In this document: one piece after another, positions 1-64,000 of the stretch
Layout of the letters: each line of letters starts with the position of its first letter
How positions within the stretch are numbered: position 1 is the first letter of the stretch
Source of the DNA: Microbacterium pseudoresistens
GTDB lineage: Bacteria > Actinomycetota > Actinomycetes > Actinomycetales > Microbacteriaceae
Reading direction: 5' to 3'
NCBI RefSeq assembly: GCF_013409745.1
Contig: NZ_JACCBH010000001.1
Span: 1,054,001-1,118,000, forward strand
Length of the DNA: 64,000 nt
Made by a program: the position numbers and the translations under genes
Notes under the pieces: generated by a model
Database searches by the model: none
What the model saw: the letters and a program-made list of their open reading frames with translations, nothing else
What the model was told of the DNA's origin: nothing

Positions 1-579
1 GGGGCGATCTGGGCATGGACGGGGAATCGCGGCGAGCGCGAACCGCAATGGCTCGCCGCTCTCCTGATCTGCGCGAGCACTTACATGATCGTGACCGGGA
101 TCGTGTACAACCTTCTCCTGCGCGGCATCGAACTCCCGCAGGGGTCGACCGTGCCGTGGTCGAACGAGGTGCTGCACGTCGTCATTCCGCTGATCATGCT
201 CGCCGATGTGCTGTTCGCACCGCACCGCCGCGCGCTGCCGTGGAATGCGATGCTGATCACCGTCGCGTTCCCGATCGTCTGGGCGGCGTACACGCTGATC
301 AGAGGGGAGCTCATCACCGCGCCGGCAACGGGGGAACCCTGGTGGTATCCGTATCCGTTCCTCGACCCGCACATCCAAGGGGGATACCTCGGCGTCGCGT
401 TGTACGTCGTCGGCATCGCCGTCGCGATCATCGGCGTCGCGGCACTCGTGATCCGGGTCGGTCGCCGGCGAGGGCTACGGATGGTCACGTCTGTGTCGGA
501 TGGAGGGTCCTCGTCCAGGTCGTCCGCTCCGGGATCACGGTCCGAGCAGCGCGAACGGCACGACCGCAACGCCATCTGA
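1..579 (+). CDS. Pr6Pr family membrane protein (5' truncated by window edge)
   Basis: The frame is open from base 1, so the N-terminus lies outside the window. An internal ATG at 85 is not the real start, because the codons before it (ending ICASTYM) align with the matching part of the paralogue at 11476-12210 (MACVATYM). Shared landmarks are TGIVYNLLLRGI, NEVLHVV, VLFAP and the strongly conserved PWWYPYPFLDPH. About four hydrophobic segments are visible, so this is an integral membrane protein of the Pr6Pr (FAR-17a/AIG1-like) family, whose bacterial function is unknown. The last 45 bases overlap the 3' end of the convergent ATPase gene, and the C-terminal 40 residues are Ser/Arg rich and unlike the paralogue, as if the tail was extended by reading into the neighbour. 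Confidence 0.85.
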   Translation, partial: GAIWAWTGNRGEREPQWLAALLICASTYMIVTGIVYNLLLRGIELPQGSTVPWSNEVLHVVIPLIMLADVLFAPHRRALPWNAMLITVAFPIVWAAYTLIRGELITAPATGEPWWYPYPFLDPHIQGGYLGVALYVVGIAVAIIGVAALVIRVGRRRGLRMVTSVSDGGSSSRSSAPGSRSEQRERHDRNAI

Positions 580-1803
580 CCGGCGATACGCACGGTTTCC
601 CGTCGTCACGACGATGGCGTCGACCAATCGGTCGCCCATCCGTTCGCGCAACCATTTCAGATGACGCACATCAGCGTCCGACACCGTGGCCGCGAGCTTG
701 ACTTCCATCGCGAGCACTCGCTGACCGCGCTCTGCGATCAGATCGATCTCGTGCGTGCCCTTCTGATCGCGGAAGTGACTCAAGCGAGCCTCGGCCGACT
801 GCACGTATGTCTGCATGCTGAGTGTCACGAGCCCCTCGAAGAGACGGCCGAGAGCGGCACCCTGCTGGGGTCCGATCATTTCGTGTGCGCGGATCGCAAG
901 CAGTGCGGATTCGTCCAGGTCCATGAGTCTGGCGGCCAGCGCAGGGTCAGCGAGGTGATGCTTCGATGCTTTGCTCACGCGGCCCAGGTCGACACCGAAC
1001 GGACGCCACGCTTCGACAGGATCGAGCAACCACAACTGGCTGAGCACGTCACGGTACGCGATGGTCGTGGGCTTGCTCGGCTTGTCGGAGTCTCCTACCG
1101 TGGCAGCATCCAGGATGCTCGTGTAACTCGCCGTCGAGCTCGTGGCTCCCGCATATGCGCGAAGCCAGGCTCGAAGAGCCGCGGGCGCGCGTACGCGATA
1201 CCCCTGCTCCACCATGTCGCGCTCGACGACGCGCGTCACATACCCGTCGAGCGCGAGGCGTCGAGCGCGTGCAGGAAGGTTGCGGATGCCGGGGAACCCG
1301 GACGAGACGATCTCTCGGACATAGTCGGGCAGTGTCCAATCCGTCTCGCCCGTAACGGACGCGTCTCCCTCCAGAAGGGCTCGCAGCGAGACTGTGGGGG
1401 TGTGCTCGATACGCTCCGCGAGGGCAAGCGGACGCATCCGAAGACGGGTGATGCGTCCCGCTCCTGAGTGCGTGGGCGACGAGACCGGCGCAGCGCTTCC
1501 TGCGAGAAGAAACTGCCCGCCGGAACTGTCACGATCCACGGCTCGCCGCACGAGATCCCATGTCTGCGGCAGACGCTGCCATTCATCGATGACCAGCGGT
1601 TTGGGTGCTCGTTCGACCAGAGTCGGGTCTGCGCTGAACTCTTCGATCTGCTCGGGACGGTCCAGAGCGACAACAGTTGCCGCCCGCCGACTCGCAGTAG
1701 CCGTCTTGCCGACCCCTTTGGGCCCGTCAAGGCTTATCGCGGCCAGGGCCGGAAACACTTCGTCGAGTTCATCGTCGATGACGCGCCTTCGGTACGCAGA
1801 CAT
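535..1803 (-). CDS. AAA family ATPase with C-terminal DUF4143
   Basis: This 422-residue protein has a Walker A motif GPKGVGKT at residues 27-34 and a Walker B LVIDEW at about 70-75. A DUF4143 region follows in the C-terminal half. A nuclease-like pattern, EIDLIAERGQ followed by AMEVK, suggests the PD-(D/E)xK-type fold usual for this family. Such proteins are common in bacteria and archaea, often in mobile or defence-like settings, but their role is not established. The start ATG follows immediately on the third copy of a 23-bp tandem repeat, with no ribosome binding site, so the mRNA may be leaderless or nearly so. The 3' end overlaps the Pr6Pr gene convergently by 45 bases. It looks intact. 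Confidence 0.85.
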   Translation of the reverse strand: MSAYRRRVIDDELDEVFPALAAISLDGPKGVGKTATASRRAATVVALDRPEQIEEFSADPTLVERAPKPLVIDEWQRLPQTWDLVRRAVDRDSSGGQFLLAGSAAPVSSPTHSGAGRITRLRMRPLALAERIEHTPTVSLRALLEGDASVTGETDWTLPDYVREIVSSGFPGIRNLPARARRLALDGYVTRVVERDMVEQGYRVRAPAALRAWLRAYAGATSSTASYTSILDAATVGDSDKPSKPTTIAYRDVLSQLWLLDPVEAWRPFGVDLGRVSKASKHHLADPALAARLMDLDESALLAIRAHEMIGPQQGAALGRLFEGLVTLSMQTYVQSAEARLSHFRDQKGTHEIDLIAERGQRVLAMEVKLAATVSDADVRHLKWLRERMGDRLVDAIVVTTGNRAYRRSDGVAVVPFALLGP

Positions 1804-1807
1804 GGAT

Positions 1808-1871
1808 CTACTTTATCAAAACCACCAGATCTACTTTACCAATCCCACTCGTGCTACTTTACCAATCCCAC
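1808..1871 (-). repeat. Three tandem 23-bp-period repeats upstream of the AAA/DUF4143 gene
   Basis: Reading the minus strand, two identical 18-base copies of GTGGGATTGGTAAAGTAG lie at 1854-1871 and 1831-1848, and a degenerate third copy (GTGGTTTTGATAAAGTAG) at 1808-1825. The starts are exactly 23 bases apart. The copy nearest the gene ends 4 bases before the ATG. The regular spacing of about two helical turns and the AT-rich TAAAGTAG core in very GC-rich DNA suggest a regulator binding array overlapping the promoter of the ATPase gene, possibly autoregulatory. That role is inferred; the repeats themselves are plain in the sequence. Confidence 0.8.
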
Positions 1872-2005
1872 CAAGGCGATAGGGGTGGCCGTCCTGCGGA
1901 ATGACCTCGGTCACCTCCGATGAACGCGCGAAGGCAGGTCATGAACGAGCTGCGCAGCCTCGTCAGCTCGTTCCACCGCGCAGCATCGATCGGTAGGGTG
2001 AAGGC

Positions 2006-2911
2006 ATGCGTGCGGCCGGAGCGGAGGGTGCGGGCGCCCTGCGACGCGATCGGCGTGCACAGGGTGTATCGGACGATAGCGGCGCGCTGCCCAGCGCGGC
2101 ACCGGTCGAAACGGCCGGAGCAGGGATCGCCTCCGTCGACGGTCCTCGGGGGAGCACCATCCTCATCGCTGCGGCCATCGGCGCCTTCCTGACGATCACG
2201 GGGTGCGTGCTCGCCGTGCTCTCTCCGCCGGCCTCAGGGACGCAGGCCGCCGGGCCCGCCCCGGCCGGGGTGCGGACGATCCTCGACGACGCGGACTGCA
2301 CGATGTCTCCGAGCCCGGAAGAAGAACGGGCGCATGCCGGATGCCGGAGCGATGACGACCGCGCGGCCCCGGAGACGCGCACGCCGACGCCCGCGCCGCC
2401 GGCCGGCACCGATCCGTCCACACCGGCCCCATCCGCACCCAGCCCGTCCGCACCCGGGGAGCGCCCGACGGCCCCGGGTCCCGACCCCTCCGGCGTGCCC
2501 GACCCCGAGTCGCCCGATCCCGCCGCACCCGACCCGATCGGCGCTCCCGATCCGGTGGTCGTTCCCCCGCCGGCACCCGCCCCTGACCCCGTCGGCGTGC
2601 CCGATCCTCCCGTCGTGGTGTTCCAGCCGCTCGCCTTCACGGGACTCACCGAGCATCACACGATCACTCTGCTCGGCATCCGGATCCTCAGCGGATACAC
2701 GCTGTCACTCTCCGGGCATCCAGGATCCACGGCGACCGTCTGGTACGGCGGCGCGCGCGCCGGCTCGGTCACCTTCTCCTCGGCCGGAACCGCGTCGCTC
2801 ACCCTCGGAGGCTCGCTGCTCGACCTTGGTCTGGGCAATCCGACCATCCGCGCCGCCTACTCCGACGGCACCCCGGGAAGCGAGATCTCTCAGCCGCGCG
2901 ACTCGATCTGA
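2006..2911 (+). CDS. Membrane-anchored proline-rich protein
   Basis: A 301-residue protein of unknown function. Residues 1-48 are a cytoplasmic Arg/Ala-rich segment, residues about 50-73 form one hydrophobic helix (ILIAAAIGAFLTITGCVLAV), and a long Pro/Asp/Ala linker with repeated PDP units runs from about 105 to 205. The C-terminal 90 residues are Gly/Thr/Ser rich with alternating hydrophobic residues, as in a small beta domain exposed outside the cell. The ATG is preceded by GGTGAAGG at short spacing. The 3' end overlaps the convergent aldo/keto reductase gene by 22 bases. I do not recognise the C-terminal domain. Confidence 0.7.
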   Translation: MRAAGAEGAGALRRDRRAQGVSDDSGALPSAAPVETAGAGIASVDGPRGSTILIAAAIGAFLTITGCVLAVLSPPASGTQAAGPAPAGVRTILDDADCTMSPSPEEERAHAGCRSDDDRAAPETRTPTPAPPAGTDPSTPAPSAPSPSAPGERPTAPGPDPSGVPDPESPDPAAPDPIGAPDPVVVPPPAPAPDPVGVPDPPVVVFQPLAFTGLTEHHTITLLGIRILSGYTLSLSGHPGSTATVWYGGARAGSVTFSSAGTASLTLGGSLLDLGLGNPTIRAAYSDGTPGSEISQPRDSI

Positions 2912-3945
2912 CGCCGGCGAGCATCTCGTCTCACGCCCTGCTCCCGATGCAGAGACGTGCGCTTATCGCGGGTGCGCGCGCCGACCACCTGCTCGGCCAA
3001 GGCGTCGAGTCGGGCGACGATCGCAGATTCCAGTTCGACGCCGACGGCGCCGAGATTGTCGTCGACGTGCGCCGCACGCCGCGATCCCGGAATGGGAACC
3101 ACGGTCGCGCCGTACTCGCGGCCCTTCGCCACCAGCCAGGCGAGCGCGAGCTGCGCGGGGCTCAGCCCGGCCTCCTCGGCGAGGGCGCGGTGCTCGGCGA
3201 GCAGCGGGGCGTTGGCGGCGAGCGCCTCGGGCGCGAAGCGCGGGAAGCTGCGGCGCACATCGCCCTCCCCCACCTCGGCGGGGTCGAAGCGGCCCGTGAG
3301 CCATTTCCGGCCGACCGGCGCGTAGGGCACGACGCCGATGCCCAGTTCTGCGGCGGTGGGCACGACATGCGCCTCCACGTCGCGGCTGAGCACGCTCCAC
3401 TCGCTCTGCACGGCGGCGATCGGATGCACGGCGTGCGCCCGGCGCAGCTCGTCGCCCGTGGGCTCGGAGACGCCGATGTGGTGCACCTTGCCCTCCTGCA
3501 CGAGCTCGGCGAGGGTGCCGATGGAGTCCTCGATCGGCACCTCCGGGTCGACGCGGTGCAGGTAGTAGAGGTCGAGACGATCGGTGCCGAGGCGGCCCAG
3601 GCTCAGGTCGATCTGCTCGCGGATGTGCGCGCGGTCGCCGCGCAGCTCACGCCGCCCTGCCGACCCGCTGCCGGGCACGATGCCCGCCTTGCTCACCAGC
3701 TGCACCTCGTCGCGGCGGGTGCGCAGCAGGCCCGAGATGATTCGCTCGCTGCGCCCGGAGCCGTAGATGTTCGCGGAGTCGATGAAGGTCACCCCGCGGT
3801 CCACGGCGTGCACGAGGGTGGCGTACGCGGTGGCGTCGTCGACCACGCCGTAGGCATCGGACAGCGACATCGCGCCGTACCCCTGCGGCGAGACCCGCAG
3901 ACCGTCGCCGAGATGGACAGTGTCGGTGAGGGATGCGGTGGTCAC
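2890..3945 (-). CDS. Aldo/keto reductase
   Basis: NADPH-dependent oxidoreductase of the aldo/keto reductase superfamily with a TIM barrel. The expected signature elements are present: GYGAMSLSDAYG near the start, FIDSANIYGSGRSE carrying the catalytic Asp and Tyr, VSKAG with the catalytic Lys, DLYYLHRVD, and VPIPGSRR in the cofactor region near the C-terminus. I chose the GTG at 3945 because it has GAGGGG just upstream; a longer frame to 3990 exists but has no such site. The substrate cannot be told from sequence. It stands alone, convergent with the proline-rich protein gene and divergent from the MoxR operon. Confidence 0.88.
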   Translation of the reverse strand: MTTASLTDTVHLGDGLRVSPQGYGAMSLSDAYGVVDDATAYATLVHAVDRGVTFIDSANIYGSGRSERIISGLLRTRRDEVQLVSKAGIVPGSGSAGRRELRGDRAHIREQIDLSLGRLGTDRLDLYYLHRVDPEVPIEDSIGTLAELVQEGKVHHIGVSEPTGDELRRAHAVHPIAAVQSEWSVLSRDVEAHVVPTAAELGIGVVPYAPVGRKWLTGRFDPAEVGEGDVRRSFPRFAPEALAANAPLLAEHRALAEEAGLSPAQLALAWLVAKGREYGATVVPIPGSRRAAHVDDNLGAVGVELESAIVARLDALAEQVVGARTRDKRTSLHREQGVRRDARRRQIESRG

Positions 3946-4084
3946 CCCCTCGAGGGTAGCCGGGGCGCACGGCTGGCAGACAGAGTGCACGGCGTGCGGA
4001 CAGGGAGCGCCGTGACCGTCGCGTTACGCTGGCGTGCGGGGGACGGTCGTGAGATCTCTCCCCGGCGCGACGGAGGAGACGACG

Positions 4085-5203
<1,119 letters not shown>

Positions 5204-5227
5204 CCGCCGCATCCGCACAGGACCTCC

Positions 5228-6118
5228 ATGCCGAGTCTGCTCACCCCGGTGAAGGGCAAGCTCTTCATCCATTCGTCGCGCCGGTCGACGCACGCGCTCG
5301 ACGGTGCGTACGCGTCGCTCATGCGCGGGCGCAGCCTCGACTTCGAAGACCTCCGCGCCTACGAGTACGGCGACCCGGTGCGCGACATCGACTGGAAGGC
5401 GACCGCCCGGTTCGACTCGCCCATGGTGCGACGGATGCGCGCCACGCGCATGCACACCGTGCTGTTCGCCGTCGACACGGGCGTGCCGATGACCGCGCTC
5501 GCGCACGACGAGCGACCCAAGAAGGAGCTCGCGATCCTCGCCGTGGGCGCGCTGGGCCTTCTGACCCTGCGCCACGGCGACGACTTCACCCTCGTGCACG
5601 GCGACGCCTCCGGCGTACGCCGCCGCCCGATCGGGCGCAGCGAGGGCGCGCTGGAGCACGCCCTGCGCACGATCGACGCCGCCGTCGACGCCGCATCGGC
5701 GCCCTCAGACCGCGACGCGCTGCTCTCGTTCGTGGCCCGTACGGTCACGCGGCGGATGATCGTGGTCGTCGTCACCGACGACGCCCCGCTCACCGACGAG
5801 AACGAGCGGCTGCTGAAGCGGCTGCGCGTGCAGCACGACGTGCTGTGGCTCACCCTGCACGACGCCGAGCCCGTGCTCGATCACCGCGCCCCCGACGTGC
5901 GGCGCGACGTGGGCACCTCCTGGGTCGTGCCCTCGTTCCTGCACGGCGACGCCGAGATCGCCGCGGCCCTGCACGAGGCCGACCGGGCGGATGCGCAGCA
6001 CCGCGCCGACGTGCTCGACCGGCTGGAGATCTCGCACGCGACCCTCGGCGCGCAGGACACGGCCGTGGGCGAGCTGCTGCGCATGCTGGATCGGAGGTCT
6101 CATGTCGGGGCCCGATGA
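5228..6118 (+). CDS. DUF58 domain-containing protein
   Basis: The 296-residue protein carries the DUF58 hallmark RAYEYGDPVRDIDWKATAR (about residues 46-64), followed by a degenerate VWA-like fold with VLFAVDTG at about 79-86. Unlike many DUF58 proteins it has no N-terminal membrane helices and is probably cytoplasmic. DUF58 proteins are the usual partners of MoxR ATPases. The 3' end overlaps the next gene by 17 bases, a sign of translational coupling. Function beyond the MoxR-VWA system is unknown. Confidence 0.9.
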   Translation: MPSLLTPVKGKLFIHSSRRSTHALDGAYASLMRGRSLDFEDLRAYEYGDPVRDIDWKATARFDSPMVRRMRATRMHTVLFAVDTGVPMTALAHDERPKKELAILAVGALGLLTLRHGDDFTLVHGDASGVRRRPIGRSEGALEHALRTIDAAVDAASAPSDRDALLSFVARTVTRRMIVVVVTDDAPLTDENERLLKRLRVQHDVLWLTLHDAEPVLDHRAPDVRRDVGTSWVVPSFLHGDAEIAAALHEADRADAQHRADVLDRLEISHATLGAQDTAVGELLRMLDRRSHVGAR

Positions 6119-6590
6119 GCTCTACCCGCCGGCGCAGTACGGGTGGGGGTGGATCCTGCTCGTGTTCGGCATCCTCGTGGCCATCGTGCTCGTGGTCGCC
6201 CTCGTGCTCCTGCTCACCCGCCGCCGGCGCGCCGCCGCCGAGCCCGCCCCGCCGCTGCCGTTCGAGCAGGGTGTGGTCGCCACCGATGTGCTGCGCGAGG
6301 AGTACCTCGCCGAGATCGCCCGCGTGGAGCAGTCGTACCGCGACGGCGGGATCGACGCGCGCAGGGCGAACCTCGAGCTCAGCCGCACCGTGCGCCGGTT
6401 CGTCAACGAGTACAGCGGGCTGGAGGCGCCCGTGCTCGCCCTCGATGACCTCGTGCGGCTCGGCGTGCAGCGCGCGCTCGTCGACGCCATCCGGCACAAC
6501 TACTATCCGAGCGTGTTCCGCCGCGGCGAGCCGTTGGATCCCGCATCCGGCGCCGACGCCGCCCGCACCGTGGTGACGACGTGGCGGTGA
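6102..6590 (+). CDS. Small single-pass membrane protein of the MoxR operon
   Basis: A 162-residue protein starting MSGPDELYPP, with one strong transmembrane helix at about residues 16-38 and a cytoplasmic helical domain containing a conserved-looking stretch ARRANLELSRTVRRFVNEYSG and ending near an NYYPSVF motif. The ATG at 6102 follows CGGAGG and lies within the end of the DUF58 gene. Its position between DUF58 and the first VWA protein matches the DUF4381-like small membrane subunit found in other MoxR operons, but similarity to that family is not clear by eye. Confidence 0.8.
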   Translation: MSGPDELYPPAQYGWGWILLVFGILVAIVLVVALVLLLTRRRRAAAEPAPPLPFEQGVVATDVLREEYLAEIARVEQSYRDGGIDARRANLELSRTVRRFVNEYSGLEAPVLALDDLVRLGVQRALVDAIRHNYYPSVFRRGEPLDPASGADAARTVVTTWR

Positions 6591-6594
6591 GGCG

Positions 6595-7581
6595 ATGACT
6601 CTGACCGCGCTGTGGATGCTGCTGGCCGCCGTCGGCGCAGCGATCGTCGCCGTGCTCGTCGGCCTGCTGCTCGGGCGACGCCGCGGCAGGGCGGATGCCG
6701 CGGTCGACGGTGCGCGCGTCGCCAGGGCCGAGCGCGTGCGCGCCCTCCCCGCCTTCGCCCGCGCGGTGCGTCGCCGCCAGGTCGCGCTGGCCGGCATCGT
6801 GGCGCTCGGCGTGCTCGGCGTCGTGCTCGGCGGGGTGATCGCCGCCCGGCCCATCGCCGCCGAGACCATCCAGCCCGAGAACGTCAACCGCGACATCATG
6901 CTGTGCCTCGACGTCTCGGGCTCGATGACCGACGTCGACCAGGAGATCGTGACGATCTTCGACGAGCTCGCCACCGGGTTCAAGGGCGAGCGGATCGGGC
7001 TGACCATCTTCAACAGCTCGCCGGTGCAGGTCTTCCCGCTCACCGACGACTACGACTTCGTGCGCGAGCACCTGCAGAGCATGGCCGAGAGCTTCGACTA
7101 CTCCCAGGCCGTGCCCGAGCACTGGGTCGGCACGCTCAACGGCCCCGGCGCCTCGCTCATCGGCGACGGCCTCACCGCCTGCGCGCTGCGCTTCGACCAC
7201 GACGACGAGGATCGGGGGCGGGCGATCATCCTCGCCACCGACAACGAGTTGAACGGATCGTCCATCCTCTCCCTCGAGCAGGCGGCGGCATACGCGGCGG
7301 GCAAGGGCATCCGGCTGTACACGATCAACCCGGTCGACGGGGTGAACGCCGCCCTCAGCGACGAGCTCACCAAGGCCGCCGTGCGCACCGGAGGCAAGGG
7401 CTTCAGCCTGCGCGCGACGACCACCGTGGGCGACATCGTCGACGAGGTGCAGTCGCTGGAGGCCACGGCGCTGCGCGGCGAGGCGCAGGTCGTGTGGAAC
7501 GACGTGCCCCAGCCCTGGATCGGCGCGCTGCTCGTCGTGGCGCTCGGGTTCATCCTGCTGCTGTGGAGGGTGCGCCTGTGA
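6595..7581 (+). CDS. VWA domain membrane protein (BatA-like)
   Basis: A 328-residue protein with a membrane helix at residues 4-27, a second at about 63-86, a VWA domain, and a final helix near the C-terminus (ALLVVALGFILLLW). The metal-ion-dependent adhesion site is canonical: D106-V-S108-G-S110. The layout matches BatA-type proteins of the MoxR-Bat systems, with the VWA domain on one side of the membrane and ready to bind a MoxR-matured partner. It starts 4 bases after the preceding stop and its own stop overlaps the next GTG start (GTGA), so it is tightly coupled. Confidence 0.9.
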   Translation: MTLTALWMLLAAVGAAIVAVLVGLLLGRRRGRADAAVDGARVARAERVRALPAFARAVRRRQVALAGIVALGVLGVVLGGVIAARPIAAETIQPENVNRDIMLCLDVSGSMTDVDQEIVTIFDELATGFKGERIGLTIFNSSPVQVFPLTDDYDFVREHLQSMAESFDYSQAVPEHWVGTLNGPGASLIGDGLTACALRFDHDDEDRGRAIILATDNELNGSSILSLEQAAAYAAGKGIRLYTINPVDGVNAALSDELTKAAVRTGGKGFSLRATTTVGDIVDEVQSLEATALRGEAQVVWNDVPQPWIGALLVVALGFILLLWRVRL

Positions 7582-8831
7582 TCTTCCAACCCGTGCTGCA
7601 TCCGATGCTCGTGCTGGTGCTCGTCGTGCCGGCGCTCGCCGCCGCCGGATGGATGCTCGTGCGCGCCTGGCGCGGCCGCATCCGTCCGGGAGGAGAACGC
7701 AGCCTCGGGAGGACGGATGCCGCGCCAGACTCCTCCCAAACGCGCGTTCTCCGCCCGAACGAGGGGCGTGCAGCGGATGCGCGGGGCGCGGGGCCTGCGA
7801 TGTGGGCGCTGCGGGTCGTGCTCGTGCTCGCCTGCGGCCTGTTGCTGCTGCGCCCCGGCCTGCCCGGCGGGGAGATGCGGGCGTTGGCGACCGACACCGA
7901 CGTCGTCGTCGTGATCGACACGACCGCGAGCATGGTCGCCGAGGACTGGGCCGGCGAGCCGCGCATGGACGGCGTGCGCGACGACGTGCGCACGATCATC
8001 GAGACCTACCCCGGCGCGCGCTTCGCCCTCATCACCTTCGCCGCCTCGGCCGAGCTGCGCCTGCCCCTGACGACCGATGCGAGCGCCCTCGTCTCGGCCG
8101 TCGACGTGCTCATCCCCGAGGTCACGCGCCAGTCGCGGGGCAGCTCGATCGGCGTGGCCGCGCCGCTGCTGGCCGAGATTCTCGGGCGTGCGGCGGCATC
8201 CTCGCCCGAACGCGCCCGGATGGTGTTCTACCTCGGCGACGGCGAGCAGACCGTCTCGAGCAGCCCGGAGTCGTTCGCGGCGGCGTCCACGACCGTCGAC
8301 GGCGGCGGCGTGCTCGGCTACGGCACGGCCCAGGGCGGTCCGATGCGCGAGACGACCGGCGACCCCGACGACCGCGGCGACTACATCGAGTACCAGGGCG
8401 AACGGGCGCTGTCGGTCATCGACGAGGATGCGCTGCGCGCCATCGCCGACCAGCTCGGCGTGGACTACACGCACCGCACCGCCGACGACACGGTCGCGCT
8501 CCCCGAGGCGCCCGCGACCACGACCGCCTACCGGGAGGACGGCACGACGCGGCACGTGAACGACCTGTCGTGGATCCTCGCCCTCGTGATCGTCATCCTG
8601 CTGTGCCTCGAGATCGCCCGAGCGAGCATGCTCATCGCCCGGATGCGCGGCCTCGCCGTGCGCGCGCCGCTCCCGTCTGGCGCGGCCTCACCACCGGCCT
8701 GGTCCTCCACCTCGCCCCCGGCCTCACCCCCCGGCGTGTCCGCGAAACGACGACTCCCTTCCGAGACGACGGAGGATTCGCACGGTCTCGGGACGCGGTC
8801 GTCGTCTCGCGGGGAAGGGGGGACGCCGTGA
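7578..8831 (+). CDS. Second VWA domain membrane protein, noncanonical MIDAS (BatB-like)
   Basis: GTG start inside the previous stop codon. Helices lie at about residues 8-28 and 75-92, then a VWA domain, then a helix around 335-355 followed by a long Ser/Pro/Arg tail. The MIDAS reads D114-T-T116-A-S118, so Thr replaces the first Ser of DxSxS. Two stretches look foreign: residues about 37-75, between the first two helices, and the last 50 residues. Each coincides with a palindromic DNA element (7692-7752 and 8740-8812), and both stay in frame. Together with the neighbouring VWA protein it probably forms the membrane part of the Bat-like complex. Confidence 0.88.
   Translation: MIFQPVLHPMLVLVLVVPALAAAGWMLVRAWRGRIRPGGERSLGRTDAAPDSSQTRVLRPNEGRAADARGAGPAMWALRVVLVLACGLLLLRPGLPGGEMRALATDTDVVVVIDTTASMVAEDWAGEPRMDGVRDDVRTIIETYPGARFALITFAASAELRLPLTTDASALVSAVDVLIPEVTRQSRGSSIGVAAPLLAEILGRAAASSPERARMVFYLGDGEQTVSSSPESFAAASTTVDGGGVLGYGTAQGGPMRETTGDPDDRGDYIEYQGERALSVIDEDALRAIADQLGVDYTHRTADDTVALPEAPATTTAYREDGTTRHVNDLSWILALVIVILLCLEIARASMLIARMRGLAVRAPLPSGAASPPAWSSTSPPASPPGVSAKRRLPSETTEDSHGLGTRSSSRGEGGTP
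7692..7752. repeat. Palindromic element inside the second VWA gene (N-terminal linker)
   Basis: Outer arms GGAGAACGC (7692-7700) and GCGTTCTCC (7744-7752) are perfect complements, as are inner arms GGGAGGA (7707-7713) and TCCTCCC (7731-7737). The two pairs are separated by 6 unmatched bases on each side, so the whole 61-base unit is symmetric. It encodes part of a low-complexity linker between two membrane helices. Such a symmetric unit inside a gene suggests insertion of a REP-like element that was tolerated in frame. Confidence 0.65.
8740..8812. repeat. Palindromic element inside the second VWA gene (C-terminal tail)
   Basis: The left arm CCGCGAAACGACGAC (8740-8754) pairs with GTCGTCGTCTCGCGG (8798-8812) at 14 of 15 positions, around a loop that has further partial symmetry (CCGAGACGACGG and CGGTCTCGGGA). 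It lies in the coding region for the disordered C-terminal tail, ending about 20 bases before the stop. The sequence differs from the element at 7692-7752 but has the same kind of structure. Confidence 0.65.
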
Positions 8832-9586
8832 GCACCGACGCACGCACGGCCGCCGAGGCGCTCATCGCCGCGAACCGCACGCGGCGGCGCATCCGGCTCT
8901 GGATCGGGATCGCGCTGGCGCCGTTCCTCCTCGCCGCACTGCTGCTGAGCGGCAAGCTGCTGAGCATGTACGCCTTCGCGTACCAGTCGATCTCGTCGTA
9001 CGTGGCGGGCGATCATTCCGGATCGATCCGCGCGGCCGAGGGCCTGCAGCCTTTCAACTGGTTCGAGCCGTACAAGGCCCCCTACGACCTCGGCGTGGGG
9101 CTGGCGGCGTCGGGCCGGCTCGACGAGGCCGAAGCCCGATTCGAGGATGCGCTCGCGCTCGCGCACGGCACCGAGGTGTGCGCCGTGCGCATCAACCTCG
9201 CGCTCGTGCTGGAGTGGCAGGGCGATGCCGCCGTGCAGGATGGCGATCCCGTGCGCGCGCAGGAGCTGTACGGCCGCGCGCTGGTGATCACCGCCGAGAC
9301 GCCCGATGAGTGCCGCGATGACCAGGCGCAGGAGGACTCGCCGGATCCGAACCGCGACATGAGCGACACGCTCGACGAGCAGCAGCAGCGCCTGCAGGAG
9401 AAGCAGCAGCAGAGCAGTCAGGACCCCTCGCAACCGGATCCCGATGAGGAGGAGCCGCAGGATCAGCCGGATCAGTCCGACCTCGACGATCTCGAAGACC
9501 GCCTCAGGCAGGGCGAGCAGGAGCGTCAGCAGAACGAGCGCGACCAGAACGACGACGGCAGCGGGGGAACGGATCGGCCATGGTAG
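8828..9586 (+). CDS. TPR-like membrane protein with acidic Gln-rich tail
   Basis: GTG start overlapping the previous stop (GTGA). The 252-residue protein has one membrane helix at about residues 22-44, then a tetratricopeptide-like stretch (PYDLGVGLAASGRLDEAEARFEDAL, here split: GLAASGRLDEAEARFEDAL, followed by INLALVLEWQGDA and ELYGRAL). From about residue 170 it becomes a charged coiled-coil and Asp/Glu/Gln tail. The arrangement recalls the BatC/BatE TPR proteins of MoxR-Bat operons, which is the likely role. The stop overlaps the next gene by 7 bases. Confidence 0.82.
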   Translation: MSTDARTAAEALIAANRTRRRIRLWIGIALAPFLLAALLLSGKLLSMYAFAYQSISSYVAGDHSGSIRAAEGLQPFNWFEPYKAPYDLGVGLAASGRLDEAEARFEDALALAHGTEVCAVRINLALVLEWQGDAAVQDGDPVRAQELYGRALVITAETPDECRDDQAQEDSPDPNRDMSDTLDEQQQRLQEKQQQSSQDPSQPDPDEEEPQDQPDQSDLDDLEDRLRQGEQERQQNERDQNDDGSGGTDRPW

Positions 9587-10740
9587 ACCGCGGATCCCGC
9601 TACGTCGCCGGCACCGAAGGCGCTCCCCCGCTGCCCCCGCCCGGCGGCTATCGCGGCGCACGCCGGGTCGCGCCGACGACGCCGCCGGTCGCGCCCCCGG
9701 CATCCGGCGCTCCGACAGCTCCTGCGCCCCCGCCGTCTGCCCCGCCCGCCGCCTGGCCTCTTGCGGATCACCACGCCCCCGAAGCCGCCGCGCCGCGGGA
9801 GCGCTCGGCGCACACCGGGGCAATGGGATGGATCGCGATCGGCGCAGCGACCGTGTTCGCCCTCATCCTGCTCGTGACCCTCGCCAGCGGGGCGGTCGGC
9901 GCGCTGTACGGCACGACGCTGCTCGTGCTGCAGCTGCTCGTGCTCGTCGCCGTCGTGGCCGCCCTGTGCACGGCACGAGGGCGACTGCTCGGGGCGGCCG
10001 CGCTCGCCGTCGCGCTCGTGTTCAACGTCGCCACGCTCGGCGGGGTGGGCGCCGTGGGCGCGGAAGCGCTGGGCGCCTATGACGGTCAGAAGAGCGACGA
10101 GCAGAAGTTCTGGGAGGCCTACCCCGGCATCAAGGACGACGATCCGGGTCAGGCGCTGTACCAGCCGTCGCTGGAGGATGTGCGCGCCGAGGCCGAGGCG
10201 ACGCTCGCCGCCGTGCGCCAACGGCTCACCGCCGAGTACGGCATCCAGTGGGTGGCGGTGGGCGACGAGGTGCTGCGCCCCGAGCGCAACGGCTACGGCG
10301 GGGAGTCGATGCTGCAGCAGTACACGTCGGCGTCGTGGGCCTCGACCGAGCCGATCACCGGGTACACGCGCAAGCTCGCGGTGATGCACACGATCGAAGA
10401 CGTGCTCTGGGAGCGCGGCTGGGAAGGCATGTGGGCGTTCAACGACCCGCGCTCGGGGATCGATCCGTCGATCATCCAGAAGATGTACGGCGGCGACCGG
10501 CCCGAGAACCAGGTGAACTGGGAGTGGTACGCCGAGCTGTGGCCCGATCCGGGCCTGTTCTACGCCGACATCGTCGACCTCGCCAACGACGGCACCGGCC
10601 AGTACCGCGCCTCGCGCGAGGCGACGAGCGCTCGCACGGGCGAGCCTCTGGAGGGGCTGCAGCTCGTCGTGATCGCCGGTGAACTGCTCAGCGCCGACGA
10701 CGCCGCAGCCTATGAAGACGCGCTGAAGCGCTATCCTTGA
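9580..10740 (+). CDS. Proline-rich multi-pass membrane protein of unknown function
   Basis: Last gene of the MoxR operon, overlapping its neighbour by 7 bases. Residues 1-80 are Pro/Ala rich and disordered. Three hydrophobic helices follow between about residues 83 and 165, then a soluble C-terminal domain of some 220 residues with many Trp and Tyr (VNWEWYAELWPDPG, WERGWEGMWAFNDP). I do not recognise that domain. Operon membership suggests a partner or substrate of the MoxR-VWA complex. Confidence 0.75.
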   Translation: MVDRGSRYVAGTEGAPPLPPPGGYRGARRVAPTTPPVAPPASGAPTAPAPPPSAPPAAWPLADHHAPEAAAPRERSAHTGAMGWIAIGAATVFALILLVTLASGAVGALYGTTLLVLQLLVLVAVVAALCTARGRLLGAAALAVALVFNVATLGGVGAVGAEALGAYDGQKSDEQKFWEAYPGIKDDDPGQALYQPSLEDVRAEAEATLAAVRQRLTAEYGIQWVAVGDEVLRPERNGYGGESMLQQYTSASWASTEPITGYTRKLAVMHTIEDVLWERGWEGMWAFNDPRSGIDPSIIQKMYGGDRPENQVNWEWYAELWPDPGLFYADIVDLANDGTGQYRASREATSARTGEPLEGLQLVVIAGELLSADDAAAYEDALKRYP

Positions 10741-10819
10741 TCCCATCCCTCGAATATTTGTTTGACCTCAGTATAAGTAGGCTTGTTGTTCGTTCGTTCT
10801 TTTGTACTAGACTGGGGGC

Positions 10820-11447
10820 ATGGAAGCGCTCGAGAGCATCGAACAGGATCCGCGGGTGGTGGTGCTGGACGAATGGGTCGCGGTGCGGCGGCGGATCGCG
10901 ATGCTGGAGGCTCCTGACCCTCGACCCGGCACCCGTCCACGGCGAGCCGGTGGAGGGGATCCGGGCGCGCATCCAGGTCACGATCGCCGCGACCACGCTG
11001 GCGGGGCTGGACGATGAACCGGCCGAGCTCGACGGGCACGGGCCACTGGATCCCGATATCGCCCGACGCCTCGCGGGGCGTGAGACCGGATGGACGAGGA
11101 TGTTCCTCACCAGCACCGGCACGATCCACCGCACCGACACGTACTCGCCGACGGTGGGTATGCGACGGTTCCTGCAGGCACGAGACCGGCACTGCCGGTT
11201 CCCGGGTTGCCGCATCCCCGCGGTGCGCTGCGAGATCGACCACAACCAGGATCACGCGCGCGGCGGCCCGACCAGCACCGACAATCTCAGTCACTTCTGT
11301 CACGGGCACCACGTCCTCAAACACCCCGATATCCCCGACATCGCACGGTGGACCGCCCGTCCCCGATCCGACGGGAGCATCGCCTGGACCAGCCCCCACG
11401 GACGCGTCTACACCGACCCCGCGCCGCCACGCGTCATGTTCACATGA
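10820..11447 (+). pseudogene. DUF222/HNH endonuclease remnant, internal deletion and frameshift
   Basis: The expected start MEALESIEQDPRVVVLDEW is at 10820 in one frame. It continues to about 10910 (RRRIAMLEA), after which the match switches to another frame that carries TLDPAPVHGEPVEG and a complete HNH region: CRFPGC, then CEIDHNQDHARGG, then HFCHGHHVLKH, with the Cys and His residues intact. Intact actinobacterial DUF222-HNH proteins are about 400-500 residues; here only about 200 remain, so most of the DUF222 part has been deleted. These genes are multi-copy in Microbacteriaceae. The AT-rich leader at 10750-10815 probably still holds the old promoter. Confidence 0.8.
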
Positions 11448-11475
11448 CGCCCATGCGCCGGTCTAGAGTGAGCCC

Positions 11476-12210
11476 GTGACCACCTCCGTCGCCGAGATGC
11501 GCTCTGGCCGCGCGCAGCGCTCCTCCAGCACGCTCATCTGGGGCTCCGCGCGACTGTTCGCCGCCGTCCTCATCCTCGCCGCGATCGTCACTCAGCTGTC
11601 GTTGTCGATCCGCAATGCGCTCGCCGCGACGACCCCGCACGCGAGCCACCTCCCGACCGTGCTGGCGAACTTCTTCAGCTACTTCACGATCCTCTCTAAC
11701 GTGTTCGCCATCGTGGCACTCGCCATCGGCGGCATCTGGATGCTCGCCCGCGCCCGCGACGCACGGCCCGAACCGCGGTGGCTGGGTGTGCTCATGGCGT
11801 GCGTGGCCACCTACATGATCACGACCGGCATCGTCTACAACCTGCTGCTGCGCGGCATCTCGCAGGTGGGCATCTCGGCCCCGTGGGTCAATGAGGTGCT
11901 GCACGTCGTGGGGCCGCTCATCCTGCTGCTCGACGTGCTGTTCGCCCCGGCGCGGCGGCGCCTCGGCTGGCCGACCGTGCTCACCATCGCCGCCGTCCCG
12001 ATCGTCTGGGCCGTCTACACGCTCCTGCGCGCGAACCTCATCGTCTCCCCCGTGACCGGGACGCCGTGGTGGTACCCGTACCCCTTCCTCGACCCGCATC
12101 AGGTGCCCGGCGGCTACCTCGGCGTGGCCGGCTACATCGCGGGAATCGCCGCGGCAATCCTCGCGATCGGCGCCGGCGTCGTCGCCCTCTCCCGTCGCGC
12201 GCGCCGTTGA
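11476..12210 (+). CDS. Pr6Pr family membrane protein
   Basis: The 244-residue protein has about six hydrophobic helices and the family landmarks NFFSYFTILSN, TGIVYNLLLRGI, NEVLHVVGPL and PWWYPYPFLDPH. It is a full-length paralogue of the gene cut by the window's left edge, with high identity over the last 150 residues. The start is GTG at 11476. Eukaryotic relatives are FAR-17a/AIG1 hydrolase-like proteins; the bacterial role is unknown. The two copies, 11 kb apart in the same orientation, suggest duplication. Confidence 0.88.
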   Translation: MTTSVAEMRSGRAQRSSSTLIWGSARLFAAVLILAAIVTQLSLSIRNALAATTPHASHLPTVLANFFSYFTILSNVFAIVALAIGGIWMLARARDARPEPRWLGVLMACVATYMITTGIVYNLLLRGISQVGISAPWVNEVLHVVGPLILLLDVLFAPARRRLGWPTVLTIAAVPIVWAVYTLLRANLIVSPVTGTPWWYPYPFLDPHQVPGGYLGVAGYIAGIAAAILAIGAGVVALSRRARR

Positions 12211-12249
12211 TCCTGGACCCACCGGTCGCGGTGGTGACCACCCCGGTCG

Positions 12250-12357
12250 TTGAGCGAGGCCGCGCGCAGCGCGACCGAGACGAAACGCGGTGACCTCCGC
12301 CATATCGATCATGGACGCCGGTTCAAGCGTTTCATCACTTCGCTTCGCTTGCTCAGT
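12250..12357. repeat. REP-like imperfect inverted repeat
   Basis: The left arm (12250-12289, TTGAGCGAG ... GAGACGAAACGC) and right arm (12327-12357, GCGTTTCATCACTTCGC ... GCTCAG) are imperfect complements around a 38-base centre. The words GTTGAGCGAG and GAGACGAAACGC are typical of intergenic palindromes I know from Microbacteriaceae genomes. No gene is visible between the Pr6Pr stop and the lipoprotein start; this element fills most of that gap. Confidence 0.55.
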
Positions 12358-12488
12358 ACATCGCTCCGCCCCTCGCCGCCTCCGCAGGGCGACCGGGAGA
12401 GACACCGGCGGATCCAGGTTGAACGGACGGGTCATCGAACAAGGCAGTCGGACGAAACACCCGCATCCCGCGATCTAGGATCGGTGCC

Positions 12489-12964
12489 ATGCGCGTCCTG
12501 CGAACCTCCGTCGGCACTCTGGTGCTCGTGATCGCCCTCACCGGCTGCAGCGCTCCCGCGCCAGCGCCCTCACCCTCGCCGGATGCCGTGGAGATCGCAT
12601 CCGACGTCCTCGCCGAGTACACCGCGACCTGGACCGCGGTCTCGGGAGATGCCGGCGAAGCGCCGGAGCGCTTCTCCGAGATCGCCACGGGAGAGGCGCT
12701 CGACGAACTCCTCGTGGCCTCGGGACCTGGCGCGACCTGCGGATCGCGTGGAAGGGCGAGCTCGTAGAGGAGGTCGAGACCGCGGCATTCGACGACGGGA
12801 CGATTGCTATGACCTACTGCTCGGACTCCATGTCGTTCTGACCGTACGGGCTGCATGGGAGCGAGGTCGGCTTCGACGCCGGCCGTCATCGCTTCGATGC
12901 GACGCTCATCCACGACGGATCGGCCTGGCTGATGGCGGAGAAGACCCCGGCTGGCGACTGCTGA
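12489..12964 (+). pseudogene. Lipoprotein gene broken by a frameshift and an in-frame stop
   Basis: The N-terminus has a lipoprotein signal with lipobox LTGC at about residue 19. The frame runs well to LLVASG (near 12720), then the coherent protein continues one frame over as TWRDLRIAWKGELVEEVE and onward to CSDSMSF, where a TGA (12839-12841) interrupts. The same frame resumes with PYGLHGSEVGFDAGRH and ends GDC at 12964. Restoring one base near 12722 and reading the TGA as a sense codon would give a lipoprotein of about 158 residues. The family is not recognised. The roughly 180 bases to the next gene show no feature I can support. Confidence 0.65.
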
Positions 12965-13147
12965 TCCCCATCCTCACCCTCTGCCTCCCGACGCCAACGC
13001 TCGACCGTCGGAGGAGTTCACGGCTCACCGCGCAGAGCATCGTCCGGTGCCGCGAGTGGTCAGTCCTGCCGCGGAGATCACCGATCCAGAGCAGATCGCC
13101 TTTCCCATCGGTCAGGCCGGAGCAGACCCGTCGTTTCCTCGACCGTC

Positions 13148-14005
13148 TCACTCCCCCGTGCGCGCGGCGCTCCCGTAACCGACCGCGTCGAAGCTTCCGG
13201 CGCCCGGCCCGTCGAAGTATGCCGCGATGCTCTCGACAGTCCACTCGCCGCGAGCCATCGCTCCGATGCGCGGATGGGATATCACGCCGACCTCGTCATG
13301 ACTGCGGCGAACGATCTGACCCCGAAGTCGCGCAGAGCGATCGCTGACGAGATAGCAGACCGCCTCGGCAATGTCCTCGGGTCGAGCATGCCCATCATAG
13401 GGCGGGAGCTTCATCGGGGTGATGGCGAGGGGGGAGATCGCATTGACGCGGATCGGTCCGTCCCACAGCTCGAGTGCCCAGCCGTATGTCAGCGACGCCA
13501 CCGCGCCCTTGGTCGCGCCGTAGACCGACAGTCCGCTGCTGCCCAGATGAGTTCCCGACGTCACGTTCACGATGCTGCCGCCCTGAGGCTGGCGGAGCAT
13601 CTCACGGATTGCCGCGTGCCCGCAGTGGATGGTGGCGGCTATGTTGACCGACAGCATCCGATCGACCCAGTCGTCAGAGATCTCCCACGACGGGCCCTGC
13701 CAGAGAACGCCCGCGTTGTTGACCAGTCCATCGATCGACCCGAACTCTCCCACGCACTGCTGGACGAGCGATGCCGCTCCCGCGGGTTCGGCCACGGATG
13801 CCGTGTGCACGGAAACCGCCGGGCCGAGCGCCGCGATCTCCTTCGCTACTTCTGCAGCGGCGTCCGCATCGATGTCGTTGACCACGACAGACGCTCCGCG
13901 TTTCGCGAGAGCGAGCGCGTATGCGCGGCCGAGTCCGCGACCGGCTCCTGTCACGACGACCGCTTTCCGGTCCAACGTGATCCGTTCCGGTTCCTGCGTG
14001 CTCAT
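13148..14005 (-). CDS. SDR family NAD(P)-dependent oxidoreductase
   Basis: Classical short-chain dehydrogenase with the cofactor motif TGAGRGLG near residue 20, NNAG, a catalytic Ser in NVTSGTH and YGATK as the Tyr-x-x-x-Lys pair. The C-terminal 50 residues after GQIV replace the usual short end with a charged extension (SHPRIGAMARGEWTVESIAAYF), which resembles SDRs that act on CoA esters or sterol-like ketones. It is the last gene of the leftward operon running from 19699; its start overlaps the CMD gene stop by 4 bases. Likely job: oxidise an alcohol or reduce a ketone intermediate. Substrate unknown. Confidence 0.9.
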   Translation of the reverse strand: MSTQEPERITLDRKAVVVTGAGRGLGRAYALALAKRGASVVVNDIDADAAAEVAKEIAALGPAVSVHTASVAEPAGAASLVQQCVGEFGSIDGLVNNAGVLWQGPSWEISDDWVDRMLSVNIAATIHCGHAAIREMLRQPQGGSIVNVTSGTHLGSSGLSVYGATKGAVASLTYGWALELWDGPIRVNAISPLAITPMKLPPYDGHARPEDIAEAVCYLVSDRSARLRGQIVRRSHDEVGVISHPRIGAMARGEWTVESIAAYFDGPGAGSFDAVGYGSAARTGE

Positions 14006-14568
14006 CGGCCGACCTCCAGGGCGAAGACATTGTTGATGTGAGCGATCATCTGGTAGTAGCCAGCCACGACGACGAGGGCGAAAAGCCCCTGCTGGTCATG
14101 ACGATCGAGGATCGCGTTGTAGACGGGCTCAGGCACGACCCGCGAACCGATCATCGCCACCACGAAGTCATAGACTTCGCGGTCGGCGACATCCTCGAAG
14201 ACGGGTGCCGTCCGCAGCGTCTCGATCGTCACACGGGGCACGCCGGCCGCCGCGGCCAGACCTGCGTGCGCCGCCCATTCGACGTCGCTCGACATGAGGT
14301 GCGCGACCGTGAGTATCGCAACCTCCTTGAGCCGGTCGTCGATGCCGGATTCGAAGCGAGCGGCTCTGCCGAGTCGCTCGAGAGGACCCCCGACACCGGG
14401 ATGCAGCAGCATCGCGCGATACGGCCCGGAGAGCACGCCTTCGGCATCCGCGACCGAGAAGAACGATGCCTCGCTCTGCCGCGGACCGCCGACGATGAGA
14501 TCGTAGAGCTCCCTCTGCGATGCGCTGAGCACTTCGGGCCCGAAGCGCGGCAGTCTCATGTCAGTCAT
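14002..14568 (-). CDS. Carboxymuconolactone decarboxylase-like (CMD/AhpD fold) protein
   Basis: The 188-residue protein has the layout of CMD-family proteins in catabolic operons: LSASQRELYDLIVGGPR, HPGVGGPLERLGRAARF, then LKEVAILTVAHLMSSDVEWAAHAGLAAAAGV. The EWAAHAG segment keeps the Glu and His of the family but has no Cys pair, so peroxidase-type AhpD activity is unlikely. Start ATG at 14568 overlaps the flavoprotein stop by 8 bases. Such proteins often act on ring-cleavage or lactone intermediates, but no reaction can be assigned. Confidence 0.85.
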   Translation of the reverse strand: MTDMRLPRFGPEVLSASQRELYDLIVGGPRQSEASFFSVADAEGVLSGPYRAMLLHPGVGGPLERLGRAARFESGIDDRLKEVAILTVAHLMSSDVEWAAHAGLAAAAGVPRVTIETLRTAPVFEDVADREVYDFVVAMIGSRVVPEPVYNAILDRHDQQGLFALVVVAGYYQMIAHINNVFALEVGR

Positions 14569-15958
14569 TGTTCGGAACCTCCGCCGCCTCGCGGACGGCG
14601 TTGATCCCTGCGAGCCTTCCGAAGACGAGTCCCCGCAGGACCGAGGTGGCACCGGGGTACTTGCCGTAGTAGATGCCTGTGCACTCGCCTGCCGCGTAGA
14701 GTCCCCGCATCGGTGCGCCCTGCCCGTCGACGACGCGCGCATGCGCATCCGTGGCGACGCCTCCGTAGGTGAAGACGATGTCGACGATGAGCGGCACCCC
14801 GATGAACGGGGCCTCGACGATGGGACGCGCCCAGTTGGACTTCGGCGGGTCGAGACGCTCGGTCGCGCAGCCGTCGAGCCCCGTCGGATCATACGACCCA
14901 CCATCGGCGGGTGCGGCGTTGTTGAACTTCGCGATCGTTGCACGAAGCGCGTCCCGGTCGAGGCCCAGCGCGTCGGCGAGCTCCTCGATCGAAGCGGCCG
15001 TGACGGGCTTGCGGTCGGTCAACATGCCCCGCTCGATCCCGGGTACGCGATCGAACTCGGCGTCGCTGATGAGGAACGCACGCTGATTCGATCGTTCGAG
15101 GATCGCACGGCTGAGATCCTCGTAGTTCTCATCGGCTGTGCTCGCCCCCTCGTCGAAGAAGCGCTCGGCGTTCTCGTCCACGACGATCCCGTAGCCGAAG
15201 GTCATGACGGAGGCCTCGGACTGATCGCTGCGGCTGTCGACGGGTTCCCCGTGGAAGTTGGACCACTCGCCGCCGCGCGCCGCGCCCAGCTCGATGAGGC
15301 TCTCGACGACGTCGCCCGTGTTCAGGGCTCCGCCGGGAGCGATGGGATGCATGTCGCGCGCGTGCGGGCCGATGTGCTCGGCGAGCATCTCGGGGCTCCC
15401 CTCGAACCCGCCTGACGCGACGACGACGACGTCCGCGCTCAGCGGGACGGCGCCCGACTCGAACGTCAGCTCGTAGGCGTCCCCCACGGCACGAACGCCC
15501 GTGACCCGGTGCGAGTATCGGATCTCGACTCCGAGCTCCCGCGCGGCGGCGGTCAGCTGGCGCACGATCGACTCCCCGCCGCCGACGGGCATCATTCGAG
15601 GCCGGGAAGCCGTGACGAAGTAGGTCGGCCGCCGGTGGAACCGCACGCCGTGCCCCTGAACCCAGTCCATCGTCTCCGGCAACTCCTCCAGGAGGGCGTC
15701 GACGTAGTCGGCGTCAGTGCGTCCGTCCGAGAACGCGATCATGTCCTCGGCGAAGTTCTCGGCCGGCTCGTAGACGTCCTGCAGCCGCAGATAGGCATCC
15801 GTCCAGCGTGTGTTGCCCCCCGCCTCATTGTCGGGGGCGCGATCCAGCAGCACGACGGTGGTACCCGACCCGTTCGCGGCCGCGGTCTCCGCGGCTGCGA
15901 CTGCGGCGGACAGTCCCGCTGCACCCGCGCCGACGACGGCGACGACCCGGGCGCTCAC
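14561..15958 (-). CDS. FAD-dependent oxidoreductase, fumarate reductase/tricarballylate dehydrogenase-like
   Basis: A 465-residue flavoprotein with the FAD dinucleotide motif GAGAAGLSAA near residue 10, the second FAD element GGNTRWTDAYLR, and the C-terminal GGVATDAHARVVD ... GLYAAGECTG ... GLVFGRLAG of the fumarate-reductase/ketosteroid-dehydrogenase superfamily. The substrate-side segment YYGKYPGATSVLRG corresponds to the YPG element of TcuA-like dehydrogenases. It probably introduces or removes a C=C bond next to a carbonyl or carboxylate. No FMN-binding domain or signal peptide is seen. Its start overlaps the hydrolase stop by 4 bases. Confidence 0.88.
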   Translation of the reverse strand: MSARVVAVVGAGAAGLSAAVAAAETAAANGSGTTVVLLDRAPDNEAGGNTRWTDAYLRLQDVYEPAENFAEDMIAFSDGRTDADYVDALLEELPETMDWVQGHGVRFHRRPTYFVTASRPRMMPVGGGESIVRQLTAAARELGVEIRYSHRVTGVRAVGDAYELTFESGAVPLSADVVVVASGGFEGSPEMLAEHIGPHARDMHPIAPGGALNTGDVVESLIELGAARGGEWSNFHGEPVDSRSDQSEASVMTFGYGIVVDENAERFFDEGASTADENYEDLSRAILERSNQRAFLISDAEFDRVPGIERGMLTDRKPVTAASIEELADALGLDRDALRATIAKFNNAAPADGGSYDPTGLDGCATERLDPPKSNWARPIVEAPFIGVPLIVDIVFTYGGVATDAHARVVDGQGAPMRGLYAAGECTGIYYGKYPGATSVLRGLVFGRLAGINAVREAAEVPNND

Positions 15959-16824
15959 TGCGTCACCCCCGCTCCCGAACGCACGAGGTGTCGGCAGATG
16001 AGCTCGGACACCTCATCGGGGCGATCCAGGCTCGGTGCGTGACGAGCCGGCAGCGTGCCGACCGTGACGAGTCTGCTGATGCCCTCGAAGTTCTTCTCCC
16101 AGCCGGGCTCCAGGAGAGGGTCGTCGTCGCACCCGATGACCATCGTGGGCACGCGCACCTGCGCGAGGGCGGCCGGCCATGCGGCGGGTGCCGGGGCGGG
16201 CGGGCGCTGCAGTCCCGCGGGTGGCTTGATCGAGCCGACCATCATCGACTCGACGTGCCCCGGCGCGGCGACGTTGCGCATGCGGGCCTCGACGAACTCG
16301 TCGCGCCCGGGGAACTCACCGGCCATGTGCTCGAGCATCCGCTCGATGTCCGCTGCGGTTCCCTCGAAGCGCCCGAGCTCGGCGGCCCCGAACTCCGATC
16401 GCCACGGCCCGCCTGAGCCTGAGATCGACAGGACGCTGGCGAGCGGGATCGGGGCGCCGGACGAGACCGATGCGCGTAGCAGCAAGGAGCCCCCGAGCGA
16501 TGTGCCCGCTCCGTGCACCGATGTGCCATTGGGAAGGACAGCACGCACGAACGAGCCGAGGTGCTGGGCGCGATAGGCGTACATGGGCCGATCGAAGTGC
16601 ACCGTCTTGCTCGTTCCACCGAATCCGAGCATGTCGGGTGCGAGGACGTGGTAGTCCTCCGCGAGTCGCTCGATGACACTGCTCCACAGCGTCTCGGCGT
16701 CGGCTCCGTACCAGCCGTCATGGACGAGGAGGACCGTGCCTCCCGCCGGATTTCCGGCCTCGACGTAGGTGGTCGTCACTCCGTCGTGCGTGATCTCGCG
16801 ACGCGTGTAAGTGGCGCTGGACAT
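15955..16824 (-). CDS. Alpha/beta hydrolase
   Basis: Alpha/beta-fold hydrolase of 289 residues. The oxyanion-hole region is LLVHDGWYG (His-Asp-Gly), the nucleophile elbow is G-T-S-L-G (GAGTSLGG), an acid candidate is in IGCDDDPLLEPGW, and the His is in PARHAPSLDRPDEV. A Thr-Lys loop DMLGFGGTSK follows the usual meta-cleavage-hydrolase pattern. It is the first enzyme after the ABC importer genes, 52 bases downstream of the permease stop. Likely an esterase, lactonase or C-C hydrolase of the pathway; substrate not known. Confidence 0.88.
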   Translation of the reverse strand: MSSATYTRREITHDGVTTTYVEAGNPAGGTVLLVHDGWYGADAETLWSSVIERLAEDYHVLAPDMLGFGGTSKTVHFDRPMYAYRAQHLGSFVRAVLPNGTSVHGAGTSLGGSLLLRASVSSGAPIPLASVLSISGSGGPWRSEFGAAELGRFEGTAADIERMLEHMAGEFPGRDEFVEARMRNVAAPGHVESMMVGSIKPPAGLQRPPAPAPAAWPAALAQVRVPTMVIGCDDDPLLEPGWEKNFEGISRLVTVGTLPARHAPSLDRPDEVSELICRHLVRSGAGVTQ

Positions 16825-16876
16825 TCATCGCTCCTTGTTTCAGTGGGTGGTAACGGCTCAGCAGTGCGGGCGGAGC

Positions 16877-17734
16877 TCAGTCGTCCTGCCACGGCACGGC
16901 GATCTTGGCGAGTGCCGTGATCGCCGAGGAGCCGAGCCATCCGACGAGGCCGACGATCGCGAGGCCCACGAACATCAGCGGAACGTTCAGGATCTGCCAG
17001 GAGTGCCAGATCAGGTAGCCGACGCCGTCATCACCGCCGACGAACTCGGTCGACACGACGATAATGAGCGCCTGTCCGAACCCCAGCTTGAGGCCGCCGA
17101 TGACGGACGGGATCGCTGCGGGAAGGGTGATGCGGAACAGGCGCACGATGCGCGGCACCTGGAAGGCCGTCCCGACCTCGCGGTAGATCGCGGGACTGTA
17201 TGTGACGCCCGAGACCGTGTTGATCGACACCATGAAGAAGACGCCGAGCACGACCAGGGCGAGCATGCTCGTGTTGCCGATGCCGAAGAACATGATCATC
17301 AGCGGATACAGGGCGAGCTTGGGCAGCGGATAGATGCTGTTGATGAGAGGGCTCAGGGAGTAGCGCACCCATGGGATCAGTCCCATGAGCAGCCCCACTG
17401 CGAGTCCCGCGACCGAGCCCAGGAAGAAGCCGAGGAAGAGACGAGTGCCGGACTGAGCCATGTCTTCCAGCAGCGCCGCTCTCAGGACGGGGTCGACGAA
17501 CTGGTTCACGGCATCCACGAAGACCGTCGTCGGGGCGGGGAAGAAGCGCTCGTCGAGAACCCCCGAGCGGGAGAGGATCTCCCAGACCCCGAGCAGGAAG
17601 AGCGGGGTCAACGTCCCCCAAAGGATCTTCTTGGTGCGTTCACGCTTGCGGCGTCGGCGCAGGCGCTCCGCCATGCGGGCGGACGGCGCGAGGTCGGGGA
17701 GAGCGACGTCGCTCTCTTGAGTGAGCAGTGCCAC
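16877..17734 (-). CDS. ABC transporter permease, NitT/TauT type
   Basis: Inner-membrane permease of the nitrate/taurine/sulfonate/aminopyrimidine importer class. It has six predicted helices and the BPD motif region EVGTAFQVPRIVRLFRITLPAAIPSVIGGLK carried at about residues 190-220 (key part: LPAAIPSVIGGLK). I start it at GTG 17734, which follows AGGAAGGA; the frame extends further but into the ATPase gene. It works with the ATPase and the lipoprotein encoded upstream. It is 17 bases from the ATPase stop, so it is in the same operon. Confidence 0.92.
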   Translation of the reverse strand: MALLTQESDVALPDLAPSARMAERLRRRRKRERTKKILWGTLTPLFLLGVWEILSRSGVLDERFFPAPTTVFVDAVNQFVDPVLRAALLEDMAQSGTRLFLGFFLGSVAGLAVGLLMGLIPWVRYSLSPLINSIYPLPKLALYPLMIMFFGIGNTSMLALVVLGVFFMVSINTVSGVTYSPAIYREVGTAFQVPRIVRLFRITLPAAIPSVIGGLKLGFGQALIIVVSTEFVGGDDGVGYLIWHSWQILNVPLMFVGLAIVGLVGWLGSSAITALAKIAVPWQDD

Positions 17735-17751
17735 GGAAAGTCCTTCCTGAT

Positions 17752-18627
17752 TCAATCGAGCACTATGGTCGCGGTGGACAGGCTCGAGCCGACGGAACCG
17801 GCCACCGCCTGCCACAGCTCGACGACGAGCTCGCCGAACGCCTCGTCACGGCGCAACTCAGTGACATCCGTCGTGGTCTTGGGCGGGGTCTCTCGGACCA
17901 TCGCGATGCGACCGGGGCGTGCTGAGAGGACGATGACGCGGTCGGCGAGGGTGACCGCCTCCTCGATGTCGTGGGTGATGTAGACCACGGTCGAACGCGT
18001 CTCCGACCAGATCCGCAGCAGCTCCTGCTGCATGACGACCCGCGTCTGGGCGTCTAGCGCCGAAAGGGGCTCGTCCATCAGCAGGAGATGCGGCCTGGTC
18101 GCGAGTGCACGGGCGATCGAGACGCGCTGGCGCATCCCGCCCGACAGCTCGTGCGGATACGCGTTCTCGAAGCCCTGCAGCCCGACGAGCTCGAGCACCT
18201 CATCGGCTCTGCGGCTCTTCTCGGCCGAAGAGATGGCGAGCTTTGAGAGCCCCACCGCGGTGATGTTCTTCTTCACCGTGAGCCATGGAAGCGTCGACTC
18301 CATCTGAAAGACGGTCGCGCTCGGCAGTCTTCCGAGTTCTCCGTCGGAGTCCCCGGCGACGATGTCGACCGAGCCGTCGTAGACGGTGTCGAGACCCGCG
18401 AGGAGACGCAGGAGCGAGCTCTTGCCGCAGCCACTAGGACCGATAACGGCGATGACCTCGCCTTCTCGCACCTCGATGTCGATGCCGCGGAGAGCCTCGA
18501 CCTCCTTCCCCTTACGGCTGAGGAAGGTCTTGTTGACGTCGCGGATGGTCACCGCGACGTCAGCCCCCGCCGGGGCGGCCGCCGAAGCGGCCCCCCGAGT
18601 CGGGGCCGAATCAGCTGCCAGCGACAT
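17752..18627 (-). CDS. ABC transporter ATP-binding protein, NitT/TauT type
   Basis: ATPase subunit of the importer: Walker A GPSGCGKSS, Q-loop VFQMESTLPW, signature LSGGMRQR, Walker B LLLMDEP, D-loop SALD and switch His in THDIEEA. All catalytic elements are present. The start at ATG 18627 follows GGAG and lies 17 bases inside the end of the substrate-binding protein gene. An Ala-rich N-terminal extension of about 25 residues precedes the domain. Closest functional class by motif is SsuB/TauB. Confidence 0.93.
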   Translation of the reverse strand: MSLAADSAPTRGAASAAAPAGADVAVTIRDVNKTFLSRKGKEVEALRGIDIEVREGEVIAVIGPSGCGKSSLLRLLAGLDTVYDGSVDIVAGDSDGELGRLPSATVFQMESTLPWLTVKKNITAVGLSKLAISSAEKSRRADEVLELVGLQGFENAYPHELSGGMRQRVSIARALATRPHLLLMDEPLSALDAQTRVVMQQELLRIWSETRSTVVYITHDIEEAVTLADRVIVLSARPGRIAMVRETPPKTTTDVTELRRDEAFGELVVELWQAVAGSVGSSLSTATIVLD

Positions 18628-19699
18628 ATTCTCCGAGCTCCTTGATCGCAGCATCCCGGAACTGCGTGTCGATGAGATCCGCGACGTCGACGTCGACCGC
18701 GAGGTCTCCCGTCATCTGATAGAAGTCGCTGCAGTGCTGGATCCAGTCACTGTCGACGACCTGGTCGGGGTCGAGACCGGCCGGGCTGGCCTTCATGAGG
18801 TCTTCGATGGGGGTTCCGGTGCGCTCCGCGACGACCTCCATGACAGCGCGCTTCTCCTCCTCCGTTCCATAGAAGACCGCATCGTTGTACTCGCGCACGG
18901 CCTTCATGTACGCGTTCATGAAGGCCTGAGCGGTCTCAGCGTCTTCGATGAACGCCGGTCCGTATACGAGCGCAGCCGTGCTGACGCCACGGGGCAGGCC
19001 GTCAGTGAGGTCCGAGACCTCGACAGCGATGTCGTTCGTGATCGCCTGCGTCAGGTACGGCTCCTGCATGACGGCCGCTTCGATCGAGCCTCCCTGCAGG
19101 GCGGCGGTCTGGTCGGGCGATAGGACCGGCGTGATCTGGAAGTCGTCGAGCGAGAAGCCATGGTTCTCGAGGAACGCGGCCAAGTAGACGATCTGGATCG
19201 ACAGGGAGCTGTGGATCGCGAGCCTCTTGCCCTTCAGGCTCTCCAGCGTCGCCGTGATGTCTCCCTTGTCGTACTCGGGAAGCACCGCCAGCCGCGTCGC
19301 GGAGATCGCGGGCGTGTCGCCATCAGCGGGAGCCATGTAGTTCTTGTCGCCGACGATCTTGATGCCGAGATCCTGCTCGACCGACATGAAGGTTCCGGGC
19401 GTCATCGTGGCGCCGGCGACTTCGAGCTGTCCCGTCGCGAGGGCGTTCGTGATGGCGGACGCGTCCGCCAGTCGCTCGAACTTCACCTCGATGCCCGCGT
19501 CTGCGAAGTACCCGCGCTCATCGGCGAGGAACAGACCCGCATCGGCGGCCACCTGCTGGCTTCCGATTCGCACGAGCGTTAGCTCGTCGCTGCCCGGATC
19601 CGCCGGGGTTGTGGATGCGCTGCTGCACGCGCTCACCGGGAGCACGAGGCTCAGAACGGCGGCGGCGATGAGCGCCACCCTCTTCCGTCTACTGATCAT
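18611..19699 (-). CDS. ABC transporter substrate-binding lipoprotein (NMT1/SsuA-like)
   Basis: The 362-residue protein begins with a lipoprotein signal, lipobox VSAC at about residue 25. The mature part has the NMT1/THI5/SsuA fold features: RIGSQQVAADAGLFLADERGYF, then ALATGQLEVAGATM, then KGKRLAIHSS and LQGGSIEAAVMQEPY. Such proteins capture nitrate, sulfonates, taurine, pyrimidine precursors or aromatic acids. Being first in the operon it likely sets the identity of the compound degraded by the downstream enzymes. Its ligand cannot be read from sequence. Transcription most likely starts at the promoter at 19808-19837. Confidence 0.92.
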   Translation of the reverse strand: MISRRKRVALIAAAVLSLVLPVSACSSASTTPADPGSDELTLVRIGSQQVAADAGLFLADERGYFADAGIEVKFERLADASAITNALATGQLEVAGATMTPGTFMSVEQDLGIKIVGDKNYMAPADGDTPAISATRLAVLPEYDKGDITATLESLKGKRLAIHSSLSIQIVYLAAFLENHGFSLDDFQITPVLSPDQTAALQGGSIEAAVMQEPYLTQAITNDIAVEVSDLTDGLPRGVSTAALVYGPAFIEDAETAQAFMNAYMKAVREYNDAVFYGTEEEKRAVMEVVAERTGTPIEDLMKASPAGLDPDQVVDSDWIQHCSDFYQMTGDLAVDVDVADLIDTQFRDAAIKELGEYVAGS

Positions 19700-19807
19700 G
19701 GACCAGATCCTTTCGAACTCATCTGCACTTCATCGGACTGACGAGACGTCCCGGCCATTCGGTCACGAGACGCGAGCGGAGACATCATCATGCCCGCTGT
19801 GACTCCC

Positions 19808-19837
19808 ACATTAGTCTATTGCCCTACAAACGGTCAA
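19808..19837 (-). promoter_or_regulatory. Promoter with operator-like spacer for the ABC importer/catabolic operon
   Basis: On the minus strand TTGACC (-35, 19837-19832) and TAATGT (-10, 19813-19808) are 18 bases apart. The spacer holds TTGTAGGGCAATAG (19829-19816), which is repeated exactly in the promoter at 22804-22833. TTGTAGGGCAA matches the FadR-type GntR consensus TNGTNNNACNA at all but one position. Two FadR-type GntR genes lie within 5 kb. The leader to the SBP start is about 100 bases. Confidence 0.6.
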
Positions 19838-19857
19838 TGGGTTAGTAACTGTGCGGG

Positions 19858-20376
19858 TTAGTAGCTGCGCGCGAGAAACGCACCGTAGGCGCCGCCCGAG
19901 TACACCAGCGCCGTCTCGTCACCGTGATACCGCGAGCGGACGATCGCTCCCGTCACGAGATCGTGGTCCCCGCAGCGCAGCGTCGCGTCGAGTTCGCACT
20001 GCAGCACGGCGACTGTCCCCGAGCCCAGGGTGGGGATGCTCGTGATCGGGTCCGAGACGATGAGGTGGGCGATGCGAGCGAGGTCGTCGCCTCCCCGCGC
20101 AAAGGCGCGCGCGACGTCGACCCGGTCAGCCGCCAGATAGTTGACGGAGAAGACGCGCGTGGCCTCCAGCGAGCCGAGGAACGACGTCTTGACGTCCACG
20201 GAAAAGGTCGCCATCGCCGGATCCGCGGACAGCGACGTCGCCGAGGTGCATGTGATGCCGACGACGGTTCCCGTCTCGGTGCGCGTCAACACGACCGCGA
20301 CGGGGCCGGGCACCTGACGGTAGGCCGACCGGAACGATTGCGGAGCGATCGTCCTCAGGGGAGCGAGGGTGTTCAT
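19858..20376 (-). CDS. Flavin reductase family protein
   Basis: A 172-residue flavin reductase-like protein (HpaC/DszD type): FRSAYRQVPGPVAVVLT, then GITCTSATSLSADPAMATFSV, and a late GDHDLVTGAIVRS with the conserved GDH. These enzymes use NAD(P)H to make free reduced flavin for a partner monooxygenase, here probably the LLM protein at 25394-26605. Start ATG 20376 overlaps the ApbE stop (ATGA). It is the last gene of the ALDH-ApbE-flavin reductase unit. Confidence 0.9.
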   Translation of the reverse strand: MNTLAPLRTIAPQSFRSAYRQVPGPVAVVLTRTETGTVVGITCTSATSLSADPAMATFSVDVKTSFLGSLEATRVFSVNYLAADRVDVARAFARGGDDLARIAHLIVSDPITSIPTLGSGTVAVLQCELDATLRCGDHDLVTGAIVRSRYHGDETALVYSGGAYGAFLARSY

Positions 20377-21221
20377 GCATTGTCCTTCCTGACAATCAGT
20401 GCAGCTCCGTCGGCCCACACGGCGTCCACGACGCCCCGAGCCGCGAGCCGCTCGCACTGCGATTGATCGATGATGAGCGCTGTCGCCGCCCACTCCGCCG
20501 CCGTGGCCGTGGCCGCGAGCACCGTGATCGTCTGTGCGTCGACGGCGGCCGGAGCTCCCGTGCGCGGGTCGATGATGTGGTGCGCGACATCCGACGCCCG
20601 CTTGGTGACGCCGCTCGTAGCGACGCCCCCCACGGAGAGCATCACGACCCGGTCGCCGGGGACCTGGACGGCCCATCCCTCACCGACGGGACCTCCCCCG
20701 CGGGCGGCGACGTCGCCGCCGAGGCTCACGACGGCGTCGCCGCCCAGCCTCCGCACCGCTTCGTCAGCCCACACACCCTTCGCGATCGCGCCGAAGTCGA
20801 CGTTTACTCCGGCTGCCAGTCGTGCTCGACCGCGACCCAGCTCGAGCACCTCGAAGAGCGGCCGCACGGGCGACGGCTCCTCCCCGGCGCCCACCCACGC
20901 CGCGGGCCACGGCCGCCGGTATCCGACGTCGATGAGCGCCTGCGTCGTAGCGATGTTGACCAGCCCGAGGCTGTCGGCCTCCACGCGCAGGGCGTGGGCG
21001 AGCATCTGTGACATCTCGTGCGAGATGGTCACCCATTCGCCGCCGGAAGAGTTCAGAGCGCTCAGCTCGCTGTCTTCGCGGAACCTCGAGAACCGCGCGT
21101 CGAGCGAGCGCAGCCACTCCTCGATCCGCTCGTACTCCGCCGCTCCCGCACCCATCGCGGCGTACTCGACGTCCGTGTTGAACACGCGGACCCGATGCAC
21201 CTCGAGCGTGGAAGCGATCAT
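20373..21221 (-). CDS. apbE: FAD:protein FMN transferase
   Basis: ApbE family, which transfers FMN from FAD to a Thr of a target protein. Motifs: RFSRFREDSELSALN near residue 44, VNVDFGAIAKGVWAD, the ATSGVTKR segment and HHIIDPRTGAPA. No signal peptide or lipobox is present, so it should act in the cytoplasm, unlike the exported forms that serve Nqr/Rnf. No FMN_bind domain protein is encoded in this window, so the target is unclear. It sits 11 bases after the ALDH stop and overlaps the flavin reductase start. Confidence 0.9.
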   Translation of the reverse strand: MIASTLEVHRVRVFNTDVEYAAMGAGAAEYERIEEWLRSLDARFSRFREDSELSALNSSGGEWVTISHEMSQMLAHALRVEADSLGLVNIATTQALIDVGYRRPWPAAWVGAGEEPSPVRPLFEVLELGRGRARLAAGVNVDFGAIAKGVWADEAVRRLGGDAVVSLGGDVAARGGGPVGEGWAVQVPGDRVVMLSVGGVATSGVTKRASDVAHHIIDPRTGAPAAVDAQTITVLAATATAAEWAATALIIDQSQCERLAARGVVDAVWADGAALIVRKDNA

Positions 21222-21232
21222 GTCATCGGCTC

Positions 21233-22756
21233 CTACGCACGCGGGTTGAAGGGATCCTTGATTCCCTGCCCCGCATCGATCCAGATGCTCTTCTCCTCGG
21301 AGAACTCCCGCATCGCGTCGATGCCGTTCTCACGACCAAGACCGCTCTGCTTGTAACCTCCGAACGGCGTCGCATAGGACGTCTTGCGGTAGTTGTTGAC
21401 CCACACGGTGCCAGCCCTGAGCAGACCCGCCACGCGGTGCGCGCGGGGGACGGAGCCCGTCCAGACACCGGCAGCGAGGCCGAACTCCGTGTCGTTGGCA
21501 ATGCGGACGGCCTCTTCTTCATCGTCGAAGCGGATGATCGCCGCGATCGGGCCGAAGACCTCCTCGCGCGCGATGCGCATGTCGTTGGTGACATCGGCGA
21601 AGACCGTCGGCCGGACGAAGAGCCCCTCCTTGAGTCCCGGAACCTCCGCGACGACCCCTCCGGAGACCAGCCGCGCTCCTTCTCCGGTCGCGATCCCGAT
21701 GTACTCGAGGACCTTGTCGTACTGCGCGCGGCTCGCGACGGCGCCCATCTGACTCTCGTCCTCACGCGGGTCGCCGACCACGATCGCGTCAGCGCGCCGC
21801 GCAATCCGCTCCACGACCTCATCGTAGACAGTACTCTGGACGAGGATGCGCGAGCCCGCCATGCAGGTCTGCCCGCTCGCACCGAAGATGCCCGCGACGG
21901 CCCCCGTGACGGCGGCCTCGATGTCGGCGTCGTCGAAGATGATGTTGGGCGACTTGCCGCCGAGCTCGAGCGACACCCGGGCGAGGCGGGACGCCGCGCT
22001 GGCGGCGATGGCCTTCCCCGTCGGCGTCGATCCCGTGAACGCGACCTTGTCGACCTCGGGGTGCTCGACGAGAGCGCGGCCCGCTGCGCCTTGCCCTGTC
22101 ACGACGTTGAAGACGCCGTCGGGGAAACCGACTTCGGACGCGATCTGCGCCAGGCGCACGGTCGAAAGCGGAGTGACCTCCGACGGCTTCGCGACGACGG
22201 TGTTGCCGGCGGCGAGAGCCGGTCCGAGCTTCCACACGAGCAGCAGAAGGGGGGAGTTCCACGGCGTCACGGCGCCGACGACTCCGATCGGTTCGCGCAC
22301 CGTGTAGTTGACCATGCCGCGCAGGTGAGTCGCATTCGTCGCGCCGAGGGGGAGCTGCGCCAGGCCGGCATAGTAGTTGAAGTACTCGCGCATGAGCTTG
22401 GTCTGCCCGAACATCTCGCGCATGAGCTTGCCGTTCTCCCGCACCTGCAGGTCGGACAGCTCCTCGGCGTTGTCGGCGATGGCGCTTCCGAAGTCGATCA
22501 GCAGCTGGGCGCGATCGGCGGGGCGCAACATGCTCCACTCTTCCGATTCGAAAGCGCGCCGCGCACTCCTGACCGCGAGATCGACCTCTGCGGCTGTCGC
22601 ATCGAGCGCGCGATTCCACACGCGTCCGGTCGCAGGGTCGCGCACGTCGAAGTACTGTGCGCCGTCGGGGCGCACGAGTCGCCCATCGACGTAGATGCCG
22701 TCCAGTGCGGTGGTCTCGGCTGTCGAGCGGTCGTCCCGGGTGATCGTCTGCCTCAT
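21233..22756 (-). CDS. Aldehyde dehydrogenase family protein
   Basis: NAD(P)-dependent ALDH of 507 residues. It has TPWNSPLLLLVWK at the cofactor site, the catalytic Glu in SLELGGKSPN, the catalytic Cys in GQTCMAGSR, and EEVFGPIAAI plus GGYKQSGLGRENG near the C-terminus. I use the ATG at 22756, which has GAGGATG just upstream and leaves a leader of about 45 bases from the promoter; the in-frame ATG at 22804 would overlap the -10 box. Likely oxidises the aldehyde made by the cluster's monooxygenase or hydrolase chemistry. Confidence 0.92.
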   Translation of the reverse strand: MRQTITRDDRSTAETTALDGIYVDGRLVRPDGAQYFDVRDPATGRVWNRALDATAAEVDLAVRSARRAFESEEWSMLRPADRAQLLIDFGSAIADNAEELSDLQVRENGKLMREMFGQTKLMREYFNYYAGLAQLPLGATNATHLRGMVNYTVREPIGVVGAVTPWNSPLLLLVWKLGPALAAGNTVVAKPSEVTPLSTVRLAQIASEVGFPDGVFNVVTGQGAAGRALVEHPEVDKVAFTGSTPTGKAIAASAASRLARVSLELGGKSPNIIFDDADIEAAVTGAVAGIFGASGQTCMAGSRILVQSTVYDEVVERIARRADAIVVGDPREDESQMGAVASRAQYDKVLEYIGIATGEGARLVSGGVVAEVPGLKEGLFVRPTVFADVTNDMRIAREEVFGPIAAIIRFDDEEEAVRIANDTEFGLAAGVWTGSVPRAHRVAGLLRAGTVWVNNYRKTSYATPFGGYKQSGLGRENGIDAMREFSEEKSIWIDAGQGIKDPFNPRA

Positions 22757-22803
22757 TGCATCCTCAAGTCTGCTGATCTTGGCCGCGGATACGGTCGGAT
22801 GCA

Positions 22804-22833
22804 AGACTAACCTATTGCCCTACAATTCGTCAA
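22804..22833 (-). promoter_or_regulatory. Promoter with operator-like spacer for ALDH-apbE-flavin reductase
   Basis: Minus strand: TTGACG (-35, 22833-22828), 18-base spacer, TAGTCT (-10, 22809-22804). The spacer has the same TTGTAGGGCAATAG (22825-22812) as the importer-operon promoter. Position in the divergent gap next to a GntR gene points to control by that regulator; this is inference. Confidence 0.6.
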
Positions 22834-22852
22834 TCGACCTCATTGGGGAAAC

Positions 22853-22863
22853 TGGTGGTACAT
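22853..22863 (+). promoter_or_regulatory. Possible GntR operator ahead of the divergent gntR gene
   Basis: TGGTGGTACAT matches the FadR-type consensus TNGTNNNACNA except for the last base and lies 9 bases before the GTG start of the GntR gene. It could be an autoregulatory site. Short and degenerate, so tentative. Confidence 0.35.
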
Positions 22864-22871
22864 TTCAGCGT

Positions 22872-23627
22872 GTGAGCGACTCTTCCGTGCTGTACCCCGT
22901 GCGCCGTGTCGCCTCGCCCGTCCGAGAGCAGACGGCCGAGGCAATCCGGATCCAGATCATGTCCGGCGGGTTGCGTGAGGGACAACGGCTGGTCGAACGC
23001 GAACTGTGCGAGCAGCTCGACGTCTCCCGCAACACCCTCCGGGAGGCGTACCGTCAGCTCGAGGCGGAGGGCTTCATCGACATCCGCCCTCACAAGGGCC
23101 CCACTGTCGCCCGCATCACCCCGAGCGACGCGACGTCGCTGTACGAGATGCGCGAGGCACTCGAGGGAATGGCCATCAAGGTCTTCACCCTGCGTGCGAG
23201 CGACGCCGATCTCGCCGAGCTGGTCGAGTCCTTCGAACAGCTGCGCACAGCCCACACGCAGTCCGACACGAATGCCGTCCTGCAGAGCAAAGAGGCCTTC
23301 TACGACGTGCTGTATCGCGGCGCGGCGAACAAGGTTCTCGAAAGCCACGCCCGGGTGCTGCGCGGACGCCTCGCCCAGCTGCGCGTACGGTCGCTGTCAC
23401 GGGGATCGCGTCGCGAACAGATGCTCCTGGAGATCGACGCGGTGCTCGAGCACATCAAGAAGCGCGACGCCGAAAGAGCCCAGAGTGCATGGTGCGAGCA
23501 CATTCGCTTGGCTGCTCGCGCCGCAGAGGAATCGCTCGCGGCGGCAGCATCCGAGGCGGAGGATCGCACCCCGGATCCCGGCGAGGATCACCACCAGCCG
23601 ACGAACTCGTCCCCCAGCGCCCGGTAA
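22872..23627 (+). CDS. GntR family transcriptional regulator (FadR subgroup)
   Basis: The N-terminal winged helix contains REQTAEAIRIQIMSGGLREGQRLVERELCEQLDVSRNTLREAYRQLEAEGFI (key parts: GLREGQRLVERELCEQL and VSRNTLREAYRQLE), followed by an all-helical FCD ligand-binding domain from about residue 85. The GTG at 22872 is taken as start because the DNA upstream holds the divergent promoter. It is transcribed away from ALDH, the standard layout for a local repressor. Its 3' end overlaps the other GntR gene by 40 bases, tail to tail. The effector is probably a pathway intermediate. Confidence 0.9.
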   Translation: MSDSSVLYPVRRVASPVREQTAEAIRIQIMSGGLREGQRLVERELCEQLDVSRNTLREAYRQLEAEGFIDIRPHKGPTVARITPSDATSLYEMREALEGMAIKVFTLRASDADLAELVESFEQLRTAHTQSDTNAVLQSKEAFYDVLYRGAANKVLESHARVLRGRLAQLRVRSLSRGSRREQMLLEIDAVLEHIKKRDAERAQSAWCEHIRLAARAAEESLAAAASEAEDRTPDPGEDHHQPTNSSPSAR

Positions 23628-24331
23628 CGACGCTCGAACCCCAGCGAGAGCTCGACCATGTGCTCACGCATGCGATCCTCCGCGAGATCGGGGTCGCCCT
23701 CCATCACAGCCTCGGCGACCTCACGATGCTCGCGCAGAACGAGCTCCCGGCGCGCCGCCGGTTGCTCGACCGGAACGACACGGCCGGTGTAGACCTCTTT
23801 GAGCGACCGACCGAAGAGGTCGAGCACCGCGTTGCCGGAGATTCCGGCAATCACACCGTGGAACCGCTGCGTCGCCTCGAGATAACCGTGATCGTCCTCA
23901 GGATAGTCCTCCAGCGTCGCCGCGAGTGCGCGCAGGCCATCGGCATCGCGCCGTCGCGCTGCGAGCGCAGCCATCATCGGCTCGAGGAGCACGCGGGCTT
24001 CGAGCACCTCCCAGAACCGGGTCTGGCGCATCTGGAGGAACCAGGTGAGGGATCGCGCGAATGTCACAGGATCCACTTCTCCCACCTGCGGGCCGCCGTT
24101 GCGACCAGGCTTGAGCACCACGAGCCCGTGCGTCTCGAGGATCCGCAGCGCCTCGCGGACCGTCGCACGCGACACGCCGAAGTGATCGGCCATCTCCGCC
24201 TCAGGCGCGAGGGGTTCACCGGGAAGCCTGCCCCGTGCGACGATCTCGTCGACAACAGATCGGGCGACCGTCTCGGCGAGCTTCACGACACGGGGACGGC
24301 TCGGCGACGAACCGGTGAGTGCGCGTGACAC
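23588..24331 (-). CDS. Second GntR family regulator (FadR subgroup)
   Basis: 247 residues. The helix-turn-helix is PLAPEAEMADHFGVSRATVREALRILETHGL (key part: FGVSRATVREALRILE), with an FCD domain behind it (EARVLLEPMMAALAARR, HREVAEAVMEGD, MREHMVELS). GTG start at 24331 follows GGGAGGAGGA. It is the last gene of the third leftward unit, 34 bases after the SDR stop. A candidate operator for it is the perfect palindrome at 27385-27395 at the head of its own operon, which would make it autoregulatory. Confidence 0.88.
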   Translation of the reverse strand: MSRALTGSSPSRPRVVKLAETVARSVVDEIVARGRLPGEPLAPEAEMADHFGVSRATVREALRILETHGLVVLKPGRNGGPQVGEVDPVTFARSLTWFLQMRQTRFWEVLEARVLLEPMMAALAARRRDADGLRALAATLEDYPEDDHGYLEATQRFHGVIAGISGNAVLDLFGRSLKEVYTGRVVPVEQPAARRELVLREHREVAEAVMEGDPDLAEDRMREHMVELSLGFERRYRALGDEFVGWW

Positions 24332-24365
24332 GTGCGTCCTCCTCCCGGCCGCGAGCGGCGCGTCG

Positions 24366-25154
24366 TCAGTTCCCGGCGGGTTGACTGTATCGGATTGTGG
24401 AGCCGCCATCGATGACGACATGCTCCCCTGTGATGTGACGGCTGAGGTCGGAGGCGAGGAACACGACGAGGTTCGCGACATCCACCGGCTCGGCGAGTCT
24501 CCCGATCGGGATCTCGCGTCGGTAAAGTTCGCCCAGCTCCCCTTCCGCCAGATGCAGGCGTCTCGGCGTCCGGGTCGATCCAGGACGCACCGAGTTGACG
24601 CGCACGCCGTGCGGGGCGGCCTCTATCGCCAGCGACCTCACCAGCGAGTCGAGCCCCGCCTTGGCCACTCCGTACGGGATGCGCAGAGGCGAGGACTGCT
24701 GCGCGTTGATCGACGAGATCACGACGACGCTGCCCGAACCGCGTTCCATCATTGCGGGCAGGAAGGCCTGTGCGACGAGGAACTGCTGGCGCAGGTTGAG
24801 GCCGATGATCTCGTCCCACAGCTCGACATCGGTCTCGCCTACGCCGCGGGCGGGGCCGCCGATCCCGACGACGTTGACGAGCACGTCCGGGAGCCCGAAG
24901 GAGCCGACGACCGCCGCCATGAGCTCCTGCACGCCCGCCGCATCGCGCACATCGCACTCGAAGCCGGCATGCCCCTCCCCGTCGAGCGCCGCGACGGCGT
25001 CGTCGGCACGACCGGGGTCGATGTCGACGACGCCGATGCGCGCACCGAGCGCTGCGAAGGTGCGCGCCGTCTCGAGTCCGATGCCGGGCCCGGAGCCGAT
25101 CACGAGCACGCGGCGGCCGGCCAGACCGGGAGCGAACGCCTGAGGGGTCGTCAT
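24366..25154 (-). CDS. SDR family oxidoreductase
   Basis: Short-chain dehydrogenase with cofactor motif GSGPGIGLETA (a variant of TGxxxGxG), DID for NAD(H) preference, NVVGIGG in place of NNAG, catalytic Ser in VISSINAQQ and YGVAK. C-terminus GEHVVIDGGSTI is standard. The Asn of the NNAG motif is shifted (VNVVG), a modest oddity. It overlaps the tautomerase stop by 4 bases. Likely acts on an alcohol or ketone in the same pathway as the LLM monooxygenase. Confidence 0.9.
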   Translation of the reverse strand: MTTPQAFAPGLAGRRVLVIGSGPGIGLETARTFAALGARIGVVDIDPGRADDAVAALDGEGHAGFECDVRDAAGVQELMAAVVGSFGLPDVLVNVVGIGGPARGVGETDVELWDEIIGLNLRQQFLVAQAFLPAMMERGSGSVVVISSINAQQSSPLRIPYGVAKAGLDSLVRSLAIEAAPHGVRVNSVRPGSTRTPRRLHLAEGELGELYRREIPIGRLAEPVDVANLVVFLASDLSRHITGEHVVIDGGSTIRYSQPAGN

Positions 25155-25336
25155 CCGTCGGAGTCCAGGATCCCCGCCTTGGCGAAGTTGGTCAACTCGA
25201 TCTCTTCTATCACGATCGTGACGCTCGCCGGCGTGCATCCGAACGAAGAGACGACGGCGTCCGTCACGGAACGCGCGAGGTCCGCCTTCTGCTCATGGGT
25301 GCGTCCTGCCTTTGCCTGGACGATGATGCGAGGCAT
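25151..25336 (-). CDS. 4-oxalocrotonate tautomerase-like protein
   Basis: 61-residue tautomerase-superfamily protein. Pro follows the initiator Met (MPRIIVQAKAGRT), which after Met removal gives the catalytic N-terminal Pro1. The core EQKADLARSVTDAVV and TIVIEEIE matches 4-OT proteins; the usual Arg39 position is not evident. It would catalyse keto-enol isomerisation of an unsaturated oxo-acid. The gene lies between LLM and SDR genes with a 57-base gap upstream. Confidence 0.85.
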   Translation of the reverse strand: MPRIIVQAKAGRTHEQKADLARSVTDAVVSSFGCTPASVTIVIEEIELTNFAKAGILDSDG

Positions 25337-25393
25337 GGGTGATTCCTTTCTTCGGATACCGCTTCGTCGCGCCTCGGACTGAGGGCACGTATG

Positions 25394-26605
25394 TCAGGAG
25401 ACGGCGCTGGCCAGGACGGGTGCGATCGGCGCCGTGTCGTTGGCGATCCGCCATGACGTGTCGTCGTCGCCCCAGTTCACTCCGAGGTGCTGCACACGCG
25501 GCATGACCTCGCGCGCGAAGAGCATGATCGAGTCCCGCACCTCGTTGCTCGTCATCTCCCCCGCCTGGTTCATGAGGACGATGTTGCCCACCCCCGTCTT
25601 GGCGTAGAGTCTCTCGATCTGCGCCACGACCTGGTCCGGTGTGCCGACCAGGGCGATGCCCGCCTCGATGAGCTCCTCGAACGACTTGCGACGCACTGCG
25701 CCCATGGTGCCCCGCATCGCTGCCACCGCATCCGATGCGGACGAGTATCCGGGAGGGATCGCCGCACCCAGCCGCATGCGACCGGCCCGTAGATAGAACA
25801 TGAGCTTCTCGCCGATCTCACGCGCCTTCTCCTCGGTCTCCGCGACGTGGCAGAGCGCGAGATAAGCGAACTTGTCGGGTCCGGGCTCGCCGAGCCCGGC
25901 GTCCGCAGCCGTGCGTCGATAGAGCCGGAATGTGTTGGCGGCATCGTCGTAGGCGCCCAGCAGGTTGCAGAGCGTGTGCTCCTGCTCCGCCGTCCATCTC
26001 ACGAGCCGCTCAGCGGTACCGCTCACCCACACCGGGGGAACCGGTTGCTGGAACGGACGCGGCCAGATGCTCACGTATCGGTAGTGGTAGAACTCGCCCT
26101 CCCACGAGAAGATGTCGCGCTGGCGCCACGCCTCCTGGATGAGGTCGTGGGCCTCGAAGAACATGTCGAGGTTGCGCGCCGGGTTCGCGTTGGACGGATA
26201 GGTCTCGCCCTGGACCCCGCGGACGAAGCCGCAGTTGACTCGGCCTCCGCTGATGTTGTCGAGGAAAGCCATCTCCTCCGCGATGCGCACGGGACTCGGG
26301 TGGTGGGGCACGGGCGTGCCGAGCACGAGCACACGACCGTTGCGCGTGCGCTGGATGACGGTTGCAGCGCTCAGCGACGCCGATACGTGCAGAGTCGCGG
26401 CGGACTGGTGGTGCTCGTTGACCATGACGTTGAACCCCAACTCGTCGGCGAGCTCGTACTCGTCGAAGTAGCGCTGGTAGAGATCGTGCGCCTTGAGCGG
26501 GTCGAAGTACTTGTTGGGCATGAAGTACTTCAGGCCGCCGTGCTGTTCCTCGACCTCCGGCGGAACGTACGGGTAGGGCATCTCTGTGAAGTGGAAGAAC
26601 TGCAT
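25394..26605 (-). CDS. LLM class flavin-dependent oxidoreductase (luciferase-like)
   Basis: 403-residue bacterial luciferase-like monooxygenase. It begins MQFFHFTEMPYPYVPPE, and has NVMVNEHHQSAATLHVSASL, LGTPVPHHPSPVRIAEEMAFLDNISGGRVNCGFVRG (key part: LDNISGGRVNCGF), and a late GTPDQVVAQIERLYA. These are hallmarks of FMNH2- or F420-dependent LLM proteins. With a flavin reductase nearby it is best seen as the oxygenase of a two-component monooxygenase, possibly a type II Baeyer-Villiger enzyme. The ATG at 26605 is 4 bases after the hydrolase stop. Confidence 0.9.
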   Translation of the reverse strand: MQFFHFTEMPYPYVPPEVEEQHGGLKYFMPNKYFDPLKAHDLYQRYFDEYELADELGFNVMVNEHHQSAATLHVSASLSAATVIQRTRNGRVLVLGTPVPHHPSPVRIAEEMAFLDNISGGRVNCGFVRGVQGETYPSNANPARNLDMFFEAHDLIQEAWRQRDIFSWEGEFYHYRYVSIWPRPFQQPVPPVWVSGTAERLVRWTAEQEHTLCNLLGAYDDAANTFRLYRRTAADAGLGEPGPDKFAYLALCHVAETEEKAREIGEKLMFYLRAGRMRLGAAIPPGYSSASDAVAAMRGTMGAVRRKSFEELIEAGIALVGTPDQVVAQIERLYAKTGVGNIVLMNQAGEMTSNEVRDSIMLFAREVMPRVQHLGVNWGDDDTSWRIANDTAPIAPVLASAVS

Positions 26606-26609
26606 GTCG

Positions 26610-27368
26610 TCATCCCTTGAGTTGTGCGTGGAAGGAGCGGACAGCCGCGGCGAAGGCATCGGGCTGTTCGAGGTACGGGTAGTGGCCTGCGTCGGGGATT
26701 TCGACGTACGTCGCCCGCGGAAGGCGTTCGGCGAGTTCGCGGCTGTGCCCCTCGGCGACCATGCGGTCGTGGGATCCGGCGATCACGAGGGTCGGAACAT
26801 CGATCACGTCGAGCCAGCGTCCGAGCTGCGGGCTATGGAGGAAGGGCTTCCAGATGTAGCGCGTCAGCGTCGCGCGCTCGGCGAAAGCGGTCTCGTGCTC
26901 GGCATCGTCCGGGGTCGGCGGATAACCGGGCATGCGCAGGCCGTGAGCACGCGACGGGTCGGCCCATCCGAGCTCGAGCTGCTCATCGGCGTCGAGCAGC
27001 ACGATGTCAGCGAACTCGCGCTCCATGGGGCCGCGCAGCTTCACGCCGTACGGCCCGACCAGGACGAGGCTCTCGAGGCGCTCGGGGCACAGGAGCGCCA
27101 GTTCCAGGGCCACCCAGCCTCCGAAACCCGCCCCACCGACGCGGACGGCCTCGCCGCGAGGGATTTCCCTGCGCACATGCAGCGCGAGGTCGGCGGCGGT
27201 GTCCCACCTCTCCCACGCTCGATCGAGGTCGTCGAAGTGGCCCTCCATACCGGGGTAGCCGGGAACGGTGATCTCGTGCGTCTGCGCGAGCGGTCCCAGC
27301 ATGTCGGCGTCCCGGATCACGACATCGGCATCGTGCAGGAACAGAAAAGGCGTCTTCGCTTCGACCAT
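26610..27368 (-). CDS. Alpha/beta hydrolase-fold protein lacking the nucleophile Ser
   Basis: First gene of the third unit. 252 residues with the alpha/beta hydrolase layout: LFLHDADVV near the N-terminus, a late acid in IAGSHDRMV and the His in IPDAGHYPYLEQPD. At the nucleophile elbow it reads G79-A-G81-F-G83 where the family has GxSxG (often GASFGG), so Gly81 takes the place of the catalytic Ser. The rest is intact and the gene is first in its operon, so it is unlikely to be mere decay. It may be a lyase, a binding protein or an inactivated copy. ATG 27368 follows AGAGGATG. Confidence 0.82.
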   Translation of the reverse strand: MVEAKTPFLFLHDADVVIRDADMLGPLAQTHEITVPGYPGMEGHFDDLDRAWERWDTAADLALHVRREIPRGEAVRVGGAGFGGWVALELALLCPERLESLVLVGPYGVKLRGPMEREFADIVLLDADEQLELGWADPSRAHGLRMPGYPPTPDDAEHETAFAERATLTRYIWKPFLHSPQLGRWLDVIDVPTLVIAGSHDRMVAEGHSRELAERLPRATYVEIPDAGHYPYLEQPDAFAAAVRSFHAQLKG

Positions 27369-27384
27369 GCCATCACATCCTCTT

Positions 27385-27395
27385 AATACTGTATT
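27385..27395. promoter_or_regulatory. Perfect palindrome AATACTGTATT upstream of the LLM operon
   Basis: An 11-base perfect palindrome in an AT-rich island 16 bases before the hydrolase-like start and overlapping the likely promoter or leader. It is a candidate operator for the GntR protein at the end of the same operon. The remaining 175 bases to argG show nothing else I can support. Confidence 0.45.
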
Positions 27396-27541
27396 GATTA
27401 GGGTAGTTATCTTACGCGGCCCGCGCAAGTACCCGGTGGTTCGACAGAGTCGATGCTCCGGCGAGCGCTCCTCGCGGTCGCGATGGCCAAAGCCCGCGCA
27501 CGGACCGCCGCGCTCCGGCGCTGCACGCCTGCGCTCAATGA

Positions 27542-29017
<1,476 letters not shown>

Positions 29018-29045
29018 TCGCCTGACCGGGGTCTCGCAGAATACA

Positions 29046-29067
29046 ACTTGCACAGGCGTGTGTAAGT
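29046..29067. promoter_or_regulatory. Operator-like palindrome before the TetR gene
   Basis: Arms ACTTGCACA (29046-29054) and TGTGTAAGT (29059-29067) are complementary at 8 of 9 positions with a 4-base centre. The site ends 16 bases before the GTG start and includes a possible -35 TTGCAC (29048-29053). Its size and place fit TetR autorepression. Confidence 0.6.
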
Positions 29068-29083
29068 TAAATACACTCTCTGG

Positions 29084-29731
29084 GTGACCACGACAGCCGA
29101 ACCCCGCCGGCAGCGCCGAGACGCGGCCGAGAACCGCGCCGGCATCCTCGCCGCCGCTCGCCGCGCCCTCGCCGCCGACCCGCACGCCTCGATCGACGAG
29201 ATCGCACGCGCGGCGGGCCTCAGCCGCCGCGCGCTGTACGGGCACTTCGACGATCGCGGCGCGCTCGTGCGCGAGCTGGTGCGCTCGGGCGCGCAACGGT
29301 TCAACGCCGTCGCCGCGCGGATCGACGAGACCGATGCCCGACTCGCCCTCGCCCGCCTGGCCGCCGAGCTGTGGCGCGAAGCCGCGCACGTGCGCCTCGC
29401 CGCCGCTCTCGCGCTCGACGAGGCGCACCTCGAAGAGACCGCCGCCGCTCTCGCCCCGCTGCGCCGCACCGTCGCCGCGATCGTGCGGTCGGGGCAGGAG
29501 GCCGAGACCCTGCGTGCCGACATCACCGCGCCCGCGCTCGCCCGTCTCATCGAAGAGACCGCCCGGATGGTCGTGACGCGCGCAGACCCGTCGTCGGCCG
29601 TGGGCGGCATCGCGGTGCGCGCCGTGCTGAGCATGGCCGGGTTGTCTTGGCAGGATGTGGATGCGCTGATGCGCGCGCATCCGGCTCTGCTGTCCACGAG
29701 CGCGTCGGAGCGCGAGGAGCCTCGGTCATGA
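29084..29731 (+). CDS. TetR family transcriptional regulator
   Basis: 215 residues. The N-terminal helix-turn-helix is ASIDEIARAAGLSRRALYGHFDDRGALVREL (key part: IARAAGLSRRALYGHFDDR), with an Ala/Arg-rich ligand domain after it. GTG start. It is the first gene of a three-gene overlapping operon (TetR, ATPase-like, YhgE/Pip), so it most likely represses that exporter-like system through the palindrome at 29046-29067. Confidence 0.88.
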   Translation: MTTTAEPRRQRRDAAENRAGILAAARRALAADPHASIDEIARAAGLSRRALYGHFDDRGALVRELVRSGAQRFNAVAARIDETDARLALARLAAELWREAAHVRLAAALALDEAHLEETAAALAPLRRTVAAIVRSGQEAETLRADITAPALARLIEETARMVVTRADPSSAVGGIAVRAVLSMAGLSWQDVDALMRAHPALLSTSASEREEPRS

Positions 29732-30414
29732 GAGTCGTCGTCGATGCCGTCTCGAAGGGCCGCCGCGGTGAGGCGCTCGGCCAGACCAGCCTGACCTTCG
29801 AATCGGGCCACGCCCGCTTCGTGCGCACCGAGACCGAGCAGCGCCCCGCCGTGCTCGGCCTCATCGCCAGCGGACGGATGCGCCCCGACACGGGCACCGT
29901 GACGATCGACGGCGACGCGTCGCCGAAGGAGCTGCGCCGGCGCGTCGCGCTCGTCGACGCGCCCGATGTGAACGACCCGCCGCCGAACGTGACGGTGACC
30001 GGTGTCGTCGGTGAAGAACTGATGTTCGCGGGGCTCCCGGCCACCCCTGTGCACGCCCGCCGCTGGCTGAAGCAGACCGGCTTTCCGGATGTCGCCGCGC
30101 AGCCGATCAGCACGGTCGACCCGCACGTGCGCGTGCGCATCCTGTGCGAGCTCGCGGCGCTCCGGGAAGGGGTGGAGGGCATCGTGCTCGTCTCGCCCGA
30201 CCGCCACGGCGGCGGCCCCGAGGGCTGGTGGCGGATCGCCGCCGAGCTCGCCGAACGCGGTCTCGCACTGCTCGTGATCATCGGCTCGGCCGCCGCCGAG
30301 GTCATCGCCCGGATGCCCGAGACCGCTGCCGACCACCTCGCCGAGGCGACCGCCGACGACCCTGATCCCGCCGCCGACACCGAAGAGCCCGAGACCGAAG
30401 GAGAGATCCGATGA
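29728..30414 (+). CDS. ABC ATPase-like protein without Walker motifs
   Basis: 228 residues. The overall pattern follows an ABC ATPase: an N-terminal strand region (MRVVVDAVSKGRRGEALGQ), a segment PDTGTVTIDGD like the post-Walker-A loop, then DVNDPPPNVTVTGVVGEEL. However, the Walker A site is replaced by TEQRPAVLGLIASGR, there is no LSGGQ, and the Walker B region reads VEGIVLVSPD. It cannot bind ATP in the usual way. It is coupled to both neighbours by ATGA overlaps, so it is probably a structural or regulatory subunit for the YhgE/Pip protein. Confidence 0.7.
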   Translation: MRVVVDAVSKGRRGEALGQTSLTFESGHARFVRTETEQRPAVLGLIASGRMRPDTGTVTIDGDASPKELRRRVALVDAPDVNDPPPNVTVTGVVGEELMFAGLPATPVHARRWLKQTGFPDVAAQPISTVDPHVRVRILCELAALREGVEGIVLVSPDRHGGGPEGWWRIAAELAERGLALLVIIGSAAAEVIARMPETAADHLAEATADDPDPAADTEEPETEGEIR

Positions 30415-32237
30415 AGGTCCCCTCGATGATGGCCGCCGAGTTCCGGCGGCTCACGGCGAGCCCGATGGCGCTCATCGCGCTCATCGCGCTCATGTGCGTG
30501 CCGATCCTGTACGGCGGGCTGTACCTGTGGGCCAACCAGGATCCCTACGACAAGCTCTCCGACGTGCCGGTCGCCCTCGTCGTCGACGACGAGGGTGTCC
30601 GCACGCCCGCCGGCGAAGGCGCGACGGCCACGACGAACTACGGCGAGAAGGTCGCCGAGAACCTCCTCGACGGCAAGGCGTTCGCCTGGCAGCGGATGTC
30701 GGCGGATGCGGCCCAGACGGCGCTGAAGCGCGGCGAGGTCGACTTCACCGTCACCATCCCGTCGGACTTCTCCGCGGCGCTGAACTCCGCCTCCGGCACC
30801 GATCCCCACCAGGCGCGCATCGCCCTGGAGACCAACGACGCGAACAACTACCTCGCCTCGACCATCGGCACCCAGGCGGTGGAGAAGATCCGCCGCTCGG
30901 TGGCCGAGATGGTCGGCACCGAGGCGGCCGAGAAACTGCTCACCGGGCTCAGCGATGTGCGCGACAAGCTCGGCGAGGCCACCGACGGCGCCTCGCAGCT
31001 GTTCGACGGCGCGGGCACGGCGTCGGCGGGCAGTGCGCAGCTGGCCGAGGGCACCGCGCAGCTGGCCGACGGCACCGCCCAGTTGGCCAGCGGTGCCCAG
31101 CAGCTCGCCGACGGCGCGGGGCAGATCAGCGCAGGCAACCAGCAGCTGGCCGGCTATGCCGACGATGCCGCCTCCCTCTCGCAGCTCGCCGTGGATGCGC
31201 TGCCCCAGGCGCGCGCCGACCTCGCCCAGCTGCTGGCCGAGCAGGGCCTGTCGCAGCAGACGATCGACGCGATCCTCGCCCGCCTCGACCCCGTCGCCGA
31301 CCGTCTGCACGACGTCAACGGATCGGTGCAGAACGCGGTGGGCAAGATCGATCAGCTCGCCGGCGGCAGCGCGACTCTCGCCTCCAGCGCGCAGCAGCTC
31401 GCCGACGGTGCGGGCGCCGCGGCGAACGGTGCCGCCTCGGCCCGCGACGGGGCCGCCTCGCTGCGCGATGGGCTCGGCACGCTGGGCACCGGCATCGGCC
31501 AGCTGCGTGACGGGCTCGCGGCCGGCGTCGAGCAGATCCCCGCATCCACGCCCGAGCTGCGCCAGGCGCAGGCGGGAACCATCGCCGATCCCGTCCAGGT
31601 CTCCTCCGACAAGGTCGCCGCGGCGGCCGACTACGGTCAGGGCCTTGCGCCGTTCTTCGCGGCGCTGGCGGGCTGGATCGGCATCTACGCGCTGTTCCTC
31701 ATCGTCAAGCCGATCTCGCGCCGCGCCGTGACCGCACTGCACTCCCCGCTGCGCATCACGCTCGCCGGGTGGCTGACCCCCGCCGTGCTGGGAGCGGTGC
31801 AGATGGTGACCCTGCTCGGCGTGCTCGCGATCGCGCTGGGCTTCACGTTCGACAATCCGTGGGGCACGCTCGGCGTGATGGTGTTCGCCTCGATCACGTA
31901 CGCGGCGATCATCCTCGCCCTCAACGTGTGGCTCGGATCCGTGGGGCAGTTCCTCGGGCTCGTGCTCATGGTGCTGCAGCTCGTCACCGCCGGGGGCACG
32001 TTCCCGTGGCAGACGCTGCCCGGGCCCCTGGTGGCGCTGCACCACGTGCTGCCGATGAGCTACGTCGTCGACGCGATGCGCCAGCTGATGTACGGCGGCG
32101 ATGCGTCACGCGCGATCACCGACCTCATCGTGCTCACGCTGTGGCTGGTGGGTGCCCTGGCGATCGCGGCGATCGGCGTCACGCGGATGACGCACCGCCG
32201 CACCCTGCGCGACCTCCAGCCGAGCCTCATCGGGTAG
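30411..32237 (+). CDS. YhgE/Pip family membrane protein (ABC-2 type)
   Basis: 608 residues. An N-terminal helix (MALIALIALMCVPILYGGLYLW) is followed by a large extracytoplasmic domain, whose middle consists of heptad-like QLADGTAQL/QLASGAQQL repeats at about residues 195-260 and again at 310-350, then five or six C-terminal helices of the ABC-2 membrane fold. This is the YhgE/Pip (phage infection protein, ESX-associated) architecture. Relatives are linked with phage adsorption and secretion or drug efflux. It overlaps the ATPase-like gene by 4 bases. Confidence 0.9.
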   Translation: MKVPSMMAAEFRRLTASPMALIALIALMCVPILYGGLYLWANQDPYDKLSDVPVALVVDDEGVRTPAGEGATATTNYGEKVAENLLDGKAFAWQRMSADAAQTALKRGEVDFTVTIPSDFSAALNSASGTDPHQARIALETNDANNYLASTIGTQAVEKIRRSVAEMVGTEAAEKLLTGLSDVRDKLGEATDGASQLFDGAGTASAGSAQLAEGTAQLADGTAQLASGAQQLADGAGQISAGNQQLAGYADDAASLSQLAVDALPQARADLAQLLAEQGLSQQTIDAILARLDPVADRLHDVNGSVQNAVGKIDQLAGGSATLASSAQQLADGAGAAANGAASARDGAASLRDGLGTLGTGIGQLRDGLAAGVEQIPASTPELRQAQAGTIADPVQVSSDKVAAAADYGQGLAPFFAALAGWIGIYALFLIVKPISRRAVTALHSPLRITLAGWLTPAVLGAVQMVTLLGVLAIALGFTFDNPWGTLGVMVFASITYAAIILALNVWLGSVGQFLGLVLMVLQLVTAGGTFPWQTLPGPLVALHHVLPMSYVVDAMRQLMYGGDASRAITDLIVLTLWLVGALAIAAIGVTRMTHRRTLRDLQPSLIG

Positions 32238-32300
32238 CGGAGCGGCGAGGCGCGGTCATGCCGATGAGCGCATATCGTGAAGCGAGGAGGTAGGTCCGCG

Positions 32301-32834
32301 ATGGTACGACACAGTCCGCTGCCGGTCGATCCGATCGCCGAGGCCAAGCGGCAGTGGAGCCTGCACGGATGGACGGATGCCGCGCCGGGCATGACGGCGG
32401 TCACCTCGATCATGCGCACACAGCAGCTCATCCTCGGCCGGGTGGAGCGCACGCTCAAGCCGTACGGCCTGTCGTTCGCGCGCTTCGAGATGCTGCGTCT
32501 GCTCGCCTTCACCCGCGAGGGGAGGATGCCGATGGCCAGCGCGATCGCGCGCTTGCAGGTGCATCCCACGAGCGTGACGAACGCCGTGTCCCGCCTCGTG
32601 AAAGACGGGCTCGTGCGGCGCGAGGTGCATCCGGAGGACGGACGGGCGGCGCTGCTCGTGCTCACGCCCTCCGGTCGTGCGCTGATCGAGGAGGCCACGG
32701 TCGCGCTGAACGAGGTGTTCTGCGACATCGGGTTCTCCGACGACGAGACGACGGCGCTCGTGCGCATTCTCGCGCGGTTCCGCAAGGAGGCGGGCGACTT
32801 CCGCGACCCTGATCCGGTGCCCGAGCCGCTCTGA
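32301..32834 (+). CDS. MarR family transcriptional regulator
   Basis: 177 residues with the MarR winged helix: SFARFEMLRLLAF, MASAIARLQVHPTSVTNAVSRLVKDGLVRREVHPEDGRA (key part: TSVTNAVSRLVKDGLVRR) and LVLTPSGRALIEEA. ATG 32301 follows GAGGAGG. It faces the valine catabolic operon with only 5 bases between the two stops, so it may be its regulator, or respond to CoA-thioester intermediates; this is inference. Confidence 0.88.
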   Translation: MVRHSPLPVDPIAEAKRQWSLHGWTDAAPGMTAVTSIMRTQQLILGRVERTLKPYGLSFARFEMLRLLAFTREGRMPMASAIARLQVHPTSVTNAVSRLVKDGLVRREVHPEDGRAALLVLTPSGRALIEEATVALNEVFCDIGFSDDETTALVRILARFRKEAGDFRDPDPVPEPL

Positions 32835-32839
32835 GCCGG

Positions 32840-33616
32840 TCAGCGGTGGGTGAACTCCGCCGGTCGCTTGTCGCGGAAGGCGGCCATCCCCTCCTTCTGG
32901 TCGTCGAGCCCGAAGGCGGCCGTGAACGCCTGCTTCTCGAAGCGCAGGCCCTCGGCGAGCGCGGTCTCCTGCGCGGCCTGCAGCGCATCCTTGGCCGCGT
33001 AGACGACGGGCAGCGACTTGCTCGCGATCGTCTCGGCGACGGCGGCGACCTCGGTGAGCAGGTCGTCGGCAGGAACGATGCGCGAGACGAGCCCGGCGCG
33101 CTCGGCCTCCTCGGCGCCCATGGTGCGGCCGGTGAGGATGAGGTCGGCGGCCTTGTACTTGCCGATCGCGCGGGGCAGGCGCTGCGTGCCGCCGATGCCG
33201 GGGATCACGCCGAGGTTGATCTCGGGCTGGCCGAACTTCGCGGTGTCGGCGGCGATGATGAGGTCGGCCATCATCGCCAGCTCGCATCCGCCGCCGAGGG
33301 CGAAGCCGGCCACCGCGGCGATCACGGGGGTGCGCAGCCGGCCGAACTCGCCCCAGCGCGCGAACGGATCGTTCAGGTACATGTCGATGTAGCCCTGATC
33401 CGCCATCTCCTTGATGTCGGCGCCGGCGGCGAACGCCTTGGCCGAGCCGGTGATCACGATGGCGCCGATGCCCGGATCGGCGTCGAACGCCGTGGCAGCC
33501 TCGACGATCTCGCGGATGAGCGTCGAGTTGAGCGCATTGAGCGCCTCGGGGCGGTTGAGCGTGATCCAGCCGACGCGGCCGGTGGTCTCGACGAGGATGG
33601 ATTCGTAGTCGGTCAT
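32840..33616 (-). CDS. Enoyl-CoA hydratase
   Basis: 258-residue crotonase-fold enzyme. Both catalytic glutamates are present, Glu112 ([11 protein letters not shown]) and Glu132 ([12 protein letters not shown]), as are the oxyanion-hole segments [11 protein letters not shown] and [10 protein letters not shown]. In this operon it should hydrate methacrylyl-CoA to 3-hydroxyisobutyryl-CoA, though the family is broad. ATG 33616 lies 13 bases after the mmsB stop. Confidence 0.92.
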
Positions 33617-33629
33617 GCTCTCTCCCGGC

Positions 33630-34544
33630 TCAGGCATCGGTCGCCGTGCTCTGCGCACGGATGGTGTTGATGATGCCAGAGAAGTCCTGCCGCGCGCCGT
33701 CGCCGTCGGCGAACGCCTTGTAGATGGCGCGGGCATGGCGGCCCAGCTGCGCATCCACGCCGGTGAGGTCGATGGCCGATTCGGCCAGCCCCAGATCCTT
33801 CGACATGAGCGCGCCGGCGAACCCCGGCTGATAGTCGCGGTTGGCGGGGCTCGTGGGCACCGGTCCCGGCACGGGGCAGTTCGTGGTGAGTGCCCAGCAC
33901 TGCCCGGAGGCGTGGGAGGCGACGTCGAACAGCGCCTCATGGGTCAGGCCGAGTCGCTCGCCGAGCACGAAGGCCTCCGCGACGGCGATCTGCGAGATGC
34001 CGAGGATCATGTTGTTGCAGACCTTCGCGGCCTGGCCGAGACCAGGGCCGCCGCAGTGCACGATGCGTCCGCCCATGACTTCCAGCACCGGAAGCGCCGA
34101 GGAGAAGTCCTCCTCGCTTGCGCCGACCATGAACGCGAGGGTGCCGTTCTCGGCGCCCACGACGCCGCCCGAGACCGGAGCATCGGCGGCTCTGTGCCCC
34201 GCCGCGAGCGCGAGGTCGTGCGCGGTGCGCGCCTCGTCGACGGCGATGGTCGAGCAGTCCAGGAACAGGGTGTCGGGGCGGGCCGAGGCGAGGAGCCCCG
34301 GGGAATCGTCGTCGCCGCGATAGGCGGCGATCACGTGCGCCCCCGACGGGAACATCGTGATCACGATGTCGGCGTCGGCGACGGCGGATGCGGCATCCGC
34401 GGCGATCTCCACACCGTGCCCGCGGGCGTCGTCACCGGCGGCGGGCACGAGGTCGAAGCCGATCACCCGATGCCCGGCGGCGACGAGGTTGGCTGCCATG
34501 GGCCCGCCCATGTGGCCGAGTCCGAGGAATGCGATGTCGGTCAT
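33630..34544 (-). CDS. mmsB: 3-hydroxyisobutyrate dehydrogenase
   Basis: NAD-dependent oxidation of 3-hydroxyisobutyrate to methylmalonate semialdehyde in valine breakdown. Motifs: cofactor [15 protein letters not shown] at the N-terminus, substrate loop [21 protein letters not shown], and the catalytic Lys in [10 protein letters not shown]. 304 residues, normal for the family. 19 bases after the acyl-CoA dehydrogenase stop. Confidence 0.92.
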
Positions 34545-34563
34545 GTAGACTCTTCTCTCTCTG

Positions 34564-35723
34564 TCATGCGCTCTCCAGGAGGCTTCGGCCGATGATCATC
34601 TTCATGATCTCGTTCGTGCCCTCCAGGATCTGGTGCACGCGCAGGTCGCGGACCACGCGCTCGATGCCGTACTCCTTGAGGTATCCGTAGCCGCCGTGCA
34701 GCTGCAGGGCGGCGTTGGCAGCCGCGGATGCCGCATCCGTGGCGAAGCGCTTGGCCAACGCGCAGGCGACGGCGGCATCCGGGGCGCCCTCGTCCATCTT
34801 CTCCGCGGCGCGCTCGAGCAGCGCGCGAGCCGCCTGCAGCTCGGTCTCCATGTCGGCGAGGGCGAAGACGACGGACTGGTTCTCGGCCAGCGGACCGCCG
34901 AATGCACGCCGCTCCTGCACGTAGCGCGTGGCGCGCTCCAACGACCACTGCGCGCCGCCCAGCGAGCAGGCGCCGATGTTGACCCGCCCGCCGTTCAGGC
35001 CCTTCATTGCGATGCCGAACCCGTCGCCCTCCTCGCCGAGGCGGTGCGAGACGGGCACGCGCACATCGTCGAAGAACACCTGGCGGGTGGGCTGGGCGTT
35101 CCAGCCCATCTTCTCCTCGTTGGGCCCGAAGCTCAGTCCCGGGGTGCCGTCGGGCACGACGATGGCGCTGATCCCCTTGGCACCCGGTTCGCCCGTGCGC
35201 ACCATCACGACGTACACCGCTGAGGATCCCGCGCCGGAGATGAACTGCTTGACCCCGTTGATGGCGTACTCGTCGCCCTCACGCACCGCCGACGTCGTGA
35301 TCGCCGCCGCGTCGGATCCCGCGCCGGGCTCGGTGAGGCAGTAGCTGCCCAGCGCCGACATCTCGGCAAGGCCCGGGACCCAGCGCTCGCGCTGCGCATC
35401 GTCGCCGAACGCATCGATCATCCAGGCGACCATGTTGTGGATGGAGATGTACGCGGCGATCGTCGTGTCTCCCTTGGCGAGCTCCTCGAAGATCGCCACC
35501 GCATCCCGGCGCGACAGCGCAGAGCCGCCGACGTCCTCGCGGACGTAGATTCCGCCGAGCCCCATCTCGCCCGCCGTGCGGAGGGTGTCGACGGGGAAGA
35601 ACTTGTCTCTGTCCCACTGGGCGGCGTGGGGCACCAGCTCGGTCTCGGCGAAGTCGCGGACGGCGTCGACAAGGGCCGCGCGCTCCTGTGCGGCCGTGGG
35701 GGTGGCGGTGCGGGACATGAGCA

Positions 35724-35727
<4 letters not shown>
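34564..35727 (-). CDS. Acyl-CoA dehydrogenase (isobutyryl-CoA dehydrogenase-like)
   Basis: 387 residues of the FAD acyl-CoA dehydrogenase fold. It has YCLTEPGAGSDAAAI, the FAD-contacting INGVKQFISGAG, QLHGGYGYLKEYGIERVVRDLRV (key part: LHGGYGYLKEYGIE) and the catalytic Glu in HQILEGTNEIM. The setting with mmsA, mmsB and an enoyl-CoA hydratase indicates isobutyryl-CoA as substrate. The start overlaps the mmsA stop (ATGA at 35724-35727); ATG 35718 is an alternative. Confidence 0.92.
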
Positions 35728-36962
<1,235 letters not shown>

Positions 36963-37008
36963 TCCAGACTTCCCTTCGCGCACGTCTCGTCGTGCGCATC
37001 CGATGTTA

Positions 37009-37049
37009 GTTGATATTCAACGTATTTACTAGGTAATGCAAGTAATTGC
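37009..37049. promoter_or_regulatory. Three small palindromes upstream of mmsA
   Basis: GTTGATATTCAAC (37009-37021), TTACTAGGTAA (37026-37036) and GCAAGTAATTGC (37038-37049) are each perfect or near-perfect palindromes in an AT-rich 50-base patch, 47 bases or more before the mmsA start. On the minus strand TTGCAT (37043-37038) with GAATAT 17 bases on could be a promoter. The patch most likely controls the valine catabolic operon. Confidence 0.5.
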
Positions 37050-37147
37050 TCTCGCGGCGTCGCCGATAGGATGCCGGGAGCACCTCAGTGCGGAGACTCG
37101 GCAGGGACGACCGTGATACTCCGTCTCACCCGAACGGAGGAGCACCG

Positions 37148-39850
37148 ATGACTGCTCTCGCTCCCGCCCACCCCGATCCGGATGCGCCGCGGCCCCATCG
37201 CATCGGCCGGATCATTGGACGACTCGCGTTCGGCGTCGTCGCCGGAATCGTCGTACTCGCCACGGCCGCCGCGTTCTTCCTCGTGTGGACCATCCAGCGC
37301 TCCTTCCCGCAGACCTCGGGCGAGCTGGAGCTGTCGGGGCTCGACGCGCAGGTGACCGTGCAGCGCGACGACCGGGGCGTGCCGACGATCACCGCCGACA
37401 ACACGCACGACCTCTTCTTCGCGCAGGGCTTCGTGCATGCGCAGGATCGCTTCTGGGAGATGGACTTCCGCCGCCACGTGACCAGCGGTCGGGTGGCCGA
37501 GCTGTTCGGCGAATCGCAGGCGGGCACCGACGCGTTCCTGCGCACGCTCGACTGGCACGGCATCGCCGAGCAGGAGGTCGAGGCGATGGATGAGACCACG
37601 CGCGCCTACTACGAGGCCTACGCCGACGGCGTGAACGCCTATCTCGCCGACCATTCCGGCGCCACGGCCTCGCTCGAGTACGCCGTGCTCGAGCTCACCA
37701 CGCCCGGGTACGAGCCGGAGCCGTGGACGCCGGCGGATTCCGTGGCGTGGCTGAAGGCGATGGCCTGGGATCTGCGCGGCAACGTCGAGGCCGAGACCGA
37801 GCGCGCGCTGCTGGCCCAGTCCGTCGACCCCGCCACGATCGCCTCGGTGTACCCGGCCTATCCGTTCGCGGAGAACCCCGTCATCGTGCCGACCATCACC
37901 CCGGCCGATCAGCTGCCCGCGGCCGCGGCCGCCTCTGGCGATGGCGGCGGCTCGGGATCCCTCGCGGTCGCCCCGACGACGGACGACACCGACGACCACG
38001 CATCGGCGAGCGCCGAACCCTCGCCCACCGCATCCGCCGTCACCTGGACCGAAGCCGACGGCGTGCTCGGGGCCGTCTCGGCCCTGATCGGCGACCTCGG
38101 CGAGGGCATCGGATCGAACTCATGGGTCGTCTCGGGCGATCTCACCGAGAGCGGCATGCCGCTGCTGGCCAACGACCCGCACCTCGGCGCCTCGCTGCCC
38201 TCGGTCTGGTACCAGATGCAGCTGCGCTGCTCGACGGTGAGCGAGGAGTGCCCGTTCGACGTCGGTGGATTCTCGTTCTCGGGCCTGCCGAGCATCGTGA
38301 TCGGCCACAACGCCGACATCGCCTGGGGATTCACCAACCTCACCACCGATGTCACCGACCTGTACATCGAGAAGATCGACGGCGACGCGTACTGGCGCGA
38401 CGGCGCTCTCGTGCCGCTGGAGACCCGCTCCGAGACCATCGAGGTCGCCGGCGGCGACGACATCGACCTCGAGATCCGCTCCACCGTGCACGGCCCGATC
38501 GTCTCGGGTCTCACCGCCGACTTCACCGCGATCGCGGGCGACCCCCGACTCGGCTCAGGCGACGCGGTGAACGACCCTGCCTGGATCGGCGCGCCCGATG
38601 CGAGCGTCGAGGCCCTGACGGGCGAGTACGCCGTGAGCCTGCGGTGGACGGCGCTGGACCCCGGCACCACGGCGACGGCGATCTTCGCCATGAACACCGC
38701 GAAGGACTTCACCGACTTCCGCGCCGCCGCATCGCTGTTCGACGTGCCCGCCCAGAACCTCGTCTACGCCGACCGCGAGGGCAACATCGGCTACCAGACG
38801 CCGGGCCGGCTGCCCACCCGCGGCGCCGGCAACGGCTTCGCCCCCCAGCCGGGCTGGAGCAGCGCCTACGACTGGACCGGCTTCATCCCCTTCGACGACC
38901 TGCCCGTGTCGTACAACCCCGAGTCGGGCTACATCGTCACCGCGAACAACGCGATCGTCTCCGACGACTACGCGTACTTCCTCTCCCGCGACTGGGACTA
39001 TGGCTATCGGGCCGGACGCATCGCGACCCTCATCGAGGACGCCGCGGCCGACGGCCCGATCACCGCGCAGGACCTGCGCGACATCCAGTTCGATCAGGAG
39101 TTCTGGATCGGCAAGAAGCTCGCCGCCGTCGTGCAGAAGGTCGCCGTCACCGGCGACGGACCCAAGGCCGCTGTCGAGCTGCTGCGGTCGTGGGATGCGC
39201 AGGGCACGGCGGACTCGGCCGCGGCCGCCTTCGCCAACGTGCTGTGGTCGAACCTGGCGCAGAATGTCTTCGCGAACCGCGCCGACGCGCTTCCGCTGAG
39301 CTCGCAGGGGCGGATGTTCGCCGTCGTCGGCGCCATGCTCGCCGACCCCGACGATCCGCTCTGGGTCAACGACGAGATCGGCGTGGCCGGCATGGACGAG
39401 ATGCTCGCCTTGTCGATCGAGCAGGCGTACGACGAGATCGCCTCGTTGCAGGGCGAGGATCCGGCGGCATGGAACTGGGGGTCGCTGCACGCGCTCACCC
39501 TCACTCACCAGACGCTCGGCACCTCGGGCATCGCGCCGATCGAGATGCTCTTCAACCGCGGGCCGTTCGCGGTCGGAGGCGGCGCCTCGGTCGTGGATGC
39601 GACGGGCTGGGTGCTCGGCGAGTCGTACGAGACGACGACCGTGCCGTCGATGCGGATGGTGGTGGATCTGTCGGACTGGGACGCCTCGACATGGAACCAC
39701 CTCACCGGGGCGAGCGGTCACGCCTTCCACGCGCACTACACCGACCAGACCGATGCCTGGGTGAAGGGCGAGCAGTCGCCGTGGGCGTTCAGCGAGGAGG
39801 CCGTCGACGCCGCCGCCGTCGACACGCTCGTCCTCTCCCCCGCGGGCTGA
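37148..39850 (+). CDS. Penicillin acylase family protein (N-terminal nucleophile hydrolase)
   Basis: 900 residues. One membrane helix at about 27-50 anchors it, with the enzyme outside the cell. The A-chain part has QRDDRGVPTITADNTHDLFFAQGFVHAQDRFWEMDFRR (key part: FAQGFVHAQDRFWEMD). A low-complexity spacer rich in Gly, Ser, Thr and Asp (about 258-298) precedes the B-chain start GSNSWVV, where Ser323 would be both the autocleavage site and nucleophile. NDPHLGASLPSVWYQ follows as expected. Family members deacylate penicillins, quorum-sensing lactones or unknown amides. ATG 37148 follows GGAGGAG. Confidence 0.9.
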   Translation: MTALAPAHPDPDAPRPHRIGRIIGRLAFGVVAGIVVLATAAAFFLVWTIQRSFPQTSGELELSGLDAQVTVQRDDRGVPTITADNTHDLFFAQGFVHAQDRFWEMDFRRHVTSGRVAELFGESQAGTDAFLRTLDWHGIAEQEVEAMDETTRAYYEAYADGVNAYLADHSGATASLEYAVLELTTPGYEPEPWTPADSVAWLKAMAWDLRGNVEAETERALLAQSVDPATIASVYPAYPFAENPVIVPTITPADQLPAAAAASGDGGGSGSLAVAPTTDDTDDHASASAEPSPTASAVTWTEADGVLGAVSALIGDLGEGIGSNSWVVSGDLTESGMPLLANDPHLGASLPSVWYQMQLRCSTVSEECPFDVGGFSFSGLPSIVIGHNADIAWGFTNLTTDVTDLYIEKIDGDAYWRDGALVPLETRSETIEVAGGDDIDLEIRSTVHGPIVSGLTADFTAIAGDPRLGSGDAVNDPAWIGAPDASVEALTGEYAVSLRWTALDPGTTATAIFAMNTAKDFTDFRAAASLFDVPAQNLVYADREGNIGYQTPGRLPTRGAGNGFAPQPGWSSAYDWTGFIPFDDLPVSYNPESGYIVTANNAIVSDDYAYFLSRDWDYGYRAGRIATLIEDAAADGPITAQDLRDIQFDQEFWIGKKLAAVVQKVAVTGDGPKAAVELLRSWDAQGTADSAAAAFANVLWSNLAQNVFANRADALPLSSQGRMFAVVGAMLADPDDPLWVNDEIGVAGMDEMLALSIEQAYDEIASLQGEDPAAWNWGSLHALTLTHQTLGTSGIAPIEMLFNRGPFAVGGGASVVDATGWVLGESYETTTVPSMRMVVDLSDWDASTWNHLTGASGHAFHAHYTDQTDAWVKGEQSPWAFSEEAVDAAAVDTLVLSPAG

Positions 39851-39853
39851 TCC

Positions 39854-40606
39854 GTGCCGGAACACCTTCTGGACGACGACTCCGACGTCGAGGAGTTCAA
39901 CCACGCCGGGGCGACCCTCGTCGTCGAATCGATCGGGAAGGGCCGCCGGCCATTCGTGCTCCTGCACGGCATCGGGATGGGCCGCAGCGTGTACCTCGAC
40001 ATCGTCTCGCGGCTGCCGGGCCGGGTGATCGCGATCGACCTGCCCGGCTTCGGCGAGGCGCCCGAGCCGGCGCGCACTCTGACGATGCCGCGCCATGCCG
40101 ACCTCGTCGCAGCCTGGCTGCGCCGGGCCGGTGTGCACGATGCGGTCGTCATCGGGCACTCCATGGGCAGCCAGATCGCCGCCGAGCTCGCCGCACGGCA
40201 TCCCGACGTCGTGGCCGGGCTCGTGCTGGCCGGGCCCACCGTCGACAGCACGGCCCGCAGTATCCGCGCGCAGGCGTCGCTGCTGCTGCGCGACCTCATC
40301 GGCGAGCGCCCGCGCGTGCTGTGGCGCGGCGCCCGCGAATACCTGCGCGGCGGCCCGCACCTGCTGCGCAAGATGCGCGCGACCATCGTGCACGAGCCCG
40401 AAGACGCCTACCGCCGCGTGACCCGCCCCACCCTCGTGCTGCGCGGCGAGCATGACCCGCTTGCCCCCGCTGACTGGTGCGAGTCGATCCTCGAGCTCAT
40501 CCCCGGCACGCGGCTCGAGGTGATCCCCGATCACGGCCACGGCACGCTCATCAGCGACTCCGGCCCAGCCGCCGCGGTGATCGCCGCCTTCGCCACGCGG
40601 CTCTGA
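39854..40606 (+). CDS. Alpha/beta hydrolase
   Basis: 250 residues. FVLLHGIGMGRS forms the oxyanion hole, the nucleophile elbow is GHSMGSQ, and the acid (RGEHDPLAP) and His (IPDHGHGTL) are in place. GTG start 3 bases after the penicillin-acylase stop, so co-transcribed. Substrate unknown. Confidence 0.88.
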   Translation: MPEHLLDDDSDVEEFNHAGATLVVESIGKGRRPFVLLHGIGMGRSVYLDIVSRLPGRVIAIDLPGFGEAPEPARTLTMPRHADLVAAWLRRAGVHDAVVIGHSMGSQIAAELAARHPDVVAGLVLAGPTVDSTARSIRAQASLLLRDLIGERPRVLWRGAREYLRGGPHLLRKMRATIVHEPEDAYRRVTRPTLVLRGEHDPLAPADWCESILELIPGTRLEVIPDHGHGTLISDSGPAAAVIAAFATRL

Positions 40607-40610
40607 AGAG

Positions 40611-41441
40611 CTAACGGGGCTGCAAGAGCGGAGGCGGCTGCGTGGGAAGGATGAACGCGAAGCGGCGCGCCCGGGTGAGGAGCACGACGAACAGGCCGAG
40701 CCCGGCGAACAGCAGCCCGATGAAGATGCCCACGCCTCCCAGGACTGCCACCACGCCGCCGACTGCGATGCCGATGATGCCCGCGAGCACCACGGCTGCG
40801 GCGAGTCCGATCAGCACCCATCCGACGATCAACGAGACGAGATAGCCGCGGGGCCCGGCATGACCGGGCCGCACGCCGACGCTCTGCGCGACGTACCAGC
40901 TCCACCGGGTGCCGGTCCACCACCGGGTGATCCGGCCTGCGACGGCATACCAGCCCGCACCCGGCCCCTCGGTCGTTCCCGGCAGCGGCTGCAGAGAGGG
41001 GTCGAGGATCGGCCCGGTCTGCGGAGCGGGCAGCTTGGCCACCCGCGCGGTGCTGACCGCGCCGATCAGCCAGATCGCGGCGACCAGGAGGAACAGGATC
41101 GGCACCGCGGCGTTCACCCCCGAGCGCGACAGGAAGAACAGGAACAGCTGCGCGAGGCCGATCGCGGCGAACACGAACCCGAACACGAGCCCCCGGCCGG
41201 ACGGCTCGACGGCGAAGGCGTCGGGCTTGGGCCTGCCGTCGTGGATGCGGTAGGGCGTCCAGGTCACGCCGTCCCACCAGCGCACGTCCGAGGTGCCGGG
41301 CACCGGATACCAGCCCATGCCCGCGACGAGCCCGGTCATCGCGCCCGCGAGAGGGCGCTCGTGCACCGTCCATTGCCGGCCGTCCCACCAGCGTTCGACG
41401 CCGGCCACTCCCGCGTCGTACCACCCCGGATGTGCGTTCAT
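40611..41441 (-). CDS. DUF2510 repeat membrane protein
   Basis: 276 residues with three DUF2510-type Trp-rich units: HPGWYDAGVAGVERWWDGRQW at residues 4-24 (quoted in part: GVERWWDGRQW), MGWYPVPGTSDVRWWDG and AGWYAVAGRITRWWTG. Helices lie at about 85-105, 110-130, 200-225 and 230-255. DUF2510 modules are typical of actinobacterial membrane proteins; the function is unknown. ATG 41441 follows AAGGGGGA. Confidence 0.85.
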   Translation of the reverse strand: MNAHPGWYDAGVAGVERWWDGRQWTVHERPLAGAMTGLVAGMGWYPVPGTSDVRWWDGVTWTPYRIHDGRPKPDAFAVEPSGRGLVFGFVFAAIGLAQLFLFFLSRSGVNAAVPILFLLVAAIWLIGAVSTARVAKLPAPQTGPILDPSLQPLPGTTEGPGAGWYAVAGRITRWWTGTRWSWYVAQSVGVRPGHAGPRGYLVSLIVGWVLIGLAAAVVLAGIIGIAVGGVVAVLGGVGIFIGLLFAGLGLFVVLLTRARRFAFILPTQPPPLLQPR

Positions 41442-41500
41442 CGGTCCCCCTTGTCGGCGCCCCTTTCGTCGCACTGTGACACGCGGCGCGCTGCGGCGGA

Positions 41501-41893
41501 TCAGCCGCCGGCGGCGGGCGGCGTCTCGCGCGACTCGGCCAGTTCGTCGACCACGAGGTGCCGGTGATCGATCGTGCCGTTGCGGTACGCCTGTCGTCCC
41601 ACCATATGCGCCGACAGCGGCGCCGTAGCGAACTGCATGAGCACGACGGGGATGACCAGCAGCAGTCCCAGCCCGATGCCGAGCACCGAGCGCTGCGACA
41701 GCGCGATGGCCAGGCAGATGAGGGCGAGCCCCAGCACCTGCGGCTTGGTGGCCGCGTGCAGGCGGGTCGGCACGTCGCGCAGACGCAGCAGGCCGATCGC
41801 GGCCACGAGGCACAGCAGCGCGCCCAGCAGCACGAGGATCCAGACGGCCGTGTCGATCACGGCATCGGGGATCGTCCACTCGAAGACGTTCAT
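41501..41893 (-). CDS. mnhG: Na+/H+ antiporter subunit G
   Basis: 130 residues with three helices: LGALLCLVAAIGLLRLRDVPTRLHAATKP carries the PhaG/MnhG signature (key part: LRLRDVPTRLHAATKP). Last gene of the Mrp operon. Its ATG overlaps the subunit F stop (ATGA). Confidence 0.93.
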   Translation of the reverse strand: MNVFEWTIPDAVIDTAVWILVLLGALLCLVAAIGLLRLRDVPTRLHAATKPQVLGLALICLAIALSQRSVLGIGLGLLLVIPVVLMQFATAPLSAHMVGRQAYRNGTIDHRHLVVDELAESRETPPAAGG

Positions 41894-42156
41894 GGCGTGT
41901 TGTCCCTCCGCGCGACGTACCGGGCCACGGCGATCGAGCCGAACACCCCGACGGCGGCCACGACGAGCAGCACGGGCAGCGTGCGGGTGTGCTGATCGAT
42001 CGCCATCTCGGCGCCGAGCACGCAGATCACCTCGGTGACGAGCACGTCGGAGGCCACGGCGCGGTCGAGGATCGACGGGCCGAGCACGATGCGGATGACG
42101 GTGAGCGTCGCCGCGATCGCGAACACGATCATGATGATGAGCAGCAGCGGATTCAC
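41890..42156 (-). CDS. mnhF: Na+/H+ antiporter subunit F
   Basis: 88 residues with three helices, including the family segment LGPSILDRAVASDVLVTEVI. GTG start at 42156 overlaps the subunit E stop (GTGA). Part of the Mrp complex that exchanges Na+ for H+ at the cell membrane. Confidence 0.93.
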   Translation of the reverse strand: MNPLLLIIMIVFAIAATLTVIRIVLGPSILDRAVASDVLVTEVICVLGAEMAIDQHTRTLPVLLVVAAVGVFGSIAVARYVARRDNTP

Positions 42157-42734
42157 GGGTGCTCCCCTCCCCCGTCGGCACGGGCGTCCTCGCGCAGCGC
42201 GCGGTACTGCGCGGTCGTGCCCAGCGCGCGCACGATCCGGCGCTCCCAGCGCAGCGCATCCTCGCGCTGGCGGTCGGCATCCGCGCGGGTGCGCACCCCG
42301 ATCACGTGCAGGTACAGCGTACGGGTGTCGCGATCGGCCTCCACGACGAGCGAGCCGGGGATCAGCGAACAGGTCACGGCGACGTGCGTCATCACGAGGT
42401 CGTCGGCGTACCGCAGCGGCACGGCGATGATCGCCGATCCGGGCAAACGCCGCGGGTTCAGCACCTGCGCCGCGACACTCAGCGAGCCGAGCACGACCGC
42501 ACCGAGGAACTGCGCGAGCAGCACCGCACCCCACCACAGGTTGATGCGGCCGGACAGCTCGATGGTCGGCAGCCGGAACACGCGCGTCACGAACACGGCC
42601 ACGACGATGCCGGTCACCAGCGACAGCACGGTGAACTGGCCCCACAGCAGCATCCACAGCACGACCAGCCAGATCAGGAACGGCAGCTGCAGGCGCAGGT
42701 CGCGCCGCACGTTGCGCTTGACGTCGGGGGTCAC
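42153..42734 (-). CDS. mnhE: Na+/H+ antiporter subunit E
   Basis: 193 residues. Two or three N-terminal helices, then VVEADRDTRTLYLHVIGV, the conserved MnhE core after SLIPGSL. It has a longer charged C-terminal tail than MnhE in Bacillus. GTG start overlaps the subunit D stop (GTGA). Confidence 0.92.
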   Translation of the reverse strand: MTPDVKRNVRRDLRLQLPFLIWLVVLWMLLWGQFTVLSLVTGIVVAVFVTRVFRLPTIELSGRINLWWGAVLLAQFLGAVVLGSLSVAAQVLNPRRLPGSAIIAVPLRYADDLVMTHVAVTCSLIPGSLVVEADRDTRTLYLHVIGVRTRADADRQREDALRWERRIVRALGTTAQYRALREDARADGGGEHP

Positions 42735-44284
42735 GGCACGCCCTCCCCGCTCTCGTACACGAGCACCACGGGCTCCTGCAGTCCGATGCCGATGCGCTCA
42801 CACAGCCCGTAGATGGGCCCGGCAAACACCGTCAGCGCGAGGGTGACGGCGACCATGCCGCCCGTGGCCAGCGTCATGATCAGCGGGATTCGGCGACGCT
42901 CCTGCTGGTCGGCCGCGGCGGGCGCGTCGCCCAGGTAGGCGATGCGCTCATCCGGCTCTTGCGCATCGCCGTCCTCGCGCCAGAAGGCGAGGTTCCAGGC
43001 GCGCATGAGGGCGTACAGGGTGAGCAGCGAGGTGACGACTCCGCCGACGATGAGCACGATCATGAGCGGGGTGCCCACGGCGGCGGCCGCTTCGAACAGC
43101 CCTATCTTGCCGATGAAGCCCGAGAACGGCGGCAGTCCGCCGAGGTTGATGGCCGGCACGAAGTACAGCACGGCGATCAGCGGCGCCGCCTTCATCAGTC
43201 CCTTGACGCGCACGATCGAGGTGCTCCCCGCCCGGCGCTCGACGAGCCCGACGGCGAGGAACAGCGTCGTCTGCACGACGATGTGGTGCACGATGTAGTA
43301 CACCGTCGCGCCGATCGCCGCGGGTGTGGCGATCGCGAGGCCGAACACCATGTACCCGACGTGGCTGACGAGCGTGAACGACAGGATGCGTTTGAGCTCG
43401 GCCTGCGCGACGGCGCCGAGCACCCCCACGACCATCGTCGCCAGCGCCACGATGAGCAGCAGGGTGTCGATGCTGTTGGAGGCGAACAGCTGCGTCTCGG
43501 TGCGGATGAGCGCGTAGACGCCCACCTTGGTGAGCAGGCCCGCGAACACGGCCGTGACCGGGGCGGGCGCGGTGGGGTACGAGTCGGGCAGCCAGAACGA
43601 CACGGGGAAGACGGCCGCCTTGATGCCGAAGGCCGCGACGAGCAGCAGGTGCAGCACGAGCTGCACGTCTTGCGGCAGCTCCCCCATCCGATCGGCGATC
43701 TGGGCCATGTTCACCGTGCCGAGCGCGCCGTAGATCATCGCGATGGCGGCGAGGAAGAGGATCGACGACACGAGCGAGACGACGATGTACACGGCGCCGG
43801 TGCGGATGCGCGACTCGGTGCTGCCCAGCGTGATGAGCACGTACGAGGCGACGAGCAGGATCTCGAACCCGACGTAGAGGTTGAACAGGTCGCCCGCGAT
43901 GAACGCGTTGAAGATGCCCGCGGCGAGGATCAGGTACGAGGGGTTGAAGATCGAGATGGGGGTCTCTTCGATGCCGTCGGCCGATCCCTGGCCGATCGAG
44001 AACAGCAGCACCGCCCCGAGCACGACGCTCGAGACCAGCACGAGGAGAGCGGCGAGCCGGTCGACGTAGAGCACGATGCCGAAGGGCGCCGGCCATCCGC
44101 CGACCTCCACGGCGATCGGCGCCGTCGCATCCACCGTCACCAGCAGCACGGCCGCGATGATCGAGACGAGGCCCAGCGTGGTGACCGTCACGATCACCTG
44201 CACGCGCGTGTTGCGGCCGAACACGAGGGTCACGGCCGCGCCGAGCAGGGGCAGGGCGACCAGCAGCGGCACGAGGGCGCTCAT
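42731..44284 (-). CDS. mnhD: Na+/H+ antiporter subunit D
   Basis: 517 residues, about 14 helices, homologous to NuoN/NuoM. FAGLLTKVGVYALIR and HVGYMVFGLA contain the conserved Lys/His regions of the antiporter core, and ALGTVNMAQIADRM and PPFSGFIGKIGL are typical. It forms a proton pathway of the Mrp complex. ATG start overlaps the subunit C stop. Confidence 0.94.
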   Translation of the reverse strand: MSALVPLLVALPLLGAAVTLVFGRNTRVQVIVTVTTLGLVSIIAAVLLVTVDATAPIAVEVGGWPAPFGIVLYVDRLAALLVLVSSVVLGAVLLFSIGQGSADGIEETPISIFNPSYLILAAGIFNAFIAGDLFNLYVGFEILLVASYVLITLGSTESRIRTGAVYIVVSLVSSILFLAAIAMIYGALGTVNMAQIADRMGELPQDVQLVLHLLLVAAFGIKAAVFPVSFWLPDSYPTAPAPVTAVFAGLLTKVGVYALIRTETQLFASNSIDTLLLIVALATMVVGVLGAVAQAELKRILSFTLVSHVGYMVFGLAIATPAAIGATVYYIVHHIVVQTTLFLAVGLVERRAGSTSIVRVKGLMKAAPLIAVLYFVPAINLGGLPPFSGFIGKIGLFEAAAAVGTPLMIVLIVGGVVTSLLTLYALMRAWNLAFWREDGDAQEPDERIAYLGDAPAAADQQERRRIPLIMTLATGGMVAVTLALTVFAGPIYGLCERIGIGLQEPVVLVYESGEGVP

Positions 44285-44823
44285 CGATCACCCCCGCCCG
44301 TCGAGGGGTCGTCGGCGCGGGCGTCCGGCAGGTCGTAGGGCGCGTCGTCGTCGATCGCGGCGAGGTCCTTGGCGTGCAGGATGCGGATGGGCGAGGTGTC
44401 GACCCCGACGAAGTCGGTCGTCGCCTCGTCTTCGGAGGGATCCGTCTCGTCCTCCATGATGTCTTCCTCGGCCTCGGAGCGCTCGCGCAGGGCGATGTCG
44501 ACTTCGTCGTCCTCGACCGTGTCGGCCTGGCCGAGCTGCCAGGAGCGGTAGATGAGGGCGAGCAGGAACGCCGAGACGGCGAAGGTGATGACGATGGCGG
44601 TGAGGGTGAGCGCCTGCGGCAGCGGGTCGCTCGTCGCCCGCTCCTCGCCGAAGAAGGGTGCCGCGCCCGGCACCCCCATCACGATGAGCAGCAGCAGGTT
44701 GGTGGCGTTGCCGAGCAGCAGGAACCCGATGAGCACGCGCGTGAGGCTGCGCTCGAGCATGGCGTACACGCCGCAGGCGAAGAGCGCCGCCATGACGATG
44801 ATGAGCACGAGAGAGACGTCCAT
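44281..44823 (-). CDS. mnhC: Na+/H+ antiporter subunit C with acidic tail
   Basis: 180 residues. The first 100 form the NuoK-like three-helix MnhC core (LIGFLLLGNATNLLLLIVMG, DPLPQALTLTAIVITFAVSAF in part: QALTLTAIVITFAVSAF). The last 75 residues are a strongly acidic extension (EDDEVDIALRERSEAEEDI and beyond) not seen in short MnhC proteins of about 113 residues. ATG shares one base with the subunit A stop (TGATG). Confidence 0.92.
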   Translation of the reverse strand: MDVSLVLIIVMAALFACGVYAMLERSLTRVLIGFLLLGNATNLLLLIVMGVPGAAPFFGEERATSDPLPQALTLTAIVITFAVSAFLLALIYRSWQLGQADTVEDDEVDIALRERSEAEEDIMEDETDPSEDEATTDFVGVDTSPIRILHAKDLAAIDDDAPYDLPDARADDPSTGGGDR

Positions 44824-47792
44824 CAGATGCGCACCCCCCTCGCGCGCATCTCCTGGGCCTGCCGGTCGACCTCGGCGCCGAGGCTGCGCAGCACGTCGAG
44901 CACGAGCCCGATCACGACGAGGTACACGCCGATGTCGAAGATCGTCGAGGTGACGAACTCGATGTGCCCGAGCACGGGGACCTCGATCTCCCAGAACGCG
45001 CTCGACAGCGGCGCGAGCCCGAAGAACAGCGGTACGACGGCCGATCCGACGGCGAGGATGAGCCCGGCGCCCAGCAGACGCCCGGCATCCGCGGGGGCGG
45101 CGGCGCCGAGCTCCCACCGGCCGCCGGCGATGTAGCGCATGACCAGCGCCATGCCCGCCACGAGCCCGCCGGCGAAGCCGCCGCCGGGGGCGTTGTGCCC
45201 GGCGAAGAGGAGGAAGATCGACACGACGATGATCGTGTGGAACAGGATCCGCACGATCACCTCGAGCAGGATCGAGCGGTTCTCGGGCTTCATCTGCTGT
45301 CCGCCGACGAGCCAGGCCCGCGGCCCGCCGACATTCTCGGCCGTCTGGAAGCGCACGCCGTCGGTCGTCTCGATGAGCGGCCTGCGCTGTGCACGACGAC
45401 CCGCCACGCGCGTGCTCGTGCCGATGTCGGGCAGGGCGCTCATGCTCGACAGGCGGTCGGCGCGATGCGTGACGAACACGAGCGAGGCGACGCCCGTGGC
45501 GGCGAGCACGAGCACCGACAGTTCGCCCATCGTGTCCCACCCGCGCAGGTCGACGAGGGCGACGTTCACGACGTTCTTGCCGTGCCCGAGCTTGTACGCC
45601 AGCTCCGGGAAGGCCTCGGAGATCGGCGTCTGCACGCGGGCGCCGGTCGCGAGCACGGCGACGAAGGCCATGGTCGCCCCGACGGCGATGGCGAGCACGG
45701 CGCGCGGGAGGCGGCCCACCGACGCGTTGTGCTCGCCCATGCGCGATGGCAGCCGTCGCAGAACGAGCGCGAAGGTGACCAGCGTGACCGTCTCGACGAG
45801 GATCTGCGTGACGGCGAGATCGGGCGCCCCGCTGGTGGCGAAAAGCACGACCATGCCCATGCCGGTGACCGAGACCAGCACGACGCCGGTGTAGCGCTTC
45901 CGCGCCACGACGGCGAGGATGCCCGCGGCGATCATGATCGGGGCGATCGCCACCTGAAGGGGCGTGTGCCATGCGCTCAACTGCATACGTGCGGGCTCGC
46001 CCGCGACGAGAGCCGTCGTCTCGGCCGCCACGACGACGATGAAGATCGTGCCGACATACACCGGCAGTGATCCGCGCTGGGTGAGACCGGTGGTGAGCAC
46101 CGACAGGCGGTCGACACCGCGCATGACCAGCTGGTACGCATCCTGCGCGGTGAACGGCAGCAGCCGCGGCTTTGCGCCCCACCCGGTGCGGCGGGTGATC
46201 ACGAACAGGCCGAGACCCAGTAGCACCGCGCCGAGAGAGAGGAACAGCGCCGGCTCCAGCCCGTGCCACAGCGCGAGGTGCCCGGTCTCAAGCAGTTCAC
46301 CGTCGCCGGCGGGGGCGGTCGCCGTGACGGCATAGCCGTGCAGCGCGGTGTCGAGCGCCGGTGCCGCGATCCCCGCGCCGAGCGTCGCGACGGCGAGCAC
46401 CACCGGAGCCACGAGGAAGCCGAACGGCGGATCGGGCCATTCCGTATCGGGCATGTACTCGCTGGGATTCGCCCGTTTGCGCCAGAACGCCCCCCAGAGG
46501 AAGCGGGCGCCGTATGCCGCGGTGAGCACGGACCCGAGCACGACGCCTGCCAGCGCCACGATCCCCCAGGGCGAACCGCGCAGCGCGTCGTCGAAGAGGG
46601 CGGCGAGCGTGGACTCCTTCGCGACGTAGCCGATCGTGGGCGCGATACCCGCCATCGAGGCGACCGAGATGAACGACGCGACCGTCATCACGGGCGCCTG
46701 GCGGCCGACGCCCGACAACTCGGTGATGTCTCGTGTGGACAGCTGCCGGTCGATCACGCCGACGATGAGGAACAGCGCCGATTTGAACAGCGCGTGCCCG
46801 ATCACGAGCGCGAGCCCGCCGAGAGCCGCATCGGGGGTGCCGTAGCCGAGCACGACCGTGAAGAATCCGAGCTGGCTCACGGTGCCGAAGGCGAGGATGC
46901 GCTTGAGGTCGGTCTCGCGCATCGCCTGGATGCCGCCCAGCAGCATGGTGAGCACGCCGAGGCCGATCGTAATCGGCCGCCAGCTCGCGGAGAGCGCGAA
47001 GATCGGCGCGAACCGGGCGATGAGGTAGATGCCGGCCTTCACCATCGCCGCCGCGTGCAGGTACGCGCTCACCGGTGTGGGGGCAGCCATGGCGCCGGGC
47101 AGCCAGAAGTGGAAGGGGAAGATGGCCGACTTGCTCAGGGCTCCCACCAGCAGCAGCACGATCGCGGCCTCCACGACCGGCCCGGTGGGGGCGACCGCAA
47201 GGATCTCGGCGATGCTGCTCGTGCCCGTGTCGACGACGAGCAGGATGACGCCCACGAACATCGCCAGGCCGCCGAGGGTCGTCACCAGCAGGGCCTGCAG
47301 CGCCGCACGACGGCTGGCGCCGCGGGCGTGGTAGTAGCCGATGAGCAGATAGGAGAGGACGCTCGTGAGCTCCCAGAACATCACGAGCAGCACGAGGTCG
47401 TCGGTGAGCACCAGGCCGTACATCGCGCCGGCGAAGGCGAGCAGTACGGCGGCGAACTGGGCGATCGGCGACGACGAGTCGCGGAAGTACCAGCGGCAGT
47501 ACAGCAGCACGAGCGCACCCACGCCGGTGACGATGAGCGTGAGCACCCAGCCCAGCACATCCATGCGGAACGACAGCGACAGCCCGAGCTGTGGAATCCA
47601 TTCCACCGACTCGTACGGAGTGGCGCCGACGTCGTCGGATCCCGCCAGCACCCGAGGTGTGAGCAGGAGCGCATGGACGAATGCCGCCGCAGGAATGAGA
47701 GCGGCGATCGCGAAGGCGCGGGCGCCCGCGACGCGCACGAGAAGGGGCAGTGCGAGAGCTCCTGCGGCGAACACGGCGAGGAGCATCAGCAT
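44823..47792 (-). CDS. mnhA: Na+/H+ antiporter subunit A fused to subunit B
   Basis: 989 residues and about 23 helices. The N-terminal half is the NuoL-like antiporter domain: VLLVMFWELTSVLSYLLIGY, FHFWLPGAMAAPTPVSAYLHAAAMVKAG (key part: PTPVSAYLHAAAMVKAG) and FGTVSQLGFF. DUF4040 follows at about 610-690 and then the MnhB domain (ILFHTIIVVSIFLLFAGHNAPGGGFAGG, key part: AGHNAPGGGFAGGL). The A-B fusion is normal for actinobacteria. It is the first gene of the operon A/B-C-D-E-F-G, which supports pH and sodium tolerance. Confidence 0.94.
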   Translation of the reverse strand: MLMLLAVFAAGALALPLLVRVAGARAFAIAALIPAAAFVHALLLTPRVLAGSDDVGATPYESVEWIPQLGLSLSFRMDVLGWVLTLIVTGVGALVLLYCRWYFRDSSSPIAQFAAVLLAFAGAMYGLVLTDDLVLLVMFWELTSVLSYLLIGYYHARGASRRAALQALLVTTLGGLAMFVGVILLVVDTGTSSIAEILAVAPTGPVVEAAIVLLLVGALSKSAIFPFHFWLPGAMAAPTPVSAYLHAAAMVKAGIYLIARFAPIFALSASWRPITIGLGVLTMLLGGIQAMRETDLKRILAFGTVSQLGFFTVVLGYGTPDAALGGLALVIGHALFKSALFLIVGVIDRQLSTRDITELSGVGRQAPVMTVASFISVASMAGIAPTIGYVAKESTLAALFDDALRGSPWGIVALAGVVLGSVLTAAYGARFLWGAFWRKRANPSEYMPDTEWPDPPFGFLVAPVVLAVATLGAGIAAPALDTALHGYAVTATAPAGDGELLETGHLALWHGLEPALFLSLGAVLLGLGLFVITRRTGWGAKPRLLPFTAQDAYQLVMRGVDRLSVLTTGLTQRGSLPVYVGTIFIVVVAAETTALVAGEPARMQLSAWHTPLQVAIAPIMIAAGILAVVARKRYTGVVLVSVTGMGMVVLFATSGAPDLAVTQILVETVTLVTFALVLRRLPSRMGEHNASVGRLPRAVLAIAVGATMAFVAVLATGARVQTPISEAFPELAYKLGHGKNVVNVALVDLRGWDTMGELSVLVLAATGVASLVFVTHRADRLSSMSALPDIGTSTRVAGRRAQRRPLIETTDGVRFQTAENVGGPRAWLVGGQQMKPENRSILLEVIVRILFHTIIVVSIFLLFAGHNAPGGGFAGGLVAGMALVMRYIAGGRWELGAAAPADAGRLLGAGLILAVGSAVVPLFFGLAPLSSAFWEIEVPVLGHIEFVTSTIFDIGVYLVVIGLVLDVLRSLGAEVDRQAQEMRARGVRI

Positions 47793-47855
47793 GCGCGGAC
47801 TCCTCTGGCTCGTCGGCCGAGATGAGATCGACGCAGGCGGGCGGTTGACCCTATT

Positions 47856-48953
47856 CTACGGGGCGGACGCCCTCCCGTGCGACGGTGCACAGGTCGTCGT
47901 GCCCTCGCGGAAGCGGCAGGTGAAGACGATCGACTCGACCTGCTCCCCCGCCAGCAGGCGCGCCACCGCGGCACCCGCGGCACGCCCCTTTCCCACCGCC
48001 GGCTGCACCACGGTGGTGAGCACGTGGTCGCCGAGTCCGTCGACGACGACGCCGTCGAACCCCGTCACGCTGAGGTCTTCCGGCACGCGCAGCCCCCGCT
48101 CCTCGGCCGCGCGGATCACCCCGGCGGCGAGCAGGTCGCTCTGCGCCATGATCGCGGTCGGTCGATCCTCGGCCTGCTCGAGCAGCGTGCGCCCGGCGAT
48201 CATCCCCTCGTCGATCGAGCTTCCGCCCGCCGAGACCACCCGGGCATCGGGGTACTCCTCCCGCACGCCATCAAGGCGTTTGCGGGTGACGTCGACGGTG
48301 ATCGCCGCGATCCGCTCCGGCGAGGCGAGCCCGCGCAGACGGGACGCGTCGAACGGGAGCGTGACGACGTCGACCCGCTCATGGCCGAGCCCGCGCAGAT
48401 GCCGGGCGAGCTGCGCGGCGGCCTCGCGGTTGTCGAGGTCGATGCGGGGCACGCCCTCCCCGGCATCCCCCTCGATGACGACAGCCGGCACACCGCGCGC
48501 ACGGACCGCGTCGAGGTCTTCGTGCAGCCGACCGCTGCATCCGATGAGCACGACGGCGTCCACGGGCACCGAGGCGAGCGTGGGCGCCCCGGCCACGGCA
48601 TCCGTGTCGTCGCGCAGCAGGAGCACACCGGCGCCGAGGCCGGCCAGACCGTCGGTGACGCCGTCCATCATCGCCGTGGTCACCGGATCGAGGAAGGCCG
48701 TGCGCAGATGCCCCTCGAGCACTACGGCGACGATGCCGCTCCTCCCCCGCCGCAGCGATGCCGCCCGCGGGTCGGGCCCGGCGTATCCGAGCTCGGCCGC
48801 GACGGCGAGCACGCGTTCCCTCGTGCTGTCCGCCACGGGGGCCTTGCCGCTGAAGACGACGGATGCCGTGGACGGCGAGACGCCGGCCGCCTGAGCGACG
48901 TCGGCGATGGTGGCGCGGCGTGCGGCGTCCCTGCCCTGCGACATCCCGGTCAT
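47856..48953 (-). CDS. LacI family transcriptional regulator
   Basis: 365 residues. The N-terminal HTH is ATIADVAQAAGVSPSTASVVFSGKAPVADSTRERVLAVAAELGY (key part: IADVAQAAGVSPSTASVVFSG), followed by a periplasmic-binding-type effector domain and the late motif SVTGFDGVVVDG. It is divergent from the MFS gene, with the palindrome at 48984-48999 between them, so it likely represses the transporter and itself. Start at 48953, or at ATG 48944. Confidence 0.92.
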   Translation of the reverse strand: MTGMSQGRDAARRATIADVAQAAGVSPSTASVVFSGKAPVADSTRERVLAVAAELGYAGPDPRAASLRRGRSGIVAVVLEGHLRTAFLDPVTTAMMDGVTDGLAGLGAGVLLLRDDTDAVAGAPTLASVPVDAVVLIGCSGRLHEDLDAVRARGVPAVVIEGDAGEGVPRIDLDNREAAAQLARHLRGLGHERVDVVTLPFDASRLRGLASPERIAAITVDVTRKRLDGVREEYPDARVVSAGGSSIDEGMIAGRTLLEQAEDRPTAIMAQSDLLAAGVIRAAEERGLRVPEDLSVTGFDGVVVDGLGDHVLTTVVQPAVGKGRAAGAAVARLLAGEQVESIVFTCRFREGTTTCAPSHGRASAP

Positions 48954-48983
48954 GCCCCGAGGATAGCGCCCGCTGTCGCCGGG

Positions 48984-48999
48984 ATCGAATCGATTCGAT
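48984..48999. promoter_or_regulatory. LacI-type operator
   Basis: ATCGAATCGATTCGAT is a perfect 16-base palindrome with the central CG typical of LacI-family operators. It lies 31 bases from the LacI start and 11 bases before the MFS start, so one bound repressor could block both genes. Confidence 0.75.
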
Positions 49000-49010
49000 A
49001 CGCTGGTGCG

Positions 49011-50246
49011 ATGACCACCGCCCTCAGCCGCGCGCTCTTCGTGCGCTGGCGCGCCGCGATCTTCGCGATCTTCCTGCTCAGCGGCCTGTCGATCGCCACG
49101 TGGGCCGGGCGCGTGCCCGCGATCAAGGTCGCACTCGACATCGACAAGGCGCAGGTCGGCCTGCTGCTGCTCGCGATGGGCGTCGCCTCCATCATCGGCA
49201 TCTCGTCGGGGCCGTTCGTCTTAGCACGCACCGGTGCGCGCAAGGGGATGCTCGCGACCATGCTCCTCGTTGCCGCAGGCGTCATCCTGATCGGACTCGG
49301 CACGGATGTGGCGCACTCCATCCCGCTCGTGGTGCTGGGTCTCGTGCTCTTCGGGCTCGGCAATGGCTCGCTCGACGTGATGATGAACGTCGAGGCGACC
49401 GCGGTCGAGCAGGTGATGAAGAAGACGATCCTGCCCGTGTTCCATGCCTTCTTCAGCTTCGGCACCGTGCTCGGCGCCGGCGCGGCGGCGCTGGCCAGCG
49501 GAGCAGGGCTCACGGTGGCCATGCACGGCGGCATCGTCGGCGCGCTCATCGCCCTCGCCGCCGTGGTGTGCTTCATGAACGTGCCCGACCGGGCCGAGGC
49601 GCAGGATGCGACCGCCGAGGAGAAGCCGCCGTGGCGTGAGAGGATGCATGCCGCGCTGGAGGTCTGGCGCGAGCCGCGCACCTATGCGCTGGGCATCGTG
49701 ATGCTCGGCATGGCGTTCGCCGAGGGCGGTGCCAACGACTGGCTCGCGCTGGGCGTCGTCGAGGGCCACGGGGCTCCGGGCGAGTACGGCGCCGCCGCGC
49801 TGGCGGTGTTCTCGGTCGGCATGACCGCCGTGCGCCTGCTCGGCGGTCCGCTCGTGGACCGGTTCGGGCGGGTGGTCGTGCTGCGCGCCCTGGCCGTGAC
49901 GGCGACCGCCGGCATCCTGCTGTTCATCCTCGCCGACGGCAACCTCGTGCTCGTCTTCGCCGGCGCCGCGCTGTGGGGAATCGGTGCCTCGCTCGGATTC
50001 CCGCTCGGCATGTCGGCCGCCGCCGACGACCCGGCCAAGGCCGCCGCCCGCGTGAGCGCCGCCGCGACGATCGGCTATATCGCCTTCCTCGGCGGCCCTC
50101 CCGTGCTCGGCCTCATCAGCGAGCACCTCGGTCTGCTCAACACGCTTTTCATCCTCGCCGTGCTGGCCCTGCTGTCTGGCCTGTTCTCCGGCGCTGCGCG
50201 TCCGCTGAAGACTCGCGCCGGGGGCGAGCCCGATCACCGGCGGTAG
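49011..50246 (+). CDS. MFS transporter
   Basis: 411 residues, 12 predicted helices. Motif-A-like VLARTGARKGM after helix 2 and GGPLVDRFGRVVVLR after helix 8 mark the two MFS halves; LFGLGNGSLDVMMNVEATAVEQ resembles the FucP/YbjJ-like subgroup. Under LacI control a sugar or sugar-derived substrate is plausible. The start ATG at 49011 is right after the operator, leaving room only for a very short leader. Confidence 0.9.
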   Translation: MTTALSRALFVRWRAAIFAIFLLSGLSIATWAGRVPAIKVALDIDKAQVGLLLLAMGVASIIGISSGPFVLARTGARKGMLATMLLVAAGVILIGLGTDVAHSIPLVVLGLVLFGLGNGSLDVMMNVEATAVEQVMKKTILPVFHAFFSFGTVLGAGAAALASGAGLTVAMHGGIVGALIALAAVVCFMNVPDRAEAQDATAEEKPPWRERMHAALEVWREPRTYALGIVMLGMAFAEGGANDWLALGVVEGHGAPGEYGAAALAVFSVGMTAVRLLGGPLVDRFGRVVVLRALAVTATAGILLFILADGNLVLVFAGAALWGIGASLGFPLGMSAAADDPAKAAARVSAAATIGYIAFLGGPPVLGLISEHLGLLNTLFILAVLALLSGLFSGAARPLKTRAGGEPDHRR

Positions 50247-50255
50247 GCTCGTCGG

Positions 50256-50951
50256 GTGCGTCTCGTCATCGCCCGCTGCGCCGTGGACTACACCGGCCGC
50301 CTCAACGCCCACCTGCCCCCGGCCACCCGCCTACTGGTGCACAAGGGTGACGGGAGCCTGCTCGTGCACTCCGACGGCGGCAGCTACAAGCCGCTGAACT
50401 GGATGAGCCCGCCGTGCCACCTCGAGACCGAGGAGCCGGGCGAGGAGGAGGCGTCGGCGGGAGTCGTCGAGGTATGGCGTGTCACCCACAAGAAGACCGG
50501 GGACGCGCTGAGAGTGCAGCTCTACGAGATCATCCACGACTCCGCGCACGAGCTGGGCGTCGACCCCGGCCTGCAGAAGGATGGCGTGGAGGCCGATCTG
50601 CAGCGGCTGCTCGCCGAGCAGGTGGACCGCGTGTCCGAGGGCGCCACGCTCGTGCGCCGCGAGTTCCCCACCGCGATCGGCCCGGTCGACCTCATGGTGC
50701 GCGACGCCTCCGGCGCCGCCATCGCCGTGGAGATCAAGCGTCGCGGCGACATCGACGGCGTCGAGCAGCTCACGAGGTACCTGGAGCTCCTCGGCCGAGA
50801 TCCGCACCTCGCACCGGTGCAGGGTGTGTTCGCCGCGCAGGAGATCAAGCCGCAGGCGCGCATCCTCGCCGAGGACCGCGGCATCCGCTGCCTCGTGCTC
50901 GACTACGAAGACATGAAGGGCGTCGAGTCCGGCATCCCCCGCCTGTTCTGA
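50256..50951 (+). CDS. nucS: Endonuclease NucS (mismatch-specific)
   Basis: 231 residues. NucS/EndoMS cuts both strands at mismatches and replaces MutS/MutL repair in most actinobacteria. N-terminal domain [21 protein letters not shown], and a PD-(D/E)xK nuclease: [17 protein letters not shown] followed by [19 protein letters not shown] (key catalytic Asp, Glu and Lys present). The C-terminal GIPRLF looks like a beta-clamp-binding tail. GTG start, 9 bases after the MFS stop. Confidence 0.95.
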
Positions 50952-50970
50952 CGACTCGCTCGCCCTTCCA

Positions 50971-51035
50971 CCCGAGAACGACGCCGACTCCCGTCGAAGC
51001 GCCCGGATGCGTCGGGAGTTGATGCGATTCTCGGG
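50971..51035. repeat. Imperfect inverted repeat between nucS and the HAD gene
   Basis: Two 23-base arms (50971-50993 and 51013-51035) pair as CCCGAGAA ... ACTCCCG against CGGGAGT ... TTCTCGGG, with 8 perfect bases at the outer end, 7 at the inner end and mixed pairs between. The loop is 19 bases. It may be a terminator for nucS or a dispersed intergenic palindrome. Confidence 0.55.
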
Positions 51036-51064
51036 AGAACGCGCCGCCCGCTTAGGCTGAGAGC

Positions 51065-51721
51065 ATGGCCGCATCCCCGTATTCGTGTGTGCTCTGGGAC
51101 GTCGACGGCACGATCGCGGATGCCTCGGCCGGCATCCTGCCGCGGCTCGTGGAGGTGTTCGCCTCGTTCGGGCTGCCGGCCCCGGATGCGTCGGTGCTGT
51201 CGAGCTGGATCGGCCCGCCGATGCTCGAATCGTTCCGCGTTCACGCGGGCCTGTCGGCGGCCGATGCCGAAGAGGCCGTGCGGCGCTACCGCGACCTCGC
51301 GGCACGCGATGGCTATGCGGCCTCGGTGTCGATCTACCCCGGTATCCGCGAGGTGCTGACCGAGGTCTTCGACGCGGGGATCCCGCAGTCCACGGCAAGC
51401 ACGAAGCCCGAGAACCAGGTGGCCGCGATCCTCGAGCACTACGGCCTGCGGCGTCTGTTCACCGCACTGTCGGGCGCGGATGCCAACGGCGAGGGCAAGA
51501 GCGTCGTCGTCGCACGCGCGCTGGAGCGGCTCAGCGCTGCGGGCGCGGACATCAGCCGCCCGGTGCTCGTCGGCGACCGCTACCACGACGTCGAGGGTGC
51601 GGCCGAGCACGGCATCCCCGTGATCTTCGTCGACTGGGGCTTCGGCGATGCGGGCGAGGCCCATGGCGCGATCGCCCGTGCCGGCACCGCGCGCGACCTC
51701 GTGCCGCTGCTGCTCAGCTGA
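51065..51721 (+). CDS. HAD family hydrolase (phosphoglycolate phosphatase-like)
   Basis: 218 residues. HAD motif I DVDGT (nucleophile Asp), motif II Ser/Thr in QSTASTKPENQ (motif III Lys), motif IV VGDRYHDVEGA. A helical cap lies between motifs I and II, as in Gph-like phosphatases. Substrate uncertain. Followed by a strong hairpin. Confidence 0.9.
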   Translation: MAASPYSCVLWDVDGTIADASAGILPRLVEVFASFGLPAPDASVLSSWIGPPMLESFRVHAGLSAADAEEAVRRYRDLAARDGYAASVSIYPGIREVLTEVFDAGIPQSTASTKPENQVAAILEHYGLRRLFTALSGADANGEGKSVVVARALERLSAAGADISRPVLVGDRYHDVEGAAEHGIPVIFVDWGFGDAGEAHGAIARAGTARDLVPLLLS

Positions 51722-51754
51722 CGACCGAAAGGGGCCGTCACCGCGAAAAGAGGA

Positions 51755-51787
51755 AGCTCCCCGGGCGCCGAAGCGCACCGGGGAGCT
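51755..51787. terminator. Bidirectional hairpin terminator
   Basis: A perfect 10-bp stem AGCTCCCCGG (51755-51764) with CCGGGGAGCT (51778-51787) and a 13-base loop, between the convergent HAD and cold-shock genes. There is no long T-run, as is usual in this group. Confidence 0.7.
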
Positions 51788-51819
51788 CACATCACGCGCG
51801 GGGTCATCCGCGCCGCTGA

Positions 51820-52026
51820 TTACAGCGGGCGGATGTTCTCGGCCTGCAGGCCCTTGGGGCCCTGCGCCACATCGAACTCGACGCGCTGGTTCTCGTCGAG
51901 CGAGCGGTAGCCGGTCGAATCAATGGCGGAGTAGTGCGCGAACACGTCGGCGCCGCCGTCATCGGGGGAGATGAAGCCGAAGCCCTTCTCCGAGTTGAAC
52001 CACTTCACTGTGCCCTGGGTGCTCAT
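51820..52026 (-). CDS. cspA: Cold-shock protein
   Basis: 68-residue single-stranded nucleic acid chaperone: [19 protein letters not shown] holds RNP1 (KGFGFI), VFAHYSAI is RNP2, and the end [13 protein letters not shown] is typical of actinobacterial CspA. ATG at 52026 has AAAGAACGGCAG just upstream with a weak ribosome site. Confidence 0.95.
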
Positions 52027-52078
52027 GTACTGCCGTTCTTTCGGGGCGATGACGGCGCGAGATACGCCGCCATCGATA

Positions 52079-52106
52079 ACGGTACTGGAGTGAGCCGACA
52101 GCGCAA
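52079..52106 (-). promoter_or_regulatory. Possible cspA promoter
   Basis: Minus strand TTGCGC (52106-52101), 16-base spacer, TACCGT (52084-52079). It would give a leader of about 45 bases. A weak match, offered as a candidate only. Confidence 0.3.
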
Positions 52107-52389
52107 TGAACGTGATACAAACGTTGCACTGCAGACGACGCGGCCCTCACCGCGGGGGGAGCGATGAGGGCCAAGACGACCGGAGGGTGCGTCTGAATTC
52201 AGCATACCCGCAAAACCCGGTTCTTGTCCCCCAAATGGGGGACAAGCTGTGGATAGCCGTAACGATCGCGCATCGGCACGATCCGTCGCCGCAGAGAGAG
52301 ACCGCCGACGATGCGCCTCCGCCCCGATCAAACATTCCGCGTGCTCGCCGAGGTGCACGGTTGATCCCGGTCCGTCGCCGTGCTGCGGC
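52107..52389. other. Non-coding gap upstream of cspA with two hairpins
   Basis: No credible gene is seen. The stretch holds a hairpin with 8-bp stem GGCCCTCA/TGAGGGCC (52142-52172), the perfect palindrome at 52223-52246, and otherwise nothing I can assign. Confidence 0.5.
52223..52246. repeat. Perfect 10-bp-arm palindrome
   Basis: CTTGTCCCCC (52223-52232), AAAT, GGGGGACAAG (52237-52246). It is too symmetric to be chance and stands about 200 bases upstream of cspA, with a T-poor context that argues against a terminator. It could be an operator or a dispersed repeat. Confidence 0.65.
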
Positions 52390-52860
52390 TCAGATCATGG
52401 TTTCGATCTGAGCGTTCGTGCGCACCCTGCTGTAGTACGGCATGACCTTCTCGAGGGTGAACTCGTGCGCATCGGACTCATAGTTGTAGCAGCAGTCGCG
52501 TGCGATCACGATGTCGTATCCGAGATCGGCACCGGTGCGCATAGCGCTCTCCACTCCGCCTGGTCGTCGAGGTCGATCGGTAGTTCGTCGATGTTCTGTG
52601 CCTCGAAGCTGCCTGCGAGCACCGGCGGCTTCGGCACGGTGACTCGACGATGGAGCAGGTCGGTCTTGATCGACATGGTGTCCGCCCGGTCGGCGCGCCG
52701 CTCCACCTGGATCCAGAAGATCGGGATGCCCGACTCACGCGCGGCGGCGACCAGCGCCACCGTGCTCTCCACGATTCCGGATGCACAGATCTTCTCCATC
52801 CTCTCCGGATCGTCTCGTGTAGTGAGGTTGGAGTTGATCATGTCGTTCAACACCGCCGCG
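52390..52860 (-). pseudogene. Isochorismatase-family hydrolase remnant
   Basis: The N-terminal part reads AAAVLNDMINSNLTTRDDPERM ... ALVAAARESGIPIFWIQVERRADRAD (first quoted part: LNDMINSNLTTRDD), as expected for a cysteine hydrolase of this family. After about 52550 the match jumps to another frame, GADLGYDIVIARDCCYNYES, and runs to a normal C-terminus ending at 52390. The middle, with the catalytic Cys loop, is missing. So it has an internal deletion plus a frame change and cannot be active. Confidence 0.75.
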
Positions 52861-52862
52861 GC

Positions 52863-53192
52863 ATTGCCACCGCGGCCCGCTCCTCGCGCGTCGCCGTCGC
52901 GTGCTGCGATCGTCGCGGGGACGAACGCGGCACGCGCTGGACGAGAGGCACCACGATCGTCGGCCATGGCTTGGACGACCTCCGGCGCATGCTCGCCCTC
53001 GGGCCGCGGGAGCAGGAGCCAGTTGACCGGCGCCGCGATGATGTCGGCCCCGGCGAGCGCCAGAGCCCGCGGAACCTCGGGGAACTCGAGGTCGTAGCAC
53101 ACGAGGACCCCGAGGCCTCCGAGCGGCGTGCGGACGACGGATGGGGCATCCTCGCCCGAGGCGAAGATCCGCTTCTCCTTCAGAGGCCGTCT
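52863..53192 (-). pseudogene. Nitrilase-superfamily remnant containing an inverted segment
   Basis: On the minus strand the gene enters without a start as KEKRIFASGEDAPSVV, then LVCYDLEFPEVPRALALAGA with the catalytic Cys, up to PEVVQAMA near 52967. The next part of the protein appears on the plus strand instead, at 52863-52966: IATAARSSRVAVACCDRR then GDERGTRWTRGTTIVGHG, which is the nitrilase segment that should follow. Flipping about 105 bases restores a continuous reading (EVVQAIATAARSSRV). N- and C-terminal parts are gone. Confidence 0.75.
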
Positions 53193-53209
53193 AGGGAATC
53201 ATTGCGGAG

Positions 53210-53638
53210 TCACGGATGATCGGAGCGCTCGAGAGTGCTCGCGAGCGTCTGGATGAACACGCCGACTGAATCAGGGGTGGGCAGGTCGATCCGGAGTCGG
53301 ATGCTTCCCGCTTTCGGTCCCGCGCCGTTGATGATTGCCGCACCGCCGAGTTGGTCGAGAAGCGGTCCCATGACGTGTGCCGCGTCGGCGGACAGATGGC
53401 CGACGCCGCGTCCGTTGGAGGTGACGGCGACCCCGGCGGGGGATCGTCGCGTGCGGGACTGGGTGCGGAGGACGTAGGTGCGAGGAGCTTGGCTGTCGCG
53501 TTCGCGATCGTTCACGAGGTAGTGGGTCCGTTCCAGCACGACCGACCGTGTCGGCAAATGCCGGAGATCGGGGAGTTCGTCGTGGCGGCTGACGCGACCG
53601 ATCGTGATGTGCAGGAATTGTTCCCACCATGCGGGCAT
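53210..53638 (-). CDS. Small protein with HIRAN-like C-terminus
   Basis: 142 residues from ATG 53638 (GAGGAG upstream). The N-terminal half is basic. The second half, VAVTSNGRGVGHLSADAAHVMGPLLDQLGG (key part: GRGVGHLSADAAHVMGPLL) then SIRLRIDLPTPDSVGVF, resembles the HIRAN domains common in actinobacteria, which bind DNA ends or stalled forks in other contexts. This match is by eye and moderate. A longer frame starts at 53686. Confidence 0.55.
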   Translation of the reverse strand: MPAWWEQFLHITIGRVSRHDELPDLRHLPTRSVVLERTHYLVNDRERDSQAPRTYVLRTQSRTRRSPAGVAVTSNGRGVGHLSADAAHVMGPLLDQLGGAAIINGAGPKAGSIRLRIDLPTPDSVGVFIQTLASTLERSDHP

Positions 53639-53806
53639 GAGCGCCCCGTCTCCTCGGATCGGTATGCCATCACCGAGGCGGAGCACTCTTCTACTATGTC
53701 AGCCCGTGCTGTGAATCTTCCGGTCAGCCGCAGGCCCGACAGATCACGCAGAGGCAATGTCGTTGATCACCGGTATTCTCGGGCGATTGAGCGTAGCGTG
53801 AGGAGC

Positions 53807-53971
53807 ATGTGGACAGTTCTTCTCCTCTTGCTTGTGGCATGGGTGGTGCTGTCGATCGTGGGATTCGTGTTCGAGGGGCTGCTCTGGTTGGCCATCATCG
53901 GAATCGTGCTCTTCGTCGGCACCCTGATCTTCGGGATACTCCGACAGCGCGCCAAGCGCGCCAAGGCGTAA
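53807..53971 (+). CDS. Small hydrophobic membrane protein
   Basis: 54 residues: MWTVLLLLLVAWVVLSIVGF, a short turn, a second helix LLWLAIIGIVLFVGTLIFGI, and a basic tail RQRAKRAKA. It is a two-helix membrane peptide like many in actinobacteria. A GTG three codons upstream is an alternative start. Function unknown. Confidence 0.65.
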   Translation: MWTVLLLLLVAWVVLSIVGFVFEGLLWLAIIGIVLFVGTLIFGILRQRAKRAKA

Positions 53972-54029
53972 CCACCTCGCGCGGGATGCACGGGGCGCGA
54001 TTCACCTTCTTTGCCATTGCGCGGGGGTT

Positions 54030-55067
54030 CTACAGGCGTGACGGCCGTTGCCGGGCGGCGGTGCTCTTCTCCACCGAGTTCGTTCGGGCCGACACTCGCA
54101 CGCGCAGGGCGCCTGGGCGGACGCTGACGCGGACACGGGTGATGTGACCGAAGCTGTCGCCGTCGAGTTCGATGGGGTGGGGGGCGTCGAACCGGGCTTC
54201 GAACCGGGTTCCTTGAACGTAGGCGAGTGCGTGGAGGTCGGGTGTCTGCTGGAGGAGTCTGCGGCTGAGCGGGGAGCGGCGGGCGAGGCCTTGTAGGGTG
54301 AGGCGGGTTCCGATCCGCGCCCACCCAAAGCGTCCTGTCGGGCGCATCATCACGACGTCCAACAGCCCGTCGTCGATGATCGCAGCGGGGATCAGCACCA
54401 TGTTCCCGGTGAGGGTTCCGCAGTTGCCGACGATGACCGTGTGCGCCCGCGTTGACCTCACTCGCCCTCCGTCGATTCGATAGTCGAGATGGAAGAGCTT
54501 GTTCGCGATGACCGAGCGGGCGATCGGCGTGACGTACGCGAACCAGCCGAGATGCTTCTTCGCGATGGTGCTTGTGCTCTCCGCCATCTTCGCATCCAGT
54601 CCGATGCCGGCCATGACCATGAACGTGTGCGAACGCCGGGTGCCGCTCTCGTCCTCGAGCTCAGCCACCCCGACATCCACGAACCGGTCCTCACCTGCGA
54701 AGGCAACGGAGACGCAGGCGGCGATGTCGTTGAGCGGCGCACCGACATCACGAGCAAGAAGATTGCCGGTACCCCGGGGAACCAGCGCGACCGGGATGCC
54801 CGTCCCTTGCATCACCTCCGCGACGGCTCGGACCGTGCCGTCGCCGCCCGCGACCATCACCACCGCCGGAGCAGCAGCGAGAGCGTGCTCCGCGGCGGCC
54901 CGGCCCGCGTCGTCGCTGCGGGTCTCGTACCAGCGCGTCTGCGCCCACCCGTGCTGGACCTCATACTCCGCGACCACGGGGCGAAGCCGCTCCAGCGGGG
55001 TCTTCACCGGGTTGTAGACGACGGCGGCATGCCGTCGCCCGGCTGCCGGGTGGTCGTGCGTGCTCAC
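54030..55067 (-). CDS. Diacylglycerol kinase family lipid kinase
   Basis: 345 residues. Lipid kinase catalytic motif VMVAGGDGTVRAVAEVM, then LVPRGTGNLLARD, and the C-terminal beta-sandwich with PHPIELDGDSFG. The GTG start overlaps the desaturase stop (GTGA), so the two membrane-lipid genes are translationally coupled. Likely phosphorylates diacylglycerol or a related lipid at the membrane. Confidence 0.9.
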   Translation of the reverse strand: MSTHDHPAAGRRHAAVVYNPVKTPLERLRPVVAEYEVQHGWAQTRWYETRSDDAGRAAAEHALAAAPAVVMVAGGDGTVRAVAEVMQGTGIPVALVPRGTGNLLARDVGAPLNDIAACVSVAFAGEDRFVDVGVAELEDESGTRRSHTFMVMAGIGLDAKMAESTSTIAKKHLGWFAYVTPIARSVIANKLFHLDYRIDGGRVRSTRAHTVIVGNCGTLTGNMVLIPAAIIDDGLLDVVMMRPTGRFGWARIGTRLTLQGLARRSPLSRRLLQQTPDLHALAYVQGTRFEARFDAPHPIELDGDSFGHITRVRVSVRPGALRVRVSARTNSVEKSTAARQRPSRL

Positions 55068-56164
55068 TGCGGGGCTGCGGTGAAGTAGCGGCGCTGCTCG
55101 ACCAGGGGGCAGGTGAACACGTCGCGCTCCCCGAGCCCGACACGGTTGATGTACCGCACGATGATCGCATAGGACGCCAGCAACCCGGTCTGCACATACG
55201 ACACTTCGTGGCTCCGGCAATAGGCGGCGATGATGGGCGCTGCCTTGCGCAGGTGAGGGCGTGGCATCGACGGGAACAGGTGATGCTCGATCTGATAGTT
55301 CAGCCCGCCCATCGCGGTGTCGAGCAGACGGCCGCCGCGGATGTTTCGGCTCATCATCGCCTGGCGGCGCAGGAAGTCGAAGCTCGCATCGCTCGGCACG
55401 ATCGGCATCCCCTTGTGGTTCGGGGCGAAAGAGACGCCCATGTAGAACCCGAAGAGCCCGAGCTGCACCGCGAGGAACACGAACGCGATGCCCGGCGACA
55501 GCACGAGGAAGACGAGCACCGGGAAACCGACCAGCCGGACCAAGAGGAACCCGATCTCGACCCATCGCCTGCTCAACGGACCGCGCGTGACCACCCGACG
55601 CACCCCGGAAGCATGCAGCGAGACGCCCTCCAGGAGCAGGATCGGGAAGAAGAAGATCCCCTGATGCGAGCGCAACCACGACAGAACCCGCCCTCTCGGC
55701 GCGGCACGCTCGGGAGCCACGACGATCACCGGCAGCTCGATGTCCGGATCGGATCCCAGCTTGTTCGGATTCGCGTGGTGACGGGTGTGCTTGTGCTGCC
55801 ACCACCCGTAGCTCATCCCCACCAGCAGGTCGCCGAGGACAAGGCTCACCCAATCATTCCACTTGCCCGAGACGAAGATCTGCCGGTGCGCTGAATCATG
55901 ACCGAGAAAGGCGATCTGCGTGAAGACGACGGCCAGGAACGCTGCTGTGAACAACTGCCACCAGGTATCGCCGATCCACACGAACGCCAGCAAACCTCCG
56001 GCGAGCACGAGCGGCAGACCGATCAGCTTCGACCAGTAATACCCATACCGGCGACGCAGCAACCCCCGATCCCGGATCGTCTTCGCCAGAGCCGTGAACT
56101 CACTCCCGGCCCGGGTGCCCTGTCGATTCTCTGAGCGCGGTGTGGTCGAACGAATCCCATCCAT
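55064..56164 (-). CDS. Fatty acid desaturase
   Basis: 366 residues. Four to six helices and all three His boxes: HDSAH (89-93), HKHTRHH (124-130) and QIEHHLFP near residue 295. This is the acyl-lipid/acyl-CoA desaturase type with a diiron centre. It shares an operon with the lipid kinase, suggesting membrane adjustment. Confidence 0.93.
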   Translation of the reverse strand: MDGIRSTTPRSENRQGTRAGSEFTALAKTIRDRGLLRRRYGYYWSKLIGLPLVLAGGLLAFVWIGDTWWQLFTAAFLAVVFTQIAFLGHDSAHRQIFVSGKWNDWVSLVLGDLLVGMSYGWWQHKHTRHHANPNKLGSDPDIELPVIVVAPERAAPRGRVLSWLRSHQGIFFFPILLLEGVSLHASGVRRVVTRGPLSRRWVEIGFLLVRLVGFPVLVFLVLSPGIAFVFLAVQLGLFGFYMGVSFAPNHKGMPIVPSDASFDFLRRQAMMSRNIRGGRLLDTAMGGLNYQIEHHLFPSMPRPHLRKAAPIIAAYCRSHEVSYVQTGLLASYAIIVRYINRVGLGERDVFTCPLVEQRRYFTAAPQ

Positions 56165-56197
56165 GATGCGCCCCGCATCCCAAGGTCACGAACGTCA

Positions 56198-56749
56198 TCA
56201 ACGCCCCTGACCACCCTCGTCAGTCCAGTCGTCGATGCGGGCACGATCGTCGGTCGCCGCGGATCGCTGATCCGACGCGGATCCCGATCCTGGCACTCCG
56301 TCCGCGGAAGTGGGGAAGGTCACCGACTCCGCCAATGCCGCAACAGAGGCCGCTCTGTCCTGCTCGCCGGCAGCCGCCTCACGGAACCGGGCTGCCGCCG
56401 CATCCTGCTTGGCCCGGACGCCCTCGCTGATCTCCGCGAGCCGGTCAGCGAGCACGCCGCCGAGGCCGTCGCGCAACTCCTCGAGGTTCGTGTTCGCGAT
56501 CTCCAAGCGACGATCCGAGATCGTCAGCTCAACGGTCGAGTAGCCCGCCTTCGCGAGACGAGCCCGTGTCTCGCTCGCCAGGATCTCCGTGATCTCGTCC
56601 CGTTCGGGGCGGCGCGTGAACACCGCCTCCACCGTGTAACGATCCGGGGCCTCATCGGTCATCAGCGCAGCAGGCAACGAACCCACCAGCACCGATCCCA
56701 GGCCCAGCGTCGCGGTATCTGCACCGCTCGTTCGTGTCTGCGTCTCCAT
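56198..56749 (-). CDS. Hypothetical helical protein
   Basis: 183 residues of unknown function. Residues about 37-90 have alternating charge and a possible beta-alpha fold (YTVEAVFTRRPERDEITEIL), then a long Ala/Arg/Glu helix (95-140) and a disordered tail. It lies 33 bases upstream of the desaturase gene and may be in the same unit. Confidence 0.6.
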   Translation of the reverse strand: METQTRTSGADTATLGLGSVLVGSLPAALMTDEAPDRYTVEAVFTRRPERDEITEILASETRARLAKAGYSTVELTISDRRLEIANTNLEELRDGLGGVLADRLAEISEGVRAKQDAAAARFREAAAGEQDRAASVAALAESVTFPTSADGVPGSGSASDQRSAATDDRARIDDWTDEGGQGR

Positions 56750-57063
56750 AACCCGACGTTACGCCCCCAACATGTACGCCTCACAGGTTCAACCAAACCC
56801 GCGCGCGCCGCAGAAGCCCCCAGAAATCAAGCGACGTCAGCGCAGTGGTCATATTCGCACCAGGCTTCGATGCCGTGACATGTCTGGGCATGGCACGTGA
56901 CCTGCACTACGCGCAAGTGACAGACCCATTCGCACGCCCCTTCTACGCGTGAGGGACAAGAATCGACATCAGTCCCAGGAGATCCTGAGCATCGCCGTCG
57001 TTGGTCTCTTTCGATCCTTGCGGAGCAAGGCAGAGCACTTTTCTCGCGCTTCCGACGAAGACG
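56750..57063. other. Gap with no gene recognised
   Basis: Frames here are short and lack family features. There is a 6-bp stem CCTTGC/GCAAGG (57014-57028) followed nine bases on by CTTTT, a weak possible terminator for the plus strand. Confidence 0.4.
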
Positions 57064-57100
57064 GCCCCGGATCCGAGATGTAAAATCCCAGATCCGGGGC
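57064..57100 (-). terminator. Terminator hairpin after tRNA-Leu
   Basis: Perfect 10-bp stem GCCCCGGATC/GATCCGGGGC (57064-57073 and 57091-57100) just beyond the 3' end of the tRNA; the loop (minus strand) contains ATTTTA. Confidence 0.75.
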
Positions 57101-57113
57101 CATTTCATTCGCG

Positions 57114-57197
57114 TGCGCGAGGGGGGACTTGAACCCCCACGCCCTTGCAGGCACTGGCACCTGAAGCCAGCGCGTCTACCTATTCCGCCACTCGCGC
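57114..57197 (-). tRNA. tRNA-Leu (anticodon CAG)
   Basis: 84 bases on the minus strand. Acceptor GCGCGAG pairs with CTCGCGC, discriminator A at 57114, no encoded CCA. The anticodon arm is CTGGC-TTCAGGT-GCCAG, giving CAG at positions 34-36. A long variable arm (TGCCTGCAAGGGCG region) and T-arm GGGGGTTCAAGTCCCCC are as in class II tRNAs. Reads CUG, a very frequent codon here. Confidence 0.93.
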
Positions 57198-57371
57198 ATG
57201 TCGGATCCTCGAATCCAACCTCCCGAGAATATCACGGGTCCGGAGCACCCGAAGCGCCGCTCCGCCCCGCCCGCGCCCGGCATCCCTCACGGCATCCCCT
57301 CACAGGCAACGGGGCGCACTCAGCCCGTGTGGCTAACATGGGCCTACCGATCGCCCAGCCTTGGGAGCCCC

Positions 57372-58076
57372 GTGGGACTACTAGACAGCTTCGAGAAGGG
57401 TCTCGAGCGCGCCGTGAACAGCGCGTTCGCCAAGACCTTCCGCAGCGGCATCCAGCCTGTCGAGATCGCGTCCGCCCTGCGCCGCGAGATCGACACGAAG
57501 GCGGCGGTCGTCAGCCGCGATCGCATCCTCGCCCCCAGCAGCTTCGTCGTGCACCTCAGCGATGACGACACCGCCGCCATGCGCGGCCTCGGCGCCGGAC
57601 TCACGGATGAATTGCGCGCTCTGCTGTCAAAACATGCGCGCGCGCAGGGGTACAGCTTTCCCGGCCCGCTCACGATCGCGATCGAGTCCGACGACAAGGT
57701 CGCCACGGGCACGGTGACGGTGATCTCCGGCGCCGCCGACGAACGCGTCACCTGGCAGGCGATCGTCGAGGTCGACGGATCGCGTCATCCGCTGGGCAAG
57801 GCCCGCACGGTGATCGGCCGCGGCAGCGATGCCGACATCACGATCGGCGATGCGGGCTCCAGCCGCAAGCACGCCGAGGTGCTGTGGGACGGCGAACGCG
57901 CCATGCTGCGCGACCTGGGCTCCACGAACGGCACGAAGGTCGACGGGCAGAAGGTGCGCGAGGCGCCGCTCCCCTCCGACACCGTCGTCACGATCGGCCG
58001 CACCGACCTCGTCTTCCGCATCGTCCCCGTCGCCGATCGCGGCGATGACGCGACCCGCGCCTTCGGAGCCCTGTGA
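57372..58076 (+). CDS. fhaA: FHA domain protein with DUF3662 (FhaA-like)
   Basis: 234 residues from GTG 57372 (GGGAG upstream; longer frames to 57198 run into the tRNA). The N-terminal DUF3662 begins GLLDSFEKGLERAVNSAFAK, and the C-terminal FHA domain has TVIGRGSDADI, SSRKHAEV and LGSTNGTKVDG, which bind phosphothreonine. FhaA in mycobacteria is a substrate of PknA/PknB and regulates peptidoglycan synthesis. Head of the envelope operon. Confidence 0.92.
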   Translation: MGLLDSFEKGLERAVNSAFAKTFRSGIQPVEIASALRREIDTKAAVVSRDRILAPSSFVVHLSDDDTAAMRGLGAGLTDELRALLSKHARAQGYSFPGPLTIAIESDDKVATGTVTVISGAADERVTWQAIVEVDGSRHPLGKARTVIGRGSDADITIGDAGSSRKHAEVLWDGERAMLRDLGSTNGTKVDGQKVREAPLPSDTVVTIGRTDLVFRIVPVADRGDDATRAFGAL

Positions 58077-58092
58077 TGGGAGCCCTGTGATG
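58065..58092 (+). repeat. Tandem duplication of the fhaA-fhaB stop-start junction
   Basis: GGAGCCCTGTGATG occurs twice, at 58065-58078 and 58079-58092, back to back and perfect. The unit includes the fhaA TGA, overlapping an ATG. The second copy's ATG starts fhaB; the first gives a four-residue microORF (MGAL). Confidence 0.85.
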
Positions 58093-58605
58093 AGCGAGCT
58101 GACCCTGCTGCTGCTGCGGATCGGATTCCTGGTCCTGCTGTGGTTCTTCGTGTTCGCGGTGGTGTACTCGCTGCGCGCCGACCTGTTCGGCGTGCGCGTG
58201 CGCAAACTCCCGCAGGCCGCCGAGGCCGGTGCCGGCGCCGCTCCTGCCAAGCCCGCCGCTCCGACCGCCAGGCCCGCGCCCACCGCGAAGGCGGGGGAGC
58301 CGGCGACCACATCGACTGCGACGCGACTGGTGATCACCTCCGGCCCGAAGGCGGGGCTCGAACTGCCCCTGGGCACCGATCCGATGACGATCGGCCGCTC
58401 GAGCGAGTCGGGCCTGGTCATCCGCGACGACTACACCTCCAGCCATCACGCGCGCCTGCTGCTGTGGGGCGACCGCTGGATGCTGCAGGACCTCGACTCC
58501 ACGAACGGCACCTTCCTCGGCGGCGAGCGCGTGGGCGCGCCCGCACCGATCCCGCTCGGCACGGCCATCAAGGTCGGCGCTACGACGTTCGAGCTGCGGG
58601 CGTAA
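58090..58605 (+). CDS. fhaB: FHA domain membrane protein (FhaB/FipA-like)
   Basis: 171 residues. One N-terminal helix (about 5-27), a Pro/Ala linker, then an FHA domain with MTIGRSSESGLVIRDDYTSSHHARL (key part: IGRSSESGLVI) and DSTNGTFLGG. FipA/FhaB binds phosphorylated partners at the division site in mycobacteria. Confidence 0.92.
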   Translation: MSELTLLLLRIGFLVLLWFFVFAVVYSLRADLFGVRVRKLPQAAEAGAGAAPAKPAAPTARPAPTAKAGEPATTSTATRLVITSGPKAGLELPLGTDPMTIGRSSESGLVIRDDYTSSHHARLLLWGDRWMLQDLDSTNGTFLGGERVGAPAPIPLGTAIKVGATTFELRA

Positions 58606-58614
58606 CCGGCGGCC

Positions 58615-59853
58615 ATGGTCTTCGAGGGCTCGAGCGCCGCGATCTCCCACACCGGGAAGGTCCGCTCCAACAACCAGGACTCCGGATACGCCGGCTCCAA
58701 CCTGTTCGTCGTCGCCGACGGCATGGGCGGCCACGCCGGGGGAGACGTGGCCTCCAGCCTCGCCATCCACCGGATGCAGCCGCTGGATCACCCGTACACC
58801 TCGACGGAGGATGCGCAGGCCGAGCTGCAGGCGGCGGCCACGACCGCGGCCGGCGACCTCATCCGCGCGGCGAAGGACCGCCCCGAGCTCGCAGGCCTGG
58901 GCACCACGCTCAGCGCGATCGCCATGGTCGGCGAGTACGCGGTGATCGGCCACATCGGCGACTCCCGCATCTACCTGTACCGCGACGACGCGCTCACCCA
59001 GATCACCGCCGACCACACGTTCGTGCAGCGCCTCGTCGACTCGGGCCGCATCACGCCGGAGGAGGCGCGCTTCCATCCGCGGCGCTCGGTGCTCATGCGC
59101 GTGCTCAGCGACATGGATGCCGACCCCGAGCTCGACATGTTCGTCATGCCGACCCAGCCGGGCGACCGCTGGCTGCTGTGCTCCGACGGCCTGTCGGGCG
59201 TGGTCGACGACGCGCACATGGACAAGGTTCTGCGGCTGGGCATGGCCCCCGGCCGCACCGCCGACAGCCTGCTCAAACTGGCGCTCGACGGCGGCGCGCC
59301 CGACAACGTGACGATCGTGATCGTCGACGTGGGAGGGCAGCATCCGCTCGTCTCCGGCACGGCGACGATCGTCGGCTCAGCCTCGAACCCGCAGGGCGTG
59401 GTCGTGCCCGCCGCCCGCCCCGCGCGCTCGAGCTGGCTGCACCCGGTGCGCCAGGCGGCGAACGAGCCGACGCACTTCGAGCCCGCCGCGGAGTACCTCG
59501 AGGAGCTCATCGAAGAGGATCGCCGCCGCGCGCGCCGACGGCGAGTCGGTTGGATCACCGGTCTCGTCGTCGTCGTCGCCCTTATCGCCGCCGCGCTGTT
59601 CGGCGGCTACAACTGGACGCAGACGCGCTACTTCGTGGGTGCCGATGACGACACCGTGGTCATCTACCGCGGCATCCAGCAGGACATCGGGCCGATCTCG
59701 CTGTCGAGCGTGCACGAGGACACGGGCATCCGCTTGAAGGACCTGCCCTCGTTCGATCGTTCTCAGGTGCAGCGCACGATCACGGCCCGTTCGCTCGACG
59801 ACGCCGAACGGATCGTCGACCGGCTGCGCACCTCGGCGGGAGACGATCGATGA
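58615..59853 (+). CDS. pstP: PP2C-type Ser/Thr phosphatase (PstP-like)
   Basis: 412 residues. PP2C motifs SNNQDSGYAG, VADGMGGHAGGD, GHIGDSRIYLY, CSDGLSGVV and PDNVTIVIVDV bind the metal pair. A helix at about 317-340 then leads to an extracellular C-terminus. It reverses PknA/PknB phosphorylation. Nine bases after fhaB. Confidence 0.93.
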   Translation: MVFEGSSAAISHTGKVRSNNQDSGYAGSNLFVVADGMGGHAGGDVASSLAIHRMQPLDHPYTSTEDAQAELQAAATTAAGDLIRAAKDRPELAGLGTTLSAIAMVGEYAVIGHIGDSRIYLYRDDALTQITADHTFVQRLVDSGRITPEEARFHPRRSVLMRVLSDMDADPELDMFVMPTQPGDRWLLCSDGLSGVVDDAHMDKVLRLGMAPGRTADSLLKLALDGGAPDNVTIVIVDVGGQHPLVSGTATIVGSASNPQGVVVPAARPARSSWLHPVRQAANEPTHFEPAAEYLEELIEEDRRRARRRRVGWITGLVVVVALIAAALFGGYNWTQTRYFVGADDDTVVIYRGIQQDIGPISLSSVHEDTGIRLKDLPSFDRSQVQRTITARSLDDAERIVDRLRTSAGDDR

Positions 59854-61235
59854 CCGATCAGCTCACCGCCGACACGAGCGTGGTGCGCGCGCTGCGCCGG
59901 ATCCGGGGCCCGCAGACCCAGCGCAACCGCGAGTTCTGGCTGCTGGTGTTCGCCGTGCTGGTCGCCGGCGCGGCGATCACGCTCGTGCAGCTGGGGGCGC
60001 TGGGCGCCATCGACCCGATGATCCTGTTCATCGGCGGTGGGCTGGCCGTCATCGCGTTCGCCCTGCACGTCGTGCTGCGCTTCGTCGCCGCCGACGCCGA
60101 CCCCTTCGTGCTCCCCATCGCCACAGTGCTCACGGGGCTGGGGATCGCGATGATCTACCGGCTCGACATCGCCGACCACAGCACCGGGTGGGAAGCGGAC
60201 TCCAGCAAGCAGCTGGCCTGGACGGCCATCTCGATCGCCGGCGCCGTCGCGCTCGTCATCGCGCTGCGCAACTACCGGGTGCTGTACCGCTTCACCTATC
60301 TTTCCGGCCTGGGCGGCATCGTCCTGCTGCTCCTGCCGTTCGTGCCGGGCCTTTCCATTCCGGATGCGAACGCCGACGTGTGGGTCTCGCTCGGAGGCGT
60401 CTTCTCGTTCCAGCCGGGAGAGATCGCCAAGATCCTGCTCGCGATCTTCTTCGCCGGCTACCTCGTGCGCACCCGGGAGAGCCTGTCGTCGGTGGGCAAG
60501 AAGTGGCTCGGCATCACGTGGCCGCGGATGCGCGAACTCGGCCCGGTGATCGTGGTCTGGATCATCTCGCTGGGCATCATCGTCGCCCAGCGAGACCTGG
60601 GCACCGGCGTGCTCATCTTCGGCATGTTCATCGCGATGCTCTACGTCGCCACGGGAAAGACGAGCTGGGTGCTCATCGGCCTGGCGATGGTCGCGATCGG
60701 CGTCGCCATCGCCACCCGGGTGCTCAGCTACGTGCAGGGCCGTTTCACGAACTGGCTCGACGCGTTCAACCCCGAGCTCATCGACGCTCAGGGCGGCAGC
60801 TACCAGCTGGTGCAGGGCATCTTCGGCCTCGCGCACGGCGGGCTCATCGGCACCGGTTTCGGCCAGGGCCGCCCGCAGCTGACCCCGCTCGCCGAGAGCG
60901 ACTACATCATCCCGAGCCTGGGCGAGGAGCTGGGCCTGATCGGGCTGTTCGCCATCCTCTGCCTCTACATGGTGTTCACCAGCCGCGGCCTGCGGATCGG
61001 CCTGGCGGGGCAGGACGACTTCGGCAAACTGCTGGCCACGGGGCTGTCGTTCACGATCGCGCTGCAGGTGTTCATCATGGTCGGCGGCGTGACCCGGGTC
61101 ATTCCGCTGACGGGTCTGACGACGCCGTTCCTCGCCGCCGGCGGATCCTCGCTCGTGGCGAACTGGCTCATCGTGGCGCTGCTGCTGCGCATCTCCGACG
61201 GGGTGCGCCGCCAGCCGCGCGTGGTGATCGGATGA
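59850..61235 (+). CDS. rodA: SEDS peptidoglycan polymerase (FtsW/RodA/SpoVE family)
   Basis: 461 residues, about 12 helices. Landmarks: FQPGEIAKILLAIFFA, AQRDLGTGVLIF, YQLVQGIFGLAHGGLIGTGFGQG (key part: GIFGLAHGGLIGTGFGQG) and ESDYIIPSLGEELGLIG. SEDS proteins polymerise lipid II glycan strands with a partner PBP, here the next gene. ATG overlaps the pstP stop. Confidence 0.93.
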   Translation: MTDQLTADTSVVRALRRIRGPQTQRNREFWLLVFAVLVAGAAITLVQLGALGAIDPMILFIGGGLAVIAFALHVVLRFVAADADPFVLPIATVLTGLGIAMIYRLDIADHSTGWEADSSKQLAWTAISIAGAVALVIALRNYRVLYRFTYLSGLGGIVLLLLPFVPGLSIPDANADVWVSLGGVFSFQPGEIAKILLAIFFAGYLVRTRESLSSVGKKWLGITWPRMRELGPVIVVWIISLGIIVAQRDLGTGVLIFGMFIAMLYVATGKTSWVLIGLAMVAIGVAIATRVLSYVQGRFTNWLDAFNPELIDAQGGSYQLVQGIFGLAHGGLIGTGFGQGRPQLTPLAESDYIIPSLGEELGLIGLFAILCLYMVFTSRGLRIGLAGQDDFGKLLATGLSFTIALQVFIMVGGVTRVIPLTGLTTPFLAAGGSSLVANWLIVALLLRISDGVRRQPRVVIG

Positions 61236-61252
61236 GGACGGTGATCGGATGA
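61223..61252 (+). repeat. Duplication of the rodA-pbpA stop-start junction
   Basis: GGTGATCGGATGA is present at 61223-61235 and again at 61240-61252, 17 bases apart, with GGAC between. The first copy holds the rodA TGA, the second the pbpA ATG. Without the copy the genes would overlap as ATGA. Confidence 0.85.
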
Positions 61253-62706
61253 CCAAAGAGCTTCGCCGCATCAGCATCGTCGTCCTGATGATGTTCCTGT
61301 CGCTGTTCGTGGCGGTCAGCTGGATCCAGGTCGTCGACGCCGAAAGTCTCGGGCAGAACGACCACAACCGCCGCACCCTGCTGGACAGCTACCAGATCCA
61401 GCGCGGATCGATCATCGTCGCGGGATCCCCGATCGCCTCGTCGACGCCATCCAACGACATGTACTCGTTCCAGCGGCAGTACGCCGACCCGGGACTGTGG
61501 TCCAGTGTCACCGGCTTCTACAACCCCGCGCTGGGCAGCGCCACCGGCATCGAGCGGGCGCTGAACAGCGAGCTGTCGGGCACCGGGGGCACGCAGTTCT
61601 TCGCCACCGTGGAGCGCATCATCTCGGGCCAGCCGCAGCACGGCGCCAACGTCGTTCTGAGCCTCGACCCGGCCGCGCAACAGGCCGCGTACGAGGCGCT
61701 GCAGGGCTACCAGGGTGCGGTGCTCGCCATCGAGCCCAAATCGGGGCGCATCCTCGCCATGGTCTCCACGCCCGGATTCGATCCGAACGCGATCGCCGTG
61801 CACGATCCGGATGCCGCCGAGGCCGCCTACGACACGCTCGACGCCGATCCCGCCGACCCGCTGTACAACCGGGCGATCGCCGGGGGCCTGAACCCCCCGG
61901 GCTCGACGTTCAAGGTCGTCGTCGCCGCGGCGGCGCTCGCCTCCGGTCAATACACGATGGACTCCGCCTTCCCCAACCCGGCCGCCTACACGCTGCCCGG
62001 CACGACCACAGCCGTGCACAACGCCTGGGGCGGCACCTGCGGATCGGGCGCGACGGTGACGCTGTCGGAGGCGCTCCGCCTCAGCTGCAACATCCCGATG
62101 GCGGAGCTGGCCGCAGAGCTCGGCGACGACGCCATCAAGGAGATGGCCGAGAAGTTCGGCTTCAACCAGTCGTTCGAGACGCCCCTGGAGTCGACGCCGT
62201 CGAGCTACCCGTCGGGACTGGACGACGCGCAGACCGCTCTGACCGGGTTCGGACAGGGCAAGGTCACCGCGACGCCGCTGCAGATGGCCATGGTCGCGGC
62301 GGGCATCGCCAACGACGGCGTGGTGATGAAGCCGCGGATGGTCGACAGCGTGCTGGGCGATGACCTCTCGGTGCTCAAGGCCTACGAGGACTCGGAGCTG
62401 GGCCGCGCGCTGAGCGGCGACGAGGCGAAGGCGATCACCGCCGCGCTGGTGGCCGGCGTCCAGGGTGGCGCGGCGCAGGGTGCAAGAATAGACGGCATCG
62501 ACGTGGCCGGGAAGACCGGCACGGCGGAGAACGGTGACGACAAGCCTTACACGCTCTGGTTCACCGGGTTCGCGCCGGCCGAGAACCCGGAGATCGCCGT
62601 GGCGGTCGTCGTCGAGGATGGCGGGGGTATGAATCAGTCCGGGTCCGGTGACGAGATCGCGTCACCGATTGCGAAGAAGGTCATTGAGGCGGTGCTGGGC
62701 AGATGA
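61249..62706 (+). CDS. pbpA: Penicillin-binding protein (PbpA-type transpeptidase)
   Basis: 485 residues. One N-terminal helix (about 8-28), a PBP dimer-like domain, then the transpeptidase with SxxK at Ser219-T-F-Lys222, SxN at 279-281 (SCN) and KTG at 422-424. It cross-links peptidoglycan with the SEDS partner. ATGA overlap with the kinase gene. Confidence 0.94.
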   Translation: MTKELRRISIVVLMMFLSLFVAVSWIQVVDAESLGQNDHNRRTLLDSYQIQRGSIIVAGSPIASSTPSNDMYSFQRQYADPGLWSSVTGFYNPALGSATGIERALNSELSGTGGTQFFATVERIISGQPQHGANVVLSLDPAAQQAAYEALQGYQGAVLAIEPKSGRILAMVSTPGFDPNAIAVHDPDAAEAAYDTLDADPADPLYNRAIAGGLNPPGSTFKVVVAAAALASGQYTMDSAFPNPAAYTLPGTTTAVHNAWGGTCGSGATVTLSEALRLSCNIPMAELAAELGDDAIKEMAEKFGFNQSFETPLESTPSSYPSGLDDAQTALTGFGQGKVTATPLQMAMVAAGIANDGVVMKPRMVDSVLGDDLSVLKAYEDSELGRALSGDEAKAITAALVAGVQGGAAQGARIDGIDVAGKTGTAENGDDKPYTLWFTGFAPAENPEIAVAVVVEDGGGMNQSGSGDEIASPIAKKVIEAVLGR

Positions 62707-64000
62707 GGCCGACGCAGGGAGTGTCGTTCGGTGGTCGCTACGAGCTGCAGTCGCGGATCGCGATCGGCGGCATGGGCGAGGTGTGGGAGGCGACGGATCA
62801 CGTCATCGGCCGCACGGTGGCGATCAAGATCCTCAAGGACGAGTACATGGGGGATCCGGGCTTCCTCGAGCGCTTCCGCGCCGAGGCCCGTCACGCCGCA
62901 CTCGTGAACCACGAGGGCATCGCGAGCGTCTTCGACTACGGCGAGGAGAACGGTTCGGCCTACCTCGTCATGGAGCTCGTGCCCGGTGAGGCACTGTCGA
63001 CCATCATCGAGCGCGAGGGGACCCTCAGCGCCGACAAGACCCTCGATATCGTCGCGCAGACGGCATCCGCCCTGCAAGCCGCGCACGCCGCGGGCCTCGT
63101 GCACCGCGACATCAAGCCGGGAAACCTGCTGATCACGCCCGACGGCCGCGTGAAGATCACCGACTTCGGCATCGCCCGGATCGCCGACCAGGTGCCGCTG
63201 ACGGCCACGGGTCAGGTGATGGGCACCGTGCAGTACCTCTCGCCAGAACAAGCGTCGGGACACCCCGCGTCCCCTGCCACCGACACATACTCGCTGGGCA
63301 TCGTCGCCTACGAATGCCTCACCGGCAAGCGCCCGTTCACCGGCGAGTCGCAGGTGGCGATCGCGATGGCCCAGATCAACGAGCAGCCGCCGCCGCTGCC
63401 GGCCACGGTGCCGGTGCCGGTGCAGAACCTCGTCATGGCGATGATCGCGAAGAAGCCCGCCGACCGCCCGTCGTCGGCGGCCACGGTCTCCCGTGCCGCG
63501 CAGGCGCTGCGCCGCGGCGACCTGAACTCCGCGGCCATCGCCGTTCCCGCCATCGCCGCGGGCGCGGCGCTCACGACGGCCGGAGGCGACGACGCGGTGA
63601 CCCAGCTGCTCGGTGCGTCGGGCGGCGAGGGCGCCACGCGCATCCTGCCGACGACGGCGCAGCTCCCCACCGACGCCGCCGCGGGTGCCCCCGTCGAGAA
63701 GAAGAAGCGCAGCCCGTGGACGTGGCCGCTCGTCGCGCTCATCGCACTGCTCGTGCTCATCCTCGGCGGCACCGTGCTCGCCCTGGTCAACAACCAGAAC
63801 GCGGGCCCCTCGCCCACCGACTCGACCGCGGCGAGCACCCCGCCGAAATCGCCCACCAAGAGCTCGACGCCGACGCCCACAGCCGATCGCGTCGACGTGA
63901 ACGCGCTGGGCCTGGTGGGGATGACGTGCGCCGATGCCACCGCGAAGGCCAAGGAGGCCGGGCTCGACGCGAACTGCACCACGGGCGACGCGGCCCCCAG
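62703..64000 (+). CDS. pknA: Ser/Thr protein kinase (PknA-like), 3' truncated by window edge
   Basis: At least 432 residues, running off the end. Kinase domain: glycine loop ALSRIAIGGMGEV-type (IGGMGEVWEA), catalytic Lys in VAIKIL, HRDIKPGN, DFGIAR, SPEQASG and DTYSLGIVAYE. A helix (WPLVALIALLVLILGGTVLAL in part: LVALIALLVLILGGTVLAL) near residue 340 and then an external Thr/Pro linker and a segment GLVGMTCADATAKAKEAGL that looks like the start of a PASTA module. Start ATG overlaps the pbpA stop. Confidence 0.93.
   Translation, partial: MRPTQGVSFGGRYELQSRIAIGGMGEVWEATDHVIGRTVAIKILKDEYMGDPGFLERFRAEARHAALVNHEGIASVFDYGEENGSAYLVMELVPGEALSTIIEREGTLSADKTLDIVAQTASALQAAHAAGLVHRDIKPGNLLITPDGRVKITDFGIARIADQVPLTATGQVMGTVQYLSPEQASGHPASPATDTYSLGIVAYECLTGKRPFTGESQVAIAMAQINEQPPPLPATVPVPVQNLVMAMIAKKPADRPSSAATVSRAAQALRRGDLNSAAIAVPAIAAGAALTTAGGDDAVTQLLGASGGEGATRILPTTAQLPTDAAAGAPVEKKKRSPWTWPLVALIALLVLILGGTVLALVNNQNAGPSPTDSTAASTPPKSPTKSSTPTPTADRVDVNALGLVGMTCADATAKAKEAGLDANCTTGDAAP

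Follow-up and report, generated by a model that had tools for sequence, protein, structure and literature searches.

The 16 genes at positions 13148 to 27368 of the window (the whole stretch of Microbacterium pseudoresistens DNA analyzed here, 64 kb) form a single co-inherited system, since the same set recurs jointly in all five orthologous loci found in other actinobacteria; their clustering goes beyond chance. We read this system, tentatively and at slightly less than an even chance, as a horizontally acquired, inducible catabolic regulon in which a luciferase-like monooxygenase (LLM) opens a ring and a lower pathway resembling that of meta-cleavage follows. Fifteen genes point leftward in three units (ABH2-LLM-Taut-SDR2-GntR2, ALDH-ApbE-FR, and SBP-ATPase-permease-ABH1-FAD-CMD-SDR1), while the divergent GntR1 points rightward. 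The gene inventory of the original prediction was recovered completely, each gene at its coordinates and on its strand, and Pfam verified all of its domain names (NMT1/BPD_transp_1/ABC_tran, Bac_luciferase, Flavin_Reduct, adh_short twice, FAD_binding_2, CMD, Tautomerase, Aldedh, Abhydrolase twice, ApbE, and GntR with FCD twice). None of the 16 proteins reaches an NCBIfam cut-off among the matches listed, and therefore no pathway step is fixed; this agrees with the earlier statement that no described pathway contains the full set. The cluster would be a self-contained unit for catabolism, and its set of genes matches no named function among the families listed and no paper in the literature searched.

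The orthologous loci belong to Qaidamihabitans, Prauserella, two Streptomyces and Amycolatopsis, and each holds all 16 genes together (5/5). LLM is 70–72% identical to its orthologues and, together with ALDH, shows the highest conservation of all cluster proteins in the alignments. No further conserved gene was found around the six loci; eight ORF pairs match outside the unit, each shared by two loci only at 25–53% identity, and mostly reflect family-level likeness (ALDH, LLM, other). Across 13 gene families, the pairwise identities correlate with a mean r of 0.92. A synteny check had been proposed to recognize unrelated neighbors, and its outcome speaks against that possibility. The set is kept as a unit across actinobacteria, which supports the notion of a cluster dedicated to catabolism, with an importer and a pair of regulators of its own. 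Given this co-inheritance, a single substrate screen in any of the six strains could assign 16 genes. The GC3 of the cluster is 0.84, and that of 30 flanking genes is 0.89 (p = 4e-4), a contrast that is exaggerated by the selection of these flanking genes with a score favoring high GC3. LLM is present in only one of 295 congeners, namely the genome analyzed here. Low GC3 and this restricted occurrence make the locus look foreign, and it was presumably acquired by horizontal transfer.

Uptake would depend on a substrate-binding protein and an ABC importer of the NitT/TauT type, which may import a small ring compound, probably with a carboxylate or another anionic group:
SBP, 18611..19699, minus strand, lipoprotein substrate-binding protein of the NitT/TauT (SsuA/NMT1) class (Pfam NMT1_2/NMT1)
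ABC importer ATPase, 17752..18654, minus strand (Pfam ABC_tran, 7e-31)
ABC importer permease, 16877..17815, minus strand (Pfam BPD_transp_1, 2.6e-19)
The predicted structure of SBP (pLDDT 67) has SsuA and TauA as its best Foldseek matches, and SsuA_fam is its best NCBIfam match listed, with 81.2 bits against a cut-off of 163.5. The permease and ATPase match the TauC, SsuC and SaoA models below cut-off.

Three proteins make up the putative ring-opening module:
LLM, 25394..26605, minus strand, FMNH2-dependent luciferase-like monooxygenase (Pfam Bac_luciferase, 8.2e-42)
FR, 19858..20376, minus strand, flavin reductase (Pfam Flavin_Reduct, 2.1e-29)
ABH2, 26610..27368, minus strand, alpha/beta-hydrolase fold with a GAGFGG elbow (Pfam Abhydrolase_6/1)
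FR, which is encoded directly 3' of ApbE in all six loci, is the likely partner of LLM and would supply FMNH2 for an oxygenation that opens the ring. It counts against ring opening that the nearest solved relatives of LLM are 7bip (106 bits) and bacterial luciferases, not known ring openers. As the predicted structure is unusable for LLM (pLDDT 42) and of middling quality for SBP (pLDDT 67), no pocket is readable in either protein. In ABH2, Gly replaces the serine nucleophile of the G-x-S-x-G motif in all six orthologues, while Asp201 and His229 are kept. ABH2 may be a partner of LLM that aids the ring-opening step without serine chemistry; an alpha/beta hydrolase adjoins LLM in 13/13 distant loci examined. 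Hydantoinase genes are present at a distant LLM locus in Pukyongiella.

The open chain might then be treated as a meta-cleavage product by the following enzymes:
ABH1, 15955..16824, minus strand, alpha/beta hydrolase with intact Ser-Asp-His (Pfam Abhydrolase_6)
Taut, 25151..25336, minus strand, 4-oxalocrotonate-type tautomerase (Pfam Tautomerase)
ALDH, 21233..22756, minus strand, BADH/HpaE-like aldehyde dehydrogenase (Pfam Aldedh, 5.3e-173)
CMD, 14002..14568, minus strand, carboxymuconolactone-decarboxylase-family protein (Pfam CMD, 1.9e-06)
FAD, 14561..15958, minus strand, TcuA-like FAD_binding_2 dehydrogenase (Pfam FAD_binding_2, 1.2e-39)
SDR1, 13148..14005, minus strand, short-chain dehydrogenase (Pfam adh_short, 1.4e-45)
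SDR2, 24366..25154, minus strand, short-chain dehydrogenase (Pfam adh_short_C2, 8.8e-59)
In the order that we propose, the tautomerase would isomerize the chain through Pro1, the SDRs and the FAD enzyme would oxidize and desaturate it, ABH1 would cleave it, the CMD-family protein would decarboxylate, and ALDH would yield an acid entering central metabolism. The five best solved chains for ABH1 are all meta-cleavage product (MCP) hydrolases (80.7–85.4 bits), and its catalytic Ser109, Asp235 and His262 are conserved in the alignment; it is no HsaD equivalog (41.5 versus 400 bits). Taut has the catalytic Pro1 (MP- start) in 6/6 loci and stays below the NCBIfam cut-offs of named tautomerases (48.3 versus 56.9, 44.6 versus 55, and 55.3 versus 80 bits). 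ALDH matches the models of HpaE and 2-hydroxymuconic semialdehyde dehydrogenase, below the NCBIfam cut-offs among the matches listed. CMD keeps EWxxH in 6/6 aligned sequences and lacks CxxC; it has no NCBIfam match among those listed, and no solved relative was found by sequence. The FAD protein had been called fumarate-reductase-like, which holds for its best solved chain (1qo8, flavocytochrome c3 fumarate reductase) but not for its best NCBIfam match listed, tricarballylate dehydrogenase TcuA, itself below cut-off (348.5 versus 369 bits). A further point against this reading is that, by the domain calls, the 16 proteins include no hydratase, aldolase, CoA enzyme or amidase with which to round off a known pathway.

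Two regulators, with start codons picked by eye, and two promoter-operator elements suggest how the regulon could be controlled:
GntR1, 22872..23627, plus strand, divergent FadR-type (FCD) regulator (Pfam GntR and FCD)
GntR2, 23588..24331, minus strand, FadR-type (FCD) regulator (Pfam GntR and FCD)
Promoter-operator element TTGACGAATTGTAGGGCAAT, 22814..22833, minus strand, 5' of ALDH
Second promoter-operator element TTGACCGTTTGTAGGGCAAT, 19818..19837, minus strand, 5' of the importer operon
All five orthologous loci contain both regulators, the GntR1 orthologue always adjoining ALDH. Within the window, the element is seen at these two sites only, against 0.00 expected occurrences; it is also found 5' of ALDH in the five orthologous loci, exactly in four and with one mismatch in the fifth. 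It represents a putative operator between -35 and -10, at which GntR1 may repress transcription from the promoters of ALDH and SBP, with an intermediate lifting the repression.

The original prediction suggested type II Baeyer-Villiger chemistry, in which an SDR forms a cyclic ketone, LLM and FR convert it into a lactone, ABH1 opens the lactone and ALDH ends the route. All these enzymes are in the cluster, and the type II Baeyer-Villiger enzyme 4uwm (3,6-diketocamphane monooxygenase) is among the matches of LLM, but with 30 bits it falls far behind 7bip. Such chemistry, which would also leave the tautomerase, CMD and ApbE unexplained, we consider doubtful. The missing nucleophile of ABH2 and the kinship of ABH1, whose best solved matches are C-C bond hydrolases, speak against it and also make it unlikely that the two hydrolase-fold proteins both hydrolyze lactones or esters. 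For the terpenoid, alicyclic or heteroaromatic substrate of the original prediction, the results speak neither way. Organosulfonate assimilation would need, besides an SsuABC-like importer, an LLM like SsuD and a reductase like SsuE, and would release sulfite and an aldehyde for oxidation by ALDH. The matches of SBP, permease and ATPase agree with it, but LLM scores only 36.7 bits on the NCBIfam model of alkanesulfonate monooxygenase (cut-off 518.2), which places it outside the SsuD family, and 25.6 bits on SsuD itself (1m41). Ten catabolic enzymes moreover far exceed the needs of desulfonation and 0/16 proteins belong to a sulfite-handling family, making this reading very unlikely.

We regard it as most improbable that the cluster serves biosynthesis or detoxification by modifying a secondary metabolite: 7bip, the closest solved chain of LLM, is presumably an antibiotic-tailoring enzyme and the orthologues reside in Streptomyces, Amycolatopsis, Prauserella and Qaidamihabitans, but no synthase, exporter or resistance family occurs among the 16 conserved genes, and an importer with two FadR-type regulators and an operator-like element 5' of ALDH suits uptake and use. 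The degradation of an N-heterocycle along the lines of the trigonelline (Tgn) or the pyridine (Pyr) pathway, with LLM opening a pyridine and ALDH and a hydrolase processing an N-formyl intermediate, is unlikely; it is a narrower form of the preferred ring-opening reading, and the two overlap. The Tgn and Pyr pathways consist of an LLM, a flavin reductase, an ALDH and a hydrolase, all present here. RutA and RutF open the uracil ring according to the part of PMC8113886 drawn on here, and the hydantoinase genes in Pukyongiella would fit as well. Against this stand the absence of an amidase or formamidase domain (0/16 genes) and of RutA from the 18 NCBIfam families listed for LLM.

The regulon that we propose contains one further protein, which would either flavinylate an unrecognized cytosolic partner or hydrolyze FAD to FMN for the oxygenase:
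ApbE, 20373..21221, minus strand, flavin transferase-family protein (Pfam ApbE, 3.8e-40)
It reaches 138.5 bits on PF02424 (cut-off 25.6), appears cytosolic from the look of its N-terminus, and is the sole ApbE in five of the six genomes, including M. pseudoresistens. It is decidedly unlikely that it flavinylates a partner outside the known target families and without the known motif, FR being the likeliest such partner, or else LLM. If true, this would be a luciferase-type two-component oxygenase needing covalent FMN, with the reduced flavin tethered and not diffusing; we know of no such oxygenase that depends on covalently bound FMN. The targets NQR2/RnfD and DUF2271 (PF03116, PF10029) are found in 0/6 genomes, DUF3570 lying outside the family set. 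FMN_bind (PF04205) occurs in one genome, beside another ApbE copy, and is absent from the five sole-ApbE genomes; this test is weak, as PF04205 is also lacking in 15 of 29 control genomes that have an ApbE. The target motif [ST]GA[ST] forms no conserved column in the 16 protein families; its core is sporadic, with five matches in 92 sequences (some partial) and one in 15 re-extended ALDH, FAD and GntR1 frames. ApbE shares the domain and the triad Ser and His with known flavin transferases and differs in that their target families were not found in this genome, nor their motif as a conserved feature of the 16 protein families. The catalytic triad is Ser-His-Asp in the part of PMC12052999 consulted, which also describes a cytosolic ApbE in the Klebsiella fumarate reductase system; here, Ser203 and His215 are invariant and the acid position is Glu in 4/6 and Asp in 2/6 (alignments with our own position mapping). 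In the FAD-binding type, a Tyr contacts the isoalloxazine, and Ala or Asn at this site gives a pyrophosphatase; all six proteins have Phe47 there, a residue not among the variants in the part of that source used (PMC4767422). The cluster offers a tractable test of ApbE action on cytosolic enzymes beyond the known target families. Such a test matters because a 2021 flavinylation survey left this gap open: 4% of its dataset genomes had ApbE yet no known substrate (PMC8238504), and genes whose products have neither a signal peptide nor a lipidation site were excluded, according to the portion consulted.

Among known systems, lower meta-cleavage pathways resemble the cluster in ABH1, Pro1 of Taut and ALDH (semialdehyde dehydrogenase, below cut-off), but extradiol dioxygenase, hydratase and aldolase are missing (0/16) and LLM would replace the oxygenase. 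The Ssu/Tau sulfonate systems share the importer class, LLM and flavin reductase, whereas the LLM here is not SsuD-like and a large additional enzyme set is present. The Rut (uracil) system likewise joins a two-component LLM and flavin reductase to a further partner of unclear need, namely RutD, an alpha/beta-fold protein (also per its NCBIfam model), on which ABH2 scores 45 bits (cut-off 238.5). It differs in RutA (TIGR03612, which we take to be its family, is the model missing from the 18 listed) and in its isochorismatase- (RutB-type), Rid- and uracil-permease-type proteins, represented by 0/16 here; the cluster has instead an ABC importer, tautomerase, CMD, FAD enzyme and ApbE. The kpi cluster for 4-hydroxypyridine of Arthrobacter IN13 opens its ring with an amidohydrolase-family dioxygenase, and the portion of the report drawn on shows no LLM, ApbE, CMD or NitT/TauT importer (PMC7356986). 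By the same portion, the kpi cluster is likewise an actinobacterial set of 16 ORFs for ring catabolism, and a flavin monooxygenase, alpha/beta hydrolase and FadR-type regulator are among its products.

The sixteen genes at 13148-27368 form a real, conserved catabolic regulon. They are organized as follows, with all three multigene units running leftward:

Unit A, leftward: ABH2 (alpha/beta-hydrolase fold), LLM (luciferase-like monooxygenase), Taut (tautomerase), SDR2 (short-chain dehydrogenase), GntR2 (FadR-type regulator)
Unit B, leftward: ALDH, ApbE, FR (flavin reductase)
Unit C, leftward: SBP (substrate-binding protein of the ABC importer), ATPase, permease, ABH1 (alpha/beta-hydrolase fold), FAD (FAD_binding_2 enzyme), CMD (CMD family protein), SDR1 (short-chain dehydrogenase)
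Divergent from units A, B and C: GntR1 (FadR-type regulator)

The families named in the original prediction were all borne out by Pfam. None of the sixteen proteins attained a curated NCBIfam cut-off among the 25 best matches per protein (SDR1, SDR2, FAD, ALDH, the ATPase and GntR1 each had more than 25), and the assignment of named functions by this route was therefore dropped. Among the nearest to threshold was the FAD enzyme, with 348.5 bits against TcuA (cut-off 369); SDR2 scored 191.3 bits against a broad SDR subfamily (cut-off 215) and Taut 48.3 bits against a tautomerase model (cut-off 56.9), while CMD had no NCBIfam match. Judged by titles and abstract openings among the best matches listed, mainly in the open-access literature, no described counterpart of the gene set was found.

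LLM served as the query in a search of the GTDB species genomes. This search, which requires exact eight-residue words and thus under-counts weaker relatives, identified five orthologous loci (70-72% identity) in Qaidamihabitans, Prauserella, two Streptomyces and Amycolatopsis. All five contain the complete set of sixteen genes as determined by tblastn, the FAD, ALDH and GntR1 copies that lay beyond the ends of the first stretches being recovered once these were extended. LLM and ALDH are the most conserved proteins of the cluster (70-73% identity to the window). Outside the unit, ORFs picked with a rough GC3 score were compared over 17.6-48 kb around the orthologous loci and 31 kb in the window, and no more than eight ORF pairs match, each from two loci and with 25-53% identity. 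The value of 53% spans just 49 residues, and most of the matches are ALDH- or LLM-like paralogues. The identity vectors of 13 gene families across the six taxa (ALDH, FAD and GntR1, incomplete at that stage, being excluded) correlate at a mean of 0.92 and a minimum of 0.81. The joint occurrence, the lack of wider shared genes and the correlated identities together indicate a single history, and the synteny check thus decides against unrelated neighbors and in favor of one unit. Gene order nevertheless varies: FAD adjoins ALDH in the five loci, but ABH1 and CMD in the window.

A 20-base element, TTGAC..WTTGT...RCRAT, is found twice in the 64 kb:

22814-22833: copy before ALDH
19818-19837: copy before SBP

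No copy occurred in 100 shuffles, although this test overstates the case since these very sites and their orthologues served to define the element; its position is the better evidence. Between ALDH and GntR1 it is present exactly in four of the five orthologous loci and with one mismatch in the fifth, and elsewhere in the fetched loci there are only overlapping copies of the same places and of the window. The core is flanked by a TTGAC -35 and a hexamer resembling a -10 box (TAGTCT, TAATGT), as would be expected of a repressor site, and is similar to the FadR-family operator, TNGTNNNACNA. A second, putative motif, TAAAYNGNATNATGNWT, precedes ABH2 in all five and ApbE in three of the five orthologous loci, as seen upstream of both genes across the stretches L009-L013 (for example L009:9197-9213 and L009:2464-2480), and is perhaps a GntR2 site. 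The window has no copy of it even when two mismatches are allowed, which indicates that regulation differs there.

The enzymes point to a lower pathway resembling that after meta cleavage. In ABH1 the triad is intact, and meta-cleavage product hydrolases make up its five best matches among solved chains; Taut has Pro1 in all six loci (the window included), and CMD contains Glu82 and EWxxH without CxxC, though no solved relative of CMD was found by sequence. In contrast to a meta-cleavage pathway, the position of the dioxygenase would be taken here by LLM, and we infer that ring fission occurs. Among solved chains LLM is closest to 7bip (106 bits) and bacterial luciferases and far from SsuD (25.6) and 3,6-diketocamphane monooxygenase (30.2); its structure model was set aside (pLDDT 42). 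The modeled SBP structure suggested a ligand no more finely than the general SsuA/TauA/THI5/CmpA class.

The regulon offers two testable oddities, ABH2 and ApbE. In ABH2 the nucleophile position is occupied by Gly in all six loci, with Asp and His retained. Distant relatives of LLM were found in 761 plasmid records, every one below 60% identity. We inspected 13 such loci (eight of 40 listed plasmid matches and all five genome-search matches), and an alpha/beta hydrolase adjoins LLM in each, some of the loci being near-duplicates. The nucleophile elbow of six plasmid partners has Ser in five and Gln in R. opacus. These LLM/hydrolase pairs represent a wider family (L019-L022, L041-L049) in rhizobial, Agrobacterium, Pukyongiella and Rhodococcus plasmids and in actinobacterial genomes, and several annotated loci additionally have a flavin or NAD(P)H reductase, SDRs or an importer. 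One distant homologue, L015 (G653:C126:38823-40022), has an in-frame TGA within the match. The y4wF-like LLMs, a name taken from a review (PMC10459833) and one plasmid record, are associated with IAA synthesis; this role was rejected for the cluster, to which it is tied by a 38% identical LLM.

ApbE has no signal peptide apparent by eye. Neither its own genome nor four of the five orthologue genomes contain another ApbE; in Amycolatopsis there are extra copies, one of them adjoining an FMN_bind protein. Its Ser and His, part of the Ser/His/acid triad reported in PMC12052999, are invariant, and the acid is Glu in four of six. In a class-wide search the best score after that of the own copy (443.7 bits) was 155.5 bits, a gap that is partly built in because the own copy belongs to the search profile. 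The target families searched were FMN_bind, NQR2/RnfD and DUF2271: FMN_bind was not found in five of the six genomes (all but Amycolatopsis), and the other two were not found in any of the six. These missing targets are suggestive of an orphan target, an argument weakened by the control, as just 14 of 29 class genomes carrying other ApbEs possess FMN_bind. According to an eLife survey, there are genomes with ApbE yet no known substrates, and genes without a secretion signal were excluded from it (PMC8238504). The idea of a flavinylation motif among the cluster's proteins was dropped, since none of the 16 families conserves [ST]GA[ST] or a longer motif. The core motif matches sporadically (five in 92 sequences, one in 15 re-extended frames), and the single strict D-x-x-[ST]-G-A-[ST] match, at the C-terminus of ABH2 in the orthologous stretch L010, is not conserved and overlaps the LLM start, its codons looking like the LLM ribosome-binding site. 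Scanning the neighborhoods had no power, with the motif at 5 of 29 other ApbE loci versus 3 of 19 background loci. Alternatively, ApbE may be an FAD pyrophosphatase. FAD-binding ApbEs are described as having Tyr at a switch position where Ala or Asn gives this activity (PMC4767422); the cluster ApbE has Phe, which does not favor this function.

The unit was probably acquired by transfer. With the own genome included in each search, LLM is found in one of 295 genus genomes and two of 398 family genomes at E<=1e-80 (the other copy 41% identical) and in five of 394 class genomes at E<=1e-60 (the remaining four 36-38%). The GC content is 0.670 versus 0.703 and 0.696 in the flanks, and GC3 is 0.84 (16 unit genes) versus 0.89 (30 flanking genes; Mann-Whitney p=4e-4), a contrast somewhat inflated because the flanking genes were chosen by a picker favoring high GC3. 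In two of 11 congeners a Pr6Pr-type gene resembling the left-hand gene of the window lies directly upstream of argG, which hints at an empty insertion site, ambiguously so since a second similar gene lies at the window's left edge (85-579). Between the Pr6Pr-type gene and SDR1 there are about 940 bases (12210-13147) with no confident gene, and the ORFs scanned in this gap (12583-13347 and 12353-12913) belong to no family. Further left, two adjoining ORFs (9580-11447), of which the second seems by eye to contain an HNH-like stretch, have no Pfam match at 1e-3 and are possibly a broken gene. AT skew is strongly positive at 40001-48000 (0.16 and 0.20) relative to the remaining window, and a tRNA-Leu(CAG) at 57113-57197 is the sole RNA gene detected in the window (ARAGORN; Rfam at gathering thresholds).
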